In this document: one piece after another, positions 1 to 43,143 of the stretch
Layout of the letters: each line of letters begins with the position of its first letter
Numbering within the stretch: position 1 is the stretch's first letter
From: Legionellaceae bacterium
Lineage (GTDB): Bacteria > Pseudomonadota > Gammaproteobacteria > Legionellales > Legionellaceae
NCBI GenBank assembly: GCA_029210265.1
Contig: JARGNP010000018.1
Span: forward strand, 1 to 43,143
Direction: 5' to 3'
DNA length: 43,143 nucleotides
The notes under the pieces: generated by a model
What the model was told of the DNA's origin: nothing
Seen by the model: the letters and a program-made list of their open reading frames with translations, nothing else
Database searches by the model: none
Position numbers and translations under genes: made by a program

Positions 1-176
1 AGGCAAATTCTAATGATTTTTACTTATGAGGCAAGGGGCGGTGCGTAAGGTGAGTTACTTATAGTTGTCCTCCCGCTATTAATTTTTCTCTTCTCGAACA
101 ACCCAGAACAAGATACACTAGCTCGTTCAAGATCTTCAAACATCAGAATCTAACCGTAACTTGGTGAATAATTAAT

Positions 177-1445
177 ATGTTTTTAAATAAGCTTAATGCC
201 AGCCACTCGTTAGAAACTAAACCTATAGCAAAAAACAATGGTAAAATTTTGCTGTTTAGCTATGCTTTTCCGCCCATGCAAGTACAAATGACACCGGCAG
301 TTTTTAAGCCGATGGCTGCTTTTTCACAATTAGGTTATCAAGTCGATGTCTTATGCGCTGATTCCTTTTGCCCTCATTTATCAACAGATGTTACTTTATT
401 ACCTTTTGTCGAATCTTATTTTGGTCAAGTTCATCGTTTAAATCCTCATATAACTGGGTGGCGCAGAATTAAGGAACGTGTAAACATAATTAATCATGTC
501 CCTGATTTAATGGAATCTTTACACCAGCCTGCTTATGAATATTTAATGGACTTGGATTTATCTCAGTATCAATGTGTTATTACGTTCTCCCCGTTCCATT
601 CGATTAACGCAGTTATGGCACGAGTGAAAAAACATCGAAACCAAGTGCGCTGGATAGCTCAGTTTAGCGACCCTTGGGCAGGCAACCCTTTAGAGGTAAG
701 AGCGCTAAATAAACTGTGGAATTATTGGCACCAGCCACATTGCATAAAGAAAATGGATCATTTAATTCATGCATCGCCTGACTCTCTTAATCTTATGGTT
801 AAAAGAAAAAGACAGAATTTTCATCATAAAACAACTGTACTTCCACACGCCTATAGCGATTTTCTTTACCCGAACAGACCTAAAGCCCATAACGCCAAAA
901 TAACGTTACGTTATGTTGGTGCTCTTTATGGCCGCCGCTCACCAGAGCCTCTTTTTGCAGCGCTACTTTTACTACTAAAACGCCGGAAAACATGGAGCAA
1001 TCAAATACAAATCGAATTGATAGGTCAGGTTTCTTCTGATATGCTAAACACAACAACAGCAAAAGCCTTGCCACAAGGTATGATCAGTCATATAAAAAAC
1101 GTAAATTATCTACAATCGCTGGCACTAATGTATGATGCCGATATTTTGCTCTTGATCGACGCTGACATTAAAAAGAATTTATTTTTAGCAAGTAAGCTAT
1201 CTGACTATCTTGGGGCAAATACCCCTATTGTTGGGTTAGTTCCTTCAGGTAGCTCGGAAGATATACTTTCCAAACTAGGCGCTTATTATGCTCACCCCTC
1301 GAATATTGAAGGCATAAGCGATGCTTTAGAAAAAACACTAGATACAATTATTTCAAACTCTTCAGGCCCACCATTGCAGGAGACGTTCCGACAATCATTT
1401 AAAGATGTCAATATTGCACAAAAATTAATACAGCTTATTCACTAA
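177..1445 (+). CDS. GT4-type glycosyltransferase
   Basis: The 422-residue protein has the layout of a GT-B fold glycosyltransferase of family 4. The N-terminal domain opens with KILLFSYAFPP (about residues 23-33), followed by a region resembling acceptor-binding segments. The C-terminal nucleotide-sugar domain begins near LRYVGALYGRR (about residue 242) and carries ASKLSDYLGANTPIVGLVP near residues 340-360, the usual place of the donor-contacting loop. It probably adds one sugar to the lipid-linked polysaccharide on the cytoplasmic side of the inner membrane. The ATG is preceded by GGTGA about 9 nt upstream. The gene stands alone: 351 nt separate it from the next operon. It looks more AT-rich than the minus-strand polysaccharide genes, which suggests separate acquisition. 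Donor and acceptor cannot be told from sequence. Confidence 0.8.
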   Translation: MFLNKLNASHSLETKPIAKNNGKILLFSYAFPPMQVQMTPAVFKPMAAFSQLGYQVDVLCADSFCPHLSTDVTLLPFVESYFGQVHRLNPHITGWRRIKERVNIINHVPDLMESLHQPAYEYLMDLDLSQYQCVITFSPFHSINAVMARVKKHRNQVRWIAQFSDPWAGNPLEVRALNKLWNYWHQPHCIKKMDHLIHASPDSLNLMVKRKRQNFHHKTTVLPHAYSDFLYPNRPKAHNAKITLRYVGALYGRRSPEPLFAALLLLLKRRKTWSNQIQIELIGQVSSDMLNTTTAKALPQGMISHIKNVNYLQSLALMYDADILLLIDADIKKNLFLASKLSDYLGANTPIVGLVPSGSSEDILSKLGAYYAHPSNIEGISDALEKTLDTIISNSSGPPLQETFRQSFKDVNIAQKLIQLIH

Positions 1446-1797
1446 TTCCCAGTGAGTTATAATGCGATTATCATCTAGGCAGCTTCTTTATGGGTTCAAC
1501 GCACTAAAATATTAATATTAAATAAAAGACATGGGACGAAGCTACAGAACTCTATCGAGGCAAAAAATACGTAGCTAATTTCAAGACAAATTAAATGCAA
1601 AGGTCCTAAAGTCAAGGTGTGCAGCTTCAGTTGAACCGAACAAGTATTACTCACATTTCAATATTGTCAAACACTTTAACTGAATAAAACAATCGAGCCA
1701 AGAATGTATAACAAAAAACCGATGAATTGAAACTCGTAATTTTATAGGCGATAAGTATATACTACGAGCCTAAATTGACACAAAGGACAAATCAGAC
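1446..1797. other. Long intergenic region upstream of the deoxy-amino-sugar operon
   Basis: This is the longest stretch without a recognisable gene. It is AT-rich and contains no ORF with family features on either strand. A short open stretch around 1531-1596 (ending in KKYVANFKTN) has no usable start and may be chance or a gene remnant. The 3' part probably holds the promoter of the operon that starts at 1798: a TTGAAA-like element at 1727-1732 with GATAAG at 1750-1755 (17-nt spacing), and a palindrome AGTATATACT at 1754-1763. A ribosome binding site AAAGGA lies just before the GTG start. Confidence 0.4.
1754..1763. promoter_or_regulatory. AGTATATACT palindrome, possible -10/operator
   Basis: The perfect 10-nt palindrome AGTATATACT lies 34 nt before the GTG start of the sugar operon. 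Its 3' half, TATACT, resembles a -10 box. The same 11-mer AAGTATATACT occurs at 10870-10880 before the ABC exporter genes. It could be part of both promoters or a shared operator; no good -35 at 17 nt is seen for the TATACT reading. Confidence 0.3.
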
Positions 1798-2685
1798 GTG
1801 AAGATACTCGTTTTAGGTGCAACTGGAATGCTAGGGAGCACTATATTTCAACAATTATTTAATCATTCACAACATCAAGTATGGGGAACCATACGTAATA
1901 GCCATAACTTAGGTTATTTTCCAAAAAACACGCATCAAAATTTAATAAAAAACATCGACGTACTCGAGCACGATGCCTTAGTGTATGCCTTTACACAAGT
2001 AAAACCCGATGTCGTAATTAATTGTGTGGGTGTCATTAAACAACTTGCACACGCCAATAACCCACTCACGACACTCCCCATTAATGCGATGCTGCCTCAT
2101 CGCCTAGCCTCACTTTGTGAACTCACCAGTACTCGACTCATACACGTCAGTACAGACTGTGTTTTTTCGGGTAATCAAGGCATGTACGTTGAAGAAGATG
2201 TATCCGATGCAACCGACCTCTATGGTAAATCCAAGTACATAGGTGAGCTACATGATTGCCCATCAGCTATTACCTTACGTACATCAATCATAGGTCACGA
2301 AATTAACTCAAACTATAGTTTGGTCGACTGGTTTCTTTCACAAAACAATGATATCTCCGGCTATGATAAAGCAATTTTCTCAGGACTTACGACATTGGAG
2401 TTTGCGCGTATTATTCATGATTTTGTTATCCCGAACCCTGAACTATCAGGCTTATATCATGTCGCAGCACAACCCATAAATAAATTTGATTTATTATCGG
2501 TTATAGCCGACGTGTATAAAAAAGAAATATCCATAAAGCCGGATAGTGCGCTTGTTATTGATCGCTCGCTCAACGCACAACGCTTCAACCAAGCCACGCA
2601 ATACAGCCCACCTGATTGGACAACGTTAATCACAGCTATGCACAAGGACTATTTAAATACACAAGAAAGGAATCTCCATGTTTGA
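1798..2685 (+). CDS. RmlD-like SDR, UDP-2-acetamido-2,6-dideoxy-L-hexulose reductase (WbvR/CapF-like without cupin)
   Basis: This 295-residue extended SDR has the nucleotide-binding motif GATGMLG at residues 7-13, HVSTDCVFSG for the catalytic Ser/Thr, and YGKSK (Y-x3-K). It resembles RmlD reductases and the SDR half of CapF/WbjC. CapF/WbjC (about 370 residues) carries a C-terminal cupin needed for C3 epimerisation towards UDP-L-FucNAc; this protein ends after the SDR domain. It therefore fits WbvR better, which reduces the 4-keto intermediate to UDP-L-RhaNAc in the WbvB-WbvR-WbvD pathway. The start is a GTG with AAAGGA upstream. It is the first gene of a coupled set and overlaps the dehydratase gene by 8 nt. 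The family assignment is firm; the exact sugar is inferred. Confidence 0.75.
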   Translation: MKILVLGATGMLGSTIFQQLFNHSQHQVWGTIRNSHNLGYFPKNTHQNLIKNIDVLEHDALVYAFTQVKPDVVINCVGVIKQLAHANNPLTTLPINAMLPHRLASLCELTSTRLIHVSTDCVFSGNQGMYVEEDVSDATDLYGKSKYIGELHDCPSAITLRTSIIGHEINSNYSLVDWFLSQNNDISGYDKAIFSGLTTLEFARIIHDFVIPNPELSGLYHVAAQPINKFDLLSVIADVYKKEISIKPDSALVIDRSLNAQRFNQATQYSPPDWTTLITAMHKDYLNTQERNLHV

Positions 2686-3688
2686 TAACAAAACACTATT
2701 AATTACCGGCGGTACAGGCTCGTTTGGTCACGCGGTATTAAAACGATTTTTGAATTCATCCATACAAGAAATTCGTATATTTAGTCGTGATGAAAAAAAA
2801 CAAGACGACATGAGACGTAAATTTAATAACAAAAAAATTAAATATTATATTGGTGATGTCCGTGATTATTCATCCATTAGCGACGCAATGCGCGGCGTTG
2901 ATTATGTCTTTCATGCCGCTGCACTAAAGCAAGTGCCTTCATGCGAGTTTTACCCCATGGAAGCGGTACGTACCAATGTATTAGGTACTGAAAATGTTTT
3001 AAATGCTGGCATCAATCATGGTGTGCAACGCGTCATTGTTCTAAGTACGGATAAGGCGGTTTACCCCATCAATGCGATGGGCATGTCCAAAGCCATGGCA
3101 GAAAAAGTCATGCTCGCAAAATCTCGACAAATTATTGATTCGAAGACCTCAGTATTTGCAACACGCTATGGCAACGTCATGGCATCACGCGGCTCTGTTA
3201 TTCCCTTATTTATAGAACAAATTCAAAACAAACAACCCTTAACGATTACCGACCCGACCATGACACGTTTTCTCATGTCACTGGAAGATTCCGTTGGGCT
3301 CGTATTGCATGCATTTGATCATGGAAAACAAGGTGATATTTTCGTACAAAAAGCACCTGCAGCAACAATCGGTAATGTTGCACAAGCTTTACTCGAAATT
3401 TTTCGTAGCGACTCTGAAATTCAAATTATTGGTACACGGCATGGCGAAAAAGCCTATGAGTCGTTGGTTTCACGCGAAGAAATGGCCATGGCTGAAGATA
3501 TGGGCGCCTACTATAGGATTAAAACAGATAACCGTGATTTAAATTACGACAAATACTGCGTGGAAGGTGAAGAAGAAGTCTCTCGACTTGAAGATTACAC
3601 ATCACACAATACACAACAACTTAACATCGACGAAATAAAAACCTTATTACTCAAACTAGATTTCGTTCAGGAGCAACTCGATGCTTAA
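2678..3688 (+). CDS. UDP-GlcNAc 4,6-dehydratase/5-epimerase (CapE/WbjB/FnlA family)
   Basis: The 336-residue SDR has GGTGSFG near residues 11-17, an HAAALKQVPSCE segment, and LSTDKAVYPINAMGMSK. The position normally held by the catalytic Tyr of Y-x3-K is Met here (MGMSK), as I recall for CapE-type inverting dehydratases, in contrast to FlaA1/PseB members. The enzyme removes water from UDP-GlcNAc and inverts C5, giving UDP-2-acetamido-2,6-dideoxy-L-hexos-4-ulose, the common precursor of L-FucNAc, L-RhaNAc and L-QuiNAc. The ATG follows AAGGAA and overlaps the upstream reductase by 8 nt; the next gene again overlaps by 8 nt, which suggests translational coupling of all three steps. Length agrees with the family. 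Confidence 0.88.
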   Translation: MFDNKTLLITGGTGSFGHAVLKRFLNSSIQEIRIFSRDEKKQDDMRRKFNNKKIKYYIGDVRDYSSISDAMRGVDYVFHAAALKQVPSCEFYPMEAVRTNVLGTENVLNAGINHGVQRVIVLSTDKAVYPINAMGMSKAMAEKVMLAKSRQIIDSKTSVFATRYGNVMASRGSVIPLFIEQIQNKQPLTITDPTMTRFLMSLEDSVGLVLHAFDHGKQGDIFVQKAPAATIGNVAQALLEIFRSDSEIQIIGTRHGEKAYESLVSREEMAMAEDMGAYYRIKTDNRDLNYDKYCVEGEEEVSRLEDYTSHNTQQLNIDEIKTLLLKLDFVQEQLDA

Positions 3689-4838
3689 TATTATGACCCT
3701 CGTGGGAACACGACCAGAACTTATTAAAATGTCCCGTGTTATTGCAGCGTTTGATAAACACTCAAATCACACACTGGTTCATTCAGGACAAAATCATGAC
3801 TATGAACTCAATCAAGTTTTTTTTGATGATCTAGAAATACGTAAGCCTGATTATTTCTTAAATATATCCCCTGATTCCCCAGCAGATGCCATTGCCGATG
3901 TCATCTCAAAATCTGATGCGTTATTTAAAGAAATAAAACCTGACGCTTTACTTTTATACGGTGATACCAATACCTGTTTAGCGATCATCTCGGCTAAACG
4001 CCGAAAAATTCCGGTTTTTCATATGGAAGCTGGTAACCGTTGTTTTGACCAGCGGGTTCCCGAAGAGTTAAACAGAAAAGTTGTCGACCATTTAAGTGAT
4101 ATTAATATGGTTCTAACAGAACATGCCCGCCGCTATTTAATCGCCGAAGGGCTCCCACAAGAAACCATTATTAAAACCGGCTCACATATGCATGAGGTGC
4201 TGGATTATTACAAACATAAAATTACCGAATCAACTATTTTAGAGCGCACTAAGCTTCAAGCTGACCGCTATTTTTTAGTCAGCGCACACCGTGAAGAAAA
4301 TGTTGATTCAGCGAGTAACCTCCGCGATTTATTAACCGGACTCAACGCGCTTGCTGAACATTACCAATACCCTATTTATTTCTCGACACACCCAAGAACA
4401 CGTAAACGTCTCGACAATTATCCCAAAGAAGATATCCATCCACTCATCCACTTCACCAAACCACTCGGTTTTTTTGATTATATCAAATTACAAACCGAAG
4501 CTTTTTGTGTGTTATCCGACAGCGGTACCATTACCGAAGAAACTTCGTTACTCAACTTACCCGCAATCACCATACGTAATGCACATGAACGACCTGAAGG
4601 CATGGATGAAGGAACACTTATCATGAGTGGTCTCACAGCAGATAGAATATTAAATGCCGTACGCATCGTCACAGAACAACATGCAGACAACAACAAAACA
4701 TCGAAACTTATTCCCGACTACGATGCAGGAAAAGTTTCACAAAAAGTACTGCGAATCGTTACCAGCTATGTCGACTATGTTAATCGAACCGTATGGTCTG
4801 AAAACACGATAAAACAAGAGGAAGCCTCCTGTGTCTGA
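3681..4838 (+). CDS. UDP-N-acetyl-hexosamine 2-epimerase (CapG/WbjD/WbvD-like)
   Basis: The 385-residue non-hydrolysing 2-epimerase starts LNIMTLVGTRPELIKMSRV, and has HSGQNHDYELNQVFF, LLYGDTNTCLA, HMEAGNRCFDQRVPEELNRK, VSAHREEN and the late SDSGTITEE motif that holds the UDP part. The variants GNRCFD (rather than GLRSFN) and GTITEE (rather than GGVQKE) separate it from the WecB/WbpI-type protein at 13842-14939 and match the CapG/WbjD branch. It should invert C2 of the reduced UDP-L-sugar, for example UDP-L-RhaNAc to UDP-L-QuiNAc. AGGAG lies before the ATG. It overlaps the preceding and following genes by 8 nt each. Confidence 0.87.
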   Translation: MLNIMTLVGTRPELIKMSRVIAAFDKHSNHTLVHSGQNHDYELNQVFFDDLEIRKPDYFLNISPDSPADAIADVISKSDALFKEIKPDALLLYGDTNTCLAIISAKRRKIPVFHMEAGNRCFDQRVPEELNRKVVDHLSDINMVLTEHARRYLIAEGLPQETIIKTGSHMHEVLDYYKHKITESTILERTKLQADRYFLVSAHREENVDSASNLRDLLTGLNALAEHYQYPIYFSTHPRTRKRLDNYPKEDIHPLIHFTKPLGFFDYIKLQTEAFCVLSDSGTITEETSLLNLPAITIRNAHERPEGMDEGTLIMSGLTADRILNAVRIVTEQHADNNKTSKLIPDYDAGKVSQKVLRIVTSYVDYVNRTVWSENTIKQEEASCV

Positions 4839-5847
4839 TCTACAAAAACAAACGGCTACAAAGCAACCCTTTGCTCCGCTCGTATCCATTGTTATTCCTG
4901 TGTACAACGGTGCTAATTATATGAAAGAAGCGATTGATAGCGCTTTAGCACAAACCTATAAAAACATTGAAATCATCGTCATCAATGATGGCTCCAAAGA
5001 TGATGGTAAAACCGATGCTATCGCAAAAGCTTACGGTGACAAAATACGTTACTTTTCAAAAGAAAACGGCGGTTGTGGCTCGGCCCTAAACTTAGGTATC
5101 GCTAAGATGCAAGGCGACTACTTTTCATGGCTAAGTCATGATGATAAATATCATCCATCTAAAGTAGCACGCCAAATTGATGTTTTATCGAACTTAAATG
5201 ATAAAAAAACGATCATTTATGGTGGCTATGAAGTTATTAATACAAAATCAGAAATAACCGATACCGTACACATTGATACAACATACCCATTGAATAAACT
5301 CAATACGCCACTCTTTTCATTGCTACGCGGCCTAATCCATGGCTGCTCGCTATTAATACCATCCGTATATTTCACAAAGGTTGGTGTCTTTGATGAGGCA
5401 TTACCCTCAACGCAAGATTATGCGCTTTGGTTCGATATCATGCGTATTGCTCCAATACACTTTGATAACAAAATCCTGATTCAATCAAGACAACATCCTG
5501 CTCAAGGTAGCAATACTATTAACAACATTTTTGAAGAAAATAATGCCCTATGGTCAGAGTTTCTACGCAAGTTAACCCATGAAGAAATGACCAAGATTGA
5601 TGATTCACCGCTTTTATTTTTAAAAAAAACAGCCTCAACCTTAGCAAGAACGCCGTTTAAAAAAGCGGAAGCACTGGCCCTCTCTATGGCTAGCGACATC
5701 CTAAAAACAGAAATTATAGAATTAAACACGGAACTGACTAAGTTAAAGCGCCAAAACAGAACATCTAAAGGAAACATTTCCAGAAAATTCTTGAGTCGTT
5801 TGTGCAACAAAGTAAATAGGCTTTTATCCTGCGAAAAAGTAACTTAG
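4831..5847 (+). CDS. GT2 family glycosyltransferase
   Basis: This is a GT-A fold, family 2 enzyme of 338 residues. The N-terminal part has VSIVIPVYNGANYMKEAIDSALAQTYKNIEIIVINDGSKDDG (residues about 18-60), the typical nucleotide-sugar binding start, then the metal-binding region SWLSHDDKYHP, and PSTQDYALWFDIMR where a catalytic acid is expected. The C-terminal 60 residues are Lys-rich and helical and may contact the membrane. The GTG start overlaps the 2-epimerase gene by 8 nt, with GAGG about 9 nt upstream; it is therefore co-translated with the deoxy-amino-sugar genes and may well use their product as donor. Donor identity is an inference from this coupling. Confidence 0.85.
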   Translation: MSDLQKQTATKQPFAPLVSIVIPVYNGANYMKEAIDSALAQTYKNIEIIVINDGSKDDGKTDAIAKAYGDKIRYFSKENGGCGSALNLGIAKMQGDYFSWLSHDDKYHPSKVARQIDVLSNLNDKKTIIYGGYEVINTKSEITDTVHIDTTYPLNKLNTPLFSLLRGLIHGCSLLIPSVYFTKVGVFDEALPSTQDYALWFDIMRIAPIHFDNKILIQSRQHPAQGSNTINNIFEENNALWSEFLRKLTHEEMTKIDDSPLLFLKKTASTLARTPFKKAEALALSMASDILKTEIIELNTELTKLKRQNRTSKGNISRKFLSRLCNKVNRLLSCEKVT

Positions 5848-5883
5848 GACATCTCTCGACTCTGAAAAAGGATAACAATCGAA

Positions 5884-7533
5884 ATGGATACGGTACACAA
5901 ACAAAATTTTTTAATTAGCTTTTTTAAAAAATTATTAATACCGTCTAAAGCAAATATGTCTTTTGGCTATCCTGATCGCTGGCAGCTTCAAGAATTCGCG
6001 CCATCTGCTATAAAGCAAGCTAAAGTAAACGTACTCGTTATCTCCTACCTATTTCCCCACCCCGATCAACCAGGACTAGGCTCTTTTGTTCTAGAACAAA
6101 TAAAAGGACTACAGAACACGGAACAAGACATTAATGTTCGTGTGATATCTGGCCGTCCGTATCATATAAGTTTAAAGCAAATACGAAATCCCTTACGTAC
6201 ATTAAGGCATCCTAGGTGTATGTTAAGAAAGTTATCCCACGACATTTATAATTTTGTACGAGGGCTACATAACTTTTTTAGTTATTATAAAGCCTGTAAT
6301 CAATCATGGTGGTCTATTGAGGGAGTATCTGTTAAGTATTTGCCTTATCCTTTTTATGGTGATTTCTGGACTCATGGATGGGGCTACCAAAAGTCACTCA
6401 CAAAAAGCATAAAAAAGCTTAAAGAAACGTTTGATTTTGATGTTATTCATGCACATACAGGATATCTTGATGGCAATGCAGCTCGAAAAATAGCTTCAAC
6501 GTTTAATCGACCTTGTATTATTACGGAACATACAGGGCCATTTACCATCTTGACAGAACACCCATCTATTCGAAGAACGACCATAAAAGCATTAAACAAT
6601 GCGCAACATCTTGTTGCTGTTTCAGAAGCGCAACGTCAAAATATTTTATCATGCTTAAAAGACAAACAATCAAAAGTCCACGTCATTCCTAATATCGTAG
6701 ATTTTGACCGATTTTATCCAGCATCAAGTTGGACTCCCGACCCTGCCGCGCCAAAAATTCTTTTTGTGGGCTACTTCACGCCAGTGAAAAATATATCTCT
6801 TCTTTTAAACGCATTTCAACGCGTGCTTATTGAGAAGCCTTTAGCAACCCTTACCTTAGTTGGAGGGGGTTATACACTCGCCTTGAAGTCAGCTTTATCT
6901 AATAATATAGAGCAAGCAGAAGCAGGCGTAATATACTTATCTGAAGAAGGACCTGACAACTACCTTGTTCGTGATTGGAATGGCATCATACAAACAGGAC
7001 GATTGGATGGTGTTGATTTAAGCCACCTGGAACTACAAAATTTAAATGATTTAGATTTCAAAACAAGTATTCTAATGGTGACATCAGGAGCAGCTCATAC
7101 AATTGGAGGCGTGCATCCAGCCGATTATACCCAACAAATCATGCAAGAAGTAGATACATTAAACCTGACTGATTCAGTTAAAGTAACAGGCCCTGTTCCG
7201 CATGAGGAAGTATCCAACTTCATGAGAAATCATTGTGATATTTTTGCATTAAGCAGTGTTTCTGAAAGTTTTGGCTGTGTTGTTGCAGAAGCATTAGCAA
7301 GCGGTAGACCTGTCGTAAGTACACGCTGTGGTGGGCCAGAAGATATTATTACAGAAGACTGGATGGGCGTCACATGTGAGAATCATAATCCAGACGCCTT
7401 GGCCGAAGCAATTTTGAATCTTTCAGATAGATTGCCAATGATCGATCCTAATCGACTAAGAAAAAGTGCAGAGGATCGATTCTCAGCTAAAGTTATTAGT
7501 GAACAATATATGAAGTTATATCAACCCACATAA
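5884..7533 (+). CDS. GT4 glycosyltransferase with an extra central segment
   Basis: The 549-residue GT-B enzyme has the GT4 N-terminal domain (NVLVISYLFPHPDQPGLGSF near residues 49-68, VIHAHTGYLDGNAARK, ITEHTGPF) and C-terminal domain (KILFVGYFTPVKN near residue 292, DIFALSSVSESFGCVVAEALASGRPVVSTRCGGPEDI near the end, which contains the E-x7-E donor motif). It is clearly related to the protein at 9423-10703. Between LVGGGYT (about residue 327) and LTDSVKVTG (about residue 427) it has roughly 75-80 more residues than that paralogue, including DYTQQIM and an IGGVHPAD stretch. The segment is in frame and does not look like sequence error. The start has AAGGA about 10 nt upstream and lies 36 nt after the GT2 gene. 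It meets the next gene tail to tail with 6 nt between them. Confidence 0.83.
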   Translation: MDTVHKQNFLISFFKKLLIPSKANMSFGYPDRWQLQEFAPSAIKQAKVNVLVISYLFPHPDQPGLGSFVLEQIKGLQNTEQDINVRVISGRPYHISLKQIRNPLRTLRHPRCMLRKLSHDIYNFVRGLHNFFSYYKACNQSWWSIEGVSVKYLPYPFYGDFWTHGWGYQKSLTKSIKKLKETFDFDVIHAHTGYLDGNAARKIASTFNRPCIITEHTGPFTILTEHPSIRRTTIKALNNAQHLVAVSEAQRQNILSCLKDKQSKVHVIPNIVDFDRFYPASSWTPDPAAPKILFVGYFTPVKNISLLLNAFQRVLIEKPLATLTLVGGGYTLALKSALSNNIEQAEAGVIYLSEEGPDNYLVRDWNGIIQTGRLDGVDLSHLELQNLNDLDFKTSILMVTSGAAHTIGGVHPADYTQQIMQEVDTLNLTDSVKVTGPVPHEEVSNFMRNHCDIFALSSVSESFGCVVAEALASGRPVVSTRCGGPEDIITEDWMGVTCENHNPDALAEAILNLSDRLPMIDPNRLRKSAEDRFSAKVISEQYMKLYQPT

Positions 7534-7539
7534 TTCAAC

Positions 7540-9396
7540 CTAAAAAAAATCAAACGCCTTGCACCATGCTTGAAAGTTGAGTAACGACCAAATCAAGTAG
7601 GTATTGTCCGAGCGTTTTGAAAAATGATCATCCAAAACAGATTGGATGTATTTAGGTTGGAAAACACCTTGTTTTTTAATAATATTAGTTGCTAATGCCT
7701 TTTCTATCCATGGTCTTAATTTACCCCGGTACCACGCTGCATCAGGTGGTCCAAAGCCCATTTTAGGCTTTTTGTAAATTTTTTGAGGTACCCATGGTTT
7801 TACGGATTCACGGAACAAAATTTTGCCTACATTATCTTTGCAAAGATAAGAAAAAGGTACGTTAAGAACAAAATCAATCAGCTCATTATCTAATAGCGGA
7901 AGACGTGTTTCTAACGAATGCGCCATAGAAACTTTATCTTCAAGCGTAAGAAGCCCCACAAGATAGGTTTTAGCGTCCACGTAAAACATAATGTCACGCC
8001 AATCGTTGCTTGGGCACTGATTGATGAAATCATCCATGATGTCACTTGCGTTAAATCCACCGGTTGAACGTATAAAATCTTGCGTAAAAACTTGATGATA
8101 TTGAATCGGATTAAATAACGGGTTGAGTATTTGTTTATAGACCATTTTACGCTGAACATCGGTCATATGTGCTGGGTTCAAGCCATCTTTGCGTAATATT
8201 TTTTTCAGAATCGTACGCATGCTAGGACGAGGTGGCTTCGTGAGTCCTAGAGCCGCATAGCGCCCCACATAACCGGCATGAAACTCATCACCCCCAGTTC
8301 CTGACAACACCACTTTTGCATCTTCAGCAACACGTCCTGCGATTAAATAATTAACGTAGCCCATACCCATGCGCAAATCTTCTAATGCATACACATAATC
8401 ATCGAGCGAATGGCTTAATGCATCTTGATCAATCGTATATTCTACGCGATCGAGGCCTGCATGTTTCGCCACTTGCCTTGAGTATTCTCGCTCATCAAAA
8501 TGACGTCCGTTAACCACACCTTTTAAATCAAAAATACAACTGTATGCTTTAACACTCGGGTCTAATTGATGTGCTGCCATGGTAATCGCTGTGGAATCGA
8601 TGCCACCCGATAAATAGCTCGTGACAGGTACATCGGCTGCGAGCTGTCGTGTTACAGCGTTTGTCAAAATACTTCGGTGTTGTTCGGTTAAATCAGATAA
8701 ACTTCGATTAGATGTGGATGAACGCTCAAATTTTATATCCCAATACGTTGATTTGGTTAATTTATTATTTTTCCATGTTAAACACGTGGCAGGTTCTAAT
8801 TGTTTAATGCCTTTGAACATGGTGTCATCACGCCAAAGGTTTTGAAATGAAAAATACTCCATGATTCCAGACATGGATGGAGCTTTATCCACCAAGCCCG
8901 ATGCTAAAATCGCTTTGATCTCCGAACCAAACACCAAAGCATGTTGAGCTGTCTCAGCATAATACACGGGTTTAATCCCGTACCTATCTCGAACTAAAAT
9001 AAACGTATCTTGCTTTTCATCCCATAGTGCAAAAGCGAACATCCCGTTGAGTTTATTAAACAGCTGCTCGCCCCACTCTTCCCAGCCATGTACCAACACT
9101 TCTGTGTCAGAATGATCGGTTGCAAAACGATGGCCTTTTTGTATGAGTTGCTGACGAAGCTCGAGATGATTATAAATTTCGCCATTAAACACCACCCACA
9201 CCGTACCATCTTCGTTGGTCATCGGTTGTCGGCCATGCTCAATATCCATAATGGAGAGGCGTCTGAATGCAAACCCAACCTGGTTACCTAAATAAAATTG
9301 TTCATCATCAGGTCCTCGATGAACAATGGCATCCGCCATCTGTTTCAACGATGTTTTATTTGGAGGAACACCAATAATACCTGCTATCCCGCACAT
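7540..9396 (-). CDS. Asparagine-synthase-like amidotransferase, copy 1
   Basis: The 618-residue class II glutamine amidotransferase has a catalytic Cys2 (MCGIAGIIG), HRGPDD, FNGEIYNH and MFAFALWDE in the N-terminal glutaminase domain (about residues 2-215). The C-terminal PP-loop ATPase domain has YLSGGIDST near residue 262, SGTGGDEFHAGY and HSLETRLPLLDNELIDF. All residues needed for glutamine hydrolysis and ATP-dependent acyl activation are kept. In a polysaccharide locus such proteins (for example WbpS of P. aeruginosa O6 and the Bordetella wbm proteins) amidate uronic acids, which is the likelier role here than free asparagine synthesis. The ATG follows GAGGTG. It forms a minus-strand pair with the GT4 gene upstream of it and is closer to copy 3 (21260-23128) than to copy 2. 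Confidence 0.88.
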   Translation of the reverse strand: MCGIAGIIGVPPNKTSLKQMADAIVHRGPDDEQFYLGNQVGFAFRRLSIMDIEHGRQPMTNEDGTVWVVFNGEIYNHLELRQQLIQKGHRFATDHSDTEVLVHGWEEWGEQLFNKLNGMFAFALWDEKQDTFILVRDRYGIKPVYYAETAQHALVFGSEIKAILASGLVDKAPSMSGIMEYFSFQNLWRDDTMFKGIKQLEPATCLTWKNNKLTKSTYWDIKFERSSTSNRSLSDLTEQHRSILTNAVTRQLAADVPVTSYLSGGIDSTAITMAAHQLDPSVKAYSCIFDLKGVVNGRHFDEREYSRQVAKHAGLDRVEYTIDQDALSHSLDDYVYALEDLRMGMGYVNYLIAGRVAEDAKVVLSGTGGDEFHAGYVGRYAALGLTKPPRPSMRTILKKILRKDGLNPAHMTDVQRKMVYKQILNPLFNPIQYHQVFTQDFIRSTGGFNASDIMDDFINQCPSNDWRDIMFYVDAKTYLVGLLTLEDKVSMAHSLETRLPLLDNELIDFVLNVPFSYLCKDNVGKILFRESVKPWVPQKIYKKPKMGFGPPDAAWYRGKLRPWIEKALATNIIKKQGVFQPKYIQSVLDDHFSKRSDNTYLIWSLLNFQAWCKAFDFF

Positions 9397-9422
9397 GTTC
9401 GCACCTCGTGTATAAAATCAGA

Positions 9423-10703
9423 TTAAAACATCACTGATTGATAAATATTAATAATATTGGATGCAACGACGTGGGAAGCATACCTCTGTTCTGCTATTTT
9501 TCTAATATCAATTTTATTGAATTTATTAAAATTATTGGACTTATCACCACCTGATGCCATATCTAGCATGCCTTGTGCTAATGCCTGGGTTGATTGCTCA
9601 ACAACAAGACCTAGCGATGCGAGATTCACGATCTCACTCGGACCACCACAGTTTGTGCTCAAAATAGGAAGTCCACAACTCATGGCCTCAATGGTGACCA
9701 CTGAAAAGGTTTCTGTTTCACTAGAAACCACTAAAAAATCACTGGTTTGATAATGCTTAACAAGACCCTCTTGATTAGACCATCCTACAAATTCAACGTG
9801 CTCTTCTAACGACAAACGATCAACCATACGAACAAAATCATCTTGGAGTGCACCGTTTCCTAAAAGTTTGAGATATAATCTTGGTTCTGTTTTGATGGCA
9901 ATCGCTAAAGCTTCAAGCAACCTATCCACACGTTTAACTTCTACAAAATGCCCCACCCAGAGCATGCGTATTCTGGCATCAGATATATCACATGTTTGTG
10001 GCGCAACTTGAAATAGTTTGGTATTAACTAAATTAGGTAAAACACAGGTATTCGAGGGCTGCTTAACACGTACTTCGGAACAAATATCACGTAAAAGCGT
10101 GTGACTTACAGCAATTAATTTTTGAGAGGCATTGATAGCCAATTGCGTTTTTCGTTTACGTAGAAAAGTATTTGTTAATAACTTAAATGGTCCCATATGC
10201 TCGGTTATAACAAAAGGAATATGATATTTCTTAGAAATCTTTCGAGCTGCTGTACCATCAAGATAAGAGGTATGCGCATGAATGATTTGAAACTTAAACG
10301 TAGATTTTATTCGCGCAATGCATTGCAGTGCCCCAAAGGCATACGTATCAGCATCAACCTGAAAAGAACGAAACGAAAGCCCTGCCAAATAAGGAAATTT
10401 TATAACAGGAACGCCATCGACAAGCTCCCAGTCACAGATATTATCACGCATCCAGCGTCGATAATCTTGATAAAAAGAGCGAGGCCCAGAAGGCTCCCCG
10501 GTCAAGACCCTTGCATCAATACCTTGCTTTCTTAATGCTTTCACTTGCTCATGAACAAATATCCCACCGGATGGATGTGATTCTCTGGGATACATGTTTG
10601 ATAAGATCAAAACAACGGGTGGCTCATCGATACTAGCCTCATCCGAAGGCTTCGTTTGTGTACGCATACGCTGTCGCGTCAAGATTGCTCTAAAGCCTAA
10701 CAT
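9423..10703 (-). CDS. GT4 glycosyltransferase
   Basis: This 426-residue GT-B enzyme has VVLILSNMYPRESHPSGG (about residues 29-47), IIHAHTSYLDGTAARK and VITEHMGPF in the N-terminal domain. The C-terminal domain has IRMLWVGHFVEVKR, FLVVSSETETFSVVTIEAMSCGLPILSTNCGGPSEI with the E-x7-E donor motif. It shares the unusual HAHTxYLDGxAARK and TEHxGPF segments with the enzyme at 5884-7533 but lacks that protein's extra segment, so the two are paralogues on either side of the amidotransferase gene. The first 25 residues precede the conserved domain, and an internal Met at residue 13 is a possible start. It is followed after 26 nt by the amidotransferase gene on the same strand. Confidence 0.84.
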   Translation of the reverse strand: MLGFRAILTRQRMRTQTKPSDEASIDEPPVVLILSNMYPRESHPSGGIFVHEQVKALRKQGIDARVLTGEPSGPRSFYQDYRRWMRDNICDWELVDGVPVIKFPYLAGLSFRSFQVDADTYAFGALQCIARIKSTFKFQIIHAHTSYLDGTAARKISKKYHIPFVITEHMGPFKLLTNTFLRKRKTQLAINASQKLIAVSHTLLRDICSEVRVKQPSNTCVLPNLVNTKLFQVAPQTCDISDARIRMLWVGHFVEVKRVDRLLEALAIAIKTEPRLYLKLLGNGALQDDFVRMVDRLSLEEHVEFVGWSNQEGLVKHYQTSDFLVVSSETETFSVVTIEAMSCGLPILSTNCGGPSEIVNLASLGLVVEQSTQALAQGMLDMASGGDKSNNFNKFNKIDIRKIAEQRYASHVVASNIINIYQSVMF

Positions 10704-10866
10704 GTCATGTCATTCCTCTTTGCATGCTTACATATTTACATGAATAAAATACTTTAGGTAAGTGCTGGCAAAATTACAGAAAATTTGTTGCTTTATCAAG
10801 CTCTCGTTCATGATTTATTATAATTATGAACATCTTAATTTAATCACCTGATTTAACCTCCCGAAT

Positions 10867-10921
10867 AAAAAGTATATACTTCCCTGCACTCATATAAAGC
10901 ATGCAAACTGGAGGCCGCTTG
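10867..10921 (+). promoter_or_regulatory. Upstream elements of the ABC exporter genes
   Basis: The 11-mer AAGTATATACT (10870-10880) is the same as that before the operon at 1798; its 3' half can be read as a -10 box (TATACT). GGAGG at 10910-10914 sits 4 nt before an in-frame TTG at 10919, while the ATG at 10901 has no ribosome binding site. The divergent gene starts at 10703, so the 197-nt gap must hold both promoters. Confidence 0.35.
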
Positions 10922-11704
10922 AATTCCATTTTTAGTGAAGAATTAAAATCACTTAGAACACATTGGCAAATGTGGTACCTGCTTGGTAGCCAAGATATTA
11001 AACTACGTTATCGTCGCTCAACCATCGGGCCCTTTTGGCTCACCATCAGCACTGCGGTAACTATTTATACCATGGGCTTTTTGTATTCTTATTTATTCAA
11101 GGTCAACATTCATACTTATTTTCCATACCTTGCTTCAGGTATTATCTGCTGGACGTTTATATCGACCCTCGTACAAGAAAGCAGTTCAGCGCTCATCGAA
11201 TCCGTCACCTATATTAAGAACCAATCATCTTATATTTCTATATTTTTAATGCGCTTGATACTTCGAAATTGTATTGTGCTATTTCATAATTTGCTCGTTT
11301 TTATACCTATCGCCATCTATCTAAAACTTGGCATCAACTGGCAGACCTTTTTAATCATCCCCGGTCTTGTTATCCTGTGTATTAATGCCTTTGCATGGGG
11401 TGGTGTTATTGCCATTCTAGGAACGCGATACAGAGATTTCGATCAAATCATCAAAAGCCTCATGCAAGTGGTTTTCTTTACAACACCCATTATGTGGCTA
11501 CCGACACTTTTGCCCGAGGAATATCACTGGATTATTGCTGTTAATCCGTTTGCTCAATACTTAGCACTTATTCGTAACCCCTTGCTCGGTCACGGCTTTG
11601 AATTAAGTACCCTTATCTCCATAGGCATACTTTCCTTTGTAGGACTTGGATTATTTGCTTTGTGTATCAATAAATACAAACATCGTATTGTTTTCTGGTT
11701 ATAG
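10901..11704 (+). CDS. wzm: ABC-2 type polysaccharide export permease Wzm
   Basis: The 267-residue membrane protein has the ABC-2 polysaccharide exporter pattern. A cytoplasmic N-terminus with DIKLRYRRSTIGPFWLTIS (about residues 31-49) is followed by about six hydrophobic segments, with the conserved ending VNPFAQYLALIRNPLLG before the last one. It forms the membrane channel that moves the finished undecaprenyl-linked glycan to the periplasm, together with the ATPase encoded 7 nt downstream. The ATG at 10901 lacks a ribosome binding site. TTG at 10919 has GGAGG 4 nt ahead of it and may be the true start, giving a protein 6 residues shorter. The pair points to ABC-dependent rather than Wzx/Wzy-dependent export. 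Confidence 0.88.
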   Translation: MQTGGRLNSIFSEELKSLRTHWQMWYLLGSQDIKLRYRRSTIGPFWLTISTAVTIYTMGFLYSYLFKVNIHTYFPYLASGIICWTFISTLVQESSSALIESVTYIKNQSSYISIFLMRLILRNCIVLFHNLLVFIPIAIYLKLGINWQTFLIIPGLVILCINAFAWGGVIAILGTRYRDFDQIIKSLMQVVFFTTPIMWLPTLLPEEYHWIIAVNPFAQYLALIRNPLLGHGFELSTLISIGILSFVGLGLFALCINKYKHRIVFWL

Positions 11705-11711
11705 GTGCCTT

Positions 11712-12458
11712 ATGTCTTCAATAGAATTAACAGATGTCTCGTTAGATTATTTAATAAAAACAGGTACTGCTTCTTTGAAGCAAACACTTTTGTCTTTGTT
11801 TAACCCGTCTAAAAACAAACACATCAATATTAATAACTCAAAATTTCGCGCCTTAAATGGCATTAATTTAAAAATTAACAAAGGTGATCGTGTTGGGCTT
11901 TTAGGTCAAAATGGCGCAGGAAAAAGTACGCTCTTGCGTGTGATGGCAAAAATATACGCCCCAACCTCCGGAAGTTTGCATATCAATGGTGAAATTTCTA
12001 ATTTATTTGATGTGAATTTAGGACTCAATGTTGAAGCAACAGGATATGAAAATATTTTGAATCTAGGCATCATGAGAGGATGGAGTAAGCAAGACGCTTA
12101 CAGCATCGTCGAAGATATTGAATCGTTCACAGAGCTGGGCGACTTTCTTAACAAGCCCGTCTGTACCTATTCAACAGGCATGCAAATGAAACTGGTGTTC
12201 GCCGTAGCAACAGCGCGCCCACCTGAAATCGTACTCATCGATGAGATCATTGGAGCGGGTGACGCGCGATTCATGAAAAAAGCAACGCAACGCATCGAAG
12301 ACATGGTGAACAAGAGCCATATTCTTGCCCTTACCAGCCATTCAAATGAAATCATTCAACGCTTCTGTAATAAAGTCGCTATATTAGAAAAAGGGAAAGT
12401 CATCTTCTTTGGCGACGTGGCAGAAGGCATCGACACGTACCAAGCAAGCTTAAATTAA
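11712..12458 (+). CDS. wzt: ABC polysaccharide export ATPase Wzt, short form
   Basis: The 248-residue ATPase has Walker A GQNGAGKST (about residues 65-73), the family's variant signature YSTGMQMKL, Walker B IVLIDEIIGAGDARF and the switch LTSHS. It powers export by the adjacent permease. It stops right after the nucleotide-binding domain. It lacks the roughly 150-residue C-terminal carbohydrate-binding domain of Wzt proteins such as E. coli O8/O9a, and so resembles the short KpsT/RfbB-like ATPases whose export does not depend on a capped chain end. The reading frame is open from 11646, but the ATG at 11712 gives the normal N-terminus (MSSIELTDVSLDY). It ends 20 nt from the convergent GT gene. 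Confidence 0.88.
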   Translation: MSSIELTDVSLDYLIKTGTASLKQTLLSLFNPSKNKHININNSKFRALNGINLKINKGDRVGLLGQNGAGKSTLLRVMAKIYAPTSGSLHINGEISNLFDVNLGLNVEATGYENILNLGIMRGWSKQDAYSIVEDIESFTELGDFLNKPVCTYSTGMQMKLVFAVATARPPEIVLIDEIIGAGDARFMKKATQRIEDMVNKSHILALTSHSNEIIQRFCNKVAILEKGKVIFFGDVAEGIDTYQASLN

Positions 12459-12478
12459 CTCAAACATAGCGGCTTATA

Positions 12479-13813
12479 TCACGCCAGCAATGCATCATAA
12501 TCTTTGATCATGGTGCTAATTGCAGCTTCCCAATTGTAGGTGTGATGAATACTTTCCTGCCCTCGCTTGCCCATCAAATTCGTTTCAACACGATTGCTGT
12601 CTAGTTTAAATAAAGCATCCGCAATGCTCTGAGGATTGCTAGGCTCAAATGTGATGCCGTTTTGCTCCCGCTCAATATGCGCCCGCACATCAGGAAAGTT
12701 TGAAACAGCCACAGGAAGTCCGGCTAAGCTATACTCAAAAAATTTATTCGGATAAAACCAATAGAAATTTTTACAAAGATTTTCAAGCATCACAATACCA
12801 CAATCTGCGCCGTTGCTCGCAGCAACCACATCATCACGCCCAACGGCCGGTAAAATAAAAATACGATGTTGGATATTAAGTGACGCTGCGAGTTGCATAT
12901 ATTCAGGGCCATAAAATTCTACACCAGGACCACGAATTACAAACACAAAATGCTCATCAAGCTTAGCATGTGCTTTAATCACATTTTCGATGTTACGGCC
13001 CGGGCCAACACCACCAATATACAGCGTAATAAAATGCTCTGGTGTTAAATTCAAACTACTTTTTAACGAGTCAAACCCACTTCCATCGTGTGCTAACGAA
13101 GCAATATCCGGATAATTAGCAAGTAACTTGGGTCGATATTGATGACGACGCTCATATTCATCTAAGATAGATGCACTCACAGAATAAAATAACGTAACGT
13201 CCCTCAAAAGCCGCCCTTCTAATTTTTGATAGAAAAAACGCTTTCTCGCCTGCATTTGAACATACTTTCCATTTTTATAGGTAACATTCTCAGACCACAT
13301 TTCATGAGAATCATAAACGAGAGGCACGCCACTTTGTTTTGAAATAACCCAACCCGTAGCCAACGTTGTCAAATCATTGGCATGCACAAAATCAAAGTCA
13401 AAATCAGCACTTGCCTTTACAAAATGTGATTGATAACTCATTTTAATTTTTTGCGTGAGATGTGTGGCTTTAATTCGAATATATTTGATATTTTCAGCAA
13501 TATCCTGAATCACAATCGGTTGATCTTGATTAGGAAGTTCTGGGCAAAAAATAGTAACCTGATAACCTTTGGCAGCAAGACTTGATGCTACTTTATTTAT
13601 TCGACAATCAATCTCGATCATACTGATTGTGAGCATCAGTATTTTTTTTCCTAAAGGAGCTTTAGGTTTAATCTTACTCTTTTTATGGGATGTCTTGAGC
13701 ATCAAGTAGGCCACTTTTTTCAAGTTAAAAAGCTCAACGCCATCCATGAGAATTGCCAGTGCGGCATTATTTAATATAAACTTTTTTAAAGATAATACGC
13801 TTTTATTAAACAT
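12479..13813 (-). CDS. GT4-like glycosyltransferase
   Basis: The 444-residue GT-B protein has an N-terminal extension of about 50 residues, then KKILMLTISMIEIDCRINKVASSL, DFDFVHANDLTTLATG and YDSHEMWSE in the N-terminal domain. FITLYIGGVGPGRNIENVI and NFYWFYPNKFFEYSLAGLPVAVSNFPDVRAHI lie in the donor-binding domain. The NKFFEYSLAGLP element is typical of GT4 and related enzymes. It is the last gene of the long minus-strand polysaccharide block and follows the 2-epimerase gene by 28 nt, with AAGGA before the ATG. Substrate is unknown; its distance from the promoter makes it a late gene of the operon. Confidence 0.8.
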   Translation of the reverse strand: MFNKSVLSLKKFILNNAALAILMDGVELFNLKKVAYLMLKTSHKKSKIKPKAPLGKKILMLTISMIEIDCRINKVASSLAAKGYQVTIFCPELPNQDQPIVIQDIAENIKYIRIKATHLTQKIKMSYQSHFVKASADFDFDFVHANDLTTLATGWVISKQSGVPLVYDSHEMWSENVTYKNGKYVQMQARKRFFYQKLEGRLLRDVTLFYSVSASILDEYERRHQYRPKLLANYPDIASLAHDGSGFDSLKSSLNLTPEHFITLYIGGVGPGRNIENVIKAHAKLDEHFVFVIRGPGVEFYGPEYMQLAASLNIQHRIFILPAVGRDDVVAASNGADCGIVMLENLCKNFYWFYPNKFFEYSLAGLPVAVSNFPDVRAHIEREQNGITFEPSNPQSIADALFKLDSNRVETNLMGKRGQESIHHTYNWEAAISTMIKDYDALLA

Positions 13814-13841
13814 GTTTTCTAAATCCTTGGTTACGCTCTAT

Positions 13842-14939
13842 TTAAACATCAAGAAAATCATACAAAACTTCAGCAATGTTCTTAGCTGCATTGCCCGTGC
13901 CATAAGGCTTTTGATTCATATCACCCAAATGCGTTAAGGCATACTTAACTGCTGGTATAATTTTAGATTTTTCTTCGGGTGAAACAACCGTATTCCAACC
14001 TAAATCAACAAGTTCTTGCCACTCGGTCTCATCACGTAACGTGACACAAGGCACCTGATGAAAAAAAGCTTCTTTTTGAACGCCACCCGAATCAGTCATA
14101 ATAAGAGAAGCATTTTTTTCTAGCATAATCATATCTAAAAAGCCGACAGGCTCAATAATTTGGAGTGTATTTACAACATCATCAAACAAATTATATTGTT
14201 TTAAAAAAGACTGAGTTCTTGGATGCAAAGGTAGAATAATTGGCATTTCCTGACCAAGCTCCATCAATGCTTCCATAATATTAACTAAGCGCTTTGGATC
14301 ATCTGTATTTTCTGCGCGATGAACCGTTGCTAAAATATAAGGTTTATTTAACACATCAAGATGCTTAAGAATTTGACTTTCAGCTTCTGCCTTTTGCCCG
14401 AAATAGAGCGCGACGTCATACATAACATCACCAGAAAAATGTATTTTTCCTTCTGGACAACCTTCATGATTCAAATGAATATTCGCGCCTTGCGTTGGGG
14501 TAAATAGCAAATCAGATAGTTGATCAGCAACAATACGGTTAACTTCTTCGGGCATTTTTCGATTAAAAGAACGCAATCCTGCTTCAACATGCGCCACAGG
14601 TATATGCATTTTTGACGCAGCTAAAGCTGCCGCCAAGGTGGAATTTGTATCACCATAAATTAAAACTAAATCGGGTTTTTCAACTTGAAAAACTTCTTCT
14701 AAACCAGCAAGCATTTCCCCTGTTTGTTTACCATGACTTCCCGATCCTATAGCTAAATTATAATCTGGTTTTGGAAGCTCTAACTCACTAAAAAAAATAT
14801 CGGACATGTTGTTATCATAATGCTGTCCTGTATGCACAAGTATTTCGGTCAAATCTTTTTGTGTAGAAAGTACCCGAGTTAAAGCCGCAGCTTTAATAAA
14901 TTGCGGTCTTGCACCAATAACGGTTACGATTTTTTTCAT
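13842..14939 (-). CDS. wlbD: UDP-GlcNAc3NAcA 2-epimerase (WlbD/WbpI family)
   Basis: The 365-residue non-hydrolysing 2-epimerase has VTVIGARPQFIKAAAL at the start, LVHTGQHYDNNMSDIFF, LVLIYGDTNSTLAAALAA, HVEAGLRSFNRKMPEEVNR, ATVHRAEN and MTDSGGVQKEAFF. GARPQFIKAAA and DNNMSDIFF match the WbpI/WlbD branch, which inverts C2 of UDP-2,3-diacetamido-2,3-dideoxy-glucuronate to give UDP-ManNAc3NAcA, rather than WecB acting on UDP-GlcNAc. The four other enzymes of that pathway are encoded upstream in the same block (25422-29556), which supports this choice. WecB activity cannot be excluded from sequence. The ATG follows AGTGAG, and the gene is spaced 14 nt from the GT gene before it. Confidence 0.82.
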   Translation of the reverse strand: MKKIVTVIGARPQFIKAAALTRVLSTQKDLTEILVHTGQHYDNNMSDIFFSELELPKPDYNLAIGSGSHGKQTGEMLAGLEEVFQVEKPDLVLIYGDTNSTLAAALAASKMHIPVAHVEAGLRSFNRKMPEEVNRIVADQLSDLLFTPTQGANIHLNHEGCPEGKIHFSGDVMYDVALYFGQKAEAESQILKHLDVLNKPYILATVHRAENTDDPKRLVNIMEALMELGQEMPIILPLHPRTQSFLKQYNLFDDVVNTLQIIEPVGFLDMIMLEKNASLIMTDSGGVQKEAFFHQVPCVTLRDETEWQELVDLGWNTVVSPEEKSKIIPAVKYALTHLGDMNQKPYGTGNAAKNIAEVLYDFLDV

Positions 14940-14953
14940 GGCAACTCACTTTG

Positions 14954-16204
14954 TCATTGCTGTATATTAAATAACTTCAAATAATCACGTGCTAACACCT
15001 GATAATCATATTTGAGTTCCACCGCTTGCTTACCACGAGCGCCCATGGCCAAGCGCTGCTCATCGGAAAGCTCTTGCATTTGCAAGATAGCGTTCATAAT
15101 AGCTAATGGATTCGCAGCATCACAGCGTAAACCACATCCCAAACGCTCAATCATGCTATCCGGTGCACCACCCGACTCAATAATCGGTGTTTCAGACATC
15201 ATGTAGTCAAATATTTTATTGGGACTCACACCATACTCATATAAATCAACTGCATTCCAACCAAGATAAAGCACATCCATTTGATTCAAAAACCCCGGCA
15301 CTTCATGTTTAGAAATACCATTAAAAAACGTAATATTAGCTAAATTTTCTTGCGCAGCATACGCTTCTAAATCAGCTTTTAACGCGCCCTCTCCAAGTAA
15401 AAATACATGAATGTTGTGCTGCTTATCAGCTAAAAGCTTCATGGCTGAAATCAAATATTTTAAAGCATTGGGCTCACCGAGCGCACCGGCATATCCCACT
15501 AAAAAAGCACCGCTTTGCTTCACCGCTTGAATGCAATCCACCATGGCTTCGGGTAGCTTTTCAGGCAAACAAAACAGGTCTGGATTCGTGCCATTCGGGA
15601 TCACATAAAAACGCGCAGGGTCTAGGCCTTTGGCTTTCATATAAGGCAACGCCTTATCCAGCAAAGATACCACAGCATCAGCATGTTTATAGGCATATTT
15701 TTCAATCGATGCAATCCATTGTGATAAAGGATGCAAGGGATGAAGTTTGGCTAATTGAATTAACGAAAGTGGCCACAAGTCACGCACTTCAAAAATTAAT
15801 ATCGCGTCATGCTTTTTCGCAAATTTTTCCAGTGTTTTAAAATGAAAAGGATGCGCTGACGATACAATAATCACGTCCGGCTTACCGGTAAGCTTCATGA
15901 TATTTTTTTTCTGGGTGCGAAATTTAAACGCATACTGAAGCATGTTCATCAAACGGCTCAAGCCGTTTTCCCGATAGGCACGCGTTTTTAATAAAACAAA
16001 CGGGACGTTTTCTATCATTGTTTTCTTAATTGCTTCCTGCTGAGGTTCAGAGGCTTGCTTTAGATGATGATGACTCGCGCTGATCACATACGCTTGATGA
16101 CCGGCCTGGTTAAATGCTTGGGTAAAATAATACGGCCGATAGGACATCCCAAGCGATGGTGAGCCTGCGTAATGATGACAGTACCAAATAACTTTATTCT
16201 TCAT
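14954..16204 (-). CDS. GT4 glycosyltransferase (WbuB-like)
   Basis: The 416-residue GT-B enzyme opens with KVIWYCHHYAGSPSLGMSYRP, carries KPDVIIVSSAHPFH and FEVRDLWPLSL, and in the C-terminal half has VGYAGALGEPNAL, ITFFNGISKHEVPGFLNQMDVLYLGW and VSPNKIFDYMMSETPIIESGG. The HP-F and EVRDLWP elements and the SPNKIFDYM loop are those of WbuB/FnlE-like GT4 enzymes, which often transfer FucNAc-like sugars, so a donor such as the deoxy-L-hexosamine made in this locus is possible but not shown. The frame is open further upstream, but ATG 16204 has AGGTGAG 5 nt before it and lies just after the preceding stop codon. The next gene follows 14 nt after its end. Confidence 0.85.
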   Translation of the reverse strand: MKNKVIWYCHHYAGSPSLGMSYRPYYFTQAFNQAGHQAYVISASHHHLKQASEPQQEAIKKTMIENVPFVLLKTRAYRENGLSRLMNMLQYAFKFRTQKKNIMKLTGKPDVIIVSSAHPFHFKTLEKFAKKHDAILIFEVRDLWPLSLIQLAKLHPLHPLSQWIASIEKYAYKHADAVVSLLDKALPYMKAKGLDPARFYVIPNGTNPDLFCLPEKLPEAMVDCIQAVKQSGAFLVGYAGALGEPNALKYLISAMKLLADKQHNIHVFLLGEGALKADLEAYAAQENLANITFFNGISKHEVPGFLNQMDVLYLGWNAVDLYEYGVSPNKIFDYMMSETPIIESGGAPDSMIERLGCGLRCDAANPLAIMNAILQMQELSDEQRLAMGARGKQAVELKYDYQVLARDYLKLFNIQQ

Positions 16205-16212
16205 ACGCTCAC

Positions 16213-18024
16213 CTAGAGTTTCTCCGCTAACCACAAAGCCGTGGTAAGTTCAGCAAAACGATGTTCTGACTTTTCAAGCTGAACTGGACTAAAATAATCA
16301 CATGGCTTTTCTGTCATAAATGCTTCTAATACAGGCGATGCTTTTCGGACATGTTTATGTAACTCAAGTCCGAGTGTTTTACGTATGGCTTGATTTTTAG
16401 TTACATCAAAGCCGCGCTTATAGCGCGCTTTGCAAATTGTGGCGGGTACCTGTTTTTTCAGCAAGTCACGGAGCATCCATTTGCCATAACCGTTTTTTAA
16501 TTTTTGCCGTATAGGTAAGGCACAGGCAAGTTCGATCAAACGATAATCCATAAAAGGCAGCCGGGTCTCAATGCTATGCGCCATCGAATTACGATCTTCA
16601 TAACGTAACAGCGTCGGCAAACTAAACTGTAATATATCAGCTATTTGCCGGTCACGGACATCACTTGAAGCGCCCACCTGAAGCGCGGCCATATCACCGG
16701 GTAGATTTAGCCCCACCGCTTGTCCTGAAGCCTGTGTGTATCGCACACTGTTTTTCAAAAAAGTCGCCATCTGACGCTTTTCTGCCCACAACATTTGACT
16801 CAGCCCTAAACCAAACGAAGCAACAGACGTCCACTCACGCGCTTTAAGCAATTCTTTGAGATAAAAAAACTGATATTTTCGATAACCAAGAAACGCTTCA
16901 TCGCCACCTTGGCCGCCTAGAATAACTTTGAACCCTGCATCCTTAATTTTTTTGTAAAGCAAATGCTGTGCCATCACACTTAAGCTTGGAAACGGTGCAT
17001 CTTGATGATGTAATGTTTGCCAAAACGCATCACTCCACTCATCAGCTTGAGGTGCAACAAAATGCAGCTTAATATCATGCTGAGACGCGACTTGCTGAGC
17101 AAGAAGTCCTTCAGACTGTTTATCTTGTAACGAGCCAAAACAAAACGCCTCAAGATGGACTTGTTGCTCTTTTGAAATAGCCGCAATACCTGATGAATCT
17201 AGCCCACCGCTCATAGCAACCGCAACCGGTACATCAGCTCGTAGACGCAGTTTATTCGCGTCATACAATAACCTACAGACCTCATCTTTAAGTTGATTTT
17301 CCGTAAAGCCTTGAATAGCCTCACGGGCAGATATCACACGTGCTTTCAAATCGTAATAACGTATAATCTTAGCTTTTAAATTTTTGTCTAATAATTTAAA
17401 TTGCAGTACATGCCCTGCTGGAACGGCATGCAAATTTTTATACGCCGTTCGTGAGCTTGCGTCTTCATACACCCCATACTGAAGACCTTGTTTTAAATAC
17501 ATAAAATCAGGCGCTAAACCGCAATGCTTAGCAACAGGTGCCGTAGTCGACGAAAAGATAAGGCGTTGATTATCGAAATAATAAAAAAGCGGTTTTACAC
17601 CAAAACGATCACGTCCTAATAACAGCGTATTATCTTGTGTATTAAAATAAGCAAAAGCAAACATGCCATTGCATCGTTGAATACCGTCAATTCCCCAGTG
17701 ATTTAGCACATAAAACAACACCTCGGTATCAGACGTTGTGCGGAACTCAATGCCTTCACGCTCCAGCTCTATTTTTAATTCTCGATAGTTATAAATTTCA
17801 CCATTAAAAACCAAATAGCCTAAACGCGATGCGTTCTTAAACGGCTGGTTGGCTTCATCGGATAAGCAAATAATTTTTAGGCGATTATGACCTAACTGTA
17901 ATATTTTTCCATTAGATAATAGATGCGCTTCTGACGCAACAAAATCTGGACCACGATGCATTTGTGATGCTAAAAAATCATCAATAGGGATATCAAAATT
18001 ATAACTACCGACTATGCCGCACAT
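16213..18024 (-). CDS. Asparagine-synthase-like amidotransferase, copy 2
   Basis: The 603-residue protein has Cys2 (MCGIVGSYN), MHRGPDF, FNGEIYNYREL and MFAFAYFN in the glutaminase domain. The synthetase domain has AMSGGLDSS near residue 271, LGGQGGDEAFLGYRK and HSIETRLPFMDYRLIELA. The glutaminase and ATP-pyrophosphatase sites are therefore intact. It differs from copies 1 and 3 in the acceptor region (it has AFCFGSLQ and HHQDAPFPSLSV where the others have a long FDER segment), so it belongs to another subfamily and probably amidates another acceptor. The role proposed is amidation of a hexuronic acid in the repeat unit. Its start overlaps the preceding GT gene by 13 nt, and the next GT gene starts 8 nt after its stop, so it is firmly embedded in the operon. 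Confidence 0.87.
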   Translation of the reverse strand: MCGIVGSYNFDIPIDDFLASQMHRGPDFVASEAHLLSNGKILQLGHNRLKIICLSDEANQPFKNASRLGYLVFNGEIYNYRELKIELEREGIEFRTTSDTEVLFYVLNHWGIDGIQRCNGMFAFAYFNTQDNTLLLGRDRFGVKPLFYYFDNQRLIFSSTTAPVAKHCGLAPDFMYLKQGLQYGVYEDASSRTAYKNLHAVPAGHVLQFKLLDKNLKAKIIRYYDLKARVISAREAIQGFTENQLKDEVCRLLYDANKLRLRADVPVAVAMSGGLDSSGIAAISKEQQVHLEAFCFGSLQDKQSEGLLAQQVASQHDIKLHFVAPQADEWSDAFWQTLHHQDAPFPSLSVMAQHLLYKKIKDAGFKVILGGQGGDEAFLGYRKYQFFYLKELLKAREWTSVASFGLGLSQMLWAEKRQMATFLKNSVRYTQASGQAVGLNLPGDMAALQVGASSDVRDRQIADILQFSLPTLLRYEDRNSMAHSIETRLPFMDYRLIELACALPIRQKLKNGYGKWMLRDLLKKQVPATICKARYKRGFDVTKNQAIRKTLGLELHKHVRKASPVLEAFMTEKPCDYFSPVQLEKSEHRFAELTTALWLAEKL

Positions 18025-19106
18025 GCTTCGTAAACCTTTTGTGTTAACGTTGCAACGTATTTAGGATCATGCCATTTTTCAACAAAAACTTTAGAGCGCG
18101 CGCCTTGCTCTACAAGCATTTCTCGATGTTTAATAATACGCTCAAGCTCATCTAAAATATTATTTTTTGTCATGTTTAGAACAGGAATATCTTCCGCAAA
18201 ACCAGGAGGCAAAAATTTTAAATCATCCGGATTAATATACGCTGCAACAGGAATACCCATTTTCATCACTTCAACCGCTAAGCCACCGTACCAACCAATG
18301 AGAAGCTGATCAATCACTAAATCTGCGGTTTTATAAATAGCCAGAGCCTCGTCATAAGGCATATTTTCGACAAGTTTAAAATTAATCTGATTAGGAAATT
18401 TTTTCTGTAAGGCTTCGACCGCTTCAATCACATACGCACTACCTTTGGCAACACGCTGCGTGGGTGCATGAACAATATTAATTTTATCATGCTCAAAAAA
18501 CATATTAGATTTAGGTTGAATCGCATCAAAATTAGGTATGGTATAAGGCAAAAACGACGATTTATCTTCCGGAAGAAAATGTAATAAATCCGGATTCAAT
18601 GCAAACGCATGATGGCAATATGACATCATTTTGTTAATCGCACGTCGCCGTCGTTCATCACGCTTACCTGAATTGCAAATGCCATCATGACAGCCATCGT
18701 ATAAACATGCCGCGTGCTGGGGAGTTCCTGTTCCCGCGTTAAGGCGCTCCATGGTTCCGTATTTTTGGCGTGCATCGCATCCTTGATAGGTCACTACTTT
18801 AATCGCTTTTTTACGATAAAAAGGCAAGTCGGCAAGATTTAAACCTAAGCTTAAATAATGAATCAGGCTTGAACCAAAATTAAAATGATACACATCATAA
18901 GCCGTACGTGTTTTAAAAAAAACGCGGACTCGATGATAGAGTTGACTTAAAAGCGTATTTTTCGCGGGCATAATCAAGTCGCTAGGAAAGTCATACACTG
19001 ATTTTCCAATAGATAATGCTTTTGCATCCAAACCTAGCTGACGCTCACCTTGAGCAAGACCAAAGGCATTTCCCGCGACGTTTGAAGGTAGGTGTAAAAC
19101 TTTCAT
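18012..19106 (-). CDS. GT4-like glycosyltransferase
   Basis: The 364-residue protein begins MKVLHLPSNVAGNAFGLAQGER. It has a Cys-containing middle part (TYQGCDARQKYGTMER, AACLYDGCHDGIC) and a GT-B C-terminal domain with INIVHAPTQRVAKGSAYVIEAVE, YDEALAIYKTADLVIDQLLIGWYGGLAVEVMKMGIPVAAY. The VIDQL-GWYGGLAVEVMKMG loop stands where GT4 enzymes bind the donor. The next gene upstream encodes a related protein with the same KGS and DQL elements, so the two look like a diverged tandem pair. The ATG overlaps that gene by 4 nt (ATGA), and the downstream amidotransferase gene overlaps by 13 nt. The four Cys residues in the middle could bind a metal, though this is only a possibility. Confidence 0.75.
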   Translation of the reverse strand: MKVLHLPSNVAGNAFGLAQGERQLGLDAKALSIGKSVYDFPSDLIMPAKNTLLSQLYHRVRVFFKTRTAYDVYHFNFGSSLIHYLSLGLNLADLPFYRKKAIKVVTYQGCDARQKYGTMERLNAGTGTPQHAACLYDGCHDGICNSGKRDERRRRAINKMMSYCHHAFALNPDLLHFLPEDKSSFLPYTIPNFDAIQPKSNMFFEHDKINIVHAPTQRVAKGSAYVIEAVEALQKKFPNQINFKLVENMPYDEALAIYKTADLVIDQLLIGWYGGLAVEVMKMGIPVAAYINPDDLKFLPPGFAEDIPVLNMTKNNILDELERIIKHREMLVEQGARSKVFVEKWHDPKYVATLTQKVYEACAA

Positions 19107-20386
19107 GTTTTTTTCTCAAGCAACGGATGATAAAAATTAATTAAATCCACATCTTTATTTTTAAAGTATATTTTTCGATAAATTGCTTCAAACATATCGG
19201 CTGTAGCTGTATATGAATGCCGGTGTTCTACATAGGCGCGTGATGCCCTACCCATCGTATCCCATGTTTTTCTCTGAGCTATGAGTTGTTTTAATACATC
19301 ATAAATCGTATCTGGATTTGCACTAACGATAGGGCACTCGTTGAGATAAGAGAAACGACGGAATAAGTCATATTCAGGACTATTATCTAATGCGCTTATA
19401 ACAATTTTTCCAAAAGCAAGGCCTTCAAGTGCAGCTTGAGCATAGCCAAAAATAAGTTGATCAACATAGATATCACAGGCTTTGATGCGCGCCAAAGCTT
19501 CTTCATTAGGCACAGCCTCAATAATATCCAGCTGCACATTAAAACCAGCATCAACTAGGCGCTCCACGGCATCAATTAAAAATACTGATCCTTTCACACC
19601 ACGATGATTACACGCATGTGCTATACGTATAGGACTATTTTTTTTAGTCTCAGGATACACAGGTTCAAAGCGCTTCGTATCTACGGGATAACACGTGAGA
19701 GGCAAAATATCCCAGCGGGGTAAATTAATACAATGCACCAAACACGCAATAACAATATCGGCCGACGCCGTCATACGCCTTATTTTTTTCTGAAGCATTG
19801 CTGCTGTATTACCAAAGCGACTGTACTCAATCATCAAGCCATGCCGCCAAAGTACATTCGGTATCAAATCATACACAAAAGCATCGCTACCGTACGGCAA
19901 CAAAACGATTTTTTTTCGACAAAGTTTTAATATACTTAATTCGAGCCTTGAAAATAGCGTATGCCTCAGTAAGCCCCCATCAAAATAATAATGGAACACG
20001 TCATATTTCCAAAGCGCGCGCATGAAAAAACAATAGGCCATCAAATTACCTAAACACAGCTTCATAATTTTGGGATAAGCACCTTCGGGTGACAACACCA
20101 CATCAAACGTATCTCTCGGGTAAATAGGTGATTCAACCAGAACAGCTGTATCACTCACATAACCTCGCTCTTTAAGCGCACGAGCCATGTACGCAATAGA
20201 TATAATAGGTGTTACACCAAATAACAGCTTTGGTTTTTTATTTTTGGCAGGAAAAAAATTCAAACCCATTTTAATAATCAAAAACACACATAAATTAAAT
20301 GGCAACAGAGTAATTGCAAGCATGGCCCAAGGCAGGTCAAGAACACATCGAACCAATGTTTTTATATGATTATTCATGTGAATCAT
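19103..20386 (-). CDS. GT4-like glycosyltransferase with N-terminal membrane segment
   Basis: The protein of about 427 residues has a strongly hydrophobic N-terminus (LPWAMLAITLLPFNLCVFLIIKM, about residues 18-40) that may anchor it in the inner membrane, then KPKLLFGVTPIISIAYMARAL. The C-terminal part has IRIAHACNHRGVKGSVFLIDAVE, ALARIKACDIYVDQLIFGYAQAALEGLAFGKIVISA. This matches the KGS and DQL blocks of the next gene, so the two are tandem paralogues. Starts are uncertain: ATG 20386 and ATG 20377 are both possible and neither has a clear ribosome binding site; a TTG lies at 20389. The gene overlaps the end of the SDR gene. Donor and acceptor are unknown. Confidence 0.75.
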   Translation of the reverse strand: MIHMNNHIKTLVRCVLDLPWAMLAITLLPFNLCVFLIIKMGLNFFPAKNKKPKLLFGVTPIISIAYMARALKERGYVSDTAVLVESPIYPRDTFDVVLSPEGAYPKIMKLCLGNLMAYCFFMRALWKYDVFHYYFDGGLLRHTLFSRLELSILKLCRKKIVLLPYGSDAFVYDLIPNVLWRHGLMIEYSRFGNTAAMLQKKIRRMTASADIVIACLVHCINLPRWDILPLTCYPVDTKRFEPVYPETKKNSPIRIAHACNHRGVKGSVFLIDAVERLVDAGFNVQLDIIEAVPNEEALARIKACDIYVDQLIFGYAQAALEGLAFGKIVISALDNSPEYDLFRRFSYLNECPIVSANPDTIYDVLKQLIAQRKTWDTMGRASRAYVEHRHSYTATADMFEAIYRKIYFKNKDVDLINFYHPLLEKKT

Positions 20387-21251
20387 CAAGCAAGTACTTC
20401 AGCCCCTCATCTAACGGTGTAAACTTAAAATGACCTGCATGGCGCATAAATTTATCCAGATTAGGAATAATCGTAGGTGCAGGCGTATCCGGCCGGTATT
20501 TAATCTTCGCTTGAACACCCAACTGCCCACCGAGCATATCAGCTATGACCGCTAAACTTGATGCTGTTGGATTTGCAAAATTAAATATACCAACCAAGTC
20601 TTTTTCAATCACTAATTGAATGCAATCGGCCACATCACGCGTCAACGTTGGTACAAACCGCAAGCCTTGGCTATCAGCTCCATCAATTACAATTTCTTCG
20701 CCTTGTTTTACACGATTCACCAACATATTAATCAACGTATGTTTAGGTGTAACACTCGGACCATACAAAAAAAACAAACGTAATACCGTTACTTTAAAAT
20801 AGGTTTCATAAGAAGCCAAAAGACGCTCGGCAATTAACTTACTGTTCGCATAAAACGAAGTAGGAGCAAGTGCAGCAGATTCCAATAATTCACGCTCATA
20901 AGGCTCGTACACACTTCCCGTTGATGTGAAAATAAAATGCTGCACTCCTGCTGCTCGGGCATAATCCAATAAACGCGCCGTTGAATCACAATTTACACGG
21001 AATACGTGCTCAGCTTGATTTGGAAAATCTCTATAATGTGGTGATTGCGCTAAATGCACAATTATATCGACGTGCTTAGGCAATAAAGCAACATCAAATG
21101 CTTGTGATAAATCACAGGTTATATATTCGATTGCATCATCTTTGATTTCAGGCGTAGCTCGCATCAAAGCTATCAACTGATGATTATCAGATAATGCGTG
21201 CAATACTTCTGGGCCTAATAAACCGTTTGAGCCTGTGATTAAAATTTTCAT
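20370..21251 (-). CDS. NAD-dependent epimerase/dehydratase (SDR)
   Basis: The 293-residue extended SDR starts MKILITGSNGLLG with the GxxGxxG dinucleotide motif at residues 7-13, then has FTSTGSVYEP for the catalytic Ser/Thr and SFYANSK (Y-x3-K). Length and motifs fit nucleotide-sugar epimerases, dehydratases or reductases; substrate cannot be assigned. The ORF extends 11 codons further upstream, but ATG 21251 gives the standard SDR N-terminus and follows the amidotransferase stop by 8 nt. It sits between an amidotransferase gene and a GT gene and probably helps to make or modify one sugar of the repeat unit, perhaps together with the SDR at 23134-24147. Confidence 0.8.
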   Translation of the reverse strand: MKILITGSNGLLGPEVLHALSDNHQLIALMRATPEIKDDAIEYITCDLSQAFDVALLPKHVDIIVHLAQSPHYRDFPNQAEHVFRVNCDSTARLLDYARAAGVQHFIFTSTGSVYEPYERELLESAALAPTSFYANSKLIAERLLASYETYFKVTVLRLFFLYGPSVTPKHTLINMLVNRVKQGEEIVIDGADSQGLRFVPTLTRDVADCIQLVIEKDLVGIFNFANPTASSLAVIADMLGGQLGVQAKIKYRPDTPAPTIIPNLDKFMRHAGHFKFTPLDEGLKYLLDDSHE

Positions 21252-21259
21252 ATTACTTT

Positions 21260-23128
21260 TTATGCATCCAAATAAGTCGTACAAAATTGCTCAAGCGATA
21301 ATAAAGACCAAATCATCAACCGATGGTTAACTTGACCATTTAAATGCTCAGACACCTTGTTCTGAATATATTGCTTATCTAAATAATGATAAATATTGGA
21401 TCGATCATTAAACACAATATTTTTAACATACTCCATACTTTCGCCCTGAAACCAACTCGCGTCGGGAGCAGAAAAACCTTGTTTTACTTTCTCAACCACA
21501 TCCGTTGGGAGAAACTTTTTCATCATGTCACGCAAGATAAGTTTTCCATCCCGCGATTTTTGTAAATAACGTGAAATATCTTCTTGCTTAGCACCTGCAG
21601 ATACGACCTTGTCCAAGCAACCTAATTTAACCGATGTCGGTAATTTAAGTGCAAAATCAACCAAATCATTATCTAAGAAAGGTACCCGTGTCTCTAAACC
21701 ATGCGCCATCGATAGCTTATCTTCTATGACCAGCAAGCCATGCAAAAAGGTCTTTGCTTCAAAATACAACGAATGATTAACCAAAGTTTCGGGCGTGATT
21801 TTTTGGCTCGATGAAACGCCCTTGAAAACATCTTTAAAAGCATCAAACGGAGAAAAATGACTGACGTTGTTCCAAATAGGAGAAAACGCTTGTTGATGGT
21901 CTTGCTCTTTAATAATACGTTGCCAATAGCCGTAATAACTTTGCTGATAATCATCAAAATTCTTATGTTGGACTTGGGGGTAATAACGCCATGGATACCC
22001 TGCAAAAATTTCATCCCCTGCGGTTCCCGCTAAAACCACTTTCCCAAATTTACTGGCTAGACGTGAAACATAATAATTAGGATAACATTGCCCAACACGT
22101 GGCTCTTCAACGTGATACGCCAAGGACGGCATGCAACGCTCCATATCACCCGCTTTAAGTACCATTTCATAATGTTCTGTTTTAAACAAATACGACATGC
22201 GTTCGGCTTCACGTCGTTCATCAAACGTTTGTTCGATACCTGATGCCGAACTTAAATCAAAGCCACATGTAAATGTCTTGATGTACGGCAGTTGTAACGA
22301 AGATATCGCAGTGATTGCACCAGAGTCCATACCTCCTGAAAGATAAGCCCCGAGCTCTACATCACTCACCAATTGACGATTAACACTTTGACGAAAAAGA
22401 TATTCTAGTTCTTCAATATATTCATCTTTTGAAAGCGCTTGCTCAGGTTCTTCATAAGCAAAATCCCAATATTTAAATAATTTTTCTTCGGTCTGAGTCA
22501 CCGATAGAATTGCTCCAGCAGGCAGCATGTTGATATTTTTAAACAACGTGCGATCAGAAATAATATTCTGGAACGTCAAATATTCAACCAGGGCTTCTTG
22601 GTCCATGTCAGCAGCAACACGTGGATGCTTGAGCAAGGCTTTAATTTCAGATGCAAAAACAAAGCTGTTACCGGCCATGGTGTAATACAACGGCTTGATG
22701 CCATAGCGATCACGCACCAGCATCAGTTCAGATTTAGTTTTATCCCAAATTGCAAATGCAAACATGCCGTTAAAGCGCTGAACGGCGTCAAGCCCCCATT
22801 CAGCAAAGGCATTGAGAACCACTTCGGAATCCGTCGTCGAATGAAACGCATGCCCTCGTGCCTCAAGTTCAGTTCGGAGCTCACGAAAGTTATAGACCTC
22901 GCCGTTATAGGTGAGCACGAAACGGCCGTCGCGTGTCACCATAGGCTGATGCCCTTGCGGACTCAAATCAATGATGGCCAAACGCCGATGCCCTAAAGCA
23001 ATCGGTCCATCAGACCATACACCCTCACCATCGGGACCACGGTGCTCCAACGCGTTGGTCATGGCTTCAATCAAACGCGTTTCAGCTGGTTCGTGGTTAC
23101 GATTAAATAATCCAGTTATCCCACACAT
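21260..23128 (-). CDS. Asparagine-synthase-like amidotransferase, copy 3
   Basis: The 622-residue protein has Cys2 (MCGITGLFN), HRGPDGEG, YNGEVYNFREL and MFAFAIWDK in the glutaminase domain, and YLSGGMDSG near residue 262, LAGTAGDEIFAGYPWRY and HGLETRVPFLDNDLVDFALKLP in the synthetase domain. It lines up along its whole length with copy 1, including the FDER-containing acceptor region and the PDA-W ending (GFSAPDASW here, GFGPPDAAW in copy 1), so these two share a subfamily. Ser after GGMD is followed by Gly rather than Thr/Ser, a mild change in the PP-loop. It starts 5 nt after the epimerase stop. In Bordetella wbm loci, similar proteins stand beside SDR genes and are linked to uronamide formation; the same role is proposed here. 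Confidence 0.88.
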   Translation of the reverse strand: MCGITGLFNRNHEPAETRLIEAMTNALEHRGPDGEGVWSDGPIALGHRRLAIIDLSPQGHQPMVTRDGRFVLTYNGEVYNFRELRTELEARGHAFHSTTDSEVVLNAFAEWGLDAVQRFNGMFAFAIWDKTKSELMLVRDRYGIKPLYYTMAGNSFVFASEIKALLKHPRVAADMDQEALVEYLTFQNIISDRTLFKNINMLPAGAILSVTQTEEKLFKYWDFAYEEPEQALSKDEYIEELEYLFRQSVNRQLVSDVELGAYLSGGMDSGAITAISSLQLPYIKTFTCGFDLSSASGIEQTFDERREAERMSYLFKTEHYEMVLKAGDMERCMPSLAYHVEEPRVGQCYPNYYVSRLASKFGKVVLAGTAGDEIFAGYPWRYYPQVQHKNFDDYQQSYYGYWQRIIKEQDHQQAFSPIWNNVSHFSPFDAFKDVFKGVSSSQKITPETLVNHSLYFEAKTFLHGLLVIEDKLSMAHGLETRVPFLDNDLVDFALKLPTSVKLGCLDKVVSAGAKQEDISRYLQKSRDGKLILRDMMKKFLPTDVVEKVKQGFSAPDASWFQGESMEYVKNIVFNDRSNIYHYLDKQYIQNKVSEHLNGQVNHRLMIWSLLSLEQFCTTYLDA

Positions 23129-23133
23129 GGCAT

Positions 23134-24147
23134 TTAGTCTTCAATGCCAACAGCTTGTTTACGTGCCATGACCTCAGACTTATGGTTATCACGCCATGCC
23201 ATCAATCGAGCCAAACCTTCGGGTAATCTCAAATCAGCTCTAAAACCGAGATCTTTTTCTGCTTTTTTAGGACAACCAATACGATTTTTAACAAACGTTT
23301 GCCCTGCAGGCTCAAACAAAATACTGAGTTCAGACTCGGTTAACTCAAGAATAATTTCAGCTAACTCTTTGATACTCGTACGTACGCCTGTTCCAACGTT
23401 ATAAAATTCATCCGTTGCATCGGCTTTCATGGCGCACACGTTGGCTTTGGCGCAGTCTTCAACATAAATAAAGTCATACGCTTGGCTGCCGTCACCGTAT
23501 AAAACAGGCGCTTTGCCTTTATCCAAGTTATCTAGCATCTTCATGATCACCGCAATATAAGCACCCTGGTAATCTTGACGTGCACCATAAACATTCATGT
23601 AGCGCAAGCCCACGTAATCAAAATGCTGCTCTGTATCTTTATAACGGTGATACAACGAACGACACATGTGCTCACCCGCAATTTTTGTCGCGCCATAAAA
23701 CGTTTTGTTATTATAAATATGGTCTTCTGTCATCGGTTCTGCGACCGCATCACCGTAGACCGATGCGCTTGAAGAATAAACCAAACGCTTTACGCCATGA
23801 TTAACCATGGCTTCTAAAATATTAAACGTGCCAGCAACATTAACTTCAAATGCTGAACGCGGGTAATCATAGCAATGCAGGAGCCATAACGCTGCAAAAT
23901 GAAACACACCGTCAATGCCACGCATGCTCGCATTCAAAATATCACGATGCATGATATCGCCACCCAGTGGGAAAATTTTTACCCGTGGATCTTTAAGTGC
24001 TTCTCGTAAGTTTTCTTCGCGGCCTCGCGTAAAATTGTCATAGATACGAACTTCGCCAATATCTTCTTTTAATAAAGCATCAACCGTATGTGAACCAATT
24101 AAACCAGCCCCACCAATCACTAAAAAATTCTTGCCTCGTATATCCAT
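23134..24147 (-). CDS. UDP-sugar epimerase/dehydratase (SDR, GalE-like)
   Basis: The 337-residue extended SDR has NFLVIGGAGLIGSH (GxxGxxG), YDNFTRGREENL (acid residue ending the second strand, NAD-specific), VYSSSASVYGD and FYGATKIAGEH (Y-x3-K), and YGDGSQAYDFIYVEDCAKA. This is the pattern of UDP-glucose/UDP-GlcNAc 4-epimerases and UDP-glucuronate-type enzymes. The ALWLLHCYDYPRSAFEVNV segment in place of the usual AQ-V-SV-P is distinctive and suggests a special substrate such as a uronic-acid nucleotide sugar. The gene is flanked by the 2-hydroxyglutarate oxidase gene (31 nt upstream) and amidotransferase copy 3. C4 epimerisation of an intermediate from the wlb genes is one possibility. Confidence 0.8.
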   Translation of the reverse strand: MDIRGKNFLVIGGAGLIGSHTVDALLKEDIGEVRIYDNFTRGREENLREALKDPRVKIFPLGGDIMHRDILNASMRGIDGVFHFAALWLLHCYDYPRSAFEVNVAGTFNILEAMVNHGVKRLVYSSSASVYGDAVAEPMTEDHIYNNKTFYGATKIAGEHMCRSLYHRYKDTEQHFDYVGLRYMNVYGARQDYQGAYIAVIMKMLDNLDKGKAPVLYGDGSQAYDFIYVEDCAKANVCAMKADATDEFYNVGTGVRTSIKELAEIILELTESELSILFEPAGQTFVKNRIGCPKKAEKDLGFRADLRLPEGLARLMAWRDNHKSEVMARKQAVGIED

Positions 24148-24178
24148 GCTAACTCCAATAGGTATTATTTAGTTCCAT

Positions 24179-25417
24179 TTAAGCAGGTACGCTTTGCTCT
24201 GTTTCTAACAACCCAACCACATAATCCGAAAAGCCAAAAGCGCTGGTAAATGCAGGCGAAACAGCATTCAAAATATGTGTTTCATGGGCGGTTTTTTCGA
24301 TTAAAAAATCCATAACTAAACGGCAGCTGAGTATATCAAGCAATTGAGCTCGTATGCCAACTTTTCCGCTCAAAGAAAGATCGCCTGAAGTTAAACTCGG
24401 AACCAAAGCTTGTGCTGTATTCACAAACTTAGGTTTTAAGAAATTAAGTACTTCTCGATGCGTGTAATTTCGAAAACCTTGCTCGTTGTTTTTATACTGT
24501 CTTAATAAGTGATAAAGCACGGGCATGGTTTCTTTGATGTTCATATCTTTGATGCCACGATATTGTTCGCGCCCTAAAGCTGGCACGGCGGTGGGCCCAA
24601 CATAAACTTTCCCAGACACGCTTTTTGTTAAGTGAACACCCAAGAAAGGCACGTTCATATCAGGTACGGGATATATCAAATGATTAATTTTAATATCAGA
24701 AGCAGGTTTTACTTCGTAATATAAGCCTTTGAACGGCAACATGGTGTAGCGATGGCTCAATCCACACGCTTTTGCTATCCTATCAGCATATAAGCCTGCG
24801 GTATTGATCAAATGCTGATAATGCCACGTGGAGGCTCCTGCACACACGGTTCGTGTTTTAACATCCACCTGTTCGCAGCACGCATTAAAATAAAATTTTA
24901 CGCCACGCGCAGCTAAGCTTTGATGAAGGTGCAGCATAATCGCTTTGGGATCAACCACGGTGGTTTCAGGAACAAGTAACGCCCGACCCGTCGCAGTACG
25001 TGCCAACGGCTCTAATTCTGCTAACTGCACTTCATCAAGCCATTCCACATGCACGCCATTCACCAAGCCACGCTCATATAGCATACGTAAAGTATCTTCG
25101 TCTTCGGCTCGTGTCGGAACAATCACTTTACCGAGTTTATTCCAAGGTAAGTTATGCTCTTGGCAATACGCGAGCATCGCCTTGGCGCCTTCGCCGCATA
25201 ATTTAGCTTTCAACGAATCAGGGGGATAATAAATACCTGAGTGCAATACACCGCTGTTTCGCCCACTGGCATGCTCGCCAACAGCCCCTTCTTTATCAAG
25301 AATCGAAATCTTCGCACTTGGGTAAGCATCTAATAATTTTAACGCGGTCGATAAACCTAAAATACCTGCACCGATAATAATAAAATCAGTAATATATTTA
25401 TTTTTTGAAGCTTGCAT
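24179..25417 (-). CDS. lhgO: L-2-hydroxyglutarate oxidase-like FAD oxidoreductase (LhgO family)
   Basis: The 412-residue flavoprotein of the DAO superfamily has the FAD motif IIGAGILGLSTALKL near residues 14-28, then LDKEGAVGEHASGRNSGVLHSGIYY, KLGKVIVPTRAEDEDTLRMLYERG, VVDPKAI and INTAGLYADRIA. These are the landmarks of LhgO/YgaF and human L2HGDH, which oxidise L-2-hydroxyglutarate to 2-oxoglutarate and pass electrons to the membrane quinone pool. It lies inside the wlb operon, 5 nt after the acetyltransferase gene. The WlbA/WlbC (WbpB/WbpE) reactions are reported to regenerate NAD+ by reducing 2-oxoglutarate to 2-hydroxyglutarate, so this enzyme may recycle that by-product. The ORF opens at a GTG (25429), but ATG 25417 has AGGTG 9 nt before it. 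Action on another hydroxy acid is possible. Confidence 0.8.
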   Translation of the reverse strand: MQASKNKYITDFIIIGAGILGLSTALKLLDAYPSAKISILDKEGAVGEHASGRNSGVLHSGIYYPPDSLKAKLCGEGAKAMLAYCQEHNLPWNKLGKVIVPTRAEDEDTLRMLYERGLVNGVHVEWLDEVQLAELEPLARTATGRALLVPETTVVDPKAIMLHLHQSLAARGVKFYFNACCEQVDVKTRTVCAGASTWHYQHLINTAGLYADRIAKACGLSHRYTMLPFKGLYYEVKPASDIKINHLIYPVPDMNVPFLGVHLTKSVSGKVYVGPTAVPALGREQYRGIKDMNIKETMPVLYHLLRQYKNNEQGFRNYTHREVLNFLKPKFVNTAQALVPSLTSGDLSLSGKVGIRAQLLDILSCRLVMDFLIEKTAHETHILNAVSPAFTSAFGFSDYVVGLLETEQSVPA

Positions 25418-25421
25418 AAAG

Positions 25422-26015
25422 CTACGCACCTACAATTTCTGTCATCCGTACAAACCCATCAGGGCTTAATACATACAACTCGCCCGTATGCTCACATACT
25501 GCATTTGCCTCACCTACAAGAGGCAAATTCAAACGCTCACCAAAGCGACTCATCCAGCCGATTTGTCGGGCTGGAACACCGGCCATGAGCGCATACGGTT
25601 TTACATCACGATTGATTACAGCGCCCGCCGCAACAAACGCATACTCACCCACCGTGACACCGCATACAAGCGTACAATTAGCACCAAGCGTTGCGCCTCG
25701 TTTGACTAACGTATTACGGTATTCGTCTTTTCGGCTTACCGCTGAACGTGGATTATAAACATTCGTAAACACCATGCTTGGGCCACAAAACACATCATCT
25801 TCAAGCGTTACGTTGTCATACACCGAAACATTATTTTGAATCTTAACGTTATTGCCAATTTTAACTTTATTTCCGACGTAAACATTTTGACCCAAGCTGC
25901 ATTTTTCACCAATACGTGCACCCGAGCTTACATGAACCCAGTGCCAAACACATGTGCCTGTACCGAGTTCAGCTCCTGTATCAACAATCGCTGTTTCGTG
26001 TATATTTACTGTCAT
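25422..26015 (-). CDS. wlbB: UDP-GlcNAc3NA N-acetyltransferase (WlbB/WbpD family)
   Basis: The 197-residue protein consists mainly of left-handed beta-helix hexapeptide repeats (from residue 4 to about 155; for example [36 protein letters not shown]), followed by [19 protein letters not shown]. It matches WbpD/WlbB acetyltransferases, which use acetyl-CoA to acetylate the 3-amino group of UDP-GlcNAc3NA-uronate; NPR near residue 113 lies where the family has its acceptor and CoA loop. The ATG follows the wlbA stop by 16 nt, and the stop is 5 nt before lhgO. With wlbA, wlbC, wbpA and wlbD in the same block, the pathway assignment is strong. Confidence 0.9.
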
Positions 26016-26031
26016 AGCTACAAATCCAAAA

Positions 26032-27096
26032 TTACAACTCTAAAGGTAAATGAACCGTTTTATCATCTCGAGCTGAGCGATAGGCTGCAATCAACAACTC
26101 CAAGCATGCAAGCCCCGAACGACCGTCTGTAATATCCGCAGGTTTGCCCTGAAGGCAATCAATCACATTGGCATAATACGGAACATGCCCGAAACCATAC
26201 ACCGATGTGGTCGCATAATTTTCAGCCTTAATATCAGCATCTTCGGGCCGCTCGTCTTCAAACTCCCAGTGTTGCACTTCATTGACAGCTACACCACCAA
26301 TACGTACCGTGCCTTTTTCGCCCAATAACGTAATCGAACCTTCATAATTTTTAGGATACGTCAGCATAGTTACATTCACCGAACCCATGGTACCTTGACG
26401 CCAACGTATGTTTAATACACCGCTATCTTCTGCCTCAATTTTACGCCCTAACGTTCCCATCATAGCCTGAACAGAGTCTACAGGGCCCAGTAACCATTGA
26501 ATCAAATCAACATAATGACTTGCTTGGTTCATGAAAGCGCCACCATCCCATTCCCACGATCCACGCCAGCCACCTTGATCGTAATAATCTTGCGGACGCG
26601 TCCAAAACACATTGACATTGGCCATATGAATACGCCCAAAACGTCCTTCGGTAATCGCGCGTTTTAACGCTTGAATCGGTGCATTGAGTCGATTTTGTTT
26701 TACCACAAATAAACGAACTTCGGCCTTATCACATGCCCGCACCATGTCCAAGCCATCTTGCCAGCGAGTTGCCATCGGTTTTTCCGTCAGCACATGCCGA
26801 CCTGACTCGGCCACTTGAATCGCCTGCCTTGGATGAAGACCGCTGGGTGTACACAAAATCACTAAATCAATCTCAGCTTCTGCAAGCATCACATCAAGAT
26901 TGGTATATACGTCAGCGTTATGATCTTTTGCGACAGCTTGAGCCGCTGTTTCATCGCGATCACATACGGCGGTTAAGTTCAAACGATCTTGGTGTTTAGT
27001 TATCGCTTGAAGATGGTTTTTCGAGATGCGACCACAACCCACCAGTGCCACATTAATTTTCCGATCGGTAATCGTCCAAGGGGCTCTTTTTATCAT
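26032..27096 (-). CDS. wlbA: UDP-GlcNAcA 3-dehydrogenase (WlbA family, Gfo/Idh/MocA)
   Basis: The 354-residue protein has the Rossmann motif [18 protein letters not shown] (about residues 14-31), TPSGLHP, the Gfo/Idh/MocA signature [10 protein letters not shown] with its catalytic Lys, and [12 protein letters not shown]. It matches WlbA of Bordetella/Chromobacterium, which oxidises C3 of UDP-GlcNAc-uronate using tightly bound NAD+; in that group NADH is reoxidised on the enzyme by 2-oxoglutarate, giving 2-hydroxyglutarate. The DNA reads TAATG, so its start overlaps the wbpA stop by 1 nt, showing close coupling with the enzyme that makes its substrate. The nearby oxidase gene fits the oxoglutarate-dependent mode. 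Confidence 0.9.
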
Positions 27097-28400
27097 TATG
27101 CGCTCACAATGTTGTCATTTTTATGCGCTCTAAACGCACCTCGTGTGTCGACAATCAGCTTCGCGTGCATCGCTATCATGTCATAATCAAAGGCTTGATG
27201 CGCAGTCGCAAGCACCACACAATCGTATTGCGAGATGGTTTCTGAAGTCAACGGAACACTATGTAAATCAAAATGATGGGACCTCATCGCAGGAAAAACA
27301 GGCACGTGTGGATCGGAATACGCAACTTCTGCACCTTTATCTCGCAAGAGCTCCAGCATTTCTATCGACGGTGACTCACGCATATCATCCACATCGCGCT
27401 TGTAGGCAATCCCTAAAACCAACACTTTGCTGTTTTTAAGCGCTTGTTCGCGTGTGTTTAACGCATCCGTTATTTTATGAAGCACCCAGTGAGGCATTTT
27501 ACTATTAATTTCACCTGCCAGCTCAATAAATCGCGTATGCATTCCAAATTCACGAGCCTTCCAGGTAAGATAGAACGGATCGATGGGAATACAATGCCCT
27601 CCAATACCAGGTCCCGGGTAATACGGGACAAATCCAAACGGTTTGGTTGCAGCGGCATCAATCACCTCGTGAATATCAATGTCCATGCGATCAGCTAATA
27701 ATTTCATCTCATTCACAAGACCAATATTGACCGAACGATGAATATTTTCTAAAAGCTTGGTCATCTCTGCCACACGTGTAGACGAGACTTTGACCACATG
27801 ATCAATCACAGAATGATATAAAGCATGTCCTGCATCGAGGCAATTCGCAGTATCTCCACCACATACTTTAGGAATGCTTGCTGTTGAAAAATTCACATTG
27901 CCTGGGTCTTCACGCTCAGGTGAATACACCAGAAAAATATCTTCGCCGACTTTAAGTCCTGTCGCCTCAATACGTGTTTTAAGCTCTTCTTCCGTGGTTC
28001 CAGGATAAGTCGTGCTTTCCAAAGACATGATTTGTCCTGAACGCAGATGCGGCACAAGCGCCTCAACCGTTTGCACAACATAACTCAAATCAGGCTCACG
28101 GTATTTATTTAGCGGCGTGGGCACACATAAAATCAAAGCATCCGCTTCATTCGCCGCTGAAAAGTCATGCGTCGCACGTATACGGCTTTGAACCGCAGCA
28201 ACATTTTCAGACGGAATATGTTGTATGTAAGATTTACCGGCGTTCAGCAAGTTATTCTTACTTTCATCCACATCAATCCCAACAACGCGATAACCAACAT
28301 CTGCAAAACGAAGCATCAGTGGTAACCCAACGTACCCTAAACCAATAATTCCAATAATTGCTTCTTTATTATGTAGCTTTGCAATCAAATCATGTGGCAT
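27096..28400 (-). CDS. wbpA: UDP-N-acetyl-D-glucosamine 6-dehydrogenase (WbpA family)
   Basis: The 434-residue UDP-sugar dehydrogenase has the NAD motif [12 protein letters not shown] (about residues 17-28), [22 protein letters not shown], the catalytic Cys in [15 protein letters not shown] (about residue 268), and [17 protein letters not shown]. The PIDPFYL ending of the active-site block marks the WbpA/WbpO branch acting on UDP-HexNAc rather than UDP-glucose. It performs two oxidations at C6 of UDP-GlcNAc to give UDP-GlcNAc-uronate, the first step to UDP-ManNAc3NAcA. The frame opens at 28415, but ATG 28400 has GGAG 9 nt before it and gives the typical N-terminus. It is followed without a gap by wlbA. 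Confidence 0.9.
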
Positions 28401-28446
28401 GATTTGGCACTCCATTTTGTTATTTTACATCATTCCGTTGAAGCGC

Positions 28447-29556
28447 TTAAACAGCAAGCGCTTCTTTCTGCAGTGCATCTTGTAATGCAACCATCACTTT
28501 ATCTTGATCAGCGTGTGTTAAATAAGGATGCATCGGCAAACTTAAAACATGCTTCGCTGCATCTTCAGCATGTGGAAAATATTGCGCTTCCGAATAAGAT
28601 GCTTCAAAAACGGGCTGTTTATGAAGCGGTACCGGATAATGAACAGCCGTTGGTACATCATGCTCACTCAGTGCTTTTTGTACCGCTTCACGATCGGATA
28701 CTTCAATCGTGTATTGTGCAAAAACGCTGGTATTATGAACTTGAACACAAGGTGTTCGAACAAACTCAGATAAACCTGCGGCATAACGTGCGGCAACCTG
28801 TTCACGAAGCTTAATTTCATTCGGGAAAAGCGTCAGTTTTTCTAACAAAATAGCCGCTTGAATCGTATCCAATCGCCCGTTAATACCAAAACTGGTATGC
28901 TGATAACGCGCACTTTGTCCATGCACACGTATAGATCTCATGCGCTCAGCCAAGCCAGCATCATGTGTAAAGCATGCGCCACCATCACCGTACCCACCAA
29001 GTGGCTTGGATGGGAAAAAGCTTGTGCAACCAATCGTTGTTAATCCACACGAGCGCTTGCCGTGATACATTGCGCCAAAGCTTTGTGCCGCATCTTCAAT
29101 CACAGGCAATTTATATCGCGCAGCAATCGCATTGATGGCATCATAATCGGCACACTGACCGTACAAACTAACCGGCATAATTGCCTTGGTTTTGCTCGTA
29201 ATCGCCGCTTCAATAAGACTTGCATCAATATTATACGTATCACGTTCAATATCAACAAAAACAGGCTTAGCACCAAGAATCGCAATCACTTCAGCCGTCG
29301 CAAAAAAGCTAAAAGGCGTTGTAATGACTTCATCCCCAGGCCCTACATCAAGTGCCATTAAGGCTATCAGCAAGGCATCTGTACCGCTGGATACACCGAT
29401 CGCATGGGGAACACCAACAAACTTTGCAAGCTCGGTTTCAAGCTCAGATACTTCTGGCCCCATAATATAGGCACCATGCTGTAGGACCGCTTTGATACGG
29501 TCCATCACAGGTTCTTCGATAAGTGCATGTTGTGCTTTTAAATCAATAAACTGCAT
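28447..29556 (-). CDS. wlbC: UDP-3-keto-GlcNAcA aminotransferase (WlbC/WbpE, DegT/DnrJ family)
   Basis: The 369-residue PLP enzyme has MQFIDLKAQHALI at the start, GVSSGTDALLIALMALDVGPGDEVITTPFSF, MPVSLYGQCADYDAI, EDAAQSFGA, and SFFPSKPLGGYGDGGA with the PLP-binding Lys near residue 184. The match to WbpE/WlbC is strong. The enzyme transfers the amino group of glutamate to C3 of the keto sugar made by WlbA and releases 2-oxoglutarate, which WlbA uses to reoxidise NADH. Upstream codons are open, but ATG 29556 has AAGGAAAGAG before it. It is the first gene of the polysaccharide block and lies 16 nt after purA, with no terminator between. Confidence 0.9.
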   Translation of the reverse strand: MQFIDLKAQHALIEEPVMDRIKAVLQHGAYIMGPEVSELETELAKFVGVPHAIGVSSGTDALLIALMALDVGPGDEVITTPFSFFATAEVIAILGAKPVFVDIERDTYNIDASLIEAAITSKTKAIMPVSLYGQCADYDAINAIAARYKLPVIEDAAQSFGAMYHGKRSCGLTTIGCTSFFPSKPLGGYGDGGACFTHDAGLAERMRSIRVHGQSARYQHTSFGINGRLDTIQAAILLEKLTLFPNEIKLREQVAARYAAGLSEFVRTPCVQVHNTSVFAQYTIEVSDREAVQKALSEHDVPTAVHYPVPLHKQPVFEASYSEAQYFPHAEDAAKHVLSLPMHPYLTHADQDKVMVALQDALQKEALAV

Positions 29557-29572
29557 TGCTCTTTCCTTAAAA

Positions 29573-30880
<1,308 letters not shown>

Positions 30881-31816
30881 TTACCCCGTTTTTTTGACTA
30901 CATTTGATTTAGGCATTGCTCCATGCGCACCACCCAAACCTTGTTTAAAATAATCAAAGAAAGCGCTGCTTTGATCCAAAACCAGCATACTATCTTTGTT
31001 CTTAAAGCTTTCTTCATACGCTTGCAAACTTCGATAGAAATCAAAAAAGTTCTGATTTTTATCAAATGCTTCCGAATAGATTGCGGCAGCCTTTGCCTGT
31101 CCTAATGCACGAACTTTATGACCCTCACTTCGTGCCGTTGCTAACGTCACCGTAACCGTTGCATCCGCTGACGCTTGAATCGCTTCAGCAGCACCTTGAC
31201 CATCTGCGCGATGTCGATTAGCAATTTTTTTCATATCTGCTCGCATACGCTGATAAATGGCATTGCTCGTATTCGCCGGCAATTCAATGCCTTTGATACG
31301 TACATCAACCACATGAACACCTAATTTGCTGGCCTGTTTTTCAGCCTGTTCACGCAGCACTTCCATCACGTCATCACGTCCACCAGAAACCACATCTGAA
31401 ATCGTACGGCGTCCAAATTGGGCCCGTAGCGACGTATTGAGCTGTTGCTCTAATAACGTTTCGGCTTTAAACGCATTACCGCCTGTTGACTTAAAATAAC
31501 CGGCCAAATCCAAAATACGCCATTTGACATAATAATCAACAAGTACATCTTTCTTTTCTTTGGTCACAATCCGTGAAGATTTAATATCCAATGTTTGGAT
31601 ACGTGTATCAAAAATGCGTACATTCTCAGTGAAAGGCATTTTAAAATGCAATCCAGGCAACAGTACTTTAGCCTGATCCGTTGACGAGTCTTGAACCAAA
31701 CGACCCAGGCGTAACACAATACCTTTTTCACCTTGGGTCACCGTAAACACTGAGCCCATAAGCAATATCAACATAAAAAATGCAATCACCATGGTTGTTA
31801 ATTTGGTAGCTTTCAT
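30881..31816 (-). CDS. hflC: FtsH protease modulator HflC (SPFH/band 7)
   Basis: The 311-residue protein has an N-terminal membrane segment (about residues 7-27) and then the SPFH/band 7 domain, with GEKGIVLRLGRLV, KMPFTENVRIFDTRIQTLD, VDYYVKWRI and the coiled segment RMRADMKKIANRHRADGQGAAEAIQA. HflC and HflK form the large periplasm-facing cage around FtsH that restrains its proteolysis of membrane proteins. The start overlaps the hflK stop by 4 nt (ATGA), as usual for this pair. The C-terminus GGAHGAMPKSNVVKKTG is somewhat extended relative to what I expect for enterobacterial HflC. Confidence 0.95.
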   Translation of the reverse strand: MKATKLTTMVIAFFMLILLMGSVFTVTQGEKGIVLRLGRLVQDSSTDQAKVLLPGLHFKMPFTENVRIFDTRIQTLDIKSSRIVTKEKKDVLVDYYVKWRILDLAGYFKSTGGNAFKAETLLEQQLNTSLRAQFGRRTISDVVSGGRDDVMEVLREQAEKQASKLGVHVVDVRIKGIELPANTSNAIYQRMRADMKKIANRHRADGQGAAEAIQASADATVTVTLATARSEGHKVRALGQAKAAAIYSEAFDKNQNFFDFYRSLQAYEESFKNKDSMLVLDQSSAFFDYFKQGLGGAHGAMPKSNVVKKTG

Positions 31817-33006
31817 GAATTTGTTCTCCCGAAACGTCCTGTCGGCCTTGTCGTTGCACGACCATCCAACACACCTTGACCAACAGACGGGTTATTTGGT
31901 GCATCTTGTTGACTCATCACAACGACCTCTTCAGTACTAACAGGCCGTGTTGTACCTGCCCCAAGCTTATCAAGTGGCAAATACAGAAGATTTCCGGCTT
32001 TTCCATCGACAACAATCGTGCTACTACGCCCCAGTACACGTTGCATGGTTTCTAAATACAAACGTTGCGACGTCACATGCGGCGAACGCATATACTCAGG
32101 AAGAAGCGCTAAAAACTCAGCTACGGCACCTTTAGCGCGCAAGACAGCTTGCTCAGCCCCAGCTTTAGCTTCAGCCATAATACGCTTCGCGTTTCCTTCT
32201 GCAATGGGTACAACACGCGCTTCATAGGCACGCGCCTGTTCTTTAAAGCGCTTTTCATCTTCTTGTGCTTTAATCGCATCATCAAATGCATCTTGTACAT
32301 TTTCTGGTGCACGAGCAGGCTGTGGTGAAACGTTCACAACTTTGATACCTGTTTTATAGCTTCCTAAAATACTAACCAAAGATTCTTGAACATTGCTTCC
32401 CCACAACTCACGTCCTTCAGTAATAATCTGATCAAGACTTGTGGTACCGACAACTTGTCGCAGAGCACTCGAGGTCGCCTGCTTTAAACTATCAACAGGA
32501 TCAGCCACGTTAAATAAATAAGCCTCTAAATCAGCAATCCTGTATTGAACCACCACAGCCACCGATACAAGATTTTCATCACGTGTAAGCATTTGCGCAG
32601 CATAAGAATAATCTAAAATCCTATCAACATTGACCACAACTTTTGAGCTGATAATACGAGGAATCCAATGCGGTCCTGCGCCAACTGTTTCAACATATCG
32701 ACCAAAACGAAGAATCGCGGCTTCTTCGGCGGGATCAATAATAAAAATACCTGATAGAGCCCACAGTACAACCGCACCAGCCGCAAGCAAAATAAAAAGT
32801 AACGGACTACCATCGGAAAGCCCTGCACCAGCACCGCCTCCTGAACCACCTTTTTTAGAACCTGAAGGCCCAGTCGATTTTGGCTTACCGTTTGAAAATA
32901 ATTTTTTAAGTTTGATTTGCAATTGCTTGAGTGCTTCGTCTAAATCAGGCGGCTGATCTTTCGAACGCCACGGATCTTTACCATTATCAGGCTCATTCCA
33001 TCCCAT
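31813..33006 (-). CDS. hflK: FtsH protease modulator HflK (SPFH/band 7)
   Basis: The 397-residue protein has a hydrophilic N-terminus starting MGWNEPDNGKDPW, a Gly-rich linker, one membrane segment (about residues 67-91), and a band 7 domain with EEAAILRFGRYVETVGAGPHW, LTRDENLVSVAVVVQYRI and the helical stretch RAYEARVVPIAEGNAKRIMAEA. It works with HflC as the inner-membrane regulator of FtsH. The open frame reaches TTG 33018, but ATG 33006 has GGAG 7 nt before it and gives the conserved MGWNEP start. No hfq or hflX gene precedes it: trmB lies upstream on the same strand. Confidence 0.95.
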   Translation of the reverse strand: MGWNEPDNGKDPWRSKDQPPDLDEALKQLQIKLKKLFSNGKPKSTGPSGSKKGGSGGGAGAGLSDGSPLLFILLAAGAVVLWALSGIFIIDPAEEAAILRFGRYVETVGAGPHWIPRIISSKVVVNVDRILDYSYAAQMLTRDENLVSVAVVVQYRIADLEAYLFNVADPVDSLKQATSSALRQVVGTTSLDQIITEGRELWGSNVQESLVSILGSYKTGIKVVNVSPQPARAPENVQDAFDDAIKAQEDEKRFKEQARAYEARVVPIAEGNAKRIMAEAKAGAEQAVLRAKGAVAEFLALLPEYMRSPHVTSQRLYLETMQRVLGRSSTIVVDGKAGNLLYLPLDKLGAGTTRPVSTEEVVVMSQQDAPNNPSVGQGVLDGRATTRPTGRFGRTNS

Positions 33007-33080
33007 AACCAACTCCAAACATTGCCAAAAGAAAATAAAGTAGGATTTTAGGGGTGTTCATGACTGGACGCAAGTGATTC

Positions 33081-33755
33081 CTAAATAATTCGTGTGAACA
33101 TCAAATCCCAAGTTCCATGACCTAAACGCTGTCCACGAGCCTCAAACTTAGTCAATGGGCGCCTTTCCGGGCGTGGAAAAAAAGAAGAATTCACATCTTT
33201 ATTTTCTAACATCGATTCATTGGATAGCACTTCAAGCATTTGATTTGCATAATCTTCCCAATCGGTTGCGCAATGAACAAACCCACCGATTTTAATCGCC
33301 TGAAGCAACACACGTACAAAATCAGTTTGAATTAAACGCCGTTTATGATGGCGCGCTTTATGCCATGGATCAGGAAAAAATATTTGAACACCATCAATGC
33401 TTTCAGGACTTAAGCATGTGTTAAACACCTCTACAGCATCATGAGCAACAACACGAACGTTTGTCAGGCCTAAATCATGCACGTCAGCAACTAAGCTGCC
33501 AACCCCTGCCCGATGCACTTCGATGCCTAAAAAATTAATGTCCGGCCGTGCTTGCGCCATCTCAATCAGCGACGCGCCCATACCAAAACCAATCTCAACA
33601 ACCGTCTCCGCCTCACGCCCAAACGCTTTAGCTAAATCCCATAACTGCCCCTCTACCGGCAAAACATAATCAGGGAGCCATAAATCGAGCGCTCGTGCTT
33701 GACGTGGACTCAGGCGCCCTGCGCGTAACGTAAAACTTTTAATCGTACGAAGCAT
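33081..33755 (-). CDS. trmB: tRNA (guanine-N7-)-methyltransferase
   Basis: The 224-residue protein has VVEIGFGMGASLIEMA (SAM-binding), FLGIEVHRAGVGSL, and VQIFFPDPWHKARHHKRRLIQTDF, the TrmB signature, followed near the end by the TKFEARGQRLGHGTWDL block. It methylates G46 of tRNAs. The start chosen (MLRTIKSFTLR, ATG 33755) has AAGGACA before it; the frame is open 10 codons further upstream without support. It is oriented away from rpmB, with about 208 nt between them. Confidence 0.95.
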   Translation of the reverse strand: MLRTIKSFTLRAGRLSPRQARALDLWLPDYVLPVEGQLWDLAKAFGREAETVVEIGFGMGASLIEMAQARPDINFLGIEVHRAGVGSLVADVHDLGLTNVRVVAHDAVEVFNTCLSPESIDGVQIFFPDPWHKARHHKRRLIQTDFVRVLLQAIKIGGFVHCATDWEDYANQMLEVLSNESMLENKDVNSSFFPRPERRPLTKFEARGQRLGHGTWDLMFTRII

Positions 33756-33861
33756 GTTATTGTCCTTGTAATACAAATAATACAAACTTAAATAAACTTA
33801 ATAATGGCGTATTTAAGACCATACCTCGCGCGTTGTAAACAAAAATCAAAAACATAAATTT

Positions 33862-33890
33862 ATTGCATCGCGCTGTATTATTTGGTATAA
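33862..33890 (+). promoter_or_regulatory. Sigma-70-like promoter for rpmB-rpmG
   Basis: TTGCAT (33862-33867) and TATAAA (33885-33890) are spaced by 17 nt, a near-consensus sigma-70 arrangement about 70 nt before the rpmB start. This fits a strongly expressed ribosomal-protein operon. Confidence 0.6.
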
Positions 33891-33963
33891 AACGCACCTC
33901 AGATTAGATTTAAACATTTTTGACGTTATACAAAAGCGTCGGGAAACAGTTTGGAGCAGCAAC

Positions 33964-34200
33964 ATGTCACGAATATGCCAAATCACAGGTAAGCGCCCTA
34001 CAACAGGGAATAACGTTTCGCATGCCAATAATAAAACAAAACGACGTTTTCTTCCTAATATTCAAAGGCACCGTATTTGGGTTGAAGAAGAAGCACGTTT
34101 TATTACATTGAAAATAAGCACCAAAGGTCTTCGTATCATCGATAAACTTGGTATCCAAACCGTGCTTGCTCGACTTCGCGCTAAAGGCGAAAAAGTTTAA
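33964..34200 (+). CDS. rpmB: 50S ribosomal protein L28
   Basis: The 78-residue basic protein starts [29 protein letters not shown], the typical L28 N-terminus, and ends LRAKGEKV. It is a component of the large ribosomal subunit. Start and length are as expected. It is followed after 30 nt by rpmG, the usual pair in gammaproteobacteria. GGAGCAGCAAC precedes the ATG. Confidence 0.96.
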
Positions 34201-34230
34201 ACCCATTTAGATTAAAAGAGGAATGCCATC

Positions 34231-34398
34231 ATGAGCAAGGCTATTGCTGTCAAAATTAAACTCGTATCAACCGCTGGTACTGGTTATTATAAAACGACAA
34301 CCAAGAATCCGCGTAATACCCCTGACAAAATGAAAATTCGTAAATATGATCCTGTTGTAAGAAAACACGTCATATTTGAAGAGAAAAAAGTAAAATAA
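34231..34398 (+). CDS. rpmG: 50S ribosomal protein L33
   Basis: This short gene encodes 55 residues: it starts [20 protein letters not shown], continues [16 protein letters not shown] and ends [11 protein letters not shown]. It is clearly L33, of the Cys-free type that does not need zinc. The ATG is preceded by AGAGGAATG. A strong terminator hairpin begins 24 nt after the stop codon. Confidence 0.96.
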
Positions 34399-34421
34399 TT
34401 ATTTTATTTGTTTCTTAATAT

Positions 34422-34449
34422 AAAAAAACCCGCCGAAGCGGGTTTTTTT
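34422..34449. terminator. Bidirectional rho-independent terminator
   Basis: The stem CCCGC/GCGGG with loop CGAA is flanked by seven A on the left and seven T on the right. It can stop transcription in both directions and so serves the converging rpmB-rpmG and hpf genes. Confidence 0.92.
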
Positions 34450-34467
34450 ATATTTATAAATAATCCA

Positions 34468-34821
34468 TCATCCATCCAAATCATCACCATGCTCTACATG
34501 ATGATCCGCATGATGAGCCACACGACTATCTGCGCGATGATCAGCTATTTTTTCCTTGTGCTTAATCAACTGCCTATCAAGCTTACCTACTAACTCATCA
34601 ATCGATGTATACATATTGTCTGATTCAGAGCTCGCATGTACATCACCGCGTGCGATATGCACCGTTGCATCAACGATTTGTCGAAGTTTTTCCACATTGA
34701 ACGTCACATGAATACTTGTGATGCGATCAAAGTGCCGCTCTAATTTCCCTAACTTTTCTTCCGTAAACGCTTTCAATGCTGGCGTAACGTCGATGTGATG
34801 ACCTGTAAAATTAATTTCCAT
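34468..34821 (-). CDS. hpf: Ribosome hibernation promoting factor, His-rich tail
   Basis: The 117-residue protein begins MEINFTGHHIDVTPALKAFTEEKLGKLERHF, with INVTFNVEKLRQI-like beta strands and the DNMYTSIDELVGKLDRQLIKHKEK helix. These are hallmarks of the short HPF/YfiA family that binds the 30S A and P sites and promotes 100S dimers in stationary phase. About 25 residues follow the usual end (HRADSRVAHHADHHVEHGDD); this tail is rich in His and Asp and could bind metal. The gene is divergent from ptsO with about 173 nt between them, whereas in many gammaproteobacteria hpf and ptsO lie in the rpoN operon on one strand. Confidence 0.92.
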   Translation of the reverse strand: MEINFTGHHIDVTPALKAFTEEKLGKLERHFDRITSIHVTFNVEKLRQIVDATVHIARGDVHASSESDNMYTSIDELVGKLDRQLIKHKEKIADHRADSRVAHHADHHVEHGDDLDG

Positions 34822-34994
34822 AATAAACTCCTTACAGCGATTAGCGATGAATAGATGATGAATAGATAACGTGTCTAAATCTCCTACCTATACTTACAGT
34901 GTAACGGATTTTTACTGATTAGCAATTGCTTTACATCTGTATATATAATAAACAGCCTTGCTTTTACTCAAGTGAGCATGATAGATTGACCGGC

Positions 34995-35264
34995 ATGAAA
35001 GAAAATCAAATAAGAATTATCAACAAATTAGGCCTGCACGCACGTGCATCAGCTAAATTCGTCTCAATGGCAGGTCGATTTCAAAGCCATATTGATGTCA
35101 CCAAAGGCACACAAAAAGTAAATGGCAAAAGTATCATGGGTGTTATGATGCTTGCCGCCAGTCAAAACAGTGAACTCACCTTACAAATTGATGGTCCTGA
35201 CGAAGACAGCATGATGGAAGCACTCACCACGCTCATCCATGAGCGATTTGGTGAAGCAGAGTAA
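34995..35264 (+). CDS. ptsO: Phosphocarrier protein NPr/HPr
   Basis: The 89-residue protein has the HPr phosphorylation site KLGLHARASAKF with His15, and NGKSIMGVMMLAAS with Ser46. The ending LTTLIHERFGEAE and SIMGVMMLAA resemble NPr of the nitrogen phosphotransferase system, but HPr use cannot be excluded. The frame is open upstream to 34926, yet ATG 34995 gives the normal N-terminus. A TATAAT box at 34944-34949 may be its -10 element; no clear -35 is present. It is tail to tail with pssA, 11 nt apart. Confidence 0.92.
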   Translation: MKENQIRIINKLGLHARASAKFVSMAGRFQSHIDVTKGTQKVNGKSIMGVMMLAASQNSELTLQIDGPDEDSMMEALTTLIHERFGEAE

Positions 35265-35275
35265 TACTTACTTTG

Positions 35276-36055
35276 TTACTTACTTTCTTGTGACTTAGAC
35301 GCACGAGCTCGTTTTCCCGGCGCTAGGCTGCGACGCTTTACTCGCGCTTTTTTTAAGCCAAGAAGCGTATGTAACGGCCCTGAAAGTGCATAACCTAATG
35401 ATGTAACAAACAACATGATTGCAGGTGAAATCGCAATCGCTGCAAACACAAGAACAATCACAAGTACGTGTAAAAATGGAATTTTTCCTTTTAGATCCAG
35501 TTCTTTAAAACTGTAATACCGTACATTACTAACCATAAGTGCCGCCACAGATAATAAAAATCCGATAGCAATCCAACCCGCAAACAGCCCGGCGCCGCTT
35601 CCGGTATTACAAACCCATACAAACGATGCAACAACAGCTGCAGCGGCAGGACATGCAAGCCCTTGGAAATAACATTTATCAGCTGTTTCGAGCTGTGTAT
35701 TAAAACGCGCGAGCCTCAACGCTACCGCAGCTGTATAAATAAACGCAGCCAGCCAACCAAATTTACCTAAACTCCCCAATGCCCAGCTATAAAGCAAAAC
35801 AGATGGCGCCACACCAAACGTAACCATGTCCGACAAACTATCGTACTCTGCGCCAAAATCGGTTTGCGTATTGGTCATTCGTGCAATGCGTCCATCAAAC
35901 GCATCCATCACCATGCCGACAAAAATGGCCATGACGGCAATATCATACTGGCCTTTTAAAGACGCAATAATAGAATAAAAAGCAGAAAACAAACTTGCCG
36001 TTGTAAATAAATTAGGTAATAAATAAATGCCATTATGGCTGTATTTTCGTTTCAT
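35276..36055 (-). CDS. pssA: CDP-diacylglycerol-serine O-phosphatidyltransferase
   Basis: The 259-residue membrane protein has the CDP-alcohol phosphotransferase motif from DGRIARM through DFGAEYDSLSD (about residues 54-75), with its Asp residues binding Mg2+ and CDP-DAG. It begins YLLPNLFTTASLFSAFYSI and has about seven hydrophobic segments. It should make phosphatidylserine, the precursor of phosphatidylethanolamine, in the inner membrane. The C-terminus is strongly basic (LKKARVKRRSLAPGKRARA). ATG 36055 has GAGG 8 nt before it; the frame is open 8 codons further upstream without support. Type II-like PssA is the best family match. Confidence 0.9.
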   Translation of the reverse strand: MKRKYSHNGIYLLPNLFTTASLFSAFYSIIASLKGQYDIAVMAIFVGMVMDAFDGRIARMTNTQTDFGAEYDSLSDMVTFGVAPSVLLYSWALGSLGKFGWLAAFIYTAAVALRLARFNTQLETADKCYFQGLACPAAAAVVASFVWVCNTGSGAGLFAGWIAIGFLLSVAALMVSNVRYYSFKELDLKGKIPFLHVLVIVLVFAAIAISPAIMLFVTSLGYALSGPLHTLLGLKKARVKRRSLAPGKRARASKSQESK

Positions 36056-36166
36056 TATGGATAACCTCAGTGACTTCATTCAATCAATATTCAATCATTC
36101 GAGGTGAATTCTACCACAACACGTGATGACGTGACCATGCACCACATGATAAGATAGAATATACGG

Positions 36167-36175
36167 TGCTATAAT
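36167..36175 (+). promoter_or_regulatory. Extended -10 promoter element before the DUF3579 gene
   Basis: TGCTATAAT (TG at 36167-36168 and a perfect TATAAT at 36170-36175) is an extended -10 box 32 nt before the ATG. No good -35 is seen, which is common with extended -10 promoters. Confidence 0.45.
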
Positions 36176-36207
36176 ACTAGACACACTGATTTTATCCTGT
36201 GATTGCT

Positions 36208-36528
36208 ATGACAAAATCGAAAAACAATAAGAACGACAAGAATGATAAGAAAAAAACCATTGTTATTGAGGGCGTAACCTCAGAAGGTGAAACGTTCCGC
36301 CCCAGCGACTGGGCTGAGCGTATGAGCGGTGCGCTCGCGAGCTTTAAAAAAAGCCGAATCCATTACTCACCTTTATTACAGCCCAGCATTAATCACGACG
36401 GCTATAAGTGTGTTTTACTCGATCCTAAACTCAAAGAATCAAGTCCTCACATGTACCAATCTATTCTAGACTTTGCTAAAGCCAACAACTTAAATATTTG
36501 TGACGAAAACGACCCCCCTACCAATTAA
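36208..36528 (+). CDS. DUF3579 family protein
   Basis: The 106-residue protein starts with a Lys/Asn-rich stretch (about residues 2-17) and then has IVIEGVTSEGETFRPSDWAERMSGALASF, IHYSPLLQPSINHDGYKCVLLDPKLKE and SILDFAKANNLNICDE. I recognise this as the DUF3579 family of beta- and gammaproteobacteria, whose function is not known to me. It is a soluble protein with no signal or membrane segment. The start is ATG 36208 (GTG 36199 is an alternative); neither has a good ribosome binding site. It overlaps the icmC-like gene by 11 nt, tail to tail. Confidence 0.85.
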   Translation: MTKSKNNKNDKNDKKKTIVIEGVTSEGETFRPSDWAERMSGALASFKKSRIHYSPLLQPSINHDGYKCVLLDPKLKESSPHMYQSILDFAKANNLNICDENDPPTN

Positions 36529-37057
36529 TAAGATTACTTTTGAGATCTGCTAGCACTGAAAAAAGATAAGTAAACATAGAATCTAACATCCCAAATGTCG
36601 ATTCAAAGTTCATGGCAAGAATCCCCGACAAAATAAACGTCAGGCCTTTAGAGCCGTGTTTAACACCCGGTTCACTTGAATGCACGAGCAACATCGAACC
36701 TCGAAGAAACCACAGCACACCTGCTGTTTGCATTAAAAACGTCATCATCGACATCACGGTCGTGTCGCTAGGATTTGAATATGCAAGAACACTTTCAGCA
36801 CCAAAAAACGTGTTTGCCAGCACAGAAAACGACGATGGCATAAAGATAAGTCCGACGCCAATGGCCAGATAGGTTACAGGAACAAAAGGTTTTTCCTGTG
36901 ACGGCGACTGATGCCCCGCATTTGCGATTGTTTTAAACTTAGTGAATGCCGTAAAAACCAAAGCAAGACCTAAAACATACGAAAACCCCGTGAGCATCTT
37001 GCGTATCGGCACTAACGATGCATGAAGATTTTTGAGTATTTCAATTAAATCAATCAT
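36518..37057 (-). CDS. IcmC/DotE-like membrane protein
   Basis: The 179-residue protein has four hydrophobic segments (about residues 20-42, 62-86, 104-124, 138-160). Its sequence follows the pattern of IcmC/DotE and related IcmD/DotP proteins of the Dot/Icm type IVB system: a TGFSYVLGLALVF start of segment 1, YLAIGVGLIFMPSSF, NTFFG with a following L-Y, FLRGSMLLVHSSEPG, and GLTFILSGILAMNFEST near the end. In Legionella and Coxiella these are small inner-membrane components of the secretion machine. No other dot/icm gene lies in the window, so this is either a scattered component or a separate paralogue. It overlaps DUF3579 tail to tail. Confidence 0.75.
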   Translation of the reverse strand: MIDLIEILKNLHASLVPIRKMLTGFSYVLGLALVFTAFTKFKTIANAGHQSPSQEKPFVPVTYLAIGVGLIFMPSSFSVLANTFFGAESVLAYSNPSDTTVMSMMTFLMQTAGVLWFLRGSMLLVHSSEPGVKHGSKGLTFILSGILAMNFESTFGMLDSMFTYLFSVLADLKSNLINW

Positions 37058-37196
37058 TTTAATTAAGTCTCACGCTTAAACCTTACAGCACCAGAAATTA
37101 GATAATTATATATAATATAGATATTTAACACTTGCAATTTGATGATTTTTAGTGCATATTGAAGGTCTTAATCATTTCTCTAAAAAAGCACCTATT

Positions 37197-37925
37197 ATGC
37201 AGGCTAACACCTTTGACATCACCTTGGAAGAGGCTTACATGCTCTCTCCACAAGTAAAACATTTTGTGTTTACACCCGCCACGCCCATTGAATATACCCC
37301 AGGGCATTTTATTACGTTTCACATCGAGCACCATGACAAAACATTACGTCGCAGCTACAGCATCGCCAATGCACCTCGTGCCAATGGCCAAATTGAGCTT
37401 GCTGCAGGTTTTGTCGAAAATGGTCCTGGTACGCAATTACTTTTTAATCTTAAACCAGGCGATACGCTCAAAACAACCGGCCCATTTGGGCGCTTGCTCT
37501 TAAAAGAAGATAATCCTAAACGCTATATCTTTCTTGCTACAAGCACAGGTATCACGCCTTATCGTGCCATGTTGCCTGAACTTACTAAGCGCTTAGAGCA
37601 GGATCCTGAACTTCATGTTGCTATTTTACAAGGCGTTCAAACACGTGCCGATCTTTTATATCATGATGAATTTATTGCCTGGGCGAAAACATCTCCTCGT
37701 GCTACGTATCGCGCTCAGTTAAGCCGCGAAGACGTATCACGATTAGGCGAGCACGAACATGCTGGATATGTCCAAACAGCATTCTCAGATCTCCACCCAA
37801 ATCCTGAAGAAGACTTAGTTTACTTATGTGGAAATCCTGGTATGGTAGACAATGCATTTTCTGAGCTCAAAGAACGCGGGTTTGCGGTGCAGCGTATCGT
37901 GCGTGAAAAATATATTTCTCGCTAG
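37197..37925 (+). CDS. Ferredoxin/flavodoxin-NADP+ reductase-like flavoprotein
   Basis: The protein has about 242 residues. The FAD domain has YTPGHFITFHI, RRSYSIANAP (R-x-Y-S flavin motif) and GPFGRLLL; the NAD(P) domain has FLATSTGITPYRAML, VAILQGVQTRADLLYHDEF, YLCGNPGMVDNAFSELKERGF and the ending REKYISR. The order and length match Fpr-type reductases that move electrons between NADPH and ferredoxin or flavodoxin, although phenol-hydroxylase-type reductase domains look similar. A GTG at 37152 opens the frame 15 codons earlier; the ATG at 37197 is preferred because homology begins there, but it has no clear ribosome binding site. Confidence 0.82.
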   Translation: MQANTFDITLEEAYMLSPQVKHFVFTPATPIEYTPGHFITFHIEHHDKTLRRSYSIANAPRANGQIELAAGFVENGPGTQLLFNLKPGDTLKTTGPFGRLLLKEDNPKRYIFLATSTGITPYRAMLPELTKRLEQDPELHVAILQGVQTRADLLYHDEFIAWAKTSPRATYRAQLSREDVSRLGEHEHAGYVQTAFSDLHPNPEEDLVYLCGNPGMVDNAFSELKERGFAVQRIVREKYISR

Positions 37926-37966
37926 CATTCATATTTTTTTGTTTTTGTTAAGGAGCGACACACACC

Positions 37967-38968
37967 ATGTATCATGACGAATTATCAAACACGATTGATC
38001 ACTTATCCCAAGCCGGTAAAGGCCTCTTGGCTGCCGATGAAAGTAACGGCACGATTGGGAAACGCTTTGACAATATCGGTGTAGAAAACACCGAAGATAA
38101 CCGTCGTGATTATCGCTTGTTGCTTGCGACAACACCTGATCTCGAAGCCTACGTCAGTGGTGTTATTCTTTTCGCAGAAACCTTTAGCCATAAAAACGCT
38201 GATGGTGTGTCGGTTCCTGAAATGTTCACCCAAAAAGGCATACTACCTGGCATCAAAGTTGACCAAGGTCTGGTTGATCTTGCCAACACAGAAGGTGAAA
38301 AAACAACGGCTGGTCTCGATGGCTTAGAAGCACGCTTACTTGAATTTAAGAACCAAGGCGCTAAATTTGCAAAGTGGCGTAATGTTTATAGCATTTCAGA
38401 TTTTACACCAAGTCTTATCGCGATAAAATCAGGCGCCGAAAATCTCGCTCGTTATGCTGCAGCCTGTCAAAAGGTCGGAATTGTGCCTATTGTGGAACCT
38501 GAAATATTAATGGACGGTGATCACGACATTGAGCAATGCGCAGAGGCAAGCGAAGTTATTTTACACGAAGTATTTAATGCCTTATTTCTTCATCAAGTAG
38601 CCCTTGAGTGTATTATTTTAAAACCAAGCATGATCACATCCGGCAAAGATGTTACGCCTTTTAGTGCACCTGAAGAGATTGCAGAATACACCCTAAGTGT
38701 CTTCCGAAACCAAGTGCCTGCAGCGGTTCCATCCATTAATTTTCTTTCCGGTGGACAGACGCCTGAGCAATCAACGATTAATTTAAACGCGATCAATAAT
38801 TTTGGCGACCAACCTTGGATGCTGAGCTTCTCTTACGGACGAGCACTTCAAGAAACCTGCCTCGCCGCTTGGGGTGGTCAAGCAGAAAATATTCCTGCTG
38901 CTCAAGCCGCGTTACTTAAACATGCCGAAGCAAACAGCCAGGCAGCCTTAGGTGATTATCAAGCCTAA
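37967..38968 (+). CDS. Fructose-bisphosphate aldolase class I
   Basis: The 333-residue protein starts in the animal/plant-type class I aldolase pattern: AGKGLLAADESNGTIGKRF near residues 17-35, FAKWRNVYSIS, PIVEPEILMDGDHDIEQC, and CIILKPSMITSGKD with the Schiff-base Lys at about residue 219. It is followed by SINFLSGGQTPEQSTINLNAIN and LSFSYGRALQ. It cleaves fructose-1,6-bisphosphate in glycolysis or runs in reverse, without a metal ion. AAGGAG lies 12 nt before the ATG. The C-terminal Tyr of the animal enzymes is approximated here by GDYQA at the end. It stands between the fpr-like gene and a hairpin. Confidence 0.94.
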   Translation: MYHDELSNTIDHLSQAGKGLLAADESNGTIGKRFDNIGVENTEDNRRDYRLLLATTPDLEAYVSGVILFAETFSHKNADGVSVPEMFTQKGILPGIKVDQGLVDLANTEGEKTTAGLDGLEARLLEFKNQGAKFAKWRNVYSISDFTPSLIAIKSGAENLARYAAACQKVGIVPIVEPEILMDGDHDIEQCAEASEVILHEVFNALFLHQVALECIILKPSMITSGKDVTPFSAPEEIAEYTLSVFRNQVPAAVPSINFLSGGQTPEQSTINLNAINNFGDQPWMLSFSYGRALQETCLAAWGGQAENIPAAQAALLKHAEANSQAALGDYQA

Positions 38969-38981
38969 TTATTCCCTACTC

Positions 38982-39019
38982 AACCCGTCATGATTAAGAA
39001 ACATAGATAATGACGGGTT
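38982..39019. terminator. Inverted repeat after the aldolase gene
   Basis: A 10-bp perfect stem (AACCCGTCAT at 38982-38991 with ATGACGGGTT at 39010-39019) with an 18-nt AT-rich loop begins 13 nt after the aldolase stop codon. It has no T run after the stem, so it is a weak terminator or an mRNA 3'-end stabilising hairpin. Confidence 0.45.
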
Positions 39020-39145
39020 TAAGCTCTTCGAAAAACAATAACTTGGGTCTAATCTACTTCTAACATGCTGCGATCTTCGTATATATAGACAAGCGCATGT
39101 TGTTCTGTCATAATGCGTTTTTATTGCCTGAAAAAGTGTACTTTT

Positions 39146-39586
39146 GTGCGAAAAATTCTCGTTCTTAATGGCCCCAACCTCAATCTACTCGGTTTACGCG
39201 AGCCTACGGTTTATGGCACACAAACATTAGATGGCCTGAACAAACAACTCATCACAAAAGCACAAGCGCACGATGTAACGCTTGAATGCCAGCAACATCA
39301 GGCTGAAGCTGCACTTATTGAGGCGATGCATCAAGCTCATCGTGACACGATAGATTTTGTTATTTTAAACCCAGCAGCCTTTACACATACAAGCATTGCT
39401 CTTCGTGACGCAATGTTAGCTGTTAATATTCCATTTATTGAAGTGCATATAAGCAATCCTTTATCACGAGAATCATTCCGCCACACGTCCTATTTTTCGG
39501 ACATTGCGCGCGGTGTTATTACAGGCCTTGGCACCTACGGCTATCTATTAGCGTTAGATGCTATTATTCATGAATTTACACAGTGA
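39146..39586 (+). CDS. aroQ: 3-dehydroquinate dehydratase, type II
   Basis: The protein of 146 residues from GTG 39146 starts [27 protein letters not shown] with the catalytic Tyr at residue 23. It has [14 protein letters not shown] and [17 protein letters not shown], where the active-site His and substrate-binding residues lie. It removes water from 3-dehydroquinate in the shikimate pathway and forms a dodecamer. The frame is open to an ATG at 39113, giving an 11-residue Cys-containing extension unlike the family, so the GTG is preferred, though no clear ribosome binding site marks it. It leads the operon aroQ-accB-accC-prmA. Confidence 0.94.
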
Positions 39587-39598
39587 GACTTATTAACC

Positions 39599-40063
39599 AT
39601 GGACATTCGTAAAATCAAAAAGCTGATCGAGCTCTTAAACGAAACTGGCATCTCAGAAATTGAGATTAAAGAAGGTGAAGAATCACTTCGTCTAACACGG
39701 AACCTCAGCCCGAGTGCCCCACAAAATACTCAACATGTTATTTCGCCGGTCCATCATCACGCTGAACCTGCCCCCATCAGCGCACCAGTAACAACAACAG
39801 AGGCACCTAAAACACCTTCAGTTCCAGCAGGCCATCCTGTTTGCTCCCCGATGGTTGGAACATTTTACAGCGCATCATCACCCGAGAGCGCACCGTTTGC
39901 TGCCATTGGCCAATCAGTTTCTGTAGGTGATACGTTATGCATTATTGAAGCCATGAAAATGTTCAACGAAATTGAAGCTGATCGCACGGGCGTGATAAAA
40001 GCCATTCAATTTGCCAATGGCGAGCCGGTTGAATATGGCGATGTACTCTTCATCATCGAATAA
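39599..40063 (+). CDS. accB: Biotin carboxyl carrier protein of acetyl-CoA carboxylase
   Basis: The 154-residue protein begins [32 protein letters not shown], the AccB N-terminal domain, followed by a Pro/Ala-rich linker (about residues 40-78). The biotinyl domain holds [15 protein letters not shown] and the [12 protein letters not shown] motif with the biotinylated Lys at residue 120. It carries the carboxyl group between biotin carboxylase and carboxyltransferase in the first step of fatty acid synthesis. It starts 12 nt after aroQ. Confidence 0.96.
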
Positions 40064-40077
40064 AAAGGATTCGTCAC

Positions 40078-41418
40078 ATGCTAAGTAAAATTGTAATCGC
40101 CAACCGCGGTGAAATTGCGCTACGCATTTTGCGCGCCTGTAAAGAACTTGGCGTTCAAACTGTTGCCGTACATTCCGATGCCGATAAAGACTTGCTTCAC
40201 GTACGTCTCGCAGACGAAACTGTATGCATTGGCCCTGCAGCCTCACAAAAAAGCTATTTAAATATTCCTGCTATTATTTCTGCGGCTGAAATTACCGATG
40301 CTGTCGCTATTCATCCAGGTTATGGTTTTTTATCTGAAAACGCTGATTTTGCCGAAATTGTTGAACAAAGCGGCTTTCGTTTTATTGGCCCACGCGCCGA
40401 AACCATTCGTATGATGGGCGATAAAGTGTCTGCCATTCAAGCCATGAAAGAAGCCGGTGTTCCTTGCGTTCCAGGTTCTGATGGTCCTTTAACCGATGAT
40501 GATGCTCGTAATTTACAATTTGGCCGCGATATTGGCTACCCCGTGATCATCAAAGCCGCCGGTGGTGGTGGTGGGCGAGGCATGCGTGTGGTTCATAGCG
40601 AATCCAATTTGCTAAACGCTATCGCATTAACACAAAGCGAAGCGAAAGCCGCGTTTAATAACCCCATCGTGTACATGGAGAAATTCTTAGAGAACCCTCG
40701 CCATATTGAATTTCAAGTCTTAGGTGATGGTCGAGGTGACGCGATACATTTAGGTGAACGGGACTGCTCCATGCAGCGCCGCCATCAAAAAGTCATTGAA
40801 GAAGCACCAGCACCTGGAATTACCCCCAAGATGCGTGAAGAAATGGGTGCCTGCGTAGTCAACGCGTGTAAAAAAATGAACTATCGTGGTGCCGGTACGT
40901 TTGAATTTTTGTATGAAAACGGTTGTTTTTATTTCATCGAAATGAACACGCGTATTCAAGTAGAACACCCCGTAACAGAATTAATTACCGGCGTTGATCT
41001 CATCAAAGAGCAAATTAGAATCGCAAGCGACCTACCGCTTGCCTTCACACAAGATGATATTAAAATCAAAGGCCATGCCGTCGAGTGCCGTATTAATGCT
41101 GAAGATTCAGAAACATTTATGCCATCCCCTGGAAAAGTTGAACACTTGCATCAACCCGGCGGTCCTGGCATTCGTTTTGATTCGCACCTGTATAGCAGTT
41201 ACACCGTGCCACCGCACTATGACTCGATGATAGGCAAACTCATCAGTTACGGTAAAACACGTGAAGAAGCGTTTGCTCGCATGCGTGGTGCGCTGGATGA
41301 AATCATTATTGATGGTATTCGAACCAATCTTGACTTACAACGCCGCCTTCTCAACGATAAAGGCTTTATCGAAGGTCAAACGAATATTCATTATCTTGAG
41401 CAACTGCTCAAAGATTAA
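40078..41418 (+). CDS. accC: Acetyl-CoA carboxylase, biotin carboxylase subunit
   Basis: The 446-residue ATP-grasp enzyme has [21 protein letters not shown] at the start, [14 protein letters not shown], the ATP-binding [50 protein letters not shown] and the catalytic [14 protein letters not shown]. It carboxylates biotin on AccB with bicarbonate and ATP. Length and all key motifs are normal. AAAAGGA precedes the ATG, 14 nt after accB, the conserved accBC arrangement. Confidence 0.97.
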
Positions 41419-41436
41419 TACGGGATCATAAATACG

Positions 41437-42306
41437 GTGTTTGAATTACATATAAAACCCTGCACGTCTCATGACGTTGATATCATCAGTGAGCAACTTG
41501 AAGAACAAGGCGCTTTATCTGTAACGGTCGTTGATCAACATGATGATCCCATTCTTGAACCAGGCCCTGGCGAAACGCCGCTTTGGCCGACGTCAATTAT
41601 TCAAGCGCTTTTTGCTGATGCCATTGAAGCACAAACGGCCTGGGAAGCGCTTGCGCCCGAATATCCAAATCTCACGCATACATTACAAGACATTCCCGAG
41701 CAAGACTGGGTACGAACGTGCCTTGATGATGTTCAACCTCAGTCATTTGGTGAACGCTTGTGGGTTTGTCCATCATGGCACACGCCTCCCGAAGCTGATG
41801 TAATAAATCTCATGCTGGACCCAGGCCTTGCCTTTGGTACAGGAACGCATCCAACCACAGCCCTGTGCCTCACCTGGCTAGCTCACGCTGACCTTGAAGC
41901 CAAAGCCGTGATTGATTATGGATGTGGCTCGGGTATTTTAGCACTTGCAGCCTTAAAGCTTGGTGCACGCCATGTTGATGCGGTCGATCTTGATGACCAA
42001 GCTTTAATTGCCACTCAAAGTAACGCTGAGAAAAATCAAATTTCTAACGAAAAATTGCGATTAACCCAACCTGAACAGCTTACTCAGCCGGTTGATATAT
42101 TACTCGCGAACATTTTACTCGCTCCACTTTTATCACTCGAACCTCGCTTTCAAACGCTCTTAAACAGCCATGGAGTTTTAGTGCTTTCTGGTGTACTTGC
42201 CACACAAGTCGAGCAGCTAATCCAAGCCTACACCGCGCCGGACTGGGTGCATCAAGATACACAGATTCAAGGTGAATGGGCTTTAGTTATCTTCAAAAAA
42301 CTCTAA
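41437..42306 (+). CDS. prmA: Ribosomal protein L11 methyltransferase
   Basis: The 289-residue protein has the N-terminal substrate-recognition domain (FELHIKPCTSHDVDIISEQLEEQGALSVTV) and then MLDPGLAFGTGTHPTTALCLTWL and the SAM-binding VIDYGCGSGILALAALKLGA, with VDILLANILLAPL as the NxxL/DPPY-like element. It trimethylates ribosomal protein L11. The start is a GTG 18 nt after accC with a weak GGATCATAAATACG upstream. It ends 18 nt from the convergent membrane-protein gene, without an evident terminator. Confidence 0.94.
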   Translation: MFELHIKPCTSHDVDIISEQLEEQGALSVTVVDQHDDPILEPGPGETPLWPTSIIQALFADAIEAQTAWEALAPEYPNLTHTLQDIPEQDWVRTCLDDVQPQSFGERLWVCPSWHTPPEADVINLMLDPGLAFGTGTHPTTALCLTWLAHADLEAKAVIDYGCGSGILALAALKLGARHVDAVDLDDQALIATQSNAEKNQISNEKLRLTQPEQLTQPVDILLANILLAPLLSLEPRFQTLLNSHGVLVLSGVLATQVEQLIQAYTAPDWVHQDTQIQGEWALVIFKKL

Positions 42307-42324
42307 AACCTCATCACTCAGAAA

Positions 42325-42993
42325 TCAGGATTCATTTGGCGGCATTGTTATAGTAACAAGGCCGCGAGTAATCCAAAAAGAAAATAAAATTAATAATAAA
42401 ACGATTCCAGCCGTGATTCCTATGCTTATGATTTGTATAAATCTAGCTTTCGAGTTAACGTTTTTCACAACCGTCACAACATGTTCGTACCACATGTTTT
42501 TTACCTGCGCCACAAGCCCTGTTATTTGTTGTATCGCCTTTGTACGAATACTTTCATCCAGTGAACGACTAAGGTTCGATGCTACGGTTTGCGATGTGTT
42601 GTGTTTATAGCTCTTAATATCAGGGTAAGACGTGTTGAGCCATCTCAAAAATGTACTTTCGACCTCTTCTAGCATTTTATAAGCCAGCGGCAAAGAAATT
42701 AAACTTTGCTTCAGTGAGTATATATTCGCTTTGAAATCTTCAGATGACTGAATAAATTGCTGCAAAAAAGGTATTTGTGCTGTGGCGGCAAAGGCCTGAT
42801 CAGCATTCACCATATTCAACATAGACCGATGTAATTCGTAAAGATCCCTTGAAACATTTCTAAAATCAAGAATAACGGTTTGAAGTTTTTTGTTTTCGTT
42901 TTGTAAAGTGCTCAATGACATAAGATTAAGCATCATAAAAAAAGTAATGATCACTGAAAGGAACAGTATCTTTTTCCTAATTATAACCTTCAT
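42325..42993 (-). CDS. Two-pass membrane protein with MCP-like periplasmic domain
   Basis: I do not recognise a named family. The 222 residues comprise a hydrophobic segment near residues 9-28, an alpha-helical periplasmic stretch of about 160 residues (with heptad-like QNENKKLQTVILDFRNVSRDLYELHRSML and similar), and a second hydrophobic segment (about residues 187-211). Only about ten residues follow (LVTITMPPNES). This is the layout of the sensory half of a methyl-accepting chemotaxis or HAMP-type receptor, but no HAMP or signalling domain follows, and the stop comes right where HAMP would begin. It may be a truncated receptor or a stand-alone helical sensor. AAGGAGCGCAAG precedes the ATG, so translation is likely efficient. 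Confidence 0.6.
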   Translation of the reverse strand: MKVIIRKKILFLSVIITFFMMLNLMSLSTLQNENKKLQTVILDFRNVSRDLYELHRSMLNMVNADQAFAATAQIPFLQQFIQSSEDFKANIYSLKQSLISLPLAYKMLEEVESTFLRWLNTSYPDIKSYKHNTSQTVASNLSRSLDESIRTKAIQQITGLVAQVKNMWYEHVVTVVKNVNSKARFIQIISIGITAGIVLLLILFSFWITRGLVTITMPPNES

Positions 42994-43143
42994 CTTGCGC
43001 TCCTTGCTGTAATCATGGCGATGATATCTATTTTAATAATAGACATCCTACACCTATTTTTCCAGCAAAAAAACAAAACGGAGATCACACCAGGGCAAAC
43101 GCATGAGTGATCAAAAAATACCATCCATCACCTGTTGAGCATA

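What the first reader, a model, noticed from the sequence alone, without database searches (positions are those of the whole stretch)
7540..23128. Three intact asparagine-synthase-like amidotransferases in one polysaccharide locus
Genes at 7540-9396, 16213-18024 and 21260-23128 all keep the glutaminase Cys2 and the SGG-D-S PP-loop. Copies 1 and 3 share a subfamily; copy 2 differs in its acceptor region. One such gene per O-antigen locus is known (uronamide formation); three active copies suggest amidation of several different uronic acids or at different steps. Each sits beside a different glycosyltransferase or SDR gene.
Basis: partly seen in the sequence, partly recalled or inferred. Interest (0 to 1): 0.6.

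Follow-up and report, generated by a model that had tools for sequence, protein, structure and literature searches.

The report
Three sugar-acid amidotransferases in one locus
This bacterium carries three different, intact enzymes that probably cap acidic sugars with ammonia in a single surface-polysaccharide gene cluster, where related clusters usually have one; the enzymes are of a known kind, the number is unusual.

Summary
In detail: three complete AsnB-type genes lie at the stated coordinates (all on the minus strand), each with Cys2, the glutaminase residues and an SGGxDS PP-loop. They are old paralogues (29-32% identity). Copies 1 and 3 share a clade; copy 2 lies elsewhere. A sister genome carries all three in the same order, under strong purifying selection (dN/dS 0.06, 0.07, 0.02). 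None has the full aspartate site of asparagine synthetase: the essential SGEG glutamate is T/Q/T and the Asp/Arg pair is not matched. The locus has genes for UDP-GlcNAc3NAcA, 2- and 4-epimerase-type genes and a Wzm/Wzt-type exporter. Best reading: three uronamide synthases with different acceptors in one O-chain; copy 3, near a C4-epimerase-type gene in four genomes, is the best assigned. Three within 20 kb was seen in no other of 104 class genomes, but 14 of 80 related loci hold two, and published cases suggest one enzyme can serve two residues. Three genes do not prove three amidated sugars. Caveat: the genome has AsnRS but no AsnA, GatB or other Cys2-bearing AsnB match.

The parts
7540..9396 (-). 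Amidotransferase copy 1 (AT1, 618 aa); in the samples searched no close homologue except in sister genome G004
16213..18024 (-). Amidotransferase copy 2 (AT2, 603 aa), separate clade, LGGQGGDE motif
21260..23128 (-). Amidotransferase copy 3 (AT3, 622 aa); relatives lie at or within one gene of the GalE-type gene in G004, G006:C15 and G199
23134..24147 (-). GalE/WbpP/WbgU-type NAD-dependent sugar 4-epimerase candidate
   Evidence: (galE 163 bits, under its cut-off of 262)
24179..25429 (-). L-2-hydroxyglutarate-oxidase-family FAD enzyme
   Evidence: (356.7 bits, cut-off 299)
25422..26015 (-). WbpD/WlbB-type N-acetyltransferase
   Evidence: best PDB match 3mqg, 312 bits
26032..27096 (-). WbpB/WlbA-type 3-dehydrogenase
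   Evidence: best PDB match 3q2i, 508 bits
27096..28415 (-). WbpA-type nucleotide-sugar 6-dehydrogenase
   Evidence: (TIGR03026, 425.9 bits)
28447..29583 (-). WbpE aminotransferase
   Evidence: best PDB match WbpE 3nyu, 449 bits
13842..14939 (-). WbpI-type UDP-GlcNAc3NAcA 2-epimerase
   Evidence: best PDB match 8sxv, 447 bits
20370..21284 (-). SDR/epimerase-family protein after AT3
19103..20389 (-). Possible glycosyltransferase (weak family matches only)
18012..19106 (-). Unassigned ORF of the operon (no NCBIfam or Pfam match)
14954..16234 (-). GT4 glycosyltransferase
12479..13813 (-). GT4 glycosyltransferase
11646..12458 (+). Wzt-type ABC transporter ATPase
   Evidence: best model 224.7 bits, under its cut-off of 400
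10901..11704 (+). Wzm-type ABC transporter permease
   Evidence: best model 217.5 bits, under its cut-off of 380
9423..10703 (-). GT4 glycosyltransferase beside AT1
1798..4838 (+). FnlB/FnlA/FnlC-type genes (UDP-L-FucNAc-type pathway)
   Evidence: first gene RmlD family, 86 bits, under cut-off; FnlA 550 bits, under its cut-off of 730; third gene over the wecB cut-off; the pathway name rests on their order
4831..7533 (+). GT2-type and GT4-type glycosyltransferases

Best explanation
The three proteins are glutamine-dependent uronamide synthases of the polysaccharide locus. Each hydrolyses glutamine at its Cys2 site, passes the ammonia through to the PP-loop domain, adenylates a hexuronic acid carboxyl with ATP and releases the uronamide. 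The three differ in acceptor. AT3 most likely amidates the diacetamido-uronic acid made by WbpA-B-E-D after C4 epimerisation by the 23134 gene (a GalNAc3NAcA-type sugar). AT2, in the stretch with the WbpI-type 2-epimerase and glycosyltransferases, and AT1, beside a glycosyltransferase, most likely amidate other residues of the same Wzm/Wzt-exported chain, or the same kind of acid at another step. Shown here: intact catalytic sites, purifying selection, loss of the full aspartate site, gene context. Inferred: amide chemistry, acceptor identity, and whether amidation happens on UDP-sugars or on the growing chain.
For: Catalytic residues of both half-sites are present in all three. dN/dS between the sister genomes is 0.059, 0.073 and 0.022, with the locus in the same order: 28 of 30 queried window genes were found; GT_177 was not found and GT4_5884 found only its 34% paralogue. 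The glutamate that human ASNS needs (E364; E364A and E364Q inactive, PMC6748925, passages) is T/Q/T, and the residues at Asp400/Arg403 are not matched. The wbp genes match solved enzymes of the UDP-GlcNAc3NAcA and ManNAc3NAcA route at 312-508 bits. AT3 and the GalE-type gene are adjacent in G000 and G004 and one aminotransferase-like gene apart in G006:C15 and G199. In 5 of the 6 other genus genomes searched (all but G004), the purA site holds one AsnB-type gene, then SDR-type ORFs, then wbpE-A-B-D-I. Deleting the P. gingivalis gene PGN_1234 (named wbpS) abolishes uronamide formation in a Wbp-pathway sugar (PMC7468200, abstract and passages).
Against: All three pass the NCBIfam equivalog cut-off for asparagine synthase TIGR01536 (446, 358 and 456 bits against 267). 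Some aspartate-pocket residues are kept: the Asp367 and Glu368 positions in all three, and Asp at the Asp334 position in AT1. The genome has AsnRS but no AsnA, GatB or other Cys2-bearing Asn_synthase match, so one copy might be needed for asparagine. The b-Cool case suggests that one enzyme can serve two residues. No functionally tested O-antigen amidotransferase sequence is in the tree. The GalE-type gene was not seen near the AT3 relatives of G015 (contig ends 0.5 kb after the gene) and G057 (broken gene).
Confidence: 0.68

Rival explanations
1. Functional overlap: two or three of the enzymes amidate the same uronic acid, and the copy number reflects mosaic assembly of the locus from different sources rather than different acceptors.
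For: The locus at the purA site is exchanged between genus members: one AsnB-type gene (ORFs of 641-663 aa) in 5 of 6 others against three different ones in G000 and G004. One asparagine-synthase gene accompanies two GalNAcAN residues in b-Cool.
Against: All three are kept under strong purifying selection in two genomes whose synonymous sites have diverged by dS 0.68-0.93 in these genes; identity of 29-32% and separate clades argue for different substrates.
Confidence: 0.2
2. One of the three, with a relaxed acceptor site, is also the cell's asparagine synthetase.
For: AsnRS present; AsnA and GatB not found; GatB not found in 7 of 7 genomes of the genus; no other Cys2-bearing Asn_synthase protein among the genome's 8 matches. 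B. subtilis AsnB, AsnO and AsnH each rescue an E. coli asparagine auxotroph (as told in PMC8554201, passages). TIGR01536 cut-off passed.
Against: Essential Glu replaced by T/Q/T, Thr336 position R/F/R (alignment uncertain there), Asp400/Arg403 not matched. Not grouped with E. coli AsnB. An amino-acid auxotroph fits just as well; the assembly is 97% complete.
Confidence: 0.07
3. One or more copies do other amide chemistry: peptidoglycan mDAP amidation (as B. subtilis or Listeria AsnB), or acetamidino formation on a nonulosonic acid, as was proposed for the T. forsythia cluster.
For: The genome has a LegB/LegC/NeuD/NeuB/NeuC-type nonulosonic acid operon on C11. The acetamidino role is a published suggestion (PMC6120980, passages).
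Against: All three sit inside the polysaccharide locus. AT3 is tied to the wbp and 4-epimerase-type genes, and no Asn_synthase match lies on C11.
Confidence: 0.05

Closest known systems
PGN_1234 (named wbpS), uronamide synthase of the Porphyromonas gingivalis Wbp/Vim pathway
   Same: AsnB-type gene beside wbp genes for a 2,3-diamino uronic acid; its deletion loses the uronamide (PMC7468200, abstract and passages)
   Different: One gene there against three here; its sequence was not compared
BB0880 of the Bordetella bronchiseptica b-Cool locus; wbmI of the Bordetella O-antigen locus
   Same: BB0880 is an AsnB-type gene in a surface-glycan locus; the b-Cool glycan carries two GalNAcAN residues (PMC12407052, passages). 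That wbmI is AsnB-type is recalled
   Different: A single asparagine synthase gene in that nine-gene locus; a baboon-isolate wbm locus is drawn with asparagine synthase 'genes' in the plural (PMC12243275, figure legend)
Single AsnB-type gene at the purA site in five sister genomes (G001, G002, G003, G005, G006)
   Same: Same chromosomal site, beside wbpE-A-B-D-I
   Different: One copy, 32-33% identical to AT3; lacks the AT1/AT2/AT3 set
Escherichia coli AsnB
   Same: Glutaminase site and PP-loop
   Different: 28-30% identity; several aspartate-site residues not kept
Three AsnB-type genes in a Candidatus Accumulibacter MAG locus (L060)
   Same: Three Cys2+PP-loop copies within about 9 kb
   Different: No match at E<=1e-40 to the nine window sugar and export proteins that were searched

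Membership tests
Glutamine-hydrolysing asparagine synthetase (true AsnB) | Cys2 glutaminase and SGGxDS PP-loop | tested here: met
   all three
Glutamine-hydrolysing asparagine synthetase (true AsnB) | Glu of SGEG (human E364), needed for activity | tested here: not met
   T, Q, T in copies 1, 2, 3 (requirement from PMC6748925, passages)
Glutamine-hydrolysing asparagine synthetase (true AsnB) | Asp/Arg pair (human D400/R403) of the aspartate site | tested here: not met
   among 162 aligned proteins only E. coli AsnB has both; gap placement there is uncertain, and reading back from the conserved (D/N)(K/R) also gives no D and R
Glutamine-hydrolysing asparagine synthetase (true AsnB) | Groups with a proven AsnB | tested here: not met
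   E. coli AsnB was the only proven reference
Glutamine-hydrolysing asparagine synthetase (true AsnB) | NCBIfam TIGR01536 cut-off | tested here: met
   446, 358, 456 bits against 267
Glutamine-hydrolysing asparagine synthetase (true AsnB) | Makes asparagine from aspartate | not testable with these tools
   needs an assay
Polysaccharide uronamide synthase (WbpS, WbmI, WbtH type; names partly recalled) | AsnB-type protein in a polysaccharide locus with uronic-acid genes | tested here: met
Polysaccharide uronamide synthase (WbpS, WbmI, WbtH type; names partly recalled) | Groups with a functionally tested member | not tested
   No such sequence was obtained; one attempt, a blastn search of the E. 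coli genomes with copy 3, found nothing
Polysaccharide uronamide synthase (WbpS, WbmI, WbtH type; names partly recalled) | Loss of the gene loses the uronamide | not testable with these tools
   needs mutants and NMR or MS
XrtA/PEP-CTERM amidotransferase (TIGR03108) | Curated score cut-off 816.9 | tested here: not met
   479, 272, 454 bits
Lasso peptide cyclase (NF033535) | Curated score cut-off 525 | tested here: not met
   216, 188, 276 bits
Peptidoglycan mDAP-amidating AsnB | Extra loop in the substrate region | not tested
   no reference sequence at hand

The most novel reading that the evidence does not exclude
A single O-chain is neutralised by three enzymes with separate specificities, one for each of three related acids (for example a GlcNAc3NAcA, GalNAc3NAcA and ManNAc3NAcA type), so that the amide pattern is written residue by residue. 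The locus would then give a matched set of paralogues for learning how AsnB-type enzymes choose a sugar acceptor.
Probability: 0.3. Interest if true: 0.5.

Novelty: new variant of a known kind. Interest (0 to 1): 0.36.

Why it matters
If the three enzymes have different acceptors, they form a natural set for working out acceptor specificity in sugar-amidating AsnB-type enzymes. All three pass the curated cut-off for asparagine synthase although none keeps the full aspartate site, so the locus is also a caution against inferring asparagine prototrophy from that name.

Tried and rejected
True asparagine synthetase: rejected on active-site residues and tree position; a side activity is kept as a rival. 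Recent tandem duplication: rejected, 29-32% identity. Decaying copies: rejected by dN/dS. XrtA and lasso-cyclase families: under their cut-offs. A single source of uronic acids in the genome: rejected, because two further nucleotide-sugar dehydrogenases (UDP-ManNAc DH and UDP-Glc DH type) lie on C11. Led nowhere: a blastn search for a homologue in the E. coli genomes; Pfam and NCBIfam for the ORFs at 177, 18012 and 36518; the listings of paper searches for amidotransferases in such loci showed no case of three, but I saw the listings and passages of a few papers only, and the library is open-access. No structure was predicted.

Limits of the rarity count. Searches list about 150 rows each, and copy 2 of the window itself falls below that cut in both. 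For one search (104 genomes, E<=1e-45) I read the table and re-added it by script: 170 matches, 25 genomes with three or more. Combining the listed rows with the weaker rows of the same genomes shown, and noting that a trio with one unlisted member needs two listed members close together, none of the 24 other genomes has three within 20 kb on one contig. Contig breaks and copies weaker than 1e-45 could hide some. For one search (110 genomes, E<=1e-60) I only looked by eye at the listed rows and saw no trio; this is not a count. In one search eight of the 80 loci showed no copy; one search shows each has one relative that failed my motif filter (five on the PP-loop spelling, three on the start). 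Without the filter the 80 loci hold one (65), two (14) or three (1) ORFs of at least 400 aa.
Full report
What is there. The window is the whole contig C42 of a 2.32-Mb, 97% complete genome (G000). Three AsnB-type ORFs lie on the minus strand at 7540-9396 (AT1, 618 aa), 16213-18024 (AT2, 603 aa) and 21260-23128 (AT3, 622 aa). Each holds GATase and Asn_synthase domains over the Pfam cut-offs. The alignment with E. coli AsnB shows in all three the Cys2, the Arg, Asn-Gly-Glu and Asp residues of the glutaminase pocket, and the PP-loop. Of the five other PF00733 matches of the genome, two are long proteins, on C26 (620 aa) and C40 (544 aa), and both lack Cys2; the other three cover only short parts of the model.

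How they are related. Pairwise identity is 32% (AT1/AT3), 29% (AT1/AT2) and 29% (AT2/AT3), and 28-30% to E. coli AsnB. In a midpoint-rooted tree of 162 Cys2 and PP-loop proteins from the loci held, AT1 and AT3 fall in a clade of 7 (support 0.986), AT2 in a separate clade of 60 (support 1.0), and E. coli AsnB elsewhere. Some deep branches have almost no support (0.017 and 0.04). In a 229-genome class sample that includes G000, AT3 has one close intact homologue (G199, 60%) and one with stops (G057, 52%); three more reach E<=1e-90 at 33-39% identity. AT1's best match in that sample is 38% (25 other genomes at E<=1e-90). AT2's best matches are 38-40% (G059, G034). Among relatives, AT3-like proteins were also found in G015 (61%) and G006:C15 (50%).

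All three are kept. Sister genome G004 holds the locus in the same order: 28 of 30 queried window genes were found; GT_177 was not found and GT4_5884 found only its 34% paralogue. Nei-Gojobori dN/dS between the two genomes is 0.059 for AT1, 0.073 for AT2 and 0.022 for AT3, with dS 0.68, 0.93 and 0.92; purA in the same comparison gives 0.025. The gene spacing suggests one transcription unit for AT3 and AT2: AT2 overlaps both neighbours and AT3 follows the GalE-type gene by 5 bases (starts are mechanical).

Not asparagine synthetase by its acceptor site. In human ASNS, E364A, E364Q and D367A are inactive with aspartate, and the modelled pocket for the amino group of the inhibitor is formed by E364, D367 and D400 (PMC6748925, passages). 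Listeria AsnB, an mDAP-amidating enzyme, is described as lacking the conserved Asp-binding D and R (PMC8554201, passages). In AT1, AT2 and AT3 the E364 position is T, Q and T; D367 and E368 are kept; the D334 position is D, A and E; the T336 position is R, F and R; and neither D400 nor R403 is matched (the alignment around 334-336 and 400-403 holds gaps and is less certain). Of the 162 proteins 12 have Glu at the E364 position, and only E. coli AsnB has D and R at the pair. Against this, all three pass the TIGR01536 asparagine synthase equivalog cut-off, so automatic annotation would probably call them asparagine synthase.

Where asparagine comes from is open. The genome has AsnRS (643 bits, cut-off 343), no AsnA match and no GatB match. 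GatB was not found in 7 of 7 genomes of the genus, while 12 of the 25 genomes searched have it. The cell is either an asparagine auxotroph or one of the three enzymes supplies asparagine, unless a gene lies in the missing 3% or another route exists. The residues favour auxotrophy.

The locus. By best match to solved structures, the genes are WbpE (3nyu, 449 bits), WbpB/WlbA (3q2i, 508 bits), WbpD/WlbB (3mqg, 312 bits), a UDP-GlcNAc3NAcA 2-epimerase (8sxv, 447 bits), a WbpA-type dehydrogenase and a 4-epimerase-type SDR (6dnt 151 bits; WbgU and WbpP 134 bits). The WlbA and WlbB names for 3q2i and 3mqg are recalled; the tables name them dehydrogenase and LPS acetyltransferase. An FnlBAC-type set and a Wzm/Wzt-type exporter are also present, the exporter by best model under its cut-off. 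The cell can thus probably make GlcNAc3NAcA, ManNAc3NAcA and a C4 epimer. Contig C11 adds UDP-ManNAc dehydrogenase, a UDP-Glc-dehydrogenase-type gene and a nonulosonic acid operon, so there are enough different acids for three enzymes.

Context elsewhere. In 5 of the 6 other genus genomes searched (all but G004) the purA-hflC-hflK site carries one AsnB-type gene (ORFs of 641-663 aa; the only strong match on that contig), then two SDR-type ORFs (the second only about 200 aa in G003 and G005), then wbpE-A-B-D-I. AT3 and the GalE-type gene are adjacent in G000 and G004, and one aminotransferase-like gene apart in G006:C15 and G199; the pair was not seen in G015, whose contig ends 0.5 kb after the gene, nor in G057. 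This ties AT3 to a C4-epimerised sugar of the wbp route. G034:C45 has two AsnB-type genes with wbpA, wbpD and wbpE.

How unusual. Among 80 named loci found with AT2, 65 hold one Asn_synthase-type ORF of at least 400 aa, 14 two and 1 three (L060, a Candidatus Accumulibacter MAG); with a stricter Cys2 and PP-loop filter the numbers are 59, 12 and 1, with 8 failing the filter. In a class sample of 104 genomes, 25 hold three or more matches at E<=1e-45, but only G000 has three within 20 kb (the deduction and its limits are in Tried and rejected). Among 52 relatives, G000 and G004 do at that strength. Three in one locus is therefore rare but not unique.

What they most likely do. Shown: intact sites, selection, loss of the full aspartate site, and context. 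Inferred: each makes a uronamide with glutamine as nitrogen donor, and the three differ in acceptor. Precedent: deletion of PGN_1234 (wbpS) loses the uronamide of a Wbp-pathway sugar (PMC7468200, abstract and passages). Caution: the nine-gene b-Cool locus has one asparagine synthase gene and its glycan two GalNAcAN residues (PMC12407052, passages), so gene count need not equal amide count. The F. tularensis O-antigen likewise has two GalNAcAN (PMC3866875, passage); that a single WbtH serves both is recalled.

Verdict. The enzymes are a known kind; three selected, diverged copies in one locus is an unusual arrangement.

Noticed in passing
window 24179-25429; L130 4858-5709: An L-2-hydroxyglutarate-oxidase-family FAD gene sits in the wbp operon, is kept in G004 (91%), and a 41% match sits beside the GalE-like gene of G006:C15. 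P. aeruginosa WbpB makes D-2-hydroxyglutarate (PMC8651671, passages), so this gene may recycle a WbpB by-product of the other hand, or act on a sugar.
   Followed up: partly
G001, G002, G003, G005, G006 at purA (L123, L124, L125, L128, L131): The polysaccharide locus beside purA keeps its wbp genes (74-87% identity to the window for wbpA, B, D and E) but exchanges its amidotransferases and SDR genes between species of the genus.
   Followed up: partly
L004 89-1951: A 620-aa Asn_synthase-family protein without Cys2 on contig C26, beside an ORF that looks like a transposase (recalled resemblance); best model is lasso peptide cyclase, under its cut-off (307 against 525 bits).
   Followed up: no
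L005 1300-2934: A 544-aa Asn_synthase-family protein without Cys2 on C40, beside an RNase E/G-like ORF (recalled resemblance).
   Followed up: no
L191 5582-18899: WecB, glucose-6-phosphate isomerase, UDP-ManNAc dehydrogenase, UDP-Glc-dehydrogenase-type, LegB, LegC, NeuD, NeuB and NeuC-type genes in a row.
   Followed up: partly
G057:C34 9437-10729: An AT3 homologue (52%) is interrupted by stop codons in a stretch with wbpE- and wbpD-like genes.
   Followed up: no
window 42325-42993: Protein with a CHASE3 sensor domain near the contig end (28.2 bits, cut-off 28).
   Followed up: no
window 36518-37057: A 179-aa ORF with no Pfam or NCBIfam match.
   Followed up: no
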